The position numbers were made by a program, and so were the translations under genes. Positions 1-64,000 of a stretch of DNA of 64,000 nucleotides are shown in pieces; the stretch's first letter is position 1, and the number at the start of each line of letters is the position of its first letter. This stretch comes from Blepharisma japonicum (taxonomy: Eukaryota > Ciliophora > Heterotrichea > Heterotrichida > Blepharismidae), in assembly GCA_949751835.1 (NCBI GenBank), contig CATKHK010000009.1, forward strand, positions 248,001-312,000, read 5' to 3'. Under the pieces are notes generated by a model. The model did not search any database and was not told the origin of the DNA. It saw nothing but the letters and a program-made list of their open reading frames with translations.

Positions 1-1652
1 TCGTAGACAGCCTCTATAGACGAGATCAGGAAACAGATGATACTCTCATAGAAGAAATTTCCAAAGCCAATTCAGTCCTCCTTGTATATGATGTTACAAT
101 GACTGATACTATAGATCGATTAGGCTCTTTTTGGATGGATTTCATATCAAATCATAGCGATGCCCCAATTATCTTAGTAGGAAATAAAGCAGACTTAAAA
201 ACTGACCAAAGCACAGCTGAGCAATTTGAAGACATTATGAGACCTCTCGCCAAAGATTATAAACAATGCACTATAAGTTTAGAAGTATCAGCAAAAACTC
301 TATGCAACTTGCAAGATTTATTTTTATGTGCTCAAAGAGTGGTCCTATATCCTACATCTCCTTTGTACGAATCAGTGTCAAGACAACTGACTCCAGAGTT
401 TGAAAGAGCACTTGCATTGATTTTTAGAAGATGCGACAAGGACCAAGATTTTTATCTGAACGATTATGAGCTTGCCAATATGCACTCAGAAGTATTTCAA
501 AATCATCTCATACAGAATGACATGGACCGTATTAAAGAAGTTGTTAGAGAGCAATGCGAAGATGGAGTTACTGATAAAGGAATGAATTTCCATGGTTTTC
601 TTCATCTTCAGAAAATGATGATCCAAAGGCTGAAGCTTAATGTTTGTTGAACACTTTTAAGGTACTTTGGGTTTAACGACAAATTAGAGCTAGAAATCAA
701 CTTTAATATCGCGAAAAAGCCAATAGAATCCATAGAACTCAGCAGAAATTCAATAAACTTTTTAATAGCAGTTTTCAAACAATATGCAAGAAATGAGTTA
801 TTAACTTATGAAGATTTGCTATCAATTTTCTCTACAATGGATAGTCCACCATGGGCTCCAACAAGAATAGATGAGCAAGCTTGGCTTAGCATTGAAAAAT
901 TTGTGGCAATGACTCCTGATTTTTGTGTCACTTTATCGTCCTGACTGGCATTATGGCACATGCTTACCCTTCTTGACTATGAAAATTCATTGAAATATCT
1001 AGTTCATATTGGCTTTTCTTATAACTATGAAGATGCTTTTATTATTACTAAAGAAAGAGACGTCACTGATTTTTCTCAAAGAAGAGTTTTCTGTGGATTT
1101 GTATTAGGTGAAACTGGGGTTGGAAAAACTTCACTATTGAACTCATTATTAGAAAAAGAGTTTAACCCAAATCAAATGCCTAGCACTCTTCCCAATATGG
1201 TTTCCAGAATTATTGAAGACACATCAAGCCAATTATTAGAAAGTAAATGTTTAGTACTCATTGAATATCCTACTGTTGCGTTAGAAGAAATGAAAAATAA
1301 CCTCGATCTATGTGACGTTGCTATAATTCTGCAAGATGGCACCAGAGAAAGCCAAGAATTCATAGCAAATGAGCTTTTCTTGCCACCACTTTTACCAAGA
1401 ATTAGAGTAAATACTAAATCTGATTATCCAATGAAATTGACGATTGATTTATCAAAAGAAAGACCTGTAGGGCTATTTACTGAGATTGTAAATATTGCAA
1501 TAAGACCTATGAATGGGCTAGAAGAGCATGTGAGACGAGAAATTAAGAAAAGCATGCAGGAAAAAAGAGTATCAGTAGCATTGAAAATTGGAATCGTTGT
1601 AGCTGTGTTTGTGAGTGGAATCGCAATTATGAGGAAATATTTCCCTAGATAA
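1..1652 (+). CDS. MIRO: Miro-type mitochondrial Rho GTPase, 5' end outside window
   Basis: Partial at the 5' end; reading frame begins at base 3. Miro proteins sit in the outer mitochondrial membrane and couple mitochondria to transport and ER contact. The first GTPase domain is represented by its G4 motif (GNKAD) and G5 motif (SAK). An EF-hand loop follows with canonical spacing (DKDQDFYLNDYE). The second GTPase domain has a P-loop GETGVGKTS and a TKSD G4 motif. The C-terminus ends with a single membrane segment (VALKIGIVVAVFVSGIAIM) and a short basic tail, as expected for a tail-anchored protein. Two in-frame TGA codons (648-650, and about 941-943 in the second EF-hand region) must be read as Trp; the first falls in a conserved NVCW/LRYFGF segment. 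The TAA stop at 1650-1652 directly abuts the stop of the convergent gene. Confidence 0.95.
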
Positions 1653-3338
1653 TTATTTTTTAAAATTAGCATTAAGCTTTATTAACAGTTGAGCCAAATC
1701 GGTTCGGTTATCTTTGATAGCATGAGATAAAGCTGTGTGGCCTGAACTGTCTGTTTCGTCCATGTCAATTCCTTTGGATATTAAGAATTTCAATAAGTCT
1801 TCTCTCTTTGAATATGACCTGAACACTTTTGAAAAATTTAAAAGTTGGATTTCTGCCCCTAATTCAACCATTTTTTCTATCATAGGTATTGAAGGTAATG
1901 CAAACCATAAAGGTGGATATCCATTGATATTATAATTAATGGCTTCAATAAATTCATTTTCTTCAGTGTTCTCATGAAGAAACTCAAGAACTTCACTATT
2001 TTTATTAAGAGCAGCTAGATGTAAAATTGGAAAATCATTGCATGTCTCTTTTAGGTCAATTTTCAAAGTTGACGTTTTTTTGATATATCGTAATAAATTT
2101 AGCGAGTTATATTTTACAGCAATATATGGGATTGATGGAGGACCTTTAAATTTGTCGATGAAAATATCCAAAGAGCTCTCTGGTGAGCATATCAAGCATC
2201 TCTGTGTAATTAGAGCTCCATTTTCAATCAACAATTTTGCATCATCAATTTGGTTCGATTGCAAAGAATACTCAAGTAGTGAAAATTTTTCTAAATTTGA
2301 GATATTAACATTTCCTCCTTCTTTGATATAAATTGATAACAAATCAATATCACCGATGCACTCGAATCCAATTAGTCCTTTTTCCACCCCAGATTTCAAC
2401 AATATTTCAAAAGTTTTTAAATAATTCTTTTCTTCTGCTTTCTCGGCATGATCTATTGGTAAGTTTATGCTTTCTCCCTTTTTTCCATTTACAGTAACTG
2501 CTAATACATTGTCTCCATAATCAGTGTGCTTGCTCATAATTGAGTTATTATCAGTTTCTAGCCCATGAAAGCCCTTTTCAGCTCCTCTTCTTAGTAGCTC
2601 CTTAACAATTTTTCAATACCCTTTCGATGCAGCAATATGCAAAGGTGGGATTTCTTTTGAGTATTTTTTGATTGCTCCATTTAAATACTTAATTCCTTCT
2701 TCAATAATAATGCGCTCAACAATAAAGCCTCTGTTAATATCAATATCAGTTTTATTTAAAAGTTCTTTAACAATTTCACAAGATCCACTTGCACATGCAA
2801 TGCAAAGAATTGTAATGGAAGCCTGCTCTTGGCCTTTTTTTGACTCTAAATTAAAATAATTTTCTCCATATGATAAATTTTTGCCCAATAAATTTTGTAA
2901 ACTTTTAAAATCCCCCTGTACAACTGCATCAAAAATTTTAGACCTCATTGGAAAATCTTCATCTAATCCTCTTCCTGTCAATAGCCAATTAGGAGTATAT
3001 ACTCTGCTATAAGTATTGCTCACCATACTAGCGCTTGCACTTAAAAAAGGTGTGCTTTCTCCTTCATAAGGTATAGGGGACATAATATCATAAAGTTTTT
3101 CTTCAGTGAGCTCTTCTCTAGTAATTGTGTCTATGCTTGTTTTTAATGATTGGACAGCTTCAGTTTCAAAACTTGGGATATGTTTGTGGATTGGACTGTC
3201 TGGACATGGAGGATATAGGATTAGAAAAAACTTTCTGCAGACCAAGGAAAATTGATATTGCTCTATTGGCGTTAAATAAGGAATTATCAAATCTCAATTG
3301 GAAAATGAAGAAGCTGATAATTTTTCTTCAGAAAGCAT
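1653..3338 (-). CDS. F-box and ankyrin-repeat protein
   Basis: About 561 aa. I chose the ATG at 3336-3338. The N-terminal segment SNWDLIIPYLTPIEQYQF followed by SLVCRKF resembles an F-box, the Skp1-binding module of SCF ubiquitin ligases. The rest holds ankyrin-like repeats, for example PPLHIAASKGY, PILHLAALNKNSEVLEFL and GHTALSHAIKDNRTDLAQLL near the C-terminus. Two in-frame TGA codons (complement of 3294-3296 and 2613-2615) are read as Trp; the first sits inside the F-box and the second inside an ankyrin repeat, so both joins are supported by domain continuity. A substrate-adaptor role is inferred from the architecture. The target is unknown. Confidence 0.85.
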
Positions 3339-3423
3339 AGGAGGATAAGCGATTATAGAAGAACTCCTGCAGCATCCCATAAGTTTAATATTTGAAAGAT
3401 TGAAATCAAAATGAATAGTTATT

Positions 3424-4197
3424 ATGTCTAAGGAAGCACCTGTTAAACTGATTTCAGCTAAAAAGGAGTATATAAGAAACATGACACCAGGGAAACTTAC
3501 GAATTTGAACCAAATCCAGCCAAACCATAATAATAGCGATGAATGCTTGCCACATCCAAGCATTTTAGTTGGAACTAAAAGGATTTATCCTTTAAACTTT
3601 AAAGTCCCTCAGGATAAAAAGTTAGAATATTCCCATCGCCGTTACAAATCGTATGAAGAAGCCCCAGAGTTTATGCATGAATATATGATAAATCCTCTTA
3701 AGCCTCAGCTTGAAGTTAAAAGTACTTTAAACGTCAACTACTCTTCAAAGCAATCTATTTATAATAAACTTCCTCATCATGAAAGATCTCAATCCACTGA
3801 ACCAAGAATGCATCACCCTATAACTCTAAAAGTGAAAGACTTTCAATATTCAAACAAAGATTCTGATAATTCTTATTATCCAAATAATAAGAGTTTTTAT
3901 AAGCCTCATGTAATTTATATTACTCCGAGGTCGAAGATTACTTTGTACTCTTCTTTTCCAATCAACTTGAAGCCTGATCAATTTAAGCCTCAAAATCTCT
4001 CACAAATGAGGACTCGAAATGGCAGCAAGTATTCTTTCCAAGATAGGCCTGGATCCATTATGATGACTCAACAAAAAGCAGCTCAGCCTGAAATCTTTCC
4101 AATAACTAAGCCTGCCTTAACATTTGGAGAAAAGATTCTAAGATTAAAAGAGCTTGTAATAGATCCAGTTGTAAAAGAGCAAAATTTATTAATTTAG
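3424..4197 (+). CDS. Hypothetical protein, basic and Pro/Tyr/Ser-rich
   Basis: 257 aa ending in TAG. I do not recognise a domain. The protein is rich in Lys, Pro, Tyr, Asn and Ser with little predicted order, and ends in a short helix-like stretch (FGEKILRLKELVIDPVVKEQ). It is divergent from the F-box/ankyrin gene, with 85 bases between the two start codons, so the two may share a promoter region. No membrane segments or signal peptide are seen. Confidence 0.7.
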   Translation: MSKEAPVKLISAKKEYIRNMTPGKLTNLNQIQPNHNNSDECLPHPSILVGTKRIYPLNFKVPQDKKLEYSHRRYKSYEEAPEFMHEYMINPLKPQLEVKSTLNVNYSSKQSIYNKLPHHERSQSTEPRMHHPITLKVKDFQYSNKDSDNSYYPNNKSFYKPHVIYITPRSKITLYSSFPINLKPDQFKPQNLSQMRTRNGSKYSFQDRPGSIMMTQQKAAQPEIFPITKPALTFGEKILRLKELVIDPVVKEQNLLI

Positions 4198-4244
4198 GTA
4201 TTAATTTTTTATCAAAATTAATTTGCTAGCAAATTATATAATAA

Positions 4245-4970
4245 TTATTCAGTATTCCATAGATGCAAGTTGTCTCTTATATATTCCAATATAAGAGCGC
4301 TATCTTTAAAAGACTCTTCATTGAAATCTACAATATACTCATTTGCTTCTTCAAGAACACTACTTGCGAGCTTGCATGCCTCGTCTTTGTTCTGCAGGAT
4401 TTCATAATAAAATACTGAAAAGTTCAGTTTTAGTCCAAGTCGAATTGGATTCAGCGAAATTAGCTCAATCTGTGAAAGCCTGTCTGCTTCTAAATACGCT
4501 CTAAGAGCTTTTTGAGAATTTTCTTCTTTTTGTTCATCTATCATAAACTCGCACAAGTATCTGTGATAGTCCCCTTTCATTTTAAAATAAAAGACAAGAG
4601 CTTCTCCAGAGGAAGAATTCGGAATTAATTTTGTGTCGAGAATTTCTAATATTTCTTGGCAATATCTTTGTATTTCTTTTTCTACTTTTTTTCGGTAAGT
4701 TGCTGCTATATCCATTTGGTGGGTATGTGAAGAGTCTTTCTCTACTGACTCAATTGACTGAAGTACTCTAAGTGATGATCTCCGAGCAGAAACTACATTT
4801 TTATATGCAACTGATAGCATACTTCGTTCTTCTACTGATAATTCTCTTGCAAGTTTTTTTGTGAATTCATAAAGAAGTTCTGCCATCTCGTCGTGGCGGC
4901 CGGCTTGCTCTGAGACTCGAGCTAAATAAAGTAAAGTTTCACAGTCAAGTGATTTTTTATTAATTGACAT
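4245..4970 (-). CDS. 14-3-3 family phosphoserine-binding protein
   Basis: 241 aa from the chosen start. An upstream in-frame Met (4997) would add nine residues (MLDFKYLII); I prefer the ATG at 4968-4970 because it gives the usual 14-3-3 N-terminus just before helix 1. The phosphopeptide pocket is intact: the Lys and Arg of SVAYKNVVSARRSS and the Arg-Tyr pair of KGDYHRYLCEF. The family signature LNPIRLGLKLNFSVFYYEI is present. 14-3-3 dimers bind phosphorylated clients in the cytosol and nucleus. The acidic C-terminal tail usual in the family is short here (DNLHLWNTE). The gene converges with the preceding hypothetical gene; 47 bases separate their stops. Confidence 0.97.
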   Translation of the reverse strand: MSINKKSLDCETLLYLARVSEQAGRHDEMAELLYEFTKKLARELSVEERSMLSVAYKNVVSARRSSLRVLQSIESVEKDSSHTHQMDIAATYRKKVEKEIQRYCQEILEILDTKLIPNSSSGEALVFYFKMKGDYHRYLCEFMIDEQKEENSQKALRAYLEADRLSQIELISLNPIRLGLKLNFSVFYYEILQNKDEACKLASSVLEEANEYIVDFNEESFKDSALILEYIRDNLHLWNTE

Positions 4971-5085
4971 TATAATTAAATATTTAAAATCCAACATAGG
5001 AAAAAATAGCTACTTCAATTTTAATATCAATTTGAATAGAAGTTGGCAACTCTTGGCAAAATAAATGATATTTATATATTAATCA

Positions 5086-5478
5086 ATGGGATCTTCAGAA
5101 GAAGAGATAGTTAGACTACGACAAGAAGTTGAGCATTGGAAATCACTATATTTTCAAAGCCTCCAAAGAACTCAAGAGCTTGAAGCACAACTAGGAATCA
5201 GCCCCAAAGAATATAAGCCTTCAGGGCATGAAAGGCCACATTCAAATAGGCAAGAAGATCATAAACCTTCGCAGCCGAAAAATAAGCCTGGACCCAGTAA
5301 TTTTTATTTAGAATACATAAAAAAGCAAGATCATCAGTCAGATAATATAAAGAATAAGCTTAGGCTAGCGTGCTCGAATAATGATAAAGCTTTGCTTGAA
5401 GAGGCAATAAAAGAAGCAGAATTAGCTGGGATGAGTGACATTGATCATGCAAAGAGGAAACTGGCGTCACTAGTATAA
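5086..5478 (+). CDS. Small coiled-coil hypothetical protein
   Basis: 130 aa. Residues 5-38 form a heptad-type helix (EEEIVRLRQEVEHWKSLYF). A polar Pro/His/Lys-rich linker follows, then a helical C-terminal segment (ALLEEAIKEAELAGMSDIDH) of the Ala/Glu-rich kind common in ciliate proteins. No catalytic motif is seen and I do not recognise the family. It is divergent from the 14-3-3 gene. Confidence 0.7.
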   Translation: MGSSEEEIVRLRQEVEHWKSLYFQSLQRTQELEAQLGISPKEYKPSGHERPHSNRQEDHKPSQPKNKPGPSNFYLEYIKKQDHQSDNIKNKLRLACSNNDKALLEEAIKEAELAGMSDIDHAKRKLASLV

Positions 5479-5714
5479 GAAGCTTCTTTTGGTTAATGAC
5501 TTGATAAATAAGCTCAAGTGATTAGTAATAATGTCTGAGGAAATTTAAATTAGTGATAAAATGGGATTTTAACAGTCAGCACCAGATAAAATTTTAAATA
5601 TGTTGTGATTTTGCTAATATATTTGATTAAATCAAGACTCTTTTGCAGAATTTTTCTAGCTTAAAACTAAAAACATTCTATACTTCCATTTATTGATAAT
5701 AAATTAATAAAAAA

Positions 5715-7355
5715 ATGAACCCGCATTCAACGTTGCGCCTAACCGACCAAAAAAACACAAAATCAACGGTAATTCCATTTAAACTTATCCGATATAAGCC
5801 TAAAGTCGAATCTCAAATTCTCATTACCAATCGAAAAGAATTAACAAAATACATTCCGCATACTCCTAAACATCGCCACACCTCTTCTTTGCAGATTTCA
5901 AGTACCATTGATACTTCTGTAAAAAAATCTTTTTCAACTGACATTTCTTCAATAGACCTAAATTCTTTTATAAAAGAAACCCCAAAAAAAAACCTCAGTC
6001 CGAATATCTCTGCAAATATTTCACGAATTGAAACATTGAGGTGAAAACCTCAGAAATCCCTCCCAAAAATAAGCCTTACTCAAATAATGAAAGATAAAAG
6101 AATTAATAATAAAGAGAAAACCCAAGCAAAAGAAATTCAGACATCGCATTCATCGTCATTTTCTAAAACATTTTCAACATTTTTAAATCAGCCAGAAACA
6201 ATTAATTATCAGTGCATACCAAGCCAAGATGTATTTCACCCTGTTATTTTGCCTGGAATAAATATAGGCTCATGAGTTCTAAAAGAAACTCATGGGTCAA
6301 AGCCATGCAGTAGGGAAGGAAGCCAAATTATATATGCTAATAATAAAGTTTATCTTTATGGAGGACAAAGCAGAACTTTGCACCCTGACGTGAGGGAGCT
6401 TGATTTGATCACTTGAAATTGGAAAATAATTAATACACAATATGCACCTCAAGGAAAAATAGGCCATTCTATTATTTTATATAAAAATAAACTTATAGTT
6501 TATGGAGGATACTCTTCTCACGCAAAAAACGGAAGCAGAAGATGCTCAAGGAGATTGCATATTTTATCATTAAATGACTGGAAATGGCAAACATATCTGG
6601 GAAGCGGGACAGTACCCCCACCAAGAAGAAATCATTCGGCCGCAAAACTAGGTAAATATATGTTTATCTATGGAGGAATTGGCCAAGATGGCATTGCATC
6701 TGGTGGTCTGCATATATTTGACATGAAAATTCAAGAATGAAAGCTACCTGAAGTAGTCGTTTTTGATGACCCAGGCTGTAGGAGTCATGCCACTTTAACT
6801 GCAGTTTTCGATGAAGAAATCCTAAATGACAATAAGCAGTCCCTTTTTTTTAGTCACAAGCAGTCAAATTCAATGGGAATTGCTAATAGTGGCTTTTATT
6901 TATTCGGCGGTTTAGATTTAAATGGCCAACCTTGCAACTCTCTATATGGTCTTTATTTAAGAAATGGCCAATTTATATGGATGGAAATTCGAGGAGGCAA
7001 TAAAGCACCTCCTGCACGTTATTCTCACACCGCAACTGCAATTAAGCATAAAATATTTATTTTTGGAGGCAGAAATGACAACTTGTTTCACGCTACAGGA
7101 AATTCCTGCTTAGATGATGTCTATATATTTAATGTAGATACCTTACAATGAGATTCTATAGAAATCTATGGAAATTGCCCTGAAGGGCGTTGGGGTCATT
7201 GCTCAACAAGTTTTGAATCAAAGTTAATAATACTTGGAGGGATGAATCATAGGAATTATATGTCTTCAGATTTCTATTATCTAGAAACTGATAGAAATCT
7301 TATAGATGAGAGTATGCTTTATGAAGACCAACTCGGAAGCAAATTCGAAACGTAA
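5715..7355 (+). CDS. Kelch-repeat beta-propeller protein
   Basis: 546 aa, TAA stop at 7353-7355. The first 180 residues are polar and low in complexity (Lys, Thr, Ser, Pro). Residues from about 200 onward form a kelch propeller: repeated hydrophobic-YGG or FGG turns (KVYLYGGQ, KLIVYGGY, YMFIYGGI, GFYLFGGL, KIFIFGGR, KLIILGG), each followed by the usual Trp-containing strand. Five or more TGA codons are in frame, including the kelch Trp positions in LITWNW, QEWKL and LQWDS. Reading TGA as Trp is needed both to keep the frame and to fill conserved Trp positions. Kelch propellers are protein-interaction scaffolds; the partner is unknown. Confidence 0.93.
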
Positions 7356-7444
7356 TTTAAATATTTTTTGCTGAAATCTTGGCTTTTTACAATATAATTT
7401 TAGTATTAAATTTATTAATATAAATAGTGGTAATAATTTAAAAG

Positions 7445-8275
7445 ATGTCATCAGGAACGAGCAGAGGATTTAGCCTAAGAAATGGTTTCCAAAGATACTT
7501 TTCAAGGAATAATCCACAAAATTACAGGTTTCCCATTCCAAGGCAGCAAACGCCATACACATATGCAAAAATCGCTGAATATATCGAGAAAGACTTAAGC
7601 AAAGCCGAAGTTTTCTATAGGCAAGCTATAGAAGATGGAGAAAGGCCAGAGTCAGCGTTAAAAGATCTAGCAGGGGTTTTGCATCAGCAAGGTAAAACTA
7701 AAGAAGCCTGCGAACTCTTACAAAGTCACAAACACTTATTTGTGTCTGACCAAACTCGATACGAAAATTTACTAAAAAACTTGCAAAAACAAATTTTTCC
7801 TTCACAAAACACATTTAACAAAGCGGTCAAAATTAATGGGCTTGGAATTATGTCAGATGAGCTCACAATCCGTGGGATGTTTCAGAATGCATCAAGAATC
7901 CTTCATATAGAAATAGGCTCCGAATTAGACTCAAATGGTAGGAATAAATTCGCTATTGTGAGATTTGCAAGCCACTCAGCAGCTAGAAAAACATTAGAAG
8001 GGCTATTAGACATGACCAGATATAAACTTGAATGGGTTTCCGTTAATGGAGAAATCACCGGTGAAGTTGTTTTTGATAAATCAGCTACAGATGGCCACGT
8101 TATAAAGACTTCTCCACTAAAAGCAAGCTCAGAGCCAACTTATTACTCATATTTTGCAGATAAGCCTTGCCAGCCGTTTGACGACATTGTTGATGAATTA
8201 CTAGAAAATTCGATTTTCACATATTTCAAAAAGCCTACTTCTTTCGAGATCGGCAATACCAATCATTTTAATTAG
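7445..8275 (+). CDS. TPR-like and RRM-like protein
   Basis: 276 aa. The N-terminus is rich in Arg, Ser and Gly with few acidic residues (MSSGTSRGFSLRNGFQRY), which could be a mitochondrial targeting peptide or a basic RNA-binding tail. Residues about 40-95 look like one or two TPR helices (DLSKAEVFYRQAIEDGE, GKTKEACELLQSH). Residues about 125-205 look like an RNA-recognition-motif fold (AVKINGLGIMSDELTIRGMF, then KFAIVRFASHSAARKTLEGL, which occupies the RNP1-like position). An RNA-linked role is inferred from fold resemblance only. Confidence 0.65.
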   Translation: MSSGTSRGFSLRNGFQRYFSRNNPQNYRFPIPRQQTPYTYAKIAEYIEKDLSKAEVFYRQAIEDGERPESALKDLAGVLHQQGKTKEACELLQSHKHLFVSDQTRYENLLKNLQKQIFPSQNTFNKAVKINGLGIMSDELTIRGMFQNASRILHIEIGSELDSNGRNKFAIVRFASHSAARKTLEGLLDMTRYKLEWVSVNGEITGEVVFDKSATDGHVIKTSPLKASSEPTYYSYFADKPCQPFDDIVDELLENSIFTYFKKPTSFEIGNTNHFN

Positions 8276-8480
8276 AGCGATGAAAATTTCAAACATTAAT
8301 TTAAGATTAACACATTAAAATTTCGTATGAAGCCTTATTTTTTTAGTAAAGGGAAGCTGAAATATTTGCATATCAATAATAATTTTTTAAAGTGCAATAA
8401 AATTTCTTAATCACCCATTTCTTTTTCTAATTGCGCGAGCCAGATGAACTATTTTCCCTACTGTCATTATAAAGAATAAA

Positions 8481-8966
8481 ATGCATCAGTGCCAAGATTG
8501 CGAAAATATGATACCTCCTAATAGATTCAGGTGCCATTATTGTCATCAAAGAATACAAGAGGATCCCGAAATGCAAATGTTTGTGGCGGTAATGGATCTG
8601 GTAAAAGAAAGGGTTGCAATGTATAGTGATTTAATACAAAATCGTATCCTAATGGTAAAAGAAGACATAATTTCTTGTGTTTCTGAAGCAATTTTTAACT
8701 ATAAGCAAACAATTATCCAAAACTTAGCTAAGATAAACAGCTATATGGATATTGAAGATCAATATTACCTAGATGATGATATGATGGATATCCCAGATCC
8801 CCAGAATATTATTGAGTATTTAGATATTCCACAAATGCAATTTAATTTAGACTCAAATGAAGTCCAAGAAGGTTTTAGGCAAGTCTTAAGAGGAAATTAT
8901 GTGATGTTCAGAGAGCTTATAAAATGCACAGGAAAGCCTCCTGCTGATATTGGTGACATTGCTTAA
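8481..8966 (+). CDS. Small zinc-ribbon-like hypothetical protein
   Basis: 161 aa. The N-terminus carries two CxxC pairs (C4-C7 and C18-C21: CQDC and CHYC) spaced like a rubredoxin or RING-type zinc knuckle. The rest is acidic and helical, with a run of Asp around residues 92-105. No enzyme motif is visible and I do not recognise the family. Confidence 0.65.
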   Translation: MHQCQDCENMIPPNRFRCHYCHQRIQEDPEMQMFVAVMDLVKERVAMYSDLIQNRILMVKEDIISCVSEAIFNYKQTIIQNLAKINSYMDIEDQYYLDDDMMDIPDPQNIIEYLDIPQMQFNLDSNEVQEGFRQVLRGNYVMFRELIKCTGKPPADIGDIA

Positions 8967-9323
8967 AATAATTAAATTATAAATTATGGGTTTTCTGGAT
9001 TCAGAGTGAAATTTACTCGTCCATTTATGGATTATAATAAATATTTGCTTGATGACAAACCGATAGGGACAACTGATTGTGATGTTGTAGATAGTATCTG
9101 ATTTATTAATTTCAAATGATGAACCAAGTTTGATAGGAAAGGCCGTCTGATCGTGCTGATAACTTTGGTCTGATTTTACTTTATAATTTTTTTATAATTT
9201 CCTTATAATTATAGTTAGTCTGTGGTGGTATTAAGGAATTTGCTAATTAAATTAGTCTTCTCATCAACTTATCAGAGCTAAATTTCATTAGAAAGCATTT
9301 AGGAAGGTAGATTAAATATGGAA
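8967..9323. other. AT-rich intergenic region
   Basis: Between two convergent genes. I see no open frame with codon structure and no tRNA-like elements here. Confidence 0.6.
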
Positions 9324-10655
9324 TTAAATTAAATTGTTTCTTTCTTGGAACTCTCGTATTTCAGCTGATGCATTGTATAAAGTTTGTTTGAGTCCTGCAA
9401 TTTCTTTGTTTAAATCTTTATTTTCGATTTTCATCAAGGTCAAGCTTGTTTTCAAGTTGTTTAATTCTTCTTCTAGCATCGTGACTTGGTTCTTATAAAC
9501 GCTCGCTTCTGTGTCTTTCATCATTAAATCTTCATTTAAACTTGATATTTGAATTTGCTGATTAGCAAGAGCACCCTTAAGCTCCTTCGTGTCTAATTCT
9601 AATTTTTTATTTTTTTCTTCAAGTTCCAACTTAATGGTATCTTTCAATAATAAATTTTCATTTAATTCGGAGATTTGAATTTGTTGGTTTGCAATACTAT
9701 TTTTAAGCTTATTCACTTCTTTTTCTAATTCTTTATTTTTTCATTCCAAGTCATTTTTTGATGACAAGCCTTCGTTTAAGCTAGATATTTCCTTCTTTTG
9801 ATTAGTGACATTTTTTTTAAGCTCTTTAATTTCTTTTTCTAATTCATTATTTTTTGATTCAAGATTTGCTTTTAGCTTATCTTTTGCTGATAAATTTTCC
9901 TTTAAGCTTGTTATTTCAATCTGCTGTGCAGCAATATTATTTTTAAGTTTTTCCATTTCTTTTTCTAACTCATTGTTTTTCCCCTCCAAGTCCAATTTCA
10001 TAAAATCAAGACACTTGATATTTTCTATCAATTCGACATTTTCCCTTTTATAATGATTTTCGATCCGCTCTTGAATTGCCCCTTTAAGCGTATTAATATC
10101 TTTCGAAATTTCAAACTTGCTAACCAAAAATTGTATCTTTAACATTAAATCATTCGGTGAGTTTTCTTCAATTTTTTGTCTTATCCTTTGTTTTAGAGAT
10201 TTTGCTTCTCTTTTAATTTCCCTATCATTATATCTTGACCGTAGATTTTTAATTTCTTGCTCAAGAAACAAATTCATATGATTTTCTAGACTGTCAACAG
10301 ATTCTTTTACTCTTGCTAAATAATCTATGGTTGAAAAATATTCTTGAGTTTTTTCTGAGCAGTTTGATAATAAATCGTTTTGAGTGTTTTTTATTCATGT
10401 AGAGACTGTATTTGAGTCTTGTATTTCTTCAATTAGACTCGATGGAGCACCTACCACATTGGTCAGAAAACTAATAAACTCAGAAAATCTTTTCTGTTCT
10501 TCTTCAATGTAGGAATTAAGAAGTTTATTTAATTCAGATAGTTTTATTCTTTCTATTTTTTTTTCTCTTATAGCTTTCTGCAGTTTGAGGTTTTCAGCAG
10601 AGGAGGAAAGGTCTTCATAAAATTTATTTGGATTTTCAGAATAGCAAGCTCCCAT
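9324..10655 (-). CDS. Coiled-coil repeat protein with N-terminal myristoylation motif
   Basis: 443 aa joined through in-frame TGA (Trp) at complement 10395-10397 and 9741-9743. The N-terminus MGACYS fits an N-myristoylation site (Gly2, Ser6) with an adjacent Cys suitable for palmitoylation, so membrane attachment is likely. From about residue 180 the protein is a continuous coiled coil built of at least four tandem units of about 38 residues, each with a core like QQIQISSLNEDL followed by a KD, then LE.KN.ELEKE..ELK. No catalytic domain is seen. A membrane-linked structural or tether role is inferred. Confidence 0.82.
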
Positions 10656-11556
10656 TTTTATTGAAGAGATTCTGAGATGATAGGAATAGCAATGATAATT
10701 ATGGAAGATAAGGTAAAGCTAAATCATATCTATAATTGAAAATACACAGAAAGTGTTTATTTACTCACACATTAATTTACCGCGAATACGCATTTTTGTT
10801 GTTATATAGGGAATAACTATAAAATTTAGTTATTTATTAAGGTCATATAATGATAAAATGAAGCAGCAATAAATTAAATTAAATATTGATTTATAAATTC
10901 TAAAATTATTCTAATTATTAAATTTTATTATATTTTTAAATAACTCAGGTATCTGATCGTATATCTTGATATATAGCTAATTAATAAATTATGGATTTAA
11001 TTATCAAAAAAATAATAAAATTATCAAATTATTTCAGCTTCCGACCTTTTAACTTTATTTTCATATATACAATATGAAATTAAGCATTGATAAATTTAAA
11101 TGGATCGCCTATTTAACATTAAAATGATTTTAATATAAGCTTATGAGATCATAAATGCCACTTTAGGTTTAAGCTTGAGGTATTGCTTAGGTGCGTTATA
11201 TATCTCAAAGTTTTACCTATTTAATTCTGGTCCTATTTATGAGATGCTGTGCATCTCCTTTTGGAGATGACTTGATCCACAAGACCTAATATAATGAGAA
11301 AGATAAATTCATTATTTAATCGCAAAAAAAAGTAATTGGAATAAAATATAAACTTCATTTGGCGATTAAGACATGCTCTTGCTTTGCCATCTATTTTAAG
11401 TGTATATTGCTATAATATTGCCTTCAAACATTTCCAAACTTTTAATACCTTTTTCATCTCTACTAATTTAGCTTTGCAAAAATAAATTTGCAGCCTAAAA
11501 TCTGAGTATTCGACATAATTTAATAGCTTTTATAAATCAATCACTATAATAATTCT
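10656..11556. other. Long AT-rich intergenic region
   Basis: About 900 bases between divergent genes, without a sustained open frame. The only structure I noted is a short perfect stem at 11241-11257 (gagatg...catctc) followed by another ggagatg copy. It could be part of a non-coding RNA or chance. Confidence 0.5.
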
Positions 11557-12399
11557 ATGGAGAGCAATCAGAACAATCCCAGTGAGCATATTCCAAAGCT
11601 TATTCAGGATCGTCAAGATTATGGCAATGCTTATAGCCCAAAAAACTTGCTTTATGTGACAGATCCATCTCATAACTTATTAATTTACAACACTGAAACT
11701 GGTATCAAAGAAACAAAAAGTTTGGAGGCTCCAGAACCACTAGATTTCGGCACATGTATGGCTCAGCTTCAGAATGGTAAGTTATTTTGTTATGGCAGAT
11801 ATCAAGGCTCTGGAATGACTTTGCTTATTGATGAAAATTTTTCAGTCCAAATATTGCCATCTGGGCGGCCTTGCAGATGGCCCTCAGCTATTGATTTCAA
11901 CAACAATGTCTATTGTTTTGGAGGAAAAGATGAAAATGATTATCGTTTAACCTTTTCTCGCAGATTCGATTTGGATGAAAATCGATGGATTGATTTAGCT
12001 CCAATGCCACAGGCTGGGTTTTTTTGTCAGACGGTAATATTCAACGGAAATATTTTGATTTCTGCAGCTTCTAATAAAAATCTTGTGCTATACAGAATTG
12101 ATATTGACTCTTTCTCTATAATTCCTTATGATTTTGCAAAAAATAAAAGAAAGATCCTGATAAGCGCAGAAAGGAAACTGTATTTGATTGAATGCCAGAG
12201 AAGATCAATCTATGAAAGCGAAATTGAAAGCTGCACAATTTGGAGAAGAATTGGAGACTCAACAATCGATTTATCTCCTTTTCAAGCGTATTTATCATAC
12301 AATGAAAGAGATATATTTATTGGGTGCATAAACTTTGGATCAATCGCATCCTACTTCAAGTTTAATCTGGATGAAAAAAATTTAATTAAATTAGAATAG
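11557..12399 (+). CDS. Kelch-like propeller protein
   Basis: 280 aa, TAG stop. Beta-strand repeats of kelch type are visible: GKLFCYGRYQGSGMT, NNVYCFGGKDENDYR followed by RRFDLDENRWIDLAPMP, then GNILISAAS. The motifs are weaker than in the 5.7 kb kelch gene, and only one repeat has a full double Gly. There is no signal peptide. The last coding bases and 3' flank (12347-12464) are closely repeated at 15269-15387, so this gene once had a second copy. Function is limited to probable protein binding. Confidence 0.8.
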   Translation: MESNQNNPSEHIPKLIQDRQDYGNAYSPKNLLYVTDPSHNLLIYNTETGIKETKSLEAPEPLDFGTCMAQLQNGKLFCYGRYQGSGMTLLIDENFSVQILPSGRPCRWPSAIDFNNNVYCFGGKDENDYRLTFSRRFDLDENRWIDLAPMPQAGFFCQTVIFNGNILISAASNKNLVLYRIDIDSFSIIPYDFAKNKRKILISAERKLYLIECQRRSIYESEIESCTIWRRIGDSTIDLSPFQAYLSYNERDIFIGCINFGSIASYFKFNLDEKNLIKLE

Positions 12400-13214
12400 G
12401 CTCTCCTTTAGTTGAAGTATTTATCCATAATTTAAAATAAAATGAAAAATGAATTTTCTAATAGATAAATAAAAAAGGTTTTTAACACCTATTTTCCTTT
12501 CAAAATGTGTTGAAAAATTCTATAGAAATGGTTTTATTAACCCTACAAAAGTTGAAATATAATTATTCTTTTTCCATTTAAATTGAAAATGTAACAACTA
12601 TTATTTAAACTTTGAATAGAAAATAATTTGTTCATAAAAAAATTTAAAAAATGCAAAAATATTTTGTTCACAACTCGAGAAAAAACCTATACAGTTTATC
12701 AAATTATAATCTTAGATAGTTAATTTTTACTATCATCACATACTCTATTACCAAGAGTCTATGATTAAATAATTATAATTTTATAAGCAAATCATATGAA
12801 TTTATTTAATTGTAAATCATTTGTAAAATTACATACTTTATAACGAATAAAATCAATAAATTATTGATTTGCTAAGAAGCCACTATTATTTTCACTCTTA
12901 ATTAATTATTTTTTCTTCTGATGTTATCTCTTCCATAATTATACTAAATACAGTATCAAGATTATAATTATAATTTTAAGGCATTTTGTGATTTATTGAA
13001 AGTCAAGCATAGGCTTATAATTTTTCAAAGTATTATTCTTTTCTTTATTAACTTTAAGATATTGACATCAAAAACAAAACAAACTGTCTTAGGTTAATAG
13101 TAATTTGAATTTTATAGCATCAGAATTTCATAGTCCATTTCAAAACGGTTTCAACTTTTTTGTTTTAATCAATTTAAGATATTAGATTATCTAATTGCCT
13201 CTTGGCAATTATAA
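12400..13214. other. AT-rich intergenic region
   Basis: About 800 bases between convergent genes. Bases 12400-12464 are the kelch 3' flank that has a second copy at 15.3 kb. Beyond that I see no coding frame or RNA gene. Confidence 0.5.
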
Positions 13215-13809
13215 TTAATAATAATTATCTTCTTCCTCTTTTATTCTTTCATCATGTTCTACTCTGTCTACAATATCAGTTATCAATGTTCTGAATGCTT
13301 TATCAACGTTATTTCCTGTCAATGCGGACGTTTCGAAATAAGTAGCTTCTTGGATTCTCGCTAAATACTCCCCTTCTTGAGTCGTAACTTGCCTTTCTGC
13401 TAAGTCAGTTTTATTTCCTATCAAAATAATTGGCTTATTTTGATTCTTTGAGTCTCATATCTGACTGAAAATGCTTCCAAGTCCATCGAAACTTTCCCTT
13501 CTCGAGACATCGAAAACAATCGCAAAGCCATCCGCTTCGTTAAAAAAATCTAATGATTCTGGCTTGTAACCTTCTTGACTGCCTGTATCCCAAATGTGAA
13601 CCCTGATATATTGGCTTCTAAAACTGTAAGGTTTGGATCTCTGAAATAAAAATTACAAATTCAACCCCGGCTGTTGGGAAGTAAGATTCTATAAAGCGAT
13701 TTTCCAAAAACTGAGAAGCGATACAGCTTTTTCCAGCCTGGGTTGAGCTCAAGAGAACAATTTTGACTTCACTTGCACTGAGTAGGAATTACTATAGGTA
13801 TCGGGCCAT
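13215..13809 (-). CDS. Divergent Rab-like small GTPase, two tiny introns
   Basis: 187 aa after removing introns at 13778-13792 (15 nt) and 13641-13656 (16 nt); the frame then runs unbroken from the ATG at 13807-13809. Rab/Ras landmarks are IRVHIWDTGSQEGY (G3 region), ILIGNKTDLAERQ (G4) and YFETSALTGNNV (G5). The P-loop is LLSSTQAGKSC: the first Gly of GxxxxGKS is Ser but the GKS core is kept. G3 reads TGSQE instead of the usual TAGQE. One TGA Trp follows IFSQI. There is no C-terminal prenylation cysteine: the tail is IKEEEDNYY, so lipid anchoring of the usual kind is not expected. Vesicle-traffic function is inferred from family only. Confidence 0.88.
13641..13656 (-). other. 16-nt intron in Rab-like gene
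   Basis: GTAATTTTTATTTCAG on the minus strand. Its removal joins PTAGVEF to RSKPYSF in frame. Confidence 0.85.
13778..13792 (-). other. 15-nt intron in Rab-like gene
   Basis: GTAATTCCTACTCAG on the minus strand. It follows MARYL plus two bases and removes an in-frame TAG-TAA run. Confidence 0.85.
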
Positions 13810-14199
13810 TTTTATTATAATGGAGAGTGACAGAAAACAGTTATATAATTCCTTTTTAATTAGATATTTGAAGAAGAAAAGCTATAAATTTTTTATAGGG
13901 CTATTAATTGTTTTATTAATTTGATAAGATATTAATAAAATTCTTGAAGTCTCTGAAGATAGTGTAAATTTTGTAATAAACATCTGTTTGAAGCATTTTC
14001 TGTTTATGAGCTTATAAGTGCTATTAAGATCTTTATTTTTCTTTTTAAATAATCATACTTAGTTAATTTGAAGCCAGCAAAAGTAGAAGTTAAGTTAAAA
14101 AAAAACTATATTGCATGGAGATATTCCAATAAAAATATATTTTTCATTAAAAATATTCTTAAATAACACTGAAATATTTTATTTAATTAGTAGAATTTT
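13810..14199. other. AT-rich intergenic region
   Basis: About 390 bases upstream of the Rab-like gene. Nothing recognisable. Confidence 0.5.
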
Positions 14200-14764
14200 T
14201 TAAGCTAATCAGATTGAAATTCATTTGATGTGTTCCCTAGCAAGGTTTTTGAAGCAAACAACTAAAAGAAGCATCAAATTATGGTCTGCCAATGCACATG
14301 TTTCAATATAACTTGCTTTAATGCTGTCTGCGAATTGCTTAGCTTCTTCAAAAGAAATCTGCCTATTTCCTTGTAAATTTACTTTATTTACAGTCAAGAG
14401 AACTGGCTTATCTTGATATTTGATTCTTAAATTTCTTTTTATAATGTCTAATTTTATCAAACTTTTCCTTCTTGGTGAGCCAAAAATTATTTCAAAGCCA
14501 TAAACTTCTCTCATATAAACTGCAGATATAGATTTATATCTTTCTTGGCCTGCTGTGTCCCAAATATTAACCCTTTTAGTTTTGCCATTCCAATCACAAA
14601 CTTAGATCTCTGAATAAAATTACAAATTCGACCCTAATTATTGGGCGTAGTCGTCGATAAAGCTGCTGTCAGAAAAGCGACTCAAAAGGCACGATTATTC
14701 CGAGATTGGAAACTGCCTAAGAGAGTTATTTTGAGAGTTTATTCACTGATGAAAATTACCCCAT
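14200..14764 (-). pseudogene. Decayed Rab GTPase paralogue
   Basis: Parallel in layout to the neighbouring Rab-like gene: a start-like ATG at 14762-14764, relics of the same two introns at matching positions, and a G3 motif INIWDTAGQERY-like stretch (RVNIWDTAGQERYKS) in good shape. The frame is broken before that. The stretch that should be the P-loop reads GNNR-like instead of GKS unless a base is removed, another shift follows FIDDYA, and a third lies just after the second intron relic. Both intron relics are 14 nt rather than 15-16. The G4 motif is degenerate (TVNKVN). The C-terminal half is open to a TAA at 14200 with TGA as Trp. I judge it a recent pseudogene; base-calling errors are the alternative. 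Confidence 0.75.
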
Positions 14765-15268
14765 AAATTTTTATCATCATAAATTTTCAAAAAGGAATTA
14801 TTTAAATTTATATGAATTTTGATTGAAATTTTTATTAAAAAGGAGATTTTTAATAAGAAATGCTATTAATTATAAAAATTTTAGTCAAATATTTGGGCAT
14901 AATACACAAAAGAGTCAAATCTAAATGATACAGAAGATAAATTAGAATTTTTATTAAGAAACTTTAGTAATTAATAAGGGTTCTCATCCGCTAAACACCA
15001 TTAGATATAAAGGAAAATTAAAAAAAAGGATCTAAGCCTTTCGATGTATATTTTTCTGGGTAAATATACTCGTGCACATAAGAAAGCTATTATTAGGAAG
15101 GATTTTGTAGTACTTAATAAACTTCTATTTTTAAAAAAGCTTTAAAATTCACTTTTATATGGTTTCTTATCCATTTAATTATGGACATAACGATTGTTCT
15201 TTTTATAAAGACAACTTTATTAAACTTTTCATTTTTGACTTTTTTCGAATATTATGCCTAACTACTCA
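14765..15268. other. Intergenic region, no gene seen
   Basis: About 500 bases between the Rab pseudogene and the orphan kelch tail. No convincing frame. It may include decayed kelch-like sequence too diverged for me to align. Confidence 0.4.
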
Positions 15269-15387
15269 CATCCTACTTCAAGTTTAGCTTGGATGAAAAA
15301 AGTTTGGTTAAATTAGAATAGGCTTTCTTTCAAATGAATTTTTTATCCATAATTAGTATAAATATGAAAATATTAATTTTCTAATAG
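15269..15387 (+). pseudogene. Orphan 3' end of a second kelch-like gene
   Basis: Bases 15269-15387 align nearly colinearly with 12347-12464, the last codons and 3' flank of the kelch-like gene. The coding part still translates as SYFKFSLDEKSLVKLE then TAG (15319-15321), against SYFKFNLDEKNLIKLE in the intact gene. The changes are conservative, as if the copy had been under selection before losing its body. No further upstream coding sequence is recognisable. Its end overlaps the stop of the giant minus-strand gene. Confidence 0.8.
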
Positions 15388-18300
15388 TTTTCTCTATTGA
15401 TTGATATTGAACTATTTATAGAAGGAAAAGGATCTCTTTCATATGCTAAACTATTTTCACCTTCATTATTTAGAATGGATCCATTTTCAAATTCTTGTGA
15501 GCCATTGATTATGTGGCTGGCTGCAATACGTGTATAACTTAAATTTGCCTTTTTCTCATCTTTGCTTATACTATCATTCACTGTGTATACTTTAGATCGT
15601 GATTTTTTACATAAATTACTTTTCATCTGCATAAATTTCTCCTTGAGTGCTAGGAGAAATTTATTGAAGATTTTTAATAAGCTGTAAATAATAAACAAGA
15701 TATTTGAGCAAAATGTTATAAGAAATATCAAAAATGTACCAGAATCTCCTAATTCATCAGTCAAAAAGAAAAGACCAGTGAAAATTGTAACTAATGCTGC
15801 AGCTCTAGATGACAATTCCATCTTGTTTAAACACTTTTTCATGAATGGCTCATTTCTTTTTTGAAGAATAAGGAAAAAAATCAATAAAATTGCTGCTGCA
15901 AGGGCTTGAACAGAAATAGAGATATTTGATAAAAATACCGAAAAGCTGATTAATAGAATTTTGCAGTACAAAATAACAAACTCTCAATAAAAGCGTTTTG
16001 CATTATAGCCATTATAAAGAAAGCCATATTTCAATTTCACTGCAGTTTCTTCTAATTTGGCTCTATATTTTGCCAATTTTATTAGTCATATTGCTGGAAT
16101 TATAATTCCTCATATTAAGATCGCTGGCAAAGCCATTAGATAAGAATAAAACAAATGATCTTCAGTCCAGCACTGGATATCAAGATCAATATTTAGCCAA
16201 AATTCTCCAGAATTAATTTCTCTGCAACTATAAATACTAAATAGAGTTTCCATAATTCCTGGATGAATTAAAAATAGCACAATAATACTTGAAGAAATAA
16301 AATCATCAGAAAATAGTTTCCAAACATGTTTTCGGATTTTATAATATAATCCCCACAAAATGAAACATAAAATTCATAGCATTAATGGAACGAAACTGAT
16401 AAGGACAATCTTCATATAATAAACCTCTGTTTTAGAACTGGACGTCTGCAAAAAGCAATCAAAAGAAAATAATTGTTCACCCACATAGTTCATGCTTAAT
16501 TCTATATAAAAAAATTCCATCACTCATCGGGGCCAATTTAAATTGAAAGTCGTTATAATGATTATAATGTGCAGATAATTTCAAAATATTTTTATGTATA
16601 TTGGAGTAAAGCTTGATGATTCGAAAACATACTTTTTTGAAGCTTTTATTGTAAGTAAAGCAATAATAAAAAATACGCAAAAAAATCCAATCATCCTTGA
16701 AGTATTAATGGCTGAATCGAGACACACTTTACATTCATTTTTGTATAGCCTTGAATATCCATAAGCGCAAGATTGACACATATTACCTTTATATCCCTCT
16801 TTGCAAACCCCTGTGTATGATATATTATTTATGTCAGGAGACCCCAAACAAGCTGGAGGGTATGGGCATTCCCAAAAATGGTCAGTGTATTTATTATCTC
16901 TCCAATACCCATTATGAGGAACCATTGTGTAATTTCCATAACAAGTAGCATGCTTGGGACAAGACAAACAAGCACGGTTACTAGGATTTAAACTGTAATA
17001 ATGCTCTTCACAAACTAAGCAAGTAATATTCACAGTTGCTTCTCCAAATGTGCATAATCTTAGATCAACATTTGCATAGAGAAATGAATTAGAGTGGGGA
17101 TTTCCACTTATTTCTTTAATAGCTGAAGTGAAAATTTTAATTTTAGTTGAGGATCCAGGCTTTGCTGTGATAACATAGTCATTGAAACTAAAGACTCCTT
17201 TTACAGCTGTAGTCATAGTCACTCCAAAAAGGATCGTATCAGAATTTACATTCAGCATCTGAGCCTGGCTAACGTTATCAGTTTTAACGATTTGATTATA
17301 ATGATCAACTAATGCAAATGACATTGGCTTGCTATTTCTCTGTCCAGATGCAATTCCACTAATGATTGGAGATTCTAATATTCGGTTTGGCGGATTGTTT
17401 CTCATCTCCTCATATATGATCATAATTGGAAATGAAGCAAGATCATTTCCATATGTAGCAGAGTTACTATGAAAAGAGTTATTATAAAGTATCGGCTCAG
17501 TTTTTGTCCAACTTATTGCTCCTCCATTATTTATTGCTTGATTTCTACTAAAAATGTTAAATGGCAAGTTAAACAAACAATTGCCTAAATCTTTACAGCT
17601 AAGCTTAATTGCTCCTCCCATACCATCAATCACTCGATTATCGTTAGTTTCTAGTCCTGAAGAGTTTGCAAAATTTTTCCTAAACTCAGAAGAATAAATA
17701 CTCAAATTTATATTTTCAGAGAAAATGGCTCCTCCATTATAAGATGTATTATTTTCGAATTGCGAAGAAGATATCAAATATTTATCCGTAGGAAAATCTA
17801 GATCAGCCACAAGATGGATTGCCCCTCCAGAACCTAATGCAAAATTATTAATAAATGAGCAAGAATCTAGTATTAATGACCAACATTTTTGGCAATATAT
17901 AGCACCTCCATTCAATCCAGAAGCTCCTCTAAACTCTGTTCTGCTTATTTCAATTGACTGAAGTCTGTCCCCAGATATAGAACTTGCTGATGGATTTTTA
18001 AATAAGGAATTATCAATAAAAATAAAACTTTCATAGGATTGAATGTCGGAGCCTTTAGAGTTTACAAATGTTGTATCGTTTATCCATAAATAACTTTCTT
18101 CATAAATAAATATAGATCCTCCATTATTTGAAGTTAAATCAGAAAAAAAAGAATTGAAAATAGAAATATTGCTTGAAATAGAAAATATGGCAGCTCCGGT
18201 ACTTGTGCTTAAACCATTTGAAAACTTCGAATTTCGGATAAAAGCACTGCTCTTGGATTTAAGCTGGATAAAGGATCCTTGGCTTCCTAATTGATCTGAA

Positions 18301-21300
18301 AAAGTCGTATTTTCTATTGTAGCATTAGAAAATGTCAGCAGAATTCCTGGGTTATCTTCACTTCCAATGTTTTTATAAATTGTTGATGAATCTAATGTTA
18401 TGGCTGATGATAGAAGATATAGTGTACCTCCATTTAATGATTGATTTTCACTGATTTCACAGTTTATTATTTCTGAAATTTTATCTCAGCATTGAATTAT
18501 ATTAAAAGCAGAACCTCTTCCATTGCAAGAATTTTTTATTACTTTTGAATCTTTCATAGTAAAAGATGAATCTGAGTCAGCATAAATAACACCTCCTACA
18601 TTATGGGCTGTGTTTTCTCTGAACTCACATGAAGTACAGCTAAAATAAGAGTTATAGCTTAATACAGCAATCCCACCATTCATTGTGCTTGTGTTATTAT
18701 AAAATTTTGTGTTTCTAAATTGTGCTCTAGCTGAGTTTTTAATTGCTAGACTTGTTCCAGACCGCTCTGAATGTCCATGCTGAAACACTGAGCCATTCTC
18801 TATAAGAGTAGAATTATCAAGAGAAAAAACTGAGCCTAAGTTATACTCAAATAGGCAATTATTTGTTTCAATTAACGATTTTTTCCTTTCATCATCCATT
18901 AAAATGATTGTTGATCCTGAATTTTTTTGAAAAATGCATGAATTTAAACTTATTTTTGATGAAATTGCTGTAGAGTCTTCACTAATGGATATATGGAATG
19001 TTGAGCTATATAATCCCTTATTTTCAATAAATTTTGAGTTGTCTATAGACAGTGCTCCATCAGAATAGAAAAGTGAAAAAGAGGCCGAGAGCAATGCATT
19101 ATTTGTTTGGAATGTGCAGTTATTGATTAATGAGCCTTTTTGCAGCTTTATGAAATCGTCAATATAGATGCAGGCACCACTGAAAGCCTTATTTTCATAA
19201 AAATTCGTGTCATGAATTGATAAGGATGTTTTGATGTTTGAATAAAATTTTTTATTCATATATATTGACCCACCATTGAGAAGGCAAGAATTATTTCGGA
19301 ATAATGTATTTGAAATTGAAAATTCTGAGCTGTCATTTACAGTTGGTAGTAATAAGTAATAAATTGCTCCTCCAGATAATCCTGGCGACTGGTTTGATAT
19401 AAATTGGCAGTTATTGATAAGCAGATTTTGGCCTGAAAAATATAAAGCACCTCCTAAATCAGCACTGTTCTCTTTAAAAGTGCAATTTTCTAATGTTAGA
19501 GCACTATTGCTCGAGAACTCGACCGCTCCTGAATATCCACTTAAATAGTTTTTGTTGCCAATAAATTCTGAGTTTGTGATAGATACTGATAAGCTTTTTT
19601 GAAATGACAAGCAGACTCCAGAAGTACCTCTTCCTATATTCCGCTTTGAGTGTAAATAGTTAATTATGGTTGCTTTAGTATTATTAATGACTATTGCAGG
19701 TGATGAGTTCTCACAATAATTATCAGAAATGTTTATGTTATTCATGGAAAGATTAACTGAATCGCTGATTAAGGATATTGATTTGCAAGAAAAATTCAAT
19801 ACGTTTGATGCTTCTAACTTCAAATAGATGTCTGGATTATTTATATAACTTTTCAAAATTATTGAATTAAGATTCTTTTTTTCGTTTAAATTGCCCCCAT
19901 TTCCAATTATTTTTATATCTTTTATTTCTATATTTGCCATTTGTTCTATTCCTATTAAGCCTGAGCCTCCAGAATAGTTGTCTGTAAAAGTCAGGTTTTT
20001 GATTGCTATTCAACTAGGCAAAACTCTTACAGGTACTGCTATGCCACTTGGAGTTATTCCACTTATATTTTTTCCATTAATAAATTGATCTTGCATGGAT
20101 TGACTCAAAATTGATATCAAACTACTCTGTTCATCACCATTTGATATAAAACTTGAAGACTCAATCAGAAAATTTTGGGTTTCGTTGAAATAATTAGCAG
20201 ACAATATTCCATCTGTTTTCCCATAATTCGATAAAAACTTAGTATTTTTTATATGCACATGAGCAAATGTTGAATAATTAAAGACTTGATTTTTGTCAAA
20301 ATCAATGGAATAATAGCTATTAGTATTTTTTATATTGATAATTCCTAACTCGCAGTAATTATATGAAAATGTGCAGGTGTCAATCTCTAATTTTTCGAAT
20401 CATCCAAGATTTATTAAAGATGCTGAGTTCAGGATATTCAAAGAATTCTGATATATCATATTATATTCAAATTCCACATTTTTGATTACTACAGAAGTAA
20501 TATTAGGTGCATATAAAAACCCTCTTAAATTAATCGGGTCCCCAAATTCATAACCATTATTCAGTCTCCTTACTTTACCTAGACTGTAATAAAGTCTTGC
20601 AGGAAACTGCTTACAAAAATCTTGATAAGTGTAAAGAATAACTGCAGATACCTCCTCTTCTGATAGTTTAATATTATCAAATGTTACATTCTTTAAAATA
20701 ATATTGCTACCGCATGAAGCTCTTATTATTGCTGCATTTCCAAACCGATAGTTTTGCACTGTTACATTGTTCAAGGTTAAATTACTATTTATCAAATAGA
20801 ATAAAAGTGCTCTTCTATATTGCATACACCTAGATGAAGGCAAATATTCAGAAATTTTTTCGTGACGGTCATTATAGTACTCTGCTGGTGAATCTGAGCT
20901 AGTATAAACCACAGGGCAATAATCGCAATATATGCTGCTATTGCAAGTAAGAAAAGCTTTCCCTTCCAATATGATATTGCGAAATTCTATCACAGAGTCC
21001 GTTGCATAAGCTAATATACTGTGTGAATCTTGTATATGTATTGTTACCCTGCTTGAGTTTCAAGGAGTGAATATAAGATTACTCGCTTTTATTCTATCGT
21101 TTAGCATCCCTAGATGTAAGCTGTAATAATAAACGAACTCCCAATCTATATCGTAAATCCCATCATCCAAAAGATAGATCACTGCATTGGCTGCTCGATT
21201 AAAGTATAAAGGCAGGATGAAGTGTCTATAAGGATTTTGAGCTGTTCCATAACCTTCAAAAAAGTTGGTAGTATTTAATGCTGATAAAAAATATATATGT

Positions 21301-22619
21301 GGATTTTTCGCTGTTGAAATATCATCTGGCTTATATGCAACTAAGGATCCATCAGGGAAGTGCCATCGAATATATCCTGGTGATGAATAACATTGACCGT
21401 TTTTTAAAAACACAGTTTTGCAAGATAAACAGTTTTGTGTGTCATTTTCCTTATAAAATCTTGCACAATCATCATCCTCAGAAGGTTCGGAATTGCAGTT
21501 CCCATTTGCGTAATTGCACTCTGCTATATTACATTCTTGAAAACAGTTTGTCATATCTATAACTTTTTCATAAGAGCAAGCATAGCTCGAAGCTATATAA
21601 CAGTCTTCTAGGTGAGATATATATTGAAAATTTTCTTGTATAATTTGCTGATATGAAGAAAAAATTGCTAAAGAGGTATTTTGGCACCACAAGTTTTCGT
21701 ATTGGTTTAATTTGTCATAATTGCATGGAGCTACTAGGCATTCTGGTTTGCATTTCCCATAATCGAGATATGTGCAGCCTTCAGAGCACTGACAATCTTT
21801 ATAATCATATTCACAGTTATAATTGTTGCATTCACGATTGCAAATTCCATTTCCTAGCATATCTGGAAAGCATCCACTGGCGCATGCTCCACAATCATGA
21901 CCATCCAATGTGCAATTTCAATTATTGCACACTTCATCACATTTTCCATCCCCAAGCATTGACTCAAAACATCCTGGATAGCAGTCACAATCAAAATTAT
22001 CAAAATTACATTCAGCAACATGGCAGGCTTCTTCACAAATAGAATTTCCTACCATTCAAATATAGCAGCCAGGAGCACATGTTAAATTTTTACAGTCGCC
22101 TAAATCGAAATTGCATTCAGAGTAAGCACATTCAGAATCGCAAACTCCATTTCCTAATAATTCCTCTGAGCATCCTGTGTGACAATTTTTACAAGATCCA
22201 AGCCCGTAATAGCATGACGTGACATTGCAATTGGAATTGCAATCTTCTGCCAAATTTTTGCTATTGCCTAAATATGGCTTACATAAAGGTGCACAATCCC
22301 CACAATCTCCCCAATCATACCCACAACTTTTAGTATTACAAAAATCATCGCAAGTCCCATCTCCGAGTTTCTCTTTTTTGCAGCCGTCTACATAAATGCA
22401 ATTTCAATAGCAATCTGATTTTTCTTTATCATCTAAAGCATTAGTTAAGGTTCTTGCATCATAATTACAGTACGACGTCATGCAAGCTGGGTCACATTGG
22501 CCATTTCCTTGCTAATTAAAATTTACTTTAGCGTCTGGACAGTCTAGGAGGCTACAGATCAATTTTTCACTCGCAGAAACCTTAGCAAGAATTCAAAAAA
22601 CAAAAGCAAAGCCAATCAT
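15381..22619 (-). CDS. Giant LNR / Pmp beta-helix / multi-TM surface protein 1 (subtype A)
   Basis: 2402 aa after removal of two 15-nt introns; many TGA codons are Trp. Order: signal peptide (MIGFAFVFWILAKVSA); about nine Lin-12/Notch-type cysteine repeats (pattern LGNGVCDSECAYSECNFD, then LGDC) to about residue 360; a serine/asparagine-rich stretch to about residue 1850 packed with Pmp-type GGAI and FxxN repeats, predicting a long right-handed beta-helix; a Cys-rich module (CLSCPKHATCYGNYTMVP, GYWRDN, CQSCAYGYSR); about eight or nine membrane segments from about residue 1960; and a cytoplasmic tail of about 90 residues. The ATG at 22617-22619 gives a clean signal peptide. It is a paralogue of the next three genes and closest to gene 3 in the LNR block. 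A surface receptor or adhesin is inferred; the ligand is unknown. Confidence 0.9.
22268..22282 (-). other. 15-nt intron, conserved position 2, giant gene 1
   Basis: GTAAGCCATATTTAG. It has no stop in frame and a multiple of three bases, so it could be mistaken for coding. Alignment with the paralogues shows it is an intron inside an LNR repeat, splitting a Cys codon. Confidence 0.8.
22512..22526 (-). other. 15-nt intron, conserved position 1, giant gene 1
   Basis: GTAAATTTTAATTAG just after LLDCPDAK. Its TAG would otherwise end the frame. Confidence 0.88.
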
Positions 22620-23399
22620 TTATTTTATTAAAATTATATTTAAATGCTTGCAATTTGTGACTATTTAACTATTTAATGGTAATTACATCTGCAACTTTAG
22701 ACAAAATAAAAGAAGATCGTCAAATTATTTTTTTAAAAGGCACTGCGCTTATTTTCCATTCGATTAGAAAAAGTTAAATTTATATTTAATTCTTTTTAAA
22801 TGCTCACATATTACTTAATGTCTTTTAAATTCCTTTTTCTTAAAAATCCAAATTTAAGGTTTTTATTAAGAATATGAGAAGTGAGTATATAATTACATTT
22901 ATTGAAGTTTTGAGCATCAGACATTTTGCTTATTCTTAATAGCTTGCATTGTGTATATAAAATAACACTCCTTTAAATAAACTGAAGAATTAATAGAATA
23001 AAACACAATTAACAATAATTAGTTTTAAATAAAAAACTAAAGCCAGCATTGAATGATCCAGCTTATTCAATAATTCACTTTTCTACTATGAGAAACTATT
23101 TTTGTTGTAATTTCTTTATTACTTTAAATTATCAATATATTTTAAATAGCAAAACTTAATACAAAAGCTCTGCAACGATAAGAGTTTGAGCTTTATAAAT
23201 ATATTCGGTACAAATGTAATTTTTATATTGACTATCTATACTATATATAGCGGAGAACTCAATTATTTATACGTAAATAAGTTTACTATCTCTCTGACTG
23301 TAGCCAAATTTGCCTCAGTCAAATACTAAAGCTCCTATAGATATATTCAGGAGCTTTTTCGATAAAGAAATCATAAATGAGATTGTAAAAAATTAAAAT
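22620..23399. other. Intergenic region with two similar hairpins
   Basis: No coding frame recognised. Two inverted repeats are visible: aaagctc (23164-23170) with gagcttt (23188-23194), and aaagctcct (23328-23336) with aggagcttt (23349-23357). They lie between giant gene 1 and the PiggyBac remnant. Confidence 0.5.
23328..23357. repeat. Nine-base inverted repeat (hairpin)
   Basis: aaagctcct and aggagcttt flank a 12-base loop. A related seven-base version lies at 23164-23194. It could be a transposon-end relic linked to the adjacent PiggyBac remnant, or a transcription-related hairpin. The basis is only the visible palindrome. Confidence 0.5.
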
Positions 23400-24190
23400 T
23401 CATATGCAGAAATGCTGTCAAAAGCAAATCCAAAGTAAACAGCAAGAATAAAAGATATGATACCAATCACAAGAAGAGGATTTGAAAAATGACTTGAGAT
23501 AGTTATTATGATGGACCTAATAAGAGCTCCAAACAAACCGATTACTGATCAACTGTGCCTCTTTATCATAATAAGTAATTTCTCGGATAATGAAATCTAG
23601 AAGATTCCAAGCAATAAATCGAATGCTTTACATATCATCTTATCAAGATTTTTAAGGATAGCCAGCTATCAAAATTAGAGTCTCTACTTTCAATGATCTG
23701 TGAAAAGTGCAAAGTTAATTTTTCTCTTGGAAAATTTATTTCTATTGATGAGTCAATGATAAGTTCATAGGCCGACATCGAGCAGTACAATATATGCCAG
23801 CTAAATCCATAAAATGAGGCTTCAAAGTATTTTCCCTTTTCAATTCAAATACAGGATATGTGTTAAACTTTGATATATATCCAGGTAAAACACAAAGCAA
23901 TAAGTATTCAGCTATTGGGGGTCTTGCACAAGCTTATTGAAAAGTTTATAAGAAAACTCAAACAGATATTGTTTGTTTTTTGATCGTTGATACTCTAGTA
24001 TTGATATGTTTACTTCCCTTTCAAATATGGGCTTTGCATTAACTGGAACAGTAAATAAGAACAGAAAAGACTACCAATAAGCCACATCATCAAAAGATGT
24101 AAAACGCAATTCTTTTTGAAAGGAGATTTGCTCTATGTGCCTAATATGATAAGAGACCAATATTTTGATTATCAAATATAGAGGGAACTT
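23400..24190 (+). pseudogene. Decayed PiggyBac-family transposase
   Basis: Plus strand, broken by several frameshifts and stops. Recognisable PiggyBac pieces come in the right order: TRRGFEKWLEIVIMMDLIRA with NKPITDQ; SIDESMI (about 23744-23758), the conserved block around the first catalytic Asp; GRHRAVQYMPAKSIKWGFKV; GYVLNFDIYPGKTQ; and TGTVNKNRKDYQ (about 24043-24080). In the KSIKWGFKV block the Trp, strongly conserved in PiggyBac proteins, is encoded by TGA, so the copy evolved under this organism's code. PiggyBac-derived enzymes excise DNA during macronuclear development in several ciliates. This copy cannot make a full protein. Confidence 0.82.
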
Positions 24191-24253
24191 CTAATAGATT
24201 TTATTCATAGGGAATTAAGAAATATAAATATCTAATATCATGAATAATAAATT

Positions 24254-27200
24254 TTAGCTATTTAGAATGTCTTTATCAGTTATGATCTCAAAATTTATGT
24301 TTTCAACGTTTGACTGACTTCCTTCTGCATTCCCATCGTTTAGACTATTTTCGATTTTTTTATCAAATACTTGAGAACTGCCCATATCAATTTCTTTCTT
24401 TAAATCTTCAATATCTGGGTCGTTAGAAACCTTGCTAATGCTTTTCCATATCTTTGCACGCTTATATATGTAGCACAATACTGCCTTAAATACATTGAAA
24501 AATCAATAAACCAGAAAATAGCAATTAGCAGTCATTATGAGTATAAAAAAGAATAAACTGGCATCATAGCCAAGAGATCCAGTTAAATAAAATAATCCAC
24601 TATATATTGTTATAACACATACTATTTTTGCTTGCAATTCCATGCTATTTAAGCTTGGCTCGATATAGGGTCTATTAGAATATTGAAGCTGTAAAAATAT
24701 TGATAAAAGTATTGCAGCAATGAGTGCTTGCACCTTCAGAGCTATATTTGTTAAGAAAACTGAACAGCAAATTAAAATAATCTTGCTGTAAATAATAATA
24801 AATTCTCAATAGTAGCGTGTTAATTGATACCCATTAAATAGGAAGCCAAAACGGAGTCTTACATTAAGCTCTTTCAAATGATTTCTACTTTTTATAAGAG
24901 CAAATAAACAAATAGTTGGCAATAAAATTCCCCAAACAATAATAGAGGGCAATGAAACAACAAGAATATAAAAGATATGGTCATCACTTCAGCATCTAAC
25001 ATCAAGGTCTTCTTCTAATCAGTACTCTCCATAATTAATTTCAGTACAATTAAACGAAGCAAACATTTTTTTCACAATACTTGGGTGTACTAAAAATAAA
25101 AGGATAATACATGTAGAAATATAATCATCTCAAAAGTTCTTAAATGATTTTTTTCTCAATTTGATTATAATTCAAATAATCAAAGCTAAAATGGCCATGA
25201 AAGCAGGTAGCAAGGAAATAAGAATGAGACTCTTATAGTAAAGCAAATCTCTTGAGCTTTCTTGCTGCAAAATGCACTCAAAAGAATATAGCTGCTGGTA
25301 AACATAATCTGTACTTGATTGAACTTGAAATATTTCTAAAACTTCTTTAGGCCAATTCAGCTTAAAAGTAGAAGTCAGTATGACCATCTGCATGTAATTC
25401 AGCAATATTTTAATATAGATAGATGTTAGTTTTTTCGGCCTAAATGCGGATTTTATAGTTGTTTTTACCATAATATAGGCTAATGCTGCCAACGCAATAC
25501 AAATTCCTATTGTAATTGCTAAATTCTTTGCAAATGGAGGGCATTCTTTGCATTTATTATTATTTGCGCGCGAAAAGCCACTTTGGCATGATTGGCACAT
25601 ATTACCTTTGTAGCCTGTCTTGCATAAGCCAATATAAGATAAATTTTTTTGATCAGGGGAACCTAGGCAGGCATTGTAATTTGGACATTTTCAAAATTTA
25701 TCTGTATAAACATTATCTCTCCAATATCCTTGCTTTGGAGTCATTGTATAGTTGCCATAACATTCTGCTGAGTCAGGACAGGCTAAGCATTGAGTTTTAC
25801 TTGGATCTAAGCTATAATAGCCATATCCACAAACCTCACAGTTTTTACCAGCCTTTATTTCACCAAGTTCGCAATCTCTCAAATTAATTTTAATCAGCAA
25901 ATTTTGGTCAAAAATTGTATCATTTGTTTGCAGCTTTTTATAATTATCGATGGCTGAGGAAAATACTTCAATAGTCACATTAATTCCTGGCTCATCTGAA
26001 ATTTCGTACTGAGAAAAAGTGAAAATTCCTTTTACTGCTTTAACTTTGGTGACTCCTGTGATAATTGTGCTCACATTTTTTGATTTTAATTCCCCAAGAT
26101 TAGCATTATCTGTGGCTACTATTTGATTCATACTATCTACCAGTGCGACTTTTATGGTTTTGTTATTATCTTGTCCAGGTGCAAAGGATGATAAATTGAA
26201 GACTGATATGGGGCTTTCAGTTAAGCGTCTATTGCTTGCATAGCCTTCCAAAGTTCCATTTTCATTTACACTCATGAGTTTTACTGGGTATGAGGAATAT
26301 TCATTCCCATATATAGCATAATTATTAAAAAAATAATTTTCCTCAAGATTTGGCTTTCAATCATCTCAATTGATAGCTCCTCCGTTATAAGTTGCAATGT
26401 TTCCGGTAAAGTTACATGATATAATTTCGAATTTACACTGGGAAATTCCTAAACAACTCACTTTGATAGCTCCTCCAATACCTTTCATAATTTGTGAATC
26501 AATATAACTTTCATTTGTTAATGCCTTATTTTCAATAAAACTTGTGGTAGATATAGATAAGCTTAAATCGTTTGCATATAACGCACCACCAATAGGAGCT
26601 AAATTTCTAATAAAAGAATTCATGTATATTTGATATGTATTCGTCTCAGACGTTTCTACGTCACTTTCGAGATATAATGCACCTCCAGCGCTTGATGCTT
26701 CGTTATCTTGGAATAAGCAAGTATTAATTTTGACATTACTGCAAGAGAAACAGTAGACTCCACCTCCATATGCTCCACTGCCATTGCTGAAAGTTGAGTA
26801 GGAGATATCTAATCCTTTCAAATAGCTACCATATACTCCAGATTTTACGTAGTCATTAAATATTGAATTTACTATGACAGTTGGAGTTATAAATACATAA
26901 ATTGCTCCTCCTGAATCCAAGGTTCTTGACACTGATATTTTGCTCTCTTTTATCAGCAAGGAATTATCAAATCATGAATAAATAAATCCTCCCGGTTTGA
27001 CAGAAGAAAACTGATTAAACTCTGATTTTTCAATTCTTATATTGCTTGATGATGAATATATTGCTCCTCCTGAGTCACTTGAATTTCCATTAGAAAATAA
27101 TGAATTATTTATATTTGCGCTGCTATCAGCTGATAAATTAATAAAGCAGCCTTGAGTGCACGATTGATTAAAAAAATTGCTGTTCAATATGTCCACAGCT

Positions 27201-30200
27201 GAAATTGTCATTTTAATTCCTCCATTGTTATTTTTCAATGTTAAAGAGTCTATAGATAACTTTGAGTTGATCATTAAAATTGCACCTTCATTTACTGCAT
27301 GGTTTTCATATATTTGACTATAACTTATAGTGGAATTTCTATTTGAATTAAAAATATATATTGCAGACCCATCATCCTTGCATGAATTTTTATAAAATAG
27401 CGAATTTGAAATTGATATCTGAGAATCTTGCTCAGCATATATGGCTGCTCCTTCTAAAGCTTCATTGCTTGTAAATTTGCAGGAATTACAGTAAAAAATT
27501 GAATTGGAGCTCAATAAAATAGCTCCTCCATTCATAGACCCTACGTTGCTAAAATAATAGCTTTTATTTGATTTTACAGTAGCAGAGTTTTGTAATCTCA
27601 AGCATGGTCCAGAAATTGCAGAATTATGCTTACAGATAGAGCCAGACTCGTTCATTGAATCATAATTCAAAGAGATAGCAGATCCATAATTATACTCAAA
27701 TATGCAATTTTTTGTTTCAACGTAGGAATAACTATTTTGATTATTTCCAAGTATAACTGCGAGTCCTCTATTACTAGTAAAATTGCATGAAGTTAAGTTA
27801 ATCGTAGAACTAGCTATATCAACATGTAAAACAGAGCTTAATTGTCCAGAATTTGCCAGGAAATTGCAATTATCAACATTTAAAGTTCCATTGCTGTAAA
27901 ATAATGATAATAGACCTGAAGTCTTTGCAGTATTTTCTAAAAAATTTGATGAAGAAATTGTTGATGAATTAACTAAGGATACTGTACTGTCAATATGCAT
28001 GACTGAGCCATGAGAAGCACTATTGAGCTTAAAAATTGAGTTTTCCATCAATATTTCTGTGCTTGAAGTCCCAATCCACTGCTGAGCGATGTAAATAGCA
28101 CCACCATAATCAGCAGAATTACTAGTAAAATTGCAATCTGCTATTTTAAATAAGCTATCCCCACTCACTAATATTTGAATTATAAATAATGCTCCTCCAG
28201 ATCCTCTTGGAGATATATTCGAATCAAATAGAGATTCTTCCACGAGCATAGCTTGTCCAGCTAAATATATTGCAGCCCCATAATCTCCGGTGTTTTTTGT
28301 AAAATTGCATTTATTTATATACAAACCCTTTCCTTCTCTAATTTCTATCGCACCAATCCCTGTGGCATAATTGTTAAAATTATTATCAAATACTGAATTT
28401 TTAAGTACTCGGCTGAAGCTTCCTGTGAATAAAAAGCAAGTTGATAAAGCTCCATTACCTCTATTTGACGAGCAATTTGCAGAGCTGATATCATAAGTAT
28501 CAGTGTTTTTTATTATATAAGTTGGAGATGACTTTCTGCAAGTATTATTTGTCATAACTACTGGTGAAATATCAACATTGTATGAACCAGATATTGAGAC
28601 CATATTTTCACAATCAAGAGCTTTTGGGGCTGTCTTTTGTCTTTTAATATACATGTCAGAGTTTGATATAAAATAATTAAGGAGCAATGAATTGACATCT
28701 TTGTCTTCGTTTGGAGATCCATTTGATTGGATTGTCAAATTTTTTAGTGAGAGATGAACCATATTCGTTAAAGAAACCAATCCATATCCATGGTTATTTA
28801 AAAATGACAGATTATCCATCTTGCACCATCTTTTATTTATAATTGCACGCACATTCATTCCTGAAAACATTTTGTAAGGTTTTATAGCTCCGTTTTTGTA
28901 CTCATCCTGCATAAATTCATTAGAAATGCTTATTGCATGCCCATTTTCTATCCCATTAGCCTGAAAAGTTAAATTTTCGAAATGAATGTTTAGAAGGTAA
29001 TAAGAAAACTCGATATCTATCAATGAAGAATTTCCATAATTTGAAATAAATTTAGAGTCATGCACATAAATATGGTCTTTATAAAGATATGAGATATGGT
29101 ATGTTTCATTTAAGCCTCCTGGATATGCCAAAACATTTAAAATAGCATGTAATATTCCAGTTTCACAGTAATTATACATAAAAGTGCAATTATTTATTTC
29201 AATAAAATTTGCCAAGTTGGTATGAATTAATGAGGCATGCTTTAATTGGCTTCCTAGTTTTCTATAAACTAAATTATACTTGAACTCTACGTCTTGAATT
29301 AAAATTGTTGTGATGTTTTTCGAATAAAAAAATCCTCTGAAATCAATTGGATCCTCAAACTCATATCCATTATTTAACCTTGATACTGAGCCTCCTATAT
29401 AAATGAACTCAGATTCCACAGGTCTCCAATCTGAATTTAACACTGAAATAATTGCAGAGTCTTCTTGATCTGCTAATTTAATATTATCAAAACTCACATT
29501 AAATAGCCTCATTATGCCTTGTCCTGCAATTATGCTATTGTACTCAGTCCTAAAATTTTGAAATGTCACATTCCTTAAGAATAAAGAACAATAACGATAA
29601 CTAGAATTGATTCAAAATAAATTAGATGTTCCTTCTTTATTTATCTCACAACGTTCGTTTGGCAAATTCTTTGCCGCACGCTCTCCTCTATCATTATAAT
29701 AATACCCATCAGTGCTATTATAAGTGTTATAAGAACAATAATAGCAATAAATTGAGCCATTGCAAGCTATAGGTGCATAAGAATGCCCTTCAAATATTAC
29801 ATTTTCGATCTCAAGAGAACCATAAAGGATCATTACATTGGCATACCAGCTCTTAACTTTTATTGTAACTGTACTGCCATCCTGAGATGCAATTTTTAAA
29901 TAAACTAAATCATATGGTGTGAAAAGGAAATCTTCTAATCAACTGTGGATTCCATCATTAATCAAAAACATAATGACATATTCTGCACTTATTGAGTAGA
30001 GTGCATAATTTATTGTTTCGTATGGGGAATCAACTGTTCCACTTCCTGAAGGTGAGTAACTCTTTTGTTTAGAAGTTACGTAATAAAAAGAGATATGAGG
30101 AAAAGTTTCAAAAGTTGGTAAATAATTGGAATAATAGATAGATATGCCAAATAAATTTAAATAAGTGCAGGTTGTATCTGTAGAGAAGCATTGATTGCAA

Positions 30201-31402
30201 GGAGCTATTCCTAAGCCTTCAGTTGAGCTTGTGCACTGCTCACACAGATTTCAGGCAGATTTCGGGAGAGATGATTTGCAATCAGTATTAGAATTTGTGT
30301 TGCATAGCCCATAATTGCATTCAGGAATGAAGCAATCTGAATGGCATTCGCTTTGATCAAGAGCCATGGCTATATTGCATTTATTGTTTGAAGCCGAAAG
30401 GCATTTATCAGGATTTATCACAGAGCTTGTGTCATTTAGACGCATTTGCTGGTAAACTGTAAATAAAACTAAGTCTTTATCCATGCATCATTTATTAGAG
30501 TCAGCGCTCATTCTATCATATTTGCAAGTTCCAACTAAGCACTCAGGTTTGCACTTGCCATAATCACTTGTGCTGCATCCATTAGCACACCCACAAGCAT
30601 AATAATCCCATTCACAATTCTCTGTGTTGCATTCAGGGTCACATATATCATTTGCTAGCATTTTATGAGTGCACCCTGAATTGCAGTATCCACAGTCTCC
30701 ACTATCAAACATGCAGCTCAAAGTGTTGCAGACTTCATCACAAACTCCATTTTTTAAAAGATCAGTAGAACAAAACGGTGCACAAGTGCAGTCAGTTTTG
30801 TCATATTCACATTCAGGGACATAGCAGACTTCATCACAAATGGAGTTGCCAACCATCCAAGTATTACAACCTGGAGCACAAGTTGAGTTTGTACAGTCAC
30901 CCATATCAAAATTGCAATCAACATTATTGCAGACTTCATCACAAATTCCATTTCCTCAAATATTTGTATTACATCCAGCAGAGCACTCTCTGCAGGCTCC
31001 CATGTCATAATAGCATTCAGGGACATTGCATTCTTCATCACAAGTTCCTCCTAGTTGATTTTTGTTACCTAAATTATATTTACATGAATTTCCGCAATAG
31101 CTGCAATCACCTAAATCATACCCACAATAAGGAATATTGCACATCTCATCACAGATTCCATTCCCTAAAATTTCTTGATTGCATAAATTCAGGCATTTGA
31201 TATTGCAATCCGATGTAAACCCTTTTCTATCATTTAATAAAATATAAGCATCAAAATTACAAAAAGAGTTCATGCAATTAACATCGCAAATCCCATCTCC
31301 TCTCTATTTTTGAATTACTTTCAATTCAGAACACTTATTTATATTGCATCTGTTATCTACTGCCCGCACTGCTGACAACATGACAAATAAAAAGAGAGCC
31401 AT
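24254..31402 (-). CDS. Giant LNR / Pmp beta-helix / multi-TM surface protein 2 (subtype B)
   Basis: 2372 aa after removing introns at 31304-31318 and 31069-31083. It has a signal peptide MALFLFVMLSAVRA. LNR repeats cover roughly residues 28-330 (for example CAPGCNTWMVGNSICDEVC). The beta-helix runs to about residue 1780 with repeats such as NFTSNSADYGGAIYIA. The Cys-rich module holds CPDSAECYGNYTMTPKQGYW. Membrane segments start near residue 1940, including the motif SIYIKILLNYLQMVILTSTF with NWP. The tail ends TDKDILNS. The LNR block and tail-side membrane sequence (QALIAAILLSIFLQLQ) match gene 4 best. The start of gene 3's minus-strand 3' end lies only 197 bases upstream, so the promoter must be short or lie in the neighbour. 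Confidence 0.9.
31069..31083 (-). other. 15-nt intron, conserved position 2, giant gene 2
   Basis: GTAAATATAATTTAG, stopless and in frame. Recognised by alignment with giant gene 4, where the intron at the same place contains a stop. Confidence 0.8.
31304..31318 (-). other. 15-nt intron, conserved position 1, giant gene 2
   Basis: GTAATTCAAAAATAG after NKCSELK, restoring the frame into RGDGICDVNC. Confidence 0.88.
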
Positions 31403-31599
31403 GATTATTATGACCTATAAATTCTTTTTTGATTAGTTTATATAAAAAGGATAAATCGAGTCAAAAATATATCGAGATTAAAAGTTATCTATATCAAATC
31501 TCATGATTTGATTACTCTAATTGGAAAATTTTTTTTTTTAATTTTTACCATTTTCAATTGTTTAATTCTAATAAATGCCTTTGTGATTTTAAAAAATTC

Positions 31600-34500
31600 T
31601 TAATTCAGGGAAGGGCAAGGATCTGCTTCTGACATGATTTCTTGATCATTGTTAGCATGAAAACTTTCAATCTCAAAATCTTGTGAGCTATTGATAACTT
31701 TAGACTGCGCAGTTATGTTTGTTAGGCTAAAGTTTTTATTAACGCAAGTAGTAGCAATTTGAGTAGTATCAATATCTAGAATGATGTTTCCTCCTAGTTT
31801 TGACCTTGATCTTCTTAAAATTGTATTTACCAGCCAAAGAAGCAGCTTTTTTGGTATCTTTGATTGTTCTTTAAATATTTTACATAAAACATAAACAATA
31901 AAAGATATATTTGAGATGAGCGTTATAATAGAAATAGCAATTTTTCTTGAATAGTCTAATTCCTTTGTAGAGAAGAAAAGACCACTGAAAATTGTTATCA
32001 GTAACACAAATTTTGCTAAGAATTCTACTCGATTAAGATGTGTTTCTGCGAATGGGCTATTCCTGCTATGAATGTGAAGGAAGAAAAGCAATATAATTGC
32101 TATAATAAAGCCTTGAATAGAGTCTGGGGTATTTGTTAAAAATATTGACAAAATTACCAGAATAATTTTTGAGTAGAAGATAATAAATTCCCAATAAAAT
32201 CGCTGTGGCTTGAAATTTTTGTAGAGAAAACCATATCTCTGTTTAAAGAAAATCTCTTCAAGTCTTTTTCTATGTAGTATAATTTTTGCAAGTCAGAAAA
32301 TTGGAACTGCAACTCCTCACACAATAATTACTGGCATTGCAATTAAAAAGGCGTAAAAAGTATGATCATATGTCCAACACTTAATGCCTAGATCAACGTT
32401 CAGTCAGAACTCCCCTGATTTAAGCTCTTTGCAGCTATATACACTGAGCAATGTCCCTATCACATTTGGGTGAATTAAATAGAGCAAAACAATAAAAGTT
32501 ATAGTGAAGTGATCTTCTATAGATCTCAAGGACTTTCTTTTGAACAAATAATATATAATTCATATAATTAAGCATAAAATCCCGAGTATAATTGGTGATA
32601 AGCTAGCAAATATAAGCTTGTTGTAATAAATTTTATTTCGTGAATTTTCGGACTGAAAAAAACAATCAAAAGAAAATAATTCTTCACTAATGTAATTCAA
32701 AGATGACACAACATAAAACAGCTGCAGCATCTCGTTTGGCCAGTCTAAAGTAAAAGTTGCTATAATTATTAAAATGTGCAAATAGTCCCAAAATATTCTG
32801 ATATATGGTGAACAATTGTTCTTAATTTCGAGTAAAGATTTTCTTTCTTTTTTTATTATTATAAATATGATCGCAATAATAACACCCGTCATTCCAAGAG
32901 CTCGAAATATATTTGTTACAATATCTGGACAACTCTTGCACTTGTTTTTATATAATCTTGCATATCCATCTTGGCAAGAATGGCACATCTTTCCTGTATA
33001 GCCTTTATCACAGACTCCAGTATATGATAAATTATTAGGATTTGGAGAACCTAAGCAAGATGAAGACCGTGGACATTTTCAAAATTTTAGTGAGTACATT
33101 TCTTCTCGCCAATATCCTGGCTTCGGTACCATTGAATAATTTCCATAGCAAATTGCATGATCTGGGCAAGGCAAACAAGCAGTATCACTTATATTGAAAC
33201 TGTAATATGACTCTCCACAAGGCACGCATACCATATTAATAGTGGCTTCTCCAGTTTTGCATAGCCTTAAGGCAAAGTTGATATAAATATCTGAGGTTTG
33301 ATCAGTTGACTCTATTATTGGGCTATACACTTTTAGCTGAACTGAAGATCCAGGCAACGCAATAATCGTATAGTTAGTAAAAATAAATGTTCCATTTATA
33401 GCGTGAATATTTGTAGATCCTAAAAGCGTTACGCCTGCTCCTACAATTTGCAGTTCTGCTCGGCTTGTGTTATCAGTTTTAATAATTTGGCCATAATGAT
33501 CAACTAGTGCATAAGCTATTTGCTGACTAATTTGCTGCCCTGATGCTATATCATTAAGTGCTAAAGTTCTCATTAAGTTGTGGTTTTGTGGTTGATTTCC
33601 ATTATATTCACTATCAAAAGAAATCATTTTTACAGCATATGAAGATATATCGTTACCATATATTGCAGAGTTGTTGAGAAAAGTATTATTCTCAAGAGCA
33701 GGTCTCACATCATTCCAGTTAATTGCTCCTCCATTGTTTTCTGCGCTATTTTTCTTAAAAATATTTGATGAAATATTAAATATACAATTATCAACGTCTT
33801 CACAATAAGTGTTAATTGCTCCTCCAATCCCATCAATTTTTCCATTTTGGTAGTTTCCATTACTTTTGGCAGAATTTTCAATAAACTCGCTGTCATAAAC
33901 CGATATATTTGAGTTTTTTATTGATAAAGCACCACCATTTAGTGCTTTATTATGCAAAAATTTAGTAGAAGATATATAGTATAAATTTTCATTTGGAGCA
34001 TCAGTAAGATAAATTGCACCTCCAGCCGATGAACCAGTATTACTACTAAATAAGCATGAATCTACAGAGACTGACTGACATTGTGAGCAATGCAAAGCCC
34101 CTCCATTTGCTCCTGAGCACCCAGAGAATTCAGAGCTGAGTATTTCTAAAGTATGAAGACTGTTTCCGACAATAGCGTTCTTTTGATTGTTGCCAAATCG
34201 GGTATTTTGTATATTTATAAAACTGGTATATGAGTCAATTGATGATCCTTTAATATTTTCTATTATCGAGTTATTAATCGATATTGAACTTTCCTTATAA
34301 AGAAAGAAAATTCCTCCATTATTTGATGATAATTCAGTAAAAGCTGAATTTGAAATAATTGTAGTACTTGATAGCGAATAAATTGCTGTTCCAGAATTAG
34401 CTGAATGGCTATCTGTAAAGCTAGAATTTTGGATTAGAGCAAAACTCCCTGATTTCAGCTTAATAAAGCAACCTTGCTTTCCTTCTTGACTAGAAAAACT

Positions 34501-37500
34501 AGTATTCAATATATTTATTTTGGAATCCTGAAGAATCAGCCCAGGATGATCTCCATTCGCTGTATTTTTGTTTATAATAGATGAATTTATCTCAATTTCT
34601 GAAGATAAAACAGAAATTGATCCAGTATCTAATGAATGGTTTTCACTGATTTCGCAATTCTGTATTGTGGACTTTTTGGAAGCCATGATGATCTTTAAAG
34701 CTGAGCCTTCGTCTTTGCATGAATTTTTTAAAAATTTAGAATCTTTTATTTCAATATGTGTGCTAGCATAGATTGAGCCTCCAGATCCATTTGCTTTATT
34801 TTCGATAAAATCGCATGATGAGCATGAAAATTCAGAACTTTCGCTTACAAAGATAGCTCCTCCATTTAGCTCACTGGTATTGTTTATATATTTTGTATTC
34901 ACTGAGCTCGTTTTTACTGAATTTTTCATCATAATTGCTGCCCCGGGAGATGATGAGTATCCATGCTGAAAAATCGAATTACTGTCAGTCAGGATAGTAT
35001 TATAAAGATAAAAAGCTGTTCCCCTATTATACTCAAATAAACAGCTATCTGTTTCCAAGCTAATATCTTTGCCTGAATCAATCAGAACGGTTGATGCTCC
35101 AGTATTATACTGAAAGCTGCATTGATTTAAGTTTATTTTTCTGTTGGTATTCTTGTCATTATATATATGAAGAGATGAGCAGGTTTTTCCTTTATTTTCA
35201 ATGAATTTAGTATTGTTAAAGAGAAGGGCGGTATTAATGTTTTGAATATAAAATGCGCCTGATTCAGTTGCCAAGTTATTATGAAATATAGAGTCTATTA
35301 TTTGAGTGTCCTCTGATAACTTTATTGATTCATCAAAATAAACGGCAGCTCCATACGAGGCATTATTATCTGAAAAAATTATATTTGTAATTGAAACAGA
35401 TACAATTGAGCTTGAAGAGGATTTTTGAGAGATAAATACAGCTCCGCCATTTTTTGAGCACGAATTATTGCGAAACACTGTATTAGAAAGAGATAATTCT
35501 TCATTTGACTCTTTAGAGGCGAGTGATAAATAAAGAGCTCCTCCGGATAAACCAGAAATTCAATTAGACTCAAATTTGCAGTTACCAATATTGATATTAA
35601 AGCCTGAAAAATAAACTGCACCTCCTATATCTGCAGAATTCCCGATAAATGTGGAGTTTATAAGTGTTAAATTCTTCACTTGCATTGCAAAATCAATTAC
35701 TCCTATCCCACCTTGCAAATTATTTTTATTTCAGCTGAATTCTGAATTGCTGATAGTAATGGCTTTAAGGAAACGAAATACTAGGCAAATTCCATTTGTG
35801 CTAGTAGCATTATTTTCTTTAAAGTATAAATAATCTAAAGTAATGTTTTCTAAAGTAGCAATTTGTATGGCAGGAGATGAAAATTTACAGTAATTATTCG
35901 TGATATTTAAATGCTTCATCGTAAAATTAAATGATTCTGATATTGATGATAATGAATAGCATAGCAAATTCTGGGGGGAAGAGGCTTCTGCTTTTAAATA
36001 AATATAAGGGTTCTCGATAAAATAGTTTAACAGTATGGAATTAAAATCATTAATGCCGTTTGGAGATCCACCATTTCTATCCATTTGAGTGTTGGAAATT
36101 TCTATATTAGCCATTCTGGATATTTTAATTAATCCTACATCTCCCGAGAAATTATTGATAAATTTAGAGTTTTGGACCTTTAGTCAATTAGCTAAATATT
36201 TGGCGGGAGCAGTAATTCCTGAAGATGTTGTGACTTCTACATCCATATCATTAACAACTAAATACTCTTCATCATCATCCCAGATATAAATTAAGCCATT
36301 ATTTTCAGCCCCATTTGCTTCAAACGATGTTGAATTTATAAGAATATTTTGAGCTGTTCCTTCAAAATGGATAGTAATCAAGCCATTGTTTTTCACATAA
36401 TTTGATAAAAAATTTGACTTCATAATCTGAATGTGGCTTAATGCTGAATATTTTACTATTCCTTTACTATTAGCTTCCATTATAGGATAAGTTTCATCAT
36501 TTTGAATATTTATCACTCCCAATTCACAATAGTTATATGAAAACGTGCATGATTCAATTTCTAATTTTTGAAACAGCAAAAGAGTAAGTAAAGATGCTGT
36601 GTCTATATAGTCAGAGTAGTATTTATAAACTAAGTTATATTCGAATTTCACGTCTTTAATAGCTATAGAAATAATATTTTTCGCATATAAAAACCCTCTA
36701 AAACTTAATGGATCATTAAATTCATATCCATTATTTAAACGACTAACTTTTCCAATTTCATAATGAAATGAGCTGCTGCAAACATCTTCTGCACTATCCC
36801 GACAAGTATTTTCTAAGTAAATAGCAGCTGCTTCCTCTTTATTTGCAAGCCAAATATTATCGAAAGTCACATTATACAGCATAACGCTGCTATTATATCC
36901 TGCTCTAATAATTGCATTAAATCCCATCCTGAAACTAATAAAACTTACATTTCTCAAAATCAAACTACCTTCATAAACATCAATAAAGTAATCATTACGA
37001 AATCCCCAACAAAATTCCATGTCAACATAGCTCCATATTTCTTCCCCTCTATCATTTACATATCAGGTGCTGGAGCTACTATCTTCTCTGACATAAGGAC
37101 AATATTCGCAATATTCTGTGTCTTCACATTCTCTGAATTTTCCATCAAAAATTACATTATTGATTTCCAAAACTCCATTATAAACACTCAAAGGTCAATA
37201 GTTTTCATAATCAGTGATCCCATAAACCATTACATTTCCACCATTAAGCGTCGTTATTTTTAGATATAATTTATCTTTTCTACGTTCTATGAACTGTTGG
37301 TATCTTCCTTCGCTTCATTCATTTTTTCTTAAACCTTGGTAATCTCCATCTTCTTTAAGGTAAATAACTGAGTAATTGTAGTTTGAATATTTTACAGCTG
37401 AGTTTAGATCTTGGTATGGGGAGAGAAAGGTTCCATCACCACTTCAAATATAGTCATTGAAAAAAGAGGTGACAAAATAGATATAAGGGTTTTTCAGGGT

Positions 37501-38802
37501 GGATCTATCTTCAGAAAAAATCTTAACTAACGACGCATCAGGAGAAATGATAATGTCTGAGTCTAGATTTGACATGCATTCCCCTAAAATTAAAGCATAT
37601 GTCCCACAAGACATGCATTTCCCAAGGCTACCATCTCCGTAAGCTCTTGAGCAGTCAGGGTCTTCAGATCCTCCAGAGTTGCAATTTCCATTTGAATAGT
37701 TGCATTCCATGATATTGCATTCTTCATAACAAGTTGATAAATCAAAAACTTTTGCTTGAGTGCAAGCATTATTTGAAGCGCTGTAACAATCTTCTAAATG
37801 AGCTACATATGTGAAATCTTTACGCATATTTTGCTGATATGAGGAATATATCATTAAAGAAGTATCCTGACATTGAAAATCAATATATTGGCTTAATCTA
37901 TCATAATTGCATGAAGCCACAAGACATTCAGGCTTGCATTGTCCATATTCTAAATAATTGCAGCCCTCAGCACACTGACAATCTTTGTAGTCATAATAGC
38001 AGTCATAATTATTGCATTCAGAGTCACAAAGTCCGTTGCTTAGCATTTCAGGAAAGCATCCACTAGCACATGTTCCACAATCGTGATTATCTAATGTGCA
38101 ATCTCAATTATTACATTCATCATCGCATTTTCCATCCCCAAGCATAGATTCAAAACATCCTGGAGAACAGTCACAGTCAAAATTATCAAAATTACATTCA
38201 GCTACATGACATGCTTCCTCACATATTGAATTTCCAACCATTCAGATATAGCAACCTGGTGCACAGGTTGAAGTACTGCAATCTCCTAAATCAAAATTGC
38301 ATTCTGAGTGGGCACATTCAGGATTACAAACTCCATTACCTAATAAACTCGGAGAGCAGCCTGTGTAGCATTCTTTGCAAGTTCCAAGACCATAGTAGCA
38401 AGAAGGCTCATTGCAATTTGAATTGCAATTTTGGTGTACTTCAATATCTCCACCTGTATAAAATTTACATGAAGGTGCACACTGGCCGCAGTCTCCTCAA
38501 TCATAGCCACAATTCTTTGTGTTGCAGCTTTCATCGCAGGACCCATTTCCAAGATCTTCTTGATTGCAACCATCTATGTAGAGGCAATTTCAATAGCAAT
38601 CTGAACTTTCTTTATCAGTTGTCCCGCTTTTATGAACGTTGGTGTCATAATTGCAGTATGAAGTCATACATTCAGGATTGCATATATTATCTCCTTTCTG
38701 AATAAAAATTACCTTAAAATCAGGACATTCCCGCAAGTTACACAACAATTTTTCACATTGAGAATACCACAAAAGTAAACTGAAATATAAAAGAAACTCC
38801 AT
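31600..38802 (-). CDS. Giant LNR / Pmp beta-helix / multi-TM surface protein 3 (subtype A)
   Basis: 2390 aa after removing introns at 38698-38712 and 38454-38468. The ATG at 38800-38802 starts a signal peptide (MEFLLYFSLLLWYSQC). The LNR block closely follows gene 1: both read MTSYCNYD early and share the CFESMLGDGKCD repeat and the YxDYKDCQC repeat. The beta-helix spans about residues 550-1800 with units such as FRNNSCSKNGGAVFIS and IFKKNSAENNGGAINW. Cys module: CLPCPDHAICYGNYSMVPKP and CHSCQDGYARLYKNKC. About eight or nine membrane segments follow, then a tail ending ADPCPSLN; gene 1 has the like ERDPFPSIN near its end. A ligand-binding or adhesive surface protein is inferred. Confidence 0.9.
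38454..38468 (-). other. 15-nt intron, conserved position 2, giant gene 3
   Basis: GTAAATTTTATACAG, stopless and in frame; same site as in the other three paralogues. Confidence 0.8.
38698..38712 (-). other. 15-nt intron, conserved position 1, giant gene 3
   Basis: GTAATTTTTATTCAG, stopless and in frame. Assigned by position relative to the other paralogues. Confidence 0.82.
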
Positions 38803-39030
38803 GATCAATTAATATTAAAATCTAATAGATTTTTTAATTTTAATGTTTTTAAAGTTATAAAATTCTGATGTGCTTTTGACTAATTATAAATTTAAAGAAA
38901 TAATTATGAATTAAATTTTAAATATGGCTAATGAATTAAAGATAAGCCTAATAAAATTTATTTATATTTTTATTTAAAGATAAGAACAAATTAACTATTT
39001 TTCTGGCTTTTGGCTTGCTAACATATCAAT

Positions 39031-42000
39031 TTATTTATAAGATTTTATAATGTGGTCATTTTCTGCTTTTTCTTCATTGTTTAAATTGTAGTCACTTCTT
39101 ACATCAATATCCTGATGTTCAACTCCAAGCTGATGCTCAATAGAAGGGTATAAGCCAATAATTTTTTCAGGGAGAGCTTTCATCTCGCTAAAGCTTTCTT
39201 TGTGCAACTCATACGATTCTTGATCATAAGAAACTTTCATTTTGCCTCTCCATTGCAAGATCTTTTCTTGAGCTGCAAAAAATATTTCTTTAAGCATATG
39301 GATTCCTCAATGAATCAAAAAGAAAAGATGAGCAATAATTATGAGTGCATAAAAAAATAAGATTTGGTCGTTATTCAATGAATCTGTCAAGTAAAATAAC
39401 CCACTGTAAATTATAGTAGTGCACACAAGTTTAGCCCTAAATTCCATTACATTCAAGCTAGGCTGTGAATAAGGATTGTTGGAAAATTGTAACTGTAAGT
39501 ACACTGATAATAAGATTGATGCAATGAGTGCTTGCAGCTTAATAGCAATGCTTGTTAAAAATACTGAGCAGCAAATCAATAGCAATTTGTTATATAAAAT
39601 AATAAATTCCCAGTAATAGTAATTTGTCTCATACCCATTCAAAAGAAATCCATACCTTATCTTAACATTCAGGCAATTCAAATTATTTTTCTTTCTTATC
39701 AAGTCTGCCAAACAAATGGCAGGAAGCAATAAACCCCATACAACAAGAGCTGGTAAAGCAACTGCAAGTGCATACATTTTATGATCATGATTTCAGCATT
39801 TTATATCGAGATTCTCCTCCAGTCAATATTCTCCTGCATTAATTTCTGTGCATCTAAACGCAGAAAACATTTTTCTCAAAACGCTTGGGTATACTAAAAA
39901 TATCAAAATAATGCAGCTTGACATATATTTATCCCAAAAGTGCTTAACTGGTCTTTTAACTGAAATTATGATAATTCATAGCATTCCTGCTAATAATATC
40001 ATTACAGCTGGAATAATGGCAACCATAATAAGACTTGCAAAATAAACACTATCTTGAGATTTGTCTTTAAATAGACATTCAAATGAAAATATTTGCTGAT
40101 AAATATAATCAAGGGAAATTTGAGCATAAAATAAATCCAATACTTCGCTTGGCCAATTCAGGTTAAAAGTAGATGTGATAACTATCATTTGTAAGTAATT
40201 TATAAAGATTTTGATATAAATGGAGGATACAGGTTTTGGCTTTAAGGATGATTTTATTGAAGTTTTATACATGATAAATGCGACAGTAAGAAGAGCAAGA
40301 ATGATTATTATCATTATAAGAATATTGCTTGATGAATCAGGGCATTTTTTACATTTGTTATTGTTTTCATGTGAATAGCCAGATTCGCATGATTGGCATT
40401 TGTTTCCTTTATATCCTTCACTGCATCATCCTGTATATGAAATATTTGATGGATCCGGAGACCCCAAGCATGCAGAAGGGTTTGGGCATTTCCAAAATTT
40501 ATTTGAATACATATTGTTTCTTCAATGTTTAGATTTGGGAACCATAGTAAAGTTTCCTAAACAAACAGCTTCATCAGGACAAGATAAACATTCTCTTTGG
40601 TTTAAGCCAAAACTATAATATCCATCCTTACAAACTTCGCAACTATTTCCAGAATTTACTTCTCCTATTTCACAATTTCTTAAATTTACATTGATAAATA
40701 GATTTTGACTTGTTTGATTACTGTAATTCTTACTGCTAATAGCTGTAGAATAAACCTTTATTATGACCTTTTGTCCAGGGACATCTGATATTGTTAAATC
40801 TGAAAAGTTATAAATTCCTCCGTTTGCTTGGACTACAGTAGTTCCAGCCATGACAGAGCTTGAATTTTCAGCTTTCAGCTCACAGACGCTGGAATCATCA
40901 GTGATCACTATCTGATTCATGTGATCAACCACTGCAATTAGCAAAGATTGCGAGCTTTTTTGGCCTGGAACTAAGCCTAGTACATTTGTGCTTCCTTGTG
41001 ATCCATCGCCTAGCTCTCTGTGCTTACTTAATGTGCCATTTTCATTAATTATCAACAATTTCTCAGGATATGAAGCATAATTTTCCCCATACTGTGCATA
41101 GTTATCTATATAAGTGTTATTTTCTAATTCTGGAGGCCAATCATCAAAGCTTATAGCTCCTCCACTATATGAAGCTCGATTTTCAGTGAAATTACACAAA
41201 CTAAAGCCAAACTCACATTTTGAGCCATCAGGGCAGCTGATTTTGACTGCACCTCCCATTCCTTTTACCTTCTCATTTCCCTCTAATATTTCATTCGTAA
41301 TTGCTTTATTTCTTAAGAAAACAGATGAAGATACATACAAACTTGCATCTCCTGAAAGCACAGCCCCACCATTTTCAGCGTTATTATCAATAAATGTAGT
41401 TCCATCAATAAAATAAGTTTTTTCGATATTTTCATCCATATCTGTGCCAAAATACAGTGCTCCTCCTAAGCTTGCACTATTATTTAAGAATTCCGACGAT
41501 CCAATTTTGATATCTTTACAAGAATTGCAATAAACTGCTCCACCTAAAACTCCATTTCCATTGCTAAATGAAGATCCAGAAATTTCAAGTTTTTCTAAAT
41601 GAAATCCATATATTCCTGACTGTGAATAATTATCGAAAATTGAATTTTCTATAGAGCACGGAGTTTCGTAAGCATTAATGACTCCACCCAAATTGTGACT
41701 ATAAGAAGAAAGGAATTTAGAATTTTTTATATTCAAAAAGTTATCAAAATTTGAATAAATTGAGCCTCCATCTGATTGTGAATAAATATTTTTAAAGGAT
41801 GATGATTCAATTGTAATACTACTTGATAAAGAAAATATTGCTCCGCCAGAGCTAGTTGAATTAGCATTTATAAAATTGCAGTTTTTTATATTAGTGTTGC
41901 AATCGGATGACAAATGAATGAAACATCCCTCAGTGCAATTTTGATTAGAAAAATCTGAATTAGATATTTCTAAATCAGAAAAGAATAATTCGATGCCTCC

Positions 42001-45000
42001 TTTATTTTTTGAAATGTTAGATGATGATATAGAAAGCTTAGAATTAGCTAAAGAAATTGTGTTTCCATTTTGGGGGTTATTTTCATGGATTTCGCAGGTA
42101 TTTATTGACAATGTTTCAATTAAGTTATCTCCATATATGATTGAGCAGTCATTTTCGCATGAATTGTTGAGGATTTTTGAATTTGAAAAGGAAATCTTAT
42201 ACGCGTGTTTTGCAGATACAACTCCTTCTGCTCGAGCTTTATTATTTGCAAGATTACAAAAGCTGCAATAAAATGAGCAATTAGTGTTCAATAAAATAAC
42301 TCCACCTTCTTGAGCCTCATTATTTTTAACATCGCAAGTGCTGCAAGAAAATGAAGAATTATTTTCCAATGTAAATACTCCTCCATTTTTAAAACTAATA
42401 TTATCAGAGTAGGTGCTTGATTTTGATGTTATCACTGCAGAGTTTTGTAAGTGAAAACATGGCCCATCTATTGCTTTATTGGACTTAAAACTTGAGCCCT
42501 CATCTACTAGCTGATCGTTGTTTAATGAAATTATAAGTCCTCTGTTGTTCTCAAATACACATTTTTTAGTCTCAATATAAGTAATACTATTTTGATTATC
42601 TGCAAGTATAACAGAGCTTCCTATGTTATTTTTGAACGTGCATGAATCAAAAGAGACCTTTGAATCTGAAGCATTCATTTGAATAACAGAGTTTAATTTT
42701 GCTGAGTTGCTTAGAAAATCGCATGAATGATAAATAATTGATCCCTTATTGCAAAATTGAAGAATAGTACTTGACATTATTGAATCATTTTCTTGAAAAT
42801 TTGAAGATGCGATCATAGAACCTTCTCCTAGTACAACGTTACTATCAATATACAATGCTGAGCCATTCGAAGCCTTGTTTATTCTAAAATCAGAGCTATC
42901 AATTAAGATGTTTATATTTGCTGGCCATAATTCTTGTTGTGCTAAATAAACGCTTCCTCCAATTAATGCAGAATTATTATTGAACGTGCATCCAGTCAGC
43001 TCTAATAAGCCTGCTTCATTATCAGCAGTCATTAAGTTAAATATTGCCCCCCCGTACCCATTTGGAGACAAATTTGAATCGAAAATTGATGAGGAAATTG
43101 TCGCATTTTTACCATAAGCATAAATTGCAGCACCATTATTAGCTGTATTATTTATGAAGCTGCAGTTATTTATTAAGAGTTTTGAGTAGTCTTGAATCAG
43201 TATTGTTCCATTTCCCTCATAGCTATATCTGTTATTAGCAAATGTTGAATTGGTAAATGTTCGATCAAAATTACCTGAAAAAATAAAGCAAGGAGGCTGC
43301 TGAGTGTTAGCAATATTTGACGTACAATTCACTAAGACCATTTCGTGAGTATCTGATTCTAAAACTTTGAACGTAGGAGACGAATTTCTGCAAAAATTAT
43401 TTGAAAGGGTTACTGGAGCTATTTCAACACTATATGAGCTTTCTACTGAAACCATGAATTCACAGTCAATTGATGCTGGATGATCCACATTTCTAGATAT
43501 ATATAAATTTCTTTCATCTCTATTTTGTATGAAAAAATCAAGAAGAATTGTATTGAAATTATCATCTTCATCAGGTGATCCATTGGACTCGATAATTAAA
43601 TTTTTTAGTTCATAATTAGTCATACTTGTTGTATCAATCATCCCATTTCCATAATTATTTTCAAAAGTTAAATCATTTAATTTGCAGTATCTTGGCCCAT
43701 AAATGATCTTATCCGTATGTCCATTTGAATAAACGCTTTGTATCGTCTCTGTTTTATATTCATCTAATATAAGAGCATTTTTAATCTTTATTAGAGACTC
43801 AGATTCAACACCATTCAGCTCAAAATTAGAATTTTCTATTCTAACATTCAAAAGGCGGTCAGAAAAATCAATATTAATAAAAGAAGAGTTCCCATAGTTC
43901 GAAATGAATTTTGAGTCGTGAATATATATATGATCTTTATATAAATATGATAAATAATTTGTCTCATTTACAGATTCAGGGTACTTTGAAATATCTAAAG
44001 GTAAATTAAACAACCCATTTTCACAATAATTGTACATAAAAGTGCAGTTATTGATTTCTAAAGTGTTCACATTAGATACATAAAATAAGGAAGCCTGAGT
44101 CAGATAGCTATATGGAGACAGATATACTAAATTATGCTTGAACTCTACATCTTTTATATATACAAATTCCGAGTTCTGATAATATAGAAAACCTCTGAAA
44201 TCTACGGGATCTCCAAACTCATAGCCATTATTCAATCTAGTCACTGATCCTTTTACATATATTAACTTTGAACTGTAATAGTAATTATGAGGCATCGAAA
44301 TCACTGCAGAATTTTCTGCTGCTTTAAGCCAAATATTATCAAAATCGACATTGAACAGCTTTATAATTCCAGGGCCACCTAAAATGCAATTATACTGGCT
44401 GCGAAAATTAACGAACTTTACATTTCTGAATGTAATCTCGCAAACATCACAAGCACTGTAATACCCGTAACATTCTCCGCATCGAATTGGTGCAAAAGTT
44501 TCTAATCAGTTATACGAGTCAGCTAATGAATTGCACCATCAGCTTTGATCTTCTTTGGTTAATTTCTCTCCTCTATCATTATAAAAATACATATCACTTG
44601 TATTACGAGTTGCATATGGACAATAGCTGCAATAGTCTGAGTCAGAGCATGGATACATGCTGTAACCATCAAAAATCAAGTTCTCCCATTCAAATTTTCC
44701 ATAAATTTGGAAGCTGTCTATTCAAATTGCATTGATTTTTACAAAAATTTGGCTGCTGTCGAAAGGCAAGACTTTTCACCATTGATTTTTTTGATAGGTT
44801 GAGTAAGGCCATCAGCCACCAAAGCTGAGGGTATAATTGCCATCATTAATTAAAAAAAGCACATTTTGAGTGGTAGTTACTGTCTGCAATGCATAATCTA
44901 AGGTTTGGTAAGGGTTATTATAGCTTCCATCACCTGAAGGAGAATAACCATTCATATTAGATGTTGCATAGTAAATAGAAAGATGAGGAAAATTCGTTGA

Positions 45001-46278
45001 AATTTTGCTAATTGTTAGAGAAAGGTCATATAAATATAAATAATTGCAAGAACTTGAGCATTGAGAGCAAGATGTTCCTAAACCTGAGTAGCTAGTTGTA
45101 CAAAATTTGCAGAGATTAGAAGCAGAACTGGGAAGAGTGCTCATACAAGTGCTATAAGAAGAGGTACCGCATAATCCGTAGTTGCATTCAGGGATAAAAC
45201 ATTCTTGATGGCAGGTTGTTGTGTCAAGAGCCTTTTCTAAAGTGCATTGAGAATTAGATGCAGAATAGCATTGATCAACAGAAACGACATAATTTGGATC
45301 ATTTTTTATCATTTGTTGATAAATAGTAAATAACACTAAATTTTGATTATTGCACCACTTTGAAGAATCTGAGCTCATTTGATCATAATTGCAGGTTCCA
45401 ACTAAGCATTCAGGTTTACACTTTCCATAATCGCTAACACTGCACCCATCAGCACACCCACAGGTATAGTAATCTCATTCACAATCTTTTGTATTGCAAT
45501 TAAAGTCGCATACATCATTTGCCAGCATTTTAATTGAGCATCCTGAAGAGCAATGCCCACAGTCTCCATTATCATATTTACAGTCCAAAGTATTACACTC
45601 TTCATTGCATACTCCATCTCCTAGAATAGTTTCATAACAAAAAGGTGCACAAGTACAGTCAGTTTTATCGTATTGGCATTCTTCAACATAGCAAGCTTCA
45701 TCGCATACGCCATCTCCAACCATTCAAGTCTTACAATTGGCTGCACAAGTTTTATTTACACAATCTCCCATATCAAAATTACAATCAGCAACGTTGCATA
45801 CATCATCACATATTCCATTTCCTCAATTATCAGAATTGCACCCAGCAGAGCATTCTTTGCAAGCTCCCATGTCGTAATAGCACTCAGGAACATTACAGCC
45901 TTCATCGCAAGTCCCTCCTAATTGGGCTTGAGTGCCTAAATGTTATTTACATGAAGACCCGCAATAGCTGCAATCACCCCAATCATAGCCACAATATGAA
46001 TTGTTGCAATCATCATCACACTTTCCATCTTTCAATTCAAATGACCAGCAATTTGTCTCAAGCAAGCAATCTCAGAGGCAGTCTGAGTTCCAAAGTGTAA
46101 AATGAGCATCATCAGTAGCTCCAGTGTCATATTTGCATGGCAATGTATAGCAGTCTGGATTGCATGTTCCATCACCTCGCTAAATGGATATTACAATGCT
46201 TTTAGGGCATTTAGATGTATTGCATAGTATTTCAAGTGCTTCATATAAACAAAGTAGAATTGATAAAAAGATCAGCAT
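39031..46278 (-). CDS. Giant LNR / Pmp beta-helix / multi-TM surface protein 4 (subtype B)
   Basis: 2405 aa after removing introns at 46180-46194 and 45936-45950. Signal peptide MLIFLSILLCLYEALE. LNR repeats cover about residues 29-300, including CAPFCYETILGDGVCNEEC and an incomplete one near the start. A second cysteine patch contains HQECFIPECNYGLC. The beta-helix is the longest unbroken stretch (for example KFLNNSASLGGALYF-like units EFLNNSASLGGALYF). Cys module: CLSCPDEAVCLGNFTMVPKS and CQSCESGYSHENNNKC. About nine membrane segments include SIYIKIFINYLQMIVITSTF with NWP. The tail is acidic near its end. It is the first gene of the array in the direction of transcription and pairs with gene 2 in sequence. 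Confidence 0.9.
45936..45950 (-). other. 15-nt intron, conserved position 2, giant gene 4
   Basis: GTAAATAACATTTAG. It carries a TAA in frame, and its removal rejoins CGSSC to TQAQLGG. Confidence 0.88.
46180..46194 (-). other. 15-nt intron, conserved position 1, giant gene 4
   Basis: GTAATATCCATTTAG after KCPKSI, with a stop in frame. Confidence 0.88.
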
Positions 46279-46607
46279 CTAATTTTTGAAGAATTATTAA
46301 AAATTTAAGAATTTAAAGTCTCTTGTATTCCTGTAGGTCGATCAATGTCACAAAGGTTAATAAATTAAAGATCATACTCTATGTAGCATGAAATTGTATA
46401 AATACTTTGATTTGGTTGTATCGGATTTTATTTAACGCATACTTAAACAAAACAATTAGAGCCAGTAATTATGCGCCATAAATTAAAAGTCTTATGAGTA
46501 TAAATAAGCCAATTAAAAAACTTTTTAAATTTATTGGCTTGGTGTGCCTTTTAAAGAATCTTTAAATATAATAAAATAATTCATAGTTTTATTTATAAAT
46601 CCCAAAA
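46279..46607. other. AT-rich intergenic region
   Basis: About 330 bases between the start of giant gene 4 and the end of the next minus-strand gene. It should hold the giant gene 4 promoter. No specific element recognised. Confidence 0.5.
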
Positions 46608-47438
46608 CTATACAAATTGGCCTTTTATTTGTATTGTTGAGGCGTTCCCAACAATGCTATTTCCATACTCTGCCAATCCTCTTCTGGCAGTTGGGGATTC
46701 CCTATAATAATTTTCAGGAGTATACCCTGTAATAGGGTTCGAAGCATGGACTTTTGGGTTGTTTTTTGTAAATTTCGGCTGTCTAAAGACCGGATGCCAA
46801 GCCATTGCCAACAAATCATTCTGGGTCTTAGTCGGTGTATTGTGCCCTCCTAAAATATTTGTCGATACCGGCGTAACACTTCTATTGATCCTTATTCTCT
46901 TTTCGTCCAAGCTCTTATCTAAATCGGGCACCTTCTTCGAGTTCAACACAATATCAAAGCTCCTATCTAAATCGATTAATTTCTTAGGACTTTTCTTCAG
47001 AAAATTATCAAAATTTCTTTCTACTTCATTAATATTTTTCGGGCTTACATCAGCAAATCTTTCTAGTTTAGGTAAATTTTCTTGTTTTAGTTGGGAGCGC
47101 TTTTCTTCCTTTTTTAATAGCTCAAGCTCGATGTCTTTCATGCGTAATTTTTCTTTCAATTTTTTTAAGTCTTCGTTGAATACTGAAATGCCTTTTTCTT
47201 GAGTTTTCAAGGATGAGAATGTTTCTTCATTTGGCTTGTTTAGAGATCTTTCTTGGGATTTCAAAAAGGCTTCTTTTGGGGTTAGAGAAGTTGACGTTGC
47301 AGTATCAACTGTCATAGCGAATTCTGGGGAATTCAGGTTTTTGTGGTTATCAAAAAATTTTACTCCACCTCGTTGTGACTGGCCTTGATTTTTGGACTGA
47401 TATGGCTTGATCTTGGAGTGATTAAGACTATGCCTCAT
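46608..47438 (-). CDS. Hypothetical protein with short coiled coil
   Basis: 276 aa, TAG stop. The first 70 residues are polar and basic. Residues about 85-120 form a Lys/Glu-rich coiled coil (EDLKKLKEKLRMKDIELELL). Residues about 140-170 contain two similar short segments (FDNFLKKSPKKL and FDIVLNSKKVPDLDKSLD). The C-terminal part has a distinctive Trp/His/Pro/Tyr-rich stretch (AWHPVFRQPKFTKNNPKV, ITGYTPENYY). I do not recognise a known family. Cytoskeletal association is only a guess from composition. Confidence 0.75.
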   Translation of the reverse strand: MRHSLNHSKIKPYQSKNQGQSQRGGVKFFDNHKNLNSPEFAMTVDTATSTSLTPKEAFLKSQERSLNKPNEETFSSLKTQEKGISVFNEDLKKLKEKLRMKDIELELLKKEEKRSQLKQENLPKLERFADVSPKNINEVERNFDNFLKKSPKKLIDLDRSFDIVLNSKKVPDLDKSLDEKRIRINRSVTPVSTNILGGHNTPTKTQNDLLAMAWHPVFRQPKFTKNNPKVHASNPITGYTPENYYRESPTARRGLAEYGNSIVGNASTIQIKGQFV

Positions 47439-47607
47439 TTGGAATTATATAAATGTAAAATAGAGTAATTAATTAATTTTTTGATGCTACCAATCATGAA
47501 TTTAAGACGAAATTACTATCTTTATAATCTATGTCAGCCCGCTTTTGATTCAAATTAATCGAAATTTTTATCTATCTTATATTCATAAATATTCTAAATT
47601 TCTTAAG

Positions 47608-49443
47608 TTATTCTTGCTTAACTTCCCTTTGCTCATAAAGTTTCTTTTGCTTCTCCCACAGCTTTTCTAATTTTTTCCTTAAAGACTTGCTAATAGGGTT
47701 TCCAGTTTGATCACATAAAGGAATCCCATTATCATCCCACTGTGAATATTTGTCAGTTTCAGATCTAAACATTTCCTTTGGATCTATATTTGCTTGCGCA
47801 TCTTGAGCTGCCTTTTTCTCTTCTTTTTTCTTAGCCATTTCTTGTTTTCTTACTCTAGCTTTTTCTTCCTCTTCCTTTTTCCTCCTAATTTCCAAGATTA
47901 GCTCTTCAGGGTTTCCTTTTTTCCATATAGATGGCTGGTTTGATCTGTCCTCCAGCTTAATTCCAAGTGGTGGGAGATCATCATCTCTGATTAGGTCACA
48001 AAGTTGCAAAATTGCTTTGACATCTCCTTCACGGGATGCTTGACGAACACCATCCCTAAATCTTGTTAACACATTCATAAGTGGCTCAAATGAAGAATCC
48101 CCAGAATCAGCAACGTTGTAATCCAATCCAAAGCAATCCAGTATTTTCTTAACATAATCTGATACATTTGCAAGTAAAATCAATTTTGGTTCAGACTGCA
48201 TGTACACATTAGTCTTGTTTACTAGTCCAGAAAGCTCCAAAACCGCTACATCAGTTCCAAAATTATCTAAAAGCGCATTATGCACATTTTCTCTTGTCTG
48301 TTGTAAAGCTGCAAATAAGTTTTTTTCCCTTTGGTCGAATTTTTGTTTACTTTCAATTTTTAGTTCTCTTTTTGCAGCTTGAATGTTCATGAAAAACTCT
48401 TTAAATTGTTTTTCAATGATAACAGCTTCTTCCATAGTTGAAGAGTTTTCAGGGTCATAATTCATCATTCCGTCCCATTTGTGAAGAAGGTAAACCATTC
48501 TCATTTGTCTTGGGGTGTAGTCTTCAAGCATTTCATTAATTGTGATGAAGTTTTTCAGACTGCGACTCATTTTGCATTTTTTTATGTGGAGGTGACCTGT
48601 GTGGAGGAAGTAGTTCACCCATTGTTGGCAACCGTAAAATGCTTCAGACTGGGCAAGCTCGTTTTCATGATGTGGAAACCTAAGGTCGACACCTCCAGAG
48701 TGGATGTCAATTGGGCATGGCAAGCTGTCAGCAGCCATTACACTGCACTCTATATGCCATCCTGGTCTCCCTGGTCCCCATGGTGACTCCCAGCTTGGCT
48801 CAAGTTCTTTTGATTTTTTCCAAAGCGCGAAATCTTCTTCTCTTCTTTTTTCTTTCGCCTTCACATCAGTCAATTTTCCTTCTCCTTCCTGCATAAGCTC
48901 AGAATTTATATCACTTTGATTAATAAGTTTTCCATATGTATGTGTCTGCTTATAAATTTCTGTGTCGAAATAAACTGACCCATTGGATTCATAAGCAAAA
49001 CCATTACTTATTAGCTTCTCTATGAAGGAAACGATATCTGGGACGAATTCGCTTACCCTAGTTAGCACGTCTGGGGGGCTGACATTCAGCCTTGCCATAT
49101 CCTCAAAGAACGATTTTTCCCATTTCCTGGCATATTCGGCAAAGTTGACCTGTTGGTTGTTGGATTCTATAATGATTTTGTCATCAATATCGGTGATGTT
49201 CATGCACAAAGTGACATCGTAGCCAAAATAGTTGGAAAGGATTCGGCGGATGATGTCAAATGAGACATAGGTTCTGGCATGGCCCATGTGGGAATTCGTG
49301 TATACTGTAGGACCACACATGTACCAGTAGACTTTTTTGTCTCCGGAGTTTGTGAAAAACTCTTCTTTCGTTTGCGTGAGACTGTTGAAAATTCTAAGTC
49401 CAGTTCTAAATCTGCTTTCAGAAGGTCTTAGTCACGACTTCAT
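47608..49443 (-). CDS. CARS: Cysteinyl-tRNA synthetase
   Basis: 611 aa from the ATG at 49441-49443. The N-terminal 41 residues include one TGA Trp (MKSWLRPSE). It charges tRNA-Cys in translation. The class I motifs are intact: HIGH as SHMGHAR and KMSKS as KMSRS. The active-site zinc ligands are visible: Cys of MCGPT, Cys of HIECS, and His and Glu of PHHENELAQ. The length is between bacterial (about 460) and animal (about 750) enzymes. The C-terminus has a highly charged Lys/Glu helix (KKEEEEKARVRKQEMAKKKE), a common eukaryotic tRNA-binding or complex-forming addition. Cytosolic localisation is likely; no strong targeting peptide is seen. Confidence 0.97.
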
Positions 49444-49779
49444 ATTATGGTGATTTATTAAAAGATTATGTCATCAGTTCTTATTGGAATCTAAATTATT
49501 TTTGAGAAGGTTTTTATTGTAGAAAGTAAGAAATTATGAAAAAAATTTAAGGAAAATACTAAGTAAAAGGTTTTTTGGATGCAAAGTTTTTAAATAGTAA
49601 TGAATAAAAATATTATTTAAATATAATTGAAGGCTCTATTTATAAATTTTTATCCAAAAAGATATTCTCAGATTATGACATTATTTTTAATTTGATTAAA
49701 ATTATAATTTATTTTTGTATTTTTAATAAATAAATCAAACTTGCTAACTCGCAATACAAGTTCATAAAAATTCAATCAA
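49444..49779. other. AT-rich intergenic region between divergent genes
   Basis: About 336 bases expected to contain both promoters. No distinct motif beyond AT-rich tracts. Confidence 0.5.
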
Positions 49780-50904
49780 ATGGGAGTATTCTTTTCCAAT
49801 AATTTGACAAGAGAACCTTTGGTTTTCAAAATCCCTACTGAAAATTTCTTTTACCACCTCCCAAGCGAAGTCGAAGATTTTTGTAAACAAATATCAGACA
49901 ATAAAAACTTCATATATGAAGCTGACCTTAGCAATAACACTTATACAGAAGAAGCTCTGGAGCCTATTCTTAATTCTCTTGATGAATGCTGCAACATTAC
50001 TATTGTGCGCCTTCGAAAAATTTTATATGAGTGGACACCAGAATCTGAGAAAATTCTAGAAATGGTCTGTAAACTTTTACAAACTATCCAGAATTTAGAA
50101 GAACTTGACTTATCAGATAATTGCTTTAAGCCTCAGACCTTAGATGTTTTTACATTTTGTTTAGAAAGATCATTAAGCATTAAGGCAATTAGACTGAACA
50201 ATGATAATCTTGGATCAATTGGAGCTAAAAAAATATTTGAATCGTTAAAAAAGATAGAAAATCTTAAATTGCTTGTATTTGCTGGTGAAAATAATTGCTT
50301 TGAAGATGAGGGAGCAATAGCCCTTGCATCTCTTTTTGGGAAATTGAAAACACTCAGAAAAATATGTTTATCAGAAAATGAAATAGGGCAATTAGGAATT
50401 CTAGCTCTAAGCGAGAGCTTCTGCAAGAATCCGAATCTGCAAGTCCTTAAACTAAGAGACAATCACATTAACGAAAAGCCTTCTTATATATCTTTATCCT
50501 CAGCTTTAAAAAGGCTGAGATTTTTGTGTGTCATTGACCTAGGAGACTGCTTACTAGGAAACAAAGGCTCAAAAGCCATAATTGAATCTCTAATGATTTC
50601 TAATGAAAATTTACGCCAGTTATATATCCAATACAATGAAATCGATGAAAACGAGCTCAGCGATCTTATTGTAAGTTTTATTATCAAAAGAAAAAGCTTA
50701 GAAGATATAAATCTCACTGGAAATGATATAAATCCAGAGAGTATAGAGCATCTATGAAAAGAGTTGAGAAAAGTTGACAGGCAGTTTACTATAATTTCAA
50801 CTGATAACTCAGAAAGTTCAATTTCAGACATTGATTGCTATTATTACGATGAACGAGTTGATGGAATAACATATGAAAAATCTGAATCGATTAAAAATAA
50901 ATAA
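49780..50904 (+). CDS. Leucine-rich repeat protein (RNI-like)
   Basis: 374 aa, TAA stop at 50902-50904; a TGA Trp at 50755-50757 extends the frame. Residues about 85-325 form tandem ribonuclease-inhibitor-type LRRs of about 28 residues: NLEELDLSDNCFKPQTL, SIKAIRLNNDNLGSIGAKKI, TLRKICLSENEIGQLGILAL, NLQVLKLRDNHI, NLRQLYIQYNEIDENELSDL and SLEDINLTGNDI. The start MGVFFSNN carries Gly2 and could be myristoylated (S6), but this is weak. The C-terminal tail is acidic. A protein-interaction scaffold is inferred. Confidence 0.9.
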
Positions 50905-50914
50905 TTTTCAATTT

Positions 50915-51739
50915 TTAGCCTCCACGGCCTCTGCCTCTACCTCTTCCTCTTCCTCTTCCTCTCCCTGGGCTCAATGTAGGAGAATTTTCACTCGAATTCC
51001 CGGTATTCTTTTCAGCTCCACGTCTAAAAAATTCGTCAGCCTTTTGCTCATCTTTTACTTGGCTAGTTGACACATTCTGGAAAAGGCTTTCATTTTTATC
51101 AGGAGCTACTCTACTAAATAGTTCTTCGTTTTGACCGCTTTGGTTATGCTGTCCTATAGGCATTATTGCAAAATTGTCTGAGTCTGTTTTATCCATTGGA
51201 TGGATTTTAGACTCATTAACCACTCTTGATTCGCCTTCACCTATCTTAACTTCTGCATTGACTAAATTAAATCTAAGAAGTCTTCTTATAAAGAAATCCA
51301 AGCCAAGAGTCTATATAAATCTTACAGCTGAAGTCAGAATAAAGAAAAGGCTTGAAATATAGAGAAATGACTGATAAGTTTCTGGAGTTGATAGAGTGAA
51401 ACATTTTATCTTGTCTGAGAGCATTGAAGCGTTACTCAAGTCTTTAACTAGCTCGACAGAAGCAATTGATAGTCCAAATATAATATAATAGAGGTCCCAA
51501 AGTGCGGCAATTGCCAGAAGAGAAGTAGCAGCAATTGATAAATTTTTGAGATTTATCCAAGAATAAACACCAGTAGAAATTCCACTTATGAACGTTACGA
51601 TAAATAAAAAAAGCTTAACCCATGGCCTCCAAGCGCCAGTGTCAAAATCATCTTTATAAGACTCGTATAAGTAGGGCCCTGCAAATCCACAGGAAATCAT
51701 AAGTGCGGTGCCGATGCTGAAAATGTAAATGTTTATCAT
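50915..51739 (-). CDS. Four-TM protein with Arg-Gly repeat tail
   Basis: 269 aa after removing the 15-nt intron at 51311-51325; both halves are then one frame. It has four hydrophobic segments (IFSIGTALMISCGFAG near the start, LFLFIVTFISGISTGV, IAATSLLAIAALWDLYYIIF, FLYISSLFFILTSA), a soluble charged C-terminal half of about 120 residues, and a run of GR/RG at the very end (PGRGRGRGRGRGRGG). RG repeats usually bind RNA or are methylated, which is unusual on a membrane protein. Its stop lies 10 bases from the stop of the convergent LRR gene. Without the intron it would be read as two small ORFs. Confidence 0.8.
51311..51325 (-). other. 15-nt intron in four-TM/RG gene
   Basis: GTAAGATTTATATAG. 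Its TAG would end the four-TM part right after LTSAVRFI if unspliced. Confidence 0.85.
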
Positions 51740-51800
51740 ATAATTATATTATAGATGGTATTAATTTTGAACAGAGTTTATTATTTAAGAAAATTAGTAA

Positions 51801-52502
51801 TTAATCCTTCTTCTTATCTTTGGCATTCTTCAATAAAATGATCAAAATTCTTACAAAAACTCCAAGCAAGTCTATGAATAAGTTCATGGCATGAGCCAAG
51901 TCATCTTTATTTCCCATTTCAATCTGCAGGATCATAACTTGGGTATCATAAATCACATATCCACAGAACACAAGCAGTCCGAGATAAAGCTGGACATTAA
52001 ACATAAAGTTTGATGCCAACCCAATCATTCCAAAAATTGAGCAAACTAATAGGAAAAGGGTTGACATCCCTAAAATCCCGCCTAAATATAAGAAATGTCT
52101 TTTGTCTGACTTGAGTGCCACATAGCTGAAGCTTATAAAAATCCCGAAAGTAGCAGAAAGAGCTGTAATCAGAATAGAAGGATCGACTTCTAAGGCAAGG
52201 TTAATAAGTGGACCAATGCTCACACCGTCTAAGAATACAAATAATGAAAGAAGAGGAAATCTCCATTGACTCTTCTGACCTGCACCAATGAAAAGGAGAA
52301 GGCACATAATTGAAGCGAATCCTGTTAATGCTCCTCCTATACCTAGAAATATATTTCCGATTGCTCCTAAGGCGCAGCTTACTGATAGAAGGGCTAGGTT
52401 AGAGTATACTTTGCTGAGCACTTCCTTAGTGGATGCTGAAAGATCTTTAAAATCAAAGATGTTTGATGAATCGTAGTAATTACTTGAGAATCTACCCGAC
52501 AT
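51801..52502 (-). CDS. TMBIM: Bax inhibitor-1 / TMBIM family membrane protein
   Basis: 233 aa from the ATG at 52500-52502. Upstream in-frame codons would add LIIIN-type residues, which are less like the family. Six or seven membrane segments are present, for example SIMCLLLFIGAG, LFVFLDGVSIGPLINLAL, LFLLVCSIFGMIGLA and LYLGLLVFCGYVIYDTQ. The signature GYVIYDTQVMI with its conserved Asp matches the pH-sensing Ca leak channel motif of BI-1. The C-terminus ends in a Lys-rich tail (LLKNAKDKKKD) as in TMBIM6. It acts in the ER membrane in calcium leak and stress control in other eukaryotes. Confidence 0.95.
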   Translation of the reverse strand: MSGRFSSNYYDSSNIFDFKDLSASTKEVLSKVYSNLALLSVSCALGAIGNIFLGIGGALTGFASIMCLLLFIGAGQKSQWRFPLLSLFVFLDGVSIGPLINLALEVDPSILITALSATFGIFISFSYVALKSDKRHFLYLGGILGMSTLFLLVCSIFGMIGLASNFMFNVQLYLGLLVFCGYVIYDTQVMILQIEMGNKDDLAHAMNLFIDLLGVFVRILIILLKNAKDKKKD

Positions 52503-52884
52503 ATTTATTATAATTAACACGTGTTTAGGACTTCTTGCAAATCTATTGTTTAATCTTTGGTATTTAATTAAGTCTTACTTTCCTTTTTTATTAAATAGAA
52601 CACTCTATAGATAAATGATTTCGAATATTATAATCTTAAATAATTTTTCTAATTTGAGAAATCAATTAAATGAAATTTTTAAAAAAGTTGTAATCATAAA
52701 TAAGCAAAAGTTTTGACTGATCTCTATTTGTTAGTACTATTAAATTGAAATTAAGTATTAAAACGCAAATAATGCATTGCTTTTAATATCTAAATATTAA
52801 GATATATAATAGCATCAGAATTTAACCAAACCCATTTTCGGAAAGCGCTGTTAATTTAATGTGTACAAGATATATATAAATTAT
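52503..52884. other. AT-rich intergenic region
   Basis: About 380 bases with no coding frame or RNA element recognised. Confidence 0.5.
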
Positions 52885-54789
52885 TTAAGAATCTTCTTCT
52901 TTAACGACACCTAAAGGTACTCTCAAAAGATTTCTAATTACTGAGGAGAACATTCTTGAGAAATCATAATCCCTTCTCTTTTCCTGTATTTTTCTTTCAC
53001 ATTCTTCTTCTAATTTTTTTCTATTATTTTCAAACGCTAGCATTTTTGCCTGCATCTCATCTCTTATAGTCTTTTGTCTTTCTTCTTCCTTAATCGCTTT
53101 TAGCGATTTCATTTTCGTTAATTTTCTCTCGTACATTTCTTCTTTAGCAACCCTCAGCTTCTCTTTTTCTTCCATAATTTTCTTTCTTGTATTTTCAGCT
53201 AAATCTAGCTTCTGTAGTTTTTCTTGAAATTGTTTTTGGATTGATTCAGTAGTTTCTATTTCTATCTGACTTTTTCGTTTTTGTGACCTTTGTAAGCTTT
53301 CATTAATAATTGCGCCCATTTGTTTTGCTTTCTTGGCTAATTCTATTTGAATTAATTCAGAGAGACTTTTATTTTTCTGGAGCTCTTGGATCCTATCGAG
53401 GGCAAACTTTTTTTTTTCGCTTTCAATTTCATCTTTAGTGAACAGTCTTGCAGAGTTCTGGGATTTTGTTTTTGTGGTTAGACTTCTTTGAGAAGTTCTT
53501 ATGCTGAACAGAGAAGAATTGCGGGAGTTATTTGGGCTTCCAAATGAAAATCTGTAATCATGTTTGTCTTTGTTATTTTCATATAATATAGAATGATTAT
53601 TGGGGCTTTGTGGTGGTTTCATTGACCTAATGTAAAATTTTGAGGTTCCTTTTTCTTCAACAGTGTCAATACTGTCCTCTACTACTTTATTTTTGTTTCC
53701 AAAAAATTTAAGTCCAAGAAATTTTTCAGTCATCGATCTTATAGGCTTTCTCTCAAGAGAAAGTGGACTGATTTCATTTACGACAACTTCTTCTTCTTCC
53801 TGCTGCTCTTCATTATCAGTCTTTACATTTTCTTCAACTAATATTTTATCATTATTTTCATTATTTTCTTCATCTAAATTCTCTTCAACTATTTTCGGTG
53901 TTTCCTCTAATGAAACTGGTCTTATGGGCATATTAGGTTTCATCTTCATATCTATACAATATTTTTCTTCCCAGTTATCCTGCTTTACCAATTCACCGTT
54001 AATAATTCTAAACCTTTTTTGAAAATTCTCATAGCCATTTGACAACATTTCATAGTCCTCATAAGTTTCTTTTGCTTTATACTGCTTATACTTCAAATCA
54101 CTTTGGAATTTCGGTGGATGCAGCTGCCATCCGTGCCAATTTGGGCCTTCTTTTAAGTTATTGTTTCTTTTCATTACACGATAACCGGGCGGTCCATCAT
54201 AAATTTGTGTTGAGTCAGTCCTGCACCTTTGCTTTGAGCTAAAATGCATAGCTTCTTGTTTCGAGCAGCCTTTGCCACGCAGTCTAAGATAGGTCATAGC
54301 ATGATCAACAGTTAAAATTGAATCATAAGGAGTTAATTTGAAGCAGTGGCCTTTATTTAAATCGCAAGAGTCAGAAAATAGACTAGGAGAGCTCGCTCTT
54401 GTTATAGGACTTGCTAGAGATGGACCAATATAGCCATTAATGCTATCTCATGTAGGCAAATTTTGAGGGATTGGAGAAATTGAATTAGGAAAATCGTAAT
54501 AACTCTCTTTAAGTCTGGCACCTGAGCCTGATTGTAATCATCTTGTAGAGCCTGGCCTTGCTAGTATGTCTTCTAAGCTTTTCCTGTGCTTTGTCTCCTT
54601 GAACTGGAGTTTTTTTTGGTAATTGTCGAATTTTTCATTTTCGTCGTTTATTTGTTTTTCGACAATGCTTTTGCGTTTTGTATTTCAATAAGAATTTGTT
54701 GTGCTTGAAAACGCTTCAGAACGAGAACCCATGCTAGAGACACTTTTATGCTTTGATTTGATTTTTTGGGTTTTTTCATTAATGTCCAT
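52885..54789 (-). CDS. Large charged coiled-coil hypothetical protein
   Basis: 634 aa. The ATG at 54787-54789 opens the frame, which contains several TGA Trp codons in the N-terminal third, so a standard-code reading would start at 54297 and lose 164 residues. It has a Ser-rich N-terminus and a short aromatic patch (GPNWHGWQLHPPKFQ) at about residue 215. A long acidic stretch (EENNENNDKILVEENVK) follows, then a Lys/Glu helix from about residue 420 to 610 typical of single alpha-helix or coiled coil. I do not recognise the family. Confidence 0.82.
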
Positions 54790-54996
54790 AGCTGATATTT
54801 TTACAAATAAATATATAGCATAATAAGATTATTTAATAAACATAAATATTTATATTATTCTCTACAGAAGAAGGAATAATAAATATTTAACATTAAAATT
54901 GAACTTGGCTGCTTCGTTTGACTAAAAAGGATAAAAATAATAAAAATTAATCAAAAAACTGAATGCCCTACGATTTTATTCATAAACAAATTAAAC

Positions 54997-55617
54997 TTAT
55001 TCAGCTTGATCTGCAGCAATCCACATAGCAAACATATAAATTGCGATAATTCCAATAATAAAAATCAAACTTAAAGCTTTTAATTTCTGTTTCCACGCTC
55101 TTCTTTGTATACTTCTTGCAGTGTTGCTAAACTTACTTAGTCCGAAGCTCAATTCATCAGTTTTTTTAATCAGTGTTTTCATATGAGTTCCTCTCATAAT
55201 AACTTTATCAAGATTATTTTTCGTAGACTCGACAGCAAGATTTAAATTTCGTTCAACACCGCTTAATTTGTCCACTTCATGAAGCCTTTCTGGAGAGTAT
55301 TGCGATATCAATTTCTTTTGAAACTCTGCAAATGTTCCAGCTTTATTGGCATATTTTGGGAATGATCTTTGCATTTCGTTTAGAAATTGCAGCGCAAGGT
55401 CTCGGCCAATACCAAGATCTGCATAGCATAGGTAAGTGATATTGTCATTTGTAAAAAAGTTGTACGTTTTATTACCCTGTGTGTATGTTTTGAATACTGA
55501 CGAAGCTTCTGTTGATTTTAGAAGAGATCGGGCTGTGGTGGAAAAATCACCTTCAATTGGAGAGTATTCCGATAGGATTTGTTGGCCTCTAGCTACTAGT
55601 GCATAATGGACTGCCAT
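54997..55617 (-). CDS. VAMP7: VAMP7-like longin R-SNARE
   Basis: 206 aa. The N-terminal longin domain (residues 1-115: VHYALVARGQQILSEYS, ITYLCYADLGIGRDLALQFL) is followed by a SNARE motif (NLAVESTKNNLDKVIMRG and onward) whose zero-layer residue is Arg, classing it as an R-SNARE. A single C-terminal membrane anchor (ALSLIFIIGIIAIYMFAMWI) and short tail follow. Anchor plus longin excludes Ykt6, which is lipidated. VAMP7 proteins drive fusion with late endosomes, lysosomes and, in ciliates, contractile vacuole and food-vacuole membranes. Confidence 0.95.
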   Translation of the reverse strand: MAVHYALVARGQQILSEYSPIEGDFSTTARSLLKSTEASSVFKTYTQGNKTYNFFTNDNITYLCYADLGIGRDLALQFLNEMQRSFPKYANKAGTFAEFQKKLISQYSPERLHEVDKLSGVERNLNLAVESTKNNLDKVIMRGTHMKTLIKKTDELSFGLSKFSNTARSIQRRAWKQKLKALSLIFIIGIIAIYMFAMWIAADQAE

Positions 55618-56028
55618 TTAAAAATTGAATATTTCGATTTATCTTTTTTGCATTCATCAAAAATAGAAATAAATCTCAAAATCCAGAATACAAATAAAAG
55701 CTCGATTTATATAAATCTTCAATAGCCTTATTTAAATCTCTATTCATAAAAATTCTTATCTAGCATTATATTCAATTTCTATTTCATTATTCTAATTTCA
55801 ATTACTATTACAAGCAATATTATAAAGCCACTATATCTATTTCTTGCGTATTCTTTCCAAAATTCTCAATCCTTTTGTCCAATCTCTTATTTTTTCTTTT
55901 CCCACATCTCTATCATCTTTCCATTTTCTTTACTCTTCCTTCTTTAGCCCTTTTCTATCTCATATCCGCATCAATAATAATGATTTCTTGTGTCTTTTTG
56001 ACTACATTGCAATAGGCTTGATAATAAA
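55618..56028. other. Intergenic region between divergent genes
   Basis: About 410 bases. It presumably carries the eS24 promoter, with T- and C-rich tracts at 55840-55960. No specific element identified. Confidence 0.5.
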
Positions 56029-56427
56029 ATGGACGGAGGATATACGCTTCGCACCAGGAAGATCATGACAAATAAACTTCTTCACAGACTTCAGATGGTT
56101 ATTGATGTGATCCATCCAGAACTTGGAGGAGTATCCGTAGAAAAACTCAAAGAAAGGCTTGCAAAAACCTTCAAGGCCAAACCAGAGCAGATTATTATTT
56201 ATGGATTACAAACAGCTTTTGGAGGGTCAAGATCAACTGGGTTTGCACTCATTTACGATAATAAAGATTTCCTTGCCAAGTTTGAGCCAAAATACAGACT
56301 CAGAAGACTTGGGCTACTCCCTGCTAGAATTGGATCGAGGAAACAAAAGAAAGAATTGAAAAACAAGAGAAAGAAGGTCAGAGGAAAGGCAAAAGCTACT
56401 GTAGGTGTTGGCAAGAAGAAGAAGTAA
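56029..56427 (+). CDS. RPS24: Ribosomal protein eS24
   Basis: 132 aa, intronless. It matches the eS24 fold and length: TLRTRKIMTNKLLHRLQMVI, a conserved GGVSVEKLKERLAKTFKAK-type helix, and YGLQTAFGGSRSTGFALIYD, followed by KFEPKYRLRRLGL and a basic C-terminal tail. The small-subunit protein contacts 18S rRNA and eIFs in the cytosol. No Trp is present, so no TGA can occur. GC content is higher than in neighbours, as in highly expressed genes. Confidence 0.98.
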   Translation: MDGGYTLRTRKIMTNKLLHRLQMVIDVIHPELGGVSVEKLKERLAKTFKAKPEQIIIYGLQTAFGGSRSTGFALIYDNKDFLAKFEPKYRLRRLGLLPARIGSRKQKKELKNKRKKVRGKAKATVGVGKKKK

Positions 56428-56464
56428 GCATAATAATTTCTTTCCACAAATAAGGATTATTAAG

Positions 56465-57250
56465 TTATTTTTGGAAGCTCGCCCAATTTCTCATTTCTTC
56501 CATCTGAGACCTGATTCTTTGGAGTTCTTGGTTATATTTGGTTTGGAGGGTTTGGAATTTATTTTCAAACTGTTTTTTGCATTCTTCAACAGACTCATTT
56601 ATCTTTGCAGTTATTTCGCTTACTAGAGTCATTCTTAAGTCGGCTTGGCCTTTAACTCGATCTTTTGAGTTAGCAGGATTAACAATTCCTGAGTATCTCT
56701 TTTCGAAGTCTTCAATTACTGCTTCAGATTGAGCTGTTTTGTCTCTGATTTCTTTGAGGTCTTTTTCTACTTCAGTTTTGGACTCTTGCAGAGCATTTTT
56801 GATGGCTTGTCGCTCATCTTTAAGCCTCAGTTTTATGTTGTCGACTAACCCAGAAATTTCGCTTTTGAGTTTTGTTTCGATTTCTTTTATTGCATCAGCA
56901 TTTTGCTTTTCTAAACTTTTGAAGCCATTATCTACTTGTGCAAGCTTGGCGTTCATTTCCTTCATCACATCTTCTCTTCTTTTAGCTTCATTTGTTATTT
57001 GTGCTGCAGACTGACTTTTAGAAGCCTCAAGAGTTTCAGTAAGTTCTTCAATCGAATTTTGGTTGGCTTTAATTTCATGATCTATATCAGTTCTTTGTTT
57101 ACTAAAGGTAGCCATAGTTTCTTCAATTCTCCCTAAGCATTGGCTATCTCTTGTAAGCTTCAGCAATGGTCTGCATGAATCTTGCTGAAACTCCAGCCTA
57201 CTGATTGAATCTTCAAGTGCTTTCAATCTGGCTTGTATGGTTGAATCCAT
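56465..57250 (-). CDS. Coiled-coil protein, possibly SF-assemblin-like
   Basis: 261 aa, almost entirely helical with heptads, low in Cys, Pro and aromatic residues; the end is SQMEEMRNWASFQK. Length and heptad character resemble SF-assemblin, the filament protein of basal-body roots, but I cannot confirm the family from the sequence. Its ATG (57248-57250) follows the upstream gene's triple TAA immediately. Confidence 0.75.
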   Translation of the reverse strand: MDSTIQARLKALEDSISRLEFQQDSCRPLLKLTRDSQCLGRIEETMATFSKQRTDIDHEIKANQNSIEELTETLEASKSQSAAQITNEAKRREDVMKEMNAKLAQVDNGFKSLEKQNADAIKEIETKLKSEISGLVDNIKLRLKDERQAIKNALQESKTEVEKDLKEIRDKTAQSEAVIEDFEKRYSGIVNPANSKDRVKGQADLRMTLVSEITAKINESVEECKKQFENKFQTLQTKYNQELQRIRSQMEEMRNWASFQK

Positions 57251-57256
57251 TTATTA

Positions 57257-57805
57257 TTAAAAATTTAAAAAGTCTTCGAGCTCTTGAGAATTAATTTTTG
57301 GAGCTTCTATGTCTTCTAATTTCTTGCTGCTTTTTGAAACTTTGGGGAGTGAAGAGGTAAAGGGCTTACTTATAAGTGCGTCTTGCTCTTTTAAGGCTGC
57401 CTGGGTTTCATAGATGGTTTCTCTGATTTGAATTTCTCTTATTTGGGTTTCGAATTCGTTCAGTCTTTTTGATAAAGTTTCTTCTTCTGAGGTAATTTCA
57501 GAAACCAATTGTTTTTTCTGTGACTCAAATAGCTTATTTTCAGATTCAAGCTGAAGCTTAGTAACTGCATTATCTAATTCAGTTAATGCTAAAGAAATTT
57601 GTGAAATATCTCCACTAATATTTTTAATTTCTGAAGAAAAATTGACAAAATCCAGTGATAATTGGAATAATCTTAAAACTTTTTCTCGCTTTTTGGCAAT
57701 TACAGCTTCAGATTCATATAGAGATTTTTGAATAGAAATAGCTCGTTGAAGTGTTGCATCTTGCAATTCTTTATTCAAAAGATTTTCTTTTCCTAATAAA
57801 TTCAT
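57257..57805 (-). CDS. Coiled-coil hypothetical protein
   Basis: 182 aa, helical with heptads up to about residue 145 (TLQRAISIQKSLYESEAVIA and later NEFETQIREIQIRETIYETQ). It ends in a short acidic motif (LEDFLNF). It terminates in TAATAATAA, after which the next gene's ATG begins at once on the same strand. The adjacency and shared coiled-coil nature suggest the two genes may work together. No family recognised. Confidence 0.75.
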   Translation of the reverse strand: MNLLGKENLLNKELQDATLQRAISIQKSLYESEAVIAKKREKVLRLFQLSLDFVNFSSEIKNISGDISQISLALTELDNAVTKLQLESENKLFESQKKQLVSEITSEEETLSKRLNEFETQIREIQIRETIYETQAALKEQDALISKPFTSSLPKVSKSSKKLEDIEAPKINSQELEDFLNF

Positions 57806-57948
57806 GTGTTTCTTAATTAATGTTAAATCATAAAATCTGTTTACATTTATTCTCAGAATATATGTATTCTAGTTATATTATCTATATATAAACTTGTTGA
57901 ATTAATCATCTGGATTTGGCAAATTTTTAGTGATTATGATGCAATAAA

Positions 57949-58914
57949 ATGCATGCAGATAATACAGAAATAAGTATTCATAGCACTGCTAAAAGAATCA
58001 GACCTACTTCAATTCCATCTGACAGATATCTTGATAGATCATGGGATGAAGGAAATAAATATGATCTTGAAACTTATTTGAAGAAAAAAGAAGAATGTAA
58101 TCACTTAATGGAAGAACTATCCAAATCTCACATAAACTTTAAAAATACCTACAAGCTAAATCCGATGCATTTAAGAGTAAGTAACCCTCCTTGCTCTTTT
58201 ACTGTCAAGCAAAACGGAGACTATTTAAGAATGACAGCAGCAATATTTGAAGGTCAAGCATGTTTTTTGAAGCCAATAAAAAATTATCCAAAAATTTGCG
58301 GGATACCACGAGAAGCATATATTATGAGTCGACTTAGACATGAAAATATAGCTATATCAATAGGTTATGCCAAATTTAATAAAAATAACAAAGTTTTAGC
58401 CTTGGAATGCTTACCTTTAGTGCTTGACAAGTATCTAGAAAAAGATTTGTCAATTAAACAAAAATTATATCTAATTATTGAAATTGGAAGAGGGCTATGC
58501 TTTTTGCATATGAAAAGAACAGTTTTTTTAAATTTATCACCATGGTCTATTAATATTGACCAAGATGGGAAGCCGAAGCTCTTTGATTTCGAGCTTTGCA
58601 CAAATCTTGAAATGGAGCCTCCTGAAAAATACTTTAAAGAGCCTGATTTTGCATCCCCTGAAGCAAGGATGGGCTGCAGAGATATTTTAGGTGATGTTTA
58701 CTCATATGGGCTATTGGCGTATTATATACTAACAAAAAACATTTATTGTGAGTATATCGGTCTTGAAGGTTTGGATGATAATTCAAGCTATGAAAATAAA
58801 AGTGCTATAGATGGATTAAGAAATTTAATAGAGAGAATGATTGATCCTATTTCAGCTGAAAGACCTACCGCTGGAGAGTGCTATATCGAATTTGATAGAC
58901 TTTCTAATATGTAA
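57949..58914 (+). CDS. Protein pseudokinase
   Basis: 321 aa. The kinase fold covers about residues 85-318. The glycine-rich loop is absent, and FLKPIKNY may supply the Lys of the VAIK position. The alpha-C helix region includes PREAYIMSRLRHENIAISIG. In the catalytic loop the HRDLxxxN motif is LNLSPWSIN, so the catalytic Asp is replaced. The metal-binding DFG is DFE. The APE-like motif is ASPEARM, followed by DVYSYGLLAYYIL. These losses predict no phosphotransfer, so a scaffold or allosteric role is inferred. There is no signal peptide. The N-terminal 85 residues are polar. Confidence 0.85.
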   Translation: MHADNTEISIHSTAKRIRPTSIPSDRYLDRSWDEGNKYDLETYLKKKEECNHLMEELSKSHINFKNTYKLNPMHLRVSNPPCSFTVKQNGDYLRMTAAIFEGQACFLKPIKNYPKICGIPREAYIMSRLRHENIAISIGYAKFNKNNKVLALECLPLVLDKYLEKDLSIKQKLYLIIEIGRGLCFLHMKRTVFLNLSPWSINIDQDGKPKLFDFELCTNLEMEPPEKYFKEPDFASPEARMGCRDILGDVYSYGLLAYYILTKNIYCEYIGLEGLDDNSSYENKSAIDGLRNLIERMIDPISAERPTAGECYIEFDRLSNM

Positions 58915-59257
58915 AGGTATGCCATTTTTGCCGAAAGTTTTAAAATGCATATAACTTGAAAGTTTTAGGCAAAGAATTATATAAATAATCTCAAATTAAT
59001 TAAGAGATATTTTAATAACCACCATATATTTAGTGTTATCTTAGCCTGAAATAATTATGCGGCTGGCTAATTTGAATTTTTTTAAAAATAATTAATTTTT
59101 TATTGTAAGAGCCTATTATCGTCTCACCAAAAGCCATTAAGGAAGATAATTATATTTATAATTAAAACATAACAATTAAAAATTAATTATTTGGGTTTTT
59201 GTTCTACTTGCTTTCCCTATTGAAATACATACAGGAGAAATATGGTAATAATTTACA
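58915..59257. other. AT-rich intergenic region
   Basis: About 340 bases upstream of uS14. No feature recognised. Confidence 0.5.
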
Positions 59258-59422
59258 ATGACAAACCTTTGGAACTCGCATCCTAAAAACAATAGCAAAG
59301 GCTCAAGAAGCTGCCGTGTTTGTGCAGGACGCAACGGGTTAATCAGAAAATACGAACTTTTTGTCTGCAGACGCTGCATAAGAGAAATTGCTCCACATGT
59401 TGGCTTCAAGAAGTACAGATAA
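59258..59422 (+). CDS. RPS29: Ribosomal protein uS14 (RPS29)
   Basis: 54 aa, the exact family length. Start MTNLWNSHPKN. Two CxxC pairs form the zinc site: CRVC and CRRC. The C-terminus APHVGFKKYR is typical of eukaryotic uS14. It binds 18S rRNA in the head of the small subunit. Trp5 is TGG rather than TGA. The intronless gene is easily missed because of its size. Confidence 0.97.
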   Translation: MTNLWNSHPKNNSKGSRSCRVCAGRNGLIRKYELFVCRRCIREIAPHVGFKKYR

Positions 59423-59719
59423 ATAACACTAAACAAATTCAACCATAACCATGCACTTATTTTGTTTATAAGCACTTAATAGTAGTTCCCTTGAATTTTC
59501 ATGGAAAATTTAAGGTCAATATTATCTAATTCTTCTTAAAAATACATTGACTCGCATGCTATATCAGATGAATTTTCCAAAAAATAACATTTATAGAGCT
59601 AGTTCACTACATATATAAATAGCACAATATTATTATTGATAGATACATAAGCAATTGATAATTCATGAGATTTATATAAAAATAAAAACTAATTAAAACC
59701 ACTTTATTTTGATCGTTTC

Positions 59720-60427
59720 TTAGCCACTCATTGTTCTCTGAAAAGCTATCTTTTTGGCATTATCCAAATTATTTTTATTCGACATAACAATTCTGTAAAT
59801 ACTTTTTTGGCTCTTAGGAGTCTTTAAGGGCATTACTTTGCATATTTGCTCAACTCATACATCCAATGAATCAACACTGTCATCCACGATTAAATCAAGA
59901 ATTTTGTTTAATAGCACATCTATTGTATCAGCTGACAAAGTGTCAGGCTGCAGTACGTTCGGGTCCAAGCTTAAGAGTTTATCTGTAAGAGCTTCTTTAT
60001 CATTTAGTTTTAGCACATCTTGAATGGATTTTTCCAAAGTTTCGACTGGGCTTTCCTCTTCATCTTGACAGTCAATTTGCTTATAATCGCTTTCCAATTT
60101 TAGGATTCTTTCCTCGATCATTTTTATCCTTTCAAAGTGCACTTTGTTTCGATTCTTAATTATTTCGAAATCCTCACTAAACTTCTTTTTGGTTTTGTCG
60201 ATATCTCCCTTTATAAGCTCGAACGTATAGATTTTTATTTTTTCCCTCAAGTTGTCAACAAGCTCATTTTCGATTTTATTTATCTGAATAGGCAAACTTT
60301 TTTCCATCACTTGCTGAAGGTTATTTACAAAGTTATTGCCTAAGTTTTGTACGCTTTCTAGTATGTTTGCACCGTAATATTTCGAAAAATCATCACAAAG
60401 AGCACTTTCAGACTTTGCAGACTGCAT
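59720..60427 (-). CDS. Coiled-coil hypothetical protein
   Basis: 235 aa; a TGA Trp at complement 59855-59857 extends the frame to TAA at 59720. The middle is helical and charged (KFSEDFEIIKNRNKVHFERI, EERILKLESDYKQ). An acidic segment follows, and the C-terminal 60 residues are basic (NNLDNAKKIAFQRTMSG). No family recognised. Its 5' end overlaps the likely start of the divergent zinc-finger gene by 61 bases. Confidence 0.7.
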
Positions 60428-61104
60428 ATTTAATATCTTATAAAAATGACCCCAGATCTATAATTTTTATACTCACCGGCTTCAAGCCAGTTTGTACAAG
60501 CGCAAATATATCATCTCAAGAATTAATTGATATTTTAAGTGTTGGCCCTACTCCTTTTATCAAAAACCTTTCCCTCTTCATCACTTCTTTACTCTTTTAC
60601 TACAACAAACAAGCCCTAACAGGCAAACTTAAAATTAACATCGAAACTCTTCTTAGAATCATAGATGACCAGCCTGAAATTTTAAAAAAACGGGAAGTTG
60701 CTAGAACTAATGGGCCTTGCTTTATATGTAACAAAATTTTTCAAAAAATTTTGATACATTTACGTGAATCTCATGGCTTGAACAGAATTTCTTCTCTAGA
60801 ATACCAAAATCTCTATAAAGCAGACATGGATTTTATAACACAAGGAGGAGAAATGTCTTTTGATGGAAATTCTCAACAGGCAAAAGAGTGCAAATGGAAA
60901 ACTAAGGTTTCTGATGCGCATGGGATGCAAAATGAAAATATGAGATGCCCCACTTGTGGAGAAGATATTCCAGCAAGGCTTTTTAAGGCACATTGCATGA
61001 GACACGATATAGGGGAAATGATACTTTGTCAGGATTGCAATAGATACTTTGGAAGGGCACAGATGACGGTACATTTAAAAAGCGCTCATGGAGGATTAGC
61101 TTAA
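60367..61104 (+). CDS. C2H2-type three-zinc-finger protein
   Basis: 245 aa. Three CxxC...HxxxH-like fingers: CFICNKIFQKILIHLRESH, CPTCGEDIPARLFKAHCMRH and CQDCNRYFGRAQMTVHLKSAH. The first 110 residues are hydrophobic with helix and strand (IIFILTGFKPVCTS, LFITSLLFYYNK). The only ATG upstream of the fingers is at 60367, inside the divergent gene's coding region. The head-to-head overlap makes this start uncertain; an unrecognised first exon is possible. Nucleic-acid binding is inferred. Confidence 0.7.
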   Translation: MHRNISKNHHKEHFQTLQTAYLISYKNDPRSIIFILTGFKPVCTSANISSQELIDILSVGPTPFIKNLSLFITSLLFYYNKQALTGKLKINIETLLRIIDDQPEILKKREVARTNGPCFICNKIFQKILIHLRESHGLNRISSLEYQNLYKADMDFITQGGEMSFDGNSQQAKECKWKTKVSDAHGMQNENMRCPTCGEDIPARLFKAHCMRHDIGEMILCQDCNRYFGRAQMTVHLKSAHGGLA

Positions 61105-61215
61105 TTTTATAACAATAAATATTTCTCAAAAATTATTTTGCCTTTTAAGAACTTACTTATTGTTTCCTTATGATTTAGCAATTCTGAGAAATATCGATTT
61201 CTAGTAAATTTATAG

Positions 61216-61810
61216 TTATTTATGCTCAAATCTTGTTTTTAATGACATAGTCACGATCACGAAAATAAAAGTGCAGAGCAGTCCTATTAAAAATCCGTAA
61301 AAGAAAATTAAATTGTTCTTCCCTATACATTTACTAGTCCACGGACAATGATGATCATATTCATCAATGCACACTCCGCATTCATCACAATGTGTTGTAC
61401 GAGCATTTTTCACAATTTCACATCTTTCACAATATCTTTCGGCTGCCAAACTATTTGAAATTTCCATTTCTTGATCCCCACTAAAATTATAGCAAATTCC
61501 TGGGTTCACCAAAGCAGCCAGTGTGTAGCTTCCAATCAAAAACCCAAAAATAATAATCCCACACAAAGTATCGATCTCCCCTACTGTAGGACAGATAACT
61601 AATATAAAAAGCAAAGCCAAAATTACAAAAAAAGTATTCAACCCTACAAAGAAAGGCCCTAAATAGAAATTTACAATGTGGACCAATACAGTACCTTGGA
61701 ACTCCGTTTTTGTCAAATAAAAAGCAGTGAAGATTCGCAATTTTCTCATATTTGATGCCTAATTTCGAAATCCTTGAATATTTTGGAAGGCCTTCGCTGA
61801 CACTTTCCAT
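61216..61810 (-). CDS. DHHC-type protein S-acyltransferase
   Basis: 192 aa after removing the 16-nt intron at 61659-61674, which shifts the frame between the two halves. It palmitoylates cysteines at membranes. The DHHC cysteine-rich domain is intact: CERCEIVKNARTTHCDECG followed by DEYDHHCPWTSKCIGKNN; the catalytic Cys is that of DHHC. Two membrane segments precede it (LNTFFVILALLFILVI, IIIFGFLIGSYTLAALV) and one or two follow (LIFFYGFLIGLLCTFIFVIV). It is short for the family because the C-terminal cytosolic tail is nearly absent. Start MESVSEGLP. Confidence 0.93.
61659..61674 (-). other. 16-nt intron in DHHC gene
   Basis: GTAAATTTCTATTTAG. Removal joins YCIGPH to WPFFVGLNTFF in frame. Confidence 0.88.
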
Positions 61811-61843
61811 TTTATATATCAATTAATTTGTATTTAAGTTCTA

Positions 61844-62264
61844 TTAATTATATTTTTTATTTTTTAGCAACTTGGTGTAGAGGTGAATGATATTTCCTTT
61901 TTTAGATGTGCACACATTTATAAAATTCATACTGCTCATACTTGATATAATTGATCTAAAGCTTGTAAAAAGTAAGAGAAGTGTCCGTTTTACGCTATCG
62001 GGGTCAGCTTGATAGAGGAATGTGTCAAAAACTGTCCTAGAAAAGTGAGGGTCTGAAAAACGGCTGCACCACTCTTCGATTATGCTGATGAATGAAGCTC
62101 TTAGTTTCTGGCGCTTTGAATATCTAAAGGGCAGCCCAACAAGTGGCTTAATCAAATCTTTGGATATTCGCACCTTAGGAACTTTAAAAAGCGCTGCAAA
62201 TGAGATGCAAGCTGGAGCTTCAAAAACACCAATTGGCTTTACGCCCAGATTTGAAGCAATATGA
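61844..62264 (-). pseudogene. ORF without a visible start codon
   Basis: About 135 codons open to a TAA at 61844, with protein-like composition (PIGVFEAPACISFAALFKVP, SVKRTLLLLFTSFRSIISS) and higher GC than flanks. No ATG lies in frame before the upstream stop, and I find no 15- or 16-nt intron linking it to the ATG near 62330 (MSFLPIIIQNTFEDAT). It may be a gene with an unrecognised splice, a frameshifted remnant, or not coding at all. Weak call. Confidence 0.35.
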
Positions 62265-62983
62265 GAATGAATTTAATGGGATTACAGTAGCATCCTCGAA
62301 CGTGTTTTGAATGATAATCGGGAGAAACGACATTTTACATTATCAGAAATATGGCTGAGCAGTCAAGATTAGTTGTTATAAATGGATAATAAATTCAAAC
62401 AATTTATGTATCAGCATGACATTTAAGTAATATTATTATGTTAAATTCAGATTTATGGTCTTAATATTTTAAATTCTTAATTAATTTCGCAAAATATAGT
62501 AAAATATAAGATATTTTTTTTATTATCATATTATATATTTCTGATTATATTCCTATTTATTTCTGAAAATTTATAGTATTTTAAATTATCAAATTTTTAG
62601 CAAATTTTTTAATTTATAATGAATGAATTTATTGCTATTATTTGCTTTGAAATATAAATCTATTTATGCTGGAAATATATTTTAGCAAAATTTATGCAAA
62701 TGGAAATAAATAATTTTTCTTTAAAATAATGCGTTATATTTATAAGTAAATTTTAGGATAAGAAAGCATTTAGCTATTTTATATAAGTATAAACCGTTAA
62801 TTTTAGAATATAAAGTCGAATCAAAAACTCAAATATTGGCTAACTGTTAATTATTTGTAAAAATTCTATAAATTACCCAAAGCTTTTTTTATATCAAATA
62901 TTAATCAGCAAACGAGCTTCTTCCTAATTTATGTCTTTTCTTATTTTATAATTAATTTTATTTATTCTTACCAGGGAATTCAA
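62265..62983. other. Very AT-rich intergenic region
   Basis: About 700 bases with many A/T runs, upstream of a plus-strand gene. Apart from a short open start near 62330 on the minus strand, nothing recognisable. Confidence 0.5.
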
Positions 62984-63796
62984 ATGGCCTTACTATCAGA
63001 GAAAAGACAACTACTACCTAATCAATCAGAATTAAAGGCTGAATACTTAAGAAAAGTCAATGAACTAGAGCTAGAAAAAGAAGAAGCAGAATATTATCAA
63101 CGAAGCTACAAGCGTAAGCTTGAAAAGCTTAACCAAGAAAAACGGAATTATCATACCAAAATAACAGAGCTCGTTCTAAAAATGACGCCAAACCAAACAG
63201 AAGAATCAAGCAGCGATAAATCTTTCGAGTTTGAAGACTGTCCTATCCCTTTTCAAAATATCGAAAGCGAACCAAAAGAAGATCTCCAGGAAAAAGAAGA
63301 GGAAGATCAACTTGCAAAAGAAAGAGAAGCTTTAAAAATCCTTAAAGAGCAAATAGAGCAAGAATTATCCAAACTGCGTAGAGAAAAGCACAAATTTTCT
63401 GTCCAAAAAAGAATTTCTATGCAGTCACAAAATAAAATTGCTGATTCCAATAAACCGATAGAAATCACCAGAAATAAAATTCTCAGCAAATGCGGAAGTC
63501 TAGATAAAATAAATAGTTCAGAGATTTCAGACTTCGAACAAGAAAAGCGAGAAATAGAGCAAGTTAGGTTTACGCTGGCGCAGAAGCAAAAAATTCTTGA
63601 AGACTCTTATAAAAAGGTCCAAGAAGAAAGAGCAATTTTAGAAAAAGAAAAAAAAGATTTTGAAGAAAAAGTGTCCTGTTTTGATAAAGAAAAATCAGAA
63701 ATAAAAAAAGCCATTCCCAAAATGACGCCGAATATCCCAAAAAGCCCTTTGAGATTTCGAGTTTTAAACCAGTCAGCAGGAAAATTGGTATTTTAA
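62984..63796 (+). CDS. Coiled-coil hypothetical protein
   Basis: 270 aa. It has two coiled-coil blocks: residues 15-65 (ELELEKEEAEYYQRSYKRKL) and 105-140 plus 190-245 (EQEKREIEQVRFTLAQKQKI). They are separated by acidic and Ser-rich linkers. TPN-containing segments recur (KMTPNQTEES, KMTPNIPKSPLRF). No catalytic motif. A cytoskeletal structural role is plausible but unproven. Confidence 0.75.
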   Translation: MALLSEKRQLLPNQSELKAEYLRKVNELELEKEEAEYYQRSYKRKLEKLNQEKRNYHTKITELVLKMTPNQTEESSSDKSFEFEDCPIPFQNIESEPKEDLQEKEEEDQLAKEREALKILKEQIEQELSKLRREKHKFSVQKRISMQSQNKIADSNKPIEITRNKILSKCGSLDKINSSEISDFEQEKREIEQVRFTLAQKQKILEDSYKKVQEERAILEKEKKDFEEKVSCFDKEKSEIKKAIPKMTPNIPKSPLRFRVLNQSAGKLVF

Positions 63797-63821
63797 TTGA
63801 TATAATGAATAATAAATAAAA

Positions 63822-64000
63822 ATGACCGAAGTCCATCACGAATATACAATCGGTGGGGAGAAAAAAGCTTGCAAAGTATGCTCCAAACTTTTCCCACAAT
63901 GCATGCATTGGGTATCACTGTGGATAGTTGAAGGAATTACGAATCGCGACATTGAATCTCTAGGCAAAAGAGGACAATGAATCACTGACTTTCCTCCCCA
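63822..64000 (+). CDS. Start of a gene running off the window, Cys-containing protein
   Basis: 59 codons from the ATG at 63822, open to the window end. It shows a Cys cluster (ACKVCSKLFPQCMHW) and later a TGA read as Trp (RGQWITDF). It begins 25 bases after the previous gene's stop on the same strand. Too little for a family call. Confidence 0.55.

Follow-up and report, generated by a model that had tools for sequence, protein, structure and literature searches.

Surface-protein genes in tandem arrays are common in protists and are often near copies of one another. Notch receptors are single-pass proteins with EGF repeats, chlamydial Pmp proteins carry a C-terminal autotransporter barrel, and the pectin-lyase fold is a right-handed beta-helix. 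In Tetrahymena, MTA and MTB are described as large, Cys-rich proteins with multiple transmembrane (TM) segments, encoded by a gene pair and acting in one complex (PMC10901506). The receptor of Blepharisma gamone 1 is termed putative (PMC10892320).

We analyzed a window of 64,000 nucleotides (C9:248001-312000) from a 45.2 Mb Blepharisma assembly of 224 contigs, which was also the genome searched for relatives. The window holds an array of four large genes, g1 to g4. Like MTA and MTB of Tetrahymena thermophila, as these are described, the array genes are neighbours, and their products are two kinds of large protein that have a Cys-rich stretch and are predicted to be anchored in the membrane by several helices (PMC3608545, PMC10901506). 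A tandem array of pairs is described in the Tetrahymena germline as well (PMC3608545, PMC10901506), a likeness that is drawn by description only. There are also differences from the published descriptions: the Tetrahymena pair is head to head, whereas g1-g4 are all head to tail; five helices are given for the Tetrahymena proteins, compared to about nine, by estimate, in the window proteins; and the Tetrahymena somatic genome retains a single pair, whereas the Blepharisma assembly contains many complete copies. The window proteins may also resemble Tetrahymena MRC2 (mating-type recognition complex), for which eight TM helices and a pectin-lyase fold are described (PMC10901506); this comparison is again by description only, and that description mentions no LNR head (PMC10901506), which the window proteins have.

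The initial annotation had placed four genes of about 7.2 kb head to tail on one strand, and our limits for the array (15381-46278) are identical. All four genes are intact, measure 7.1-7.2 kb each and lie on the minus strand: g1 (15381..22619; 2402 aa), g2 (24254..31402; 2372 aa), g3 (31600..38802; 2390 aa) and g4 (39031..46278; 2405 aa). Genes g1 and g3 are of subtype A and g2 and g4 of subtype B, which gives the order g4(B), g3(A), g2(B), g1(A), or B-A-B-A, in the sense of transcription. The intergenic gaps are 228 nt (g4-g3), 197 nt (g3-g2) and 1634 nt (g2-g1). UGA is read as Trp in the array genes, and each gene carries two 15-nt GT..AG introns at common positions; g1, for example, is open under this code once its two introns are removed. 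After splicing, each of the four reads through as a single frame of 2372-2405 codons, in which UGA occurs 14-16 times, and closes with one terminal stop. Removal of intron 1 eliminates an in-frame stop in g1 (22512..22526, minus strand, at a position common to all four genes), g2 (31304..31318, minus) and g4 (46180..46194, minus), as does removal of intron 2 in g4 (45936..45950, minus). Intron 1 of g3 (38698..38712, minus) contains no stop and was assigned from the common position, as were intron 2 of g1 (22268..22282, minus, GT..AG), g2 (31069..31083, minus, GT..AG) and g3 (38454..38468, minus). The repeat CCCTAACA occurs in runs in the assembly: its three-unit pattern gave 165 matches compared to 0 for the reversed control, and among the matches listed the plus-strand places lie no more than 430 bases from contig starts. 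UGA as Trp, 15-nt introns and runs of CCCTAACA all agree with what is described for the Blepharisma stoltei somatic genome (PMC9942806) and lend good support to an origin in Blepharisma.

The large gap between g2 and g1 holds a decayed remnant of a piggyBac-type transposase (23306..24189, plus strand), which lies outside the two-gene unit discussed below and is 69-91% identical to six other places in the genome. An open piece of the remnant (23719-24039) matches PF13843 (E 4.6e-06), which we take to be a piggyBac-type domain. A class I (Cys) tRNA-synthetase-like gene (47611-49443, minus strand) adjoins the array and has no second match in the genome. On the other side, a 280-aa open reading frame (11557-12396, plus strand) belongs to a very large family of at least 139 matches (best 138 of 1030 candidates scored); several family matches lie near contig starts, and a Kelch_4 match is at the cut-off. 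We considered whether the C9 array had been copied onto contig C11 together with its flanks. The sole informative flank, the unique tRNA-synthetase-like gene, gave no support for such copying, and the 280-aa frame is uninformative on the question because its family is so large.

The four proteins share one layout: LNR repeats come first, followed by a middle that resembles a beta-helix, then a Cys-rich stretch and finally a C-terminal part with hydrophobic peaks. The N-terminus is hydrophobic in all four by eye and passes the hydropathy threshold in three (not g3). As in Notch receptors, LNR repeats (PF00066) are present, scoring above the Pfam cut-off at the N-terminus of all four window proteins. 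Unlike Notch, the window proteins gave no EGF match in whole-protein scans and have several hydrophobic segments rather than one. In the middle region, Pmp-type repeats (Chlam_PMP, PF02415) like those of the chlamydial proteins were above the cut-off in g1 only; g2 fell under the cut-off and g3 and g4 had no listed match. Beta_helix (PF13229) was above the cut-off in g3 only, and beta-helix-type Pfam models in g2 and g4 remained under theirs. The window proteins differ from Pmp in that no autotransporter-barrel match was found, and several predicted C-terminal membrane helices stand in its place.

The C-terminal domain of g1 (15672..17063, minus strand) comprises a Cys-rich stretch followed by several hydrophobic segments, and those of g2 (24506..25882), g3 (31891..33270) and g4 (39310..40683), all on the minus strand, have the same layout. 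The domain is homologous over its full length, g2-g4 being 44-50% identical to g1. Hydropathy gave 7, 9, 11 and 11 peaks per domain, or about nine segments by eye; some peaks overlap, and the helix number is therefore an estimate. Among solved structures, the Cys-rich part matched ephrin receptors weakly (best E 0.008), Ephrin_rec_like was just above its cut-off in one of the four proteins (g4), and in g2 and g4 the Cys-rich part gave a sub-threshold EGF_laminin match. Across the Cys-rich and membrane part, DUF7630 fell under its cut-off in all four proteins, and the membrane part of g1-g4 matched no named family among solved structures and Pfam. Outer LNRs and a putative beta-helix, joined to numerous hydrophobic segments, would fit a receptor or adhesin at the cell surface, a role predicted from sequence features. 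Such a protein would act as a recognition receptor or adhesin of the plasma membrane, with an outer LNR head on a long right-handed beta-helix; below the helix, a Cys-rich collar would lead into about nine membrane-spanning helices, and a short tail would lie in the cytosol.

Comparison of the four genes confirmed that g1 and g3, and likewise g2 and g4, belong to two subtypes, A and B. Whole-protein identity was 48% for g1-g3 and 50% for g2-g4, compared to 36-39% for the four cross pairs. Alignment columns that divide the four genes two and two favoured the grouping 13|24 over 12|34 and 14|23 by 162/25/30 in the whole protein, a count in which g3 retained its second intron (5 residues). By block, the counts in the same order were 45/3/5 in the LNR head, 10/4/4 in the linker, 16/1/4 and 51/7/9 in beta-helix parts A and B, and 33/6/5 in the TM part. 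The signal peptide (2/2/0), Cys block (3/2/2) and tail (2/0/1) had too few such columns to decide, because these blocks are too short or too conserved. No block of the protein favoured a grouping of neighbours. Pairing of neighbours was set aside, as 12|34 accounted for only 25 of the 217 two:two columns and a clade of g1 and g2, the neighbour pair examined, was rejected (p-AU 0.0005).

Phylogenetic trees extended this result beyond the window. A search of the assembly with the g1 C-terminal domain gave at least 93 matches, at least 73 near full length and at least 20 partial; these counts are lower bounds, since only the best candidates were scored. Near full length was defined as at least 445 of 464 residues, and one such copy has an internal TAA. 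Trees were built from 45 of the 73 near-full-length copies, namely the four window genes and 41 rows from among the remaining 69. The tree of the C-terminal domain recovered an A clade of 19 (support 100/100), which includes g1 and g3, and a B clade of 13 (100/99), which includes g2 and g4; g3 and g4 are on long branches. The tree of the 500 residues before the C-terminal domain, in the beta-helix part, gave clades of the same sizes (A 100/99, B 100/99), and a 13-row tree of the LNR head again split A from B (100/100 each), with the A genes of C9 and C11 unresolved. The initial annotation had proposed comparison of trees by domain, and all three domains thus agree on A and B. The two subtypes are sisters (100/99) when rooted on a C42 paralogue, although the root depends on this single distant row (branch 1.94). 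In the C-terminal domain, eight columns distinguish the two subtypes at 90%; we considered these class-specific residues as pointers to an interface and set them aside, as 8 columns are too few without a model. The subtype motifs quoted in the initial annotation were found where it placed them, and the alternation of two subtypes that it described along the array is real, as identity, two:two columns and trees all attest.

A and B genes occur mixed on six contigs. The A clade consists of g1, g3, two C11 genes, and 15 genes on C131, C137, C150, C198, C98 and C1; the B clade consists of g2, g4, one C11 gene and 10 genes on C131, C137, C150, C198 and C32. Both clades split into a C9/C11 group and the rest. 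Within A, the C9/C11 group received support of 97/96 in the C-terminal tree, 93/93 in the beta-helix part and 97/97 in a joint 20-row tree. Within B, it was weak in the C-terminal tree (87/63, or 88/76 when C42-rooted) whereas the beta-helix part gave it 99/97 and the joint 20-row tree 99/98. Among the matches listed, the closest relatives of g1 and g2 in the C-terminal domain were on C11: C11:314380 for g1 (83%) and C11:306415 for g2 (75%). The LNR heads also differ outside C9/C11. In 15 such heads of the A clade, the main match starts at g1 query position 158-167, and 11 of the 15 have a separate upstream match ending at 60-65. These A heads appear to be without about 100 residues that B heads keep, as read directly in L071 only.

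Several of these arrays are affected by contig ends. C131 and C198 start, and C150 and C198 end, in mid-gene inside array genes; the first 260 bases are nearly identical in C131 and C198 and the last 260 in C150 and C198 (by eye). Because these contigs are cut in array genes and have common ends, assembly may account in part for the order and number of genes seen on them, and C198 may not represent a separate array. Some copies are damaged. At C137:25240-26470 (L073), an A-gene LNR head is broken by a stretch with several stops, either a broken gene or a leftover insert. A decayed C-terminal copy with several stops (C131:52229-53297) lies between an A gene (49495) and a B gene (59225), and at C85:87901 (L060) stops lie upstream of an open C-terminal domain, reflecting a frameshift, an intron or a pseudogene.

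Along the six contigs, A and B alternated in 16 of 21 same-strand neighbour pairs, compared to a mean of 11.8 in within-array shuffles (P=0.018) and 10.2 in pooled shuffles (P=0.005). Pairing is not strict, because the C98 A gene and the C32 B gene have no adjoining partner among the matches listed and the other 5 of the 21 neighbour pairs are A-A or B-B. This imperfect alternation, with a within-array P of only 0.018, is in keeping with the idea that A and B each spread independently and came to alternate by chance. We consider such independent expansion quite improbable, as the A tree mirrors the B tree across the same arrays and another array, C85, forms a single clade of 5 rows. Mirroring was assessed by exact permutation over neighbour pairs of A and B genes. 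For A-then-B neighbours it was strong (8 pairs, r=0.91, P=0.0004) and persisted without C9/C11 (6 pairs, r=0.93, P=0.007); one of these pairs (C131:49495, 59225) spans a pseudogene. B-then-A neighbours also correlated overall (6 pairs, r=0.89, P=0.0097), and outside C9/C11 they did not (3 pairs, r=-0.13, P=0.5). All P values for mirroring and alternation are a guide only, since pairs and arrays are related by descent. Arrays other than the mixed A/B arrays did not offer a clean contrast, since genes of C93 interleave with C176 and those at C11:600-617 kb with C85 and C64 in the C-terminal and beta-helix trees.

The mirrored trees indicate that a two-gene unit was copied repeatedly. Outside C9/C11 the unit looks like A-then-B, on few pairs; in C9/C11 it may be either A-then-B or B-then-A. 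Genes g3 and g4, the earliest branches, adjoin, as they would if one unit were g4-g3 and the next g2-g1. In the 20-row data, an exclusive clade of g1 and g3 was rejected by 86 log-likelihood units (p-AU 2e-59) and one of g2 and g4 by 40 (p-AU 2e-5), because g1 and g2 have closer relatives on C11. The initial annotation had predicted a tree that pairs g1 with g3 and g2 with g4, arising by duplication of a two-gene unit. The A and B clades bear out the grouping, but C11 genes interleave and the pairs are not exclusive; similarly, duplication of the unit is upheld by the mirrored trees, but as an event that is older and wider than the window alone could reveal and not as one recent, local doubling of the window's own pair.

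Likeness within each subtype could also be produced by local gene conversion between g1 and g3 and between g2 and g4, and the high LNR identity (71% for g1-g3, 65% for g2-g4), over lower identity elsewhere, is in keeping with it. However, synonymous sites were near saturation throughout: pS was 0.57-0.84 in all 12 blocks for all six window pairs, none of the 12 blocks showed low pS, and the LNR blocks within subtype were at 0.63-0.69. Recent conversion is therefore disfavoured, and we regard conversion as an extremely improbable source of the likeness within subtypes. In close pairs, dN/dS was 0.11-0.37 in 14 of 14 (7 A, 5 B, 2 others). Near-saturated synonymous sites and low dN/dS together argue that selection, not gene conversion, keeps the members of a subtype alike. 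In all 14 pairs dN/dS in the beta-helix part exceeded that in the C-terminal domain; for dN itself this held in 10. Among the window genes, pN in the first 400 codons was 0.20-0.26 within subtype and 0.31-0.42 between, compared to overlapping ranges in the other ten blocks (0.26-0.51 within, 0.34-0.54 between). This gap, confined to the first 400 codons, shows that the LNR head keeps the subtypes apart most clearly, and the binding partners of A and B, or the sides of one partner that they bind, thus probably differ.

The explanation that we favour, and consider probable, is that the array consists of an old AB unit in two copies, formed by copying of blocks, held by purifying selection and encoding putative receptors. 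The data support a course in which one ancestral gene split into sister subtypes A and B, the two became neighbours, blocks with both types were copied several times to give the mixed arrays on six contigs, and purifying selection held both types. Copying may have proceeded by unequal crossing-over between tandem repeats, which would keep both types together automatically. Less surely, the many diverged copies may provide the cell with a varied set of recognition proteins. Recognition, mating included, is a fair working idea for the predicted role.

Heteromeric receptors of A and B, as the initial annotation suggested, are plausible. In a stricter form of this idea, A and B would assemble into an obligate heteromeric receptor, and both types would have stayed in the arrays because the pair was selected for. 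Such selection would be consistent with the mirrored trees and the similar purifying selection on both types, with the adjoining of a same-strand A gene by 10 of the 13 B genes (one across a pseudogene, as read from positions), and with the long branches of the neighbours g3 and g4, as partners changing together might show. The Tetrahymena MTA and MTB gene pair, described as acting as one complex (PMC10901506), is a precedent. Linkage predicts identical mirroring, however, and block duplication alone yields it, so that mirrored trees do not require A-B interaction; moreover, A genes outnumber B genes in the trees (19 to 13), the single genes on C98 and C32 have no partner among the matches listed, and A-A and B-B neighbours occur. 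We therefore think an obligate heteromer unlikely. More doubtful still is the fuller proposal of an obligate AB recognition receptor with its identity in the LNR heads, drawn from a co-evolving AB repertoire of which one or a few would be expressed per cell for self/non-self, mating or prey recognition. If true, the AB pairs would parallel the mating-type pair of Tetrahymena, but in head-to-tail arrangement and with a complete somatic set.

Under the favoured reading of repeated block copying, two sister subtypes that parted long ago have been copied jointly time after time, so that one genome now holds several AB pairs that differ in age. No paper on the gene family appeared among the open-licence PMC papers listed. 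The AB pairs make it possible to ask, in a natural setting, whether paralogues inherited together also function together, and the AB genes are candidates for the cell-recognition receptors of Blepharisma.
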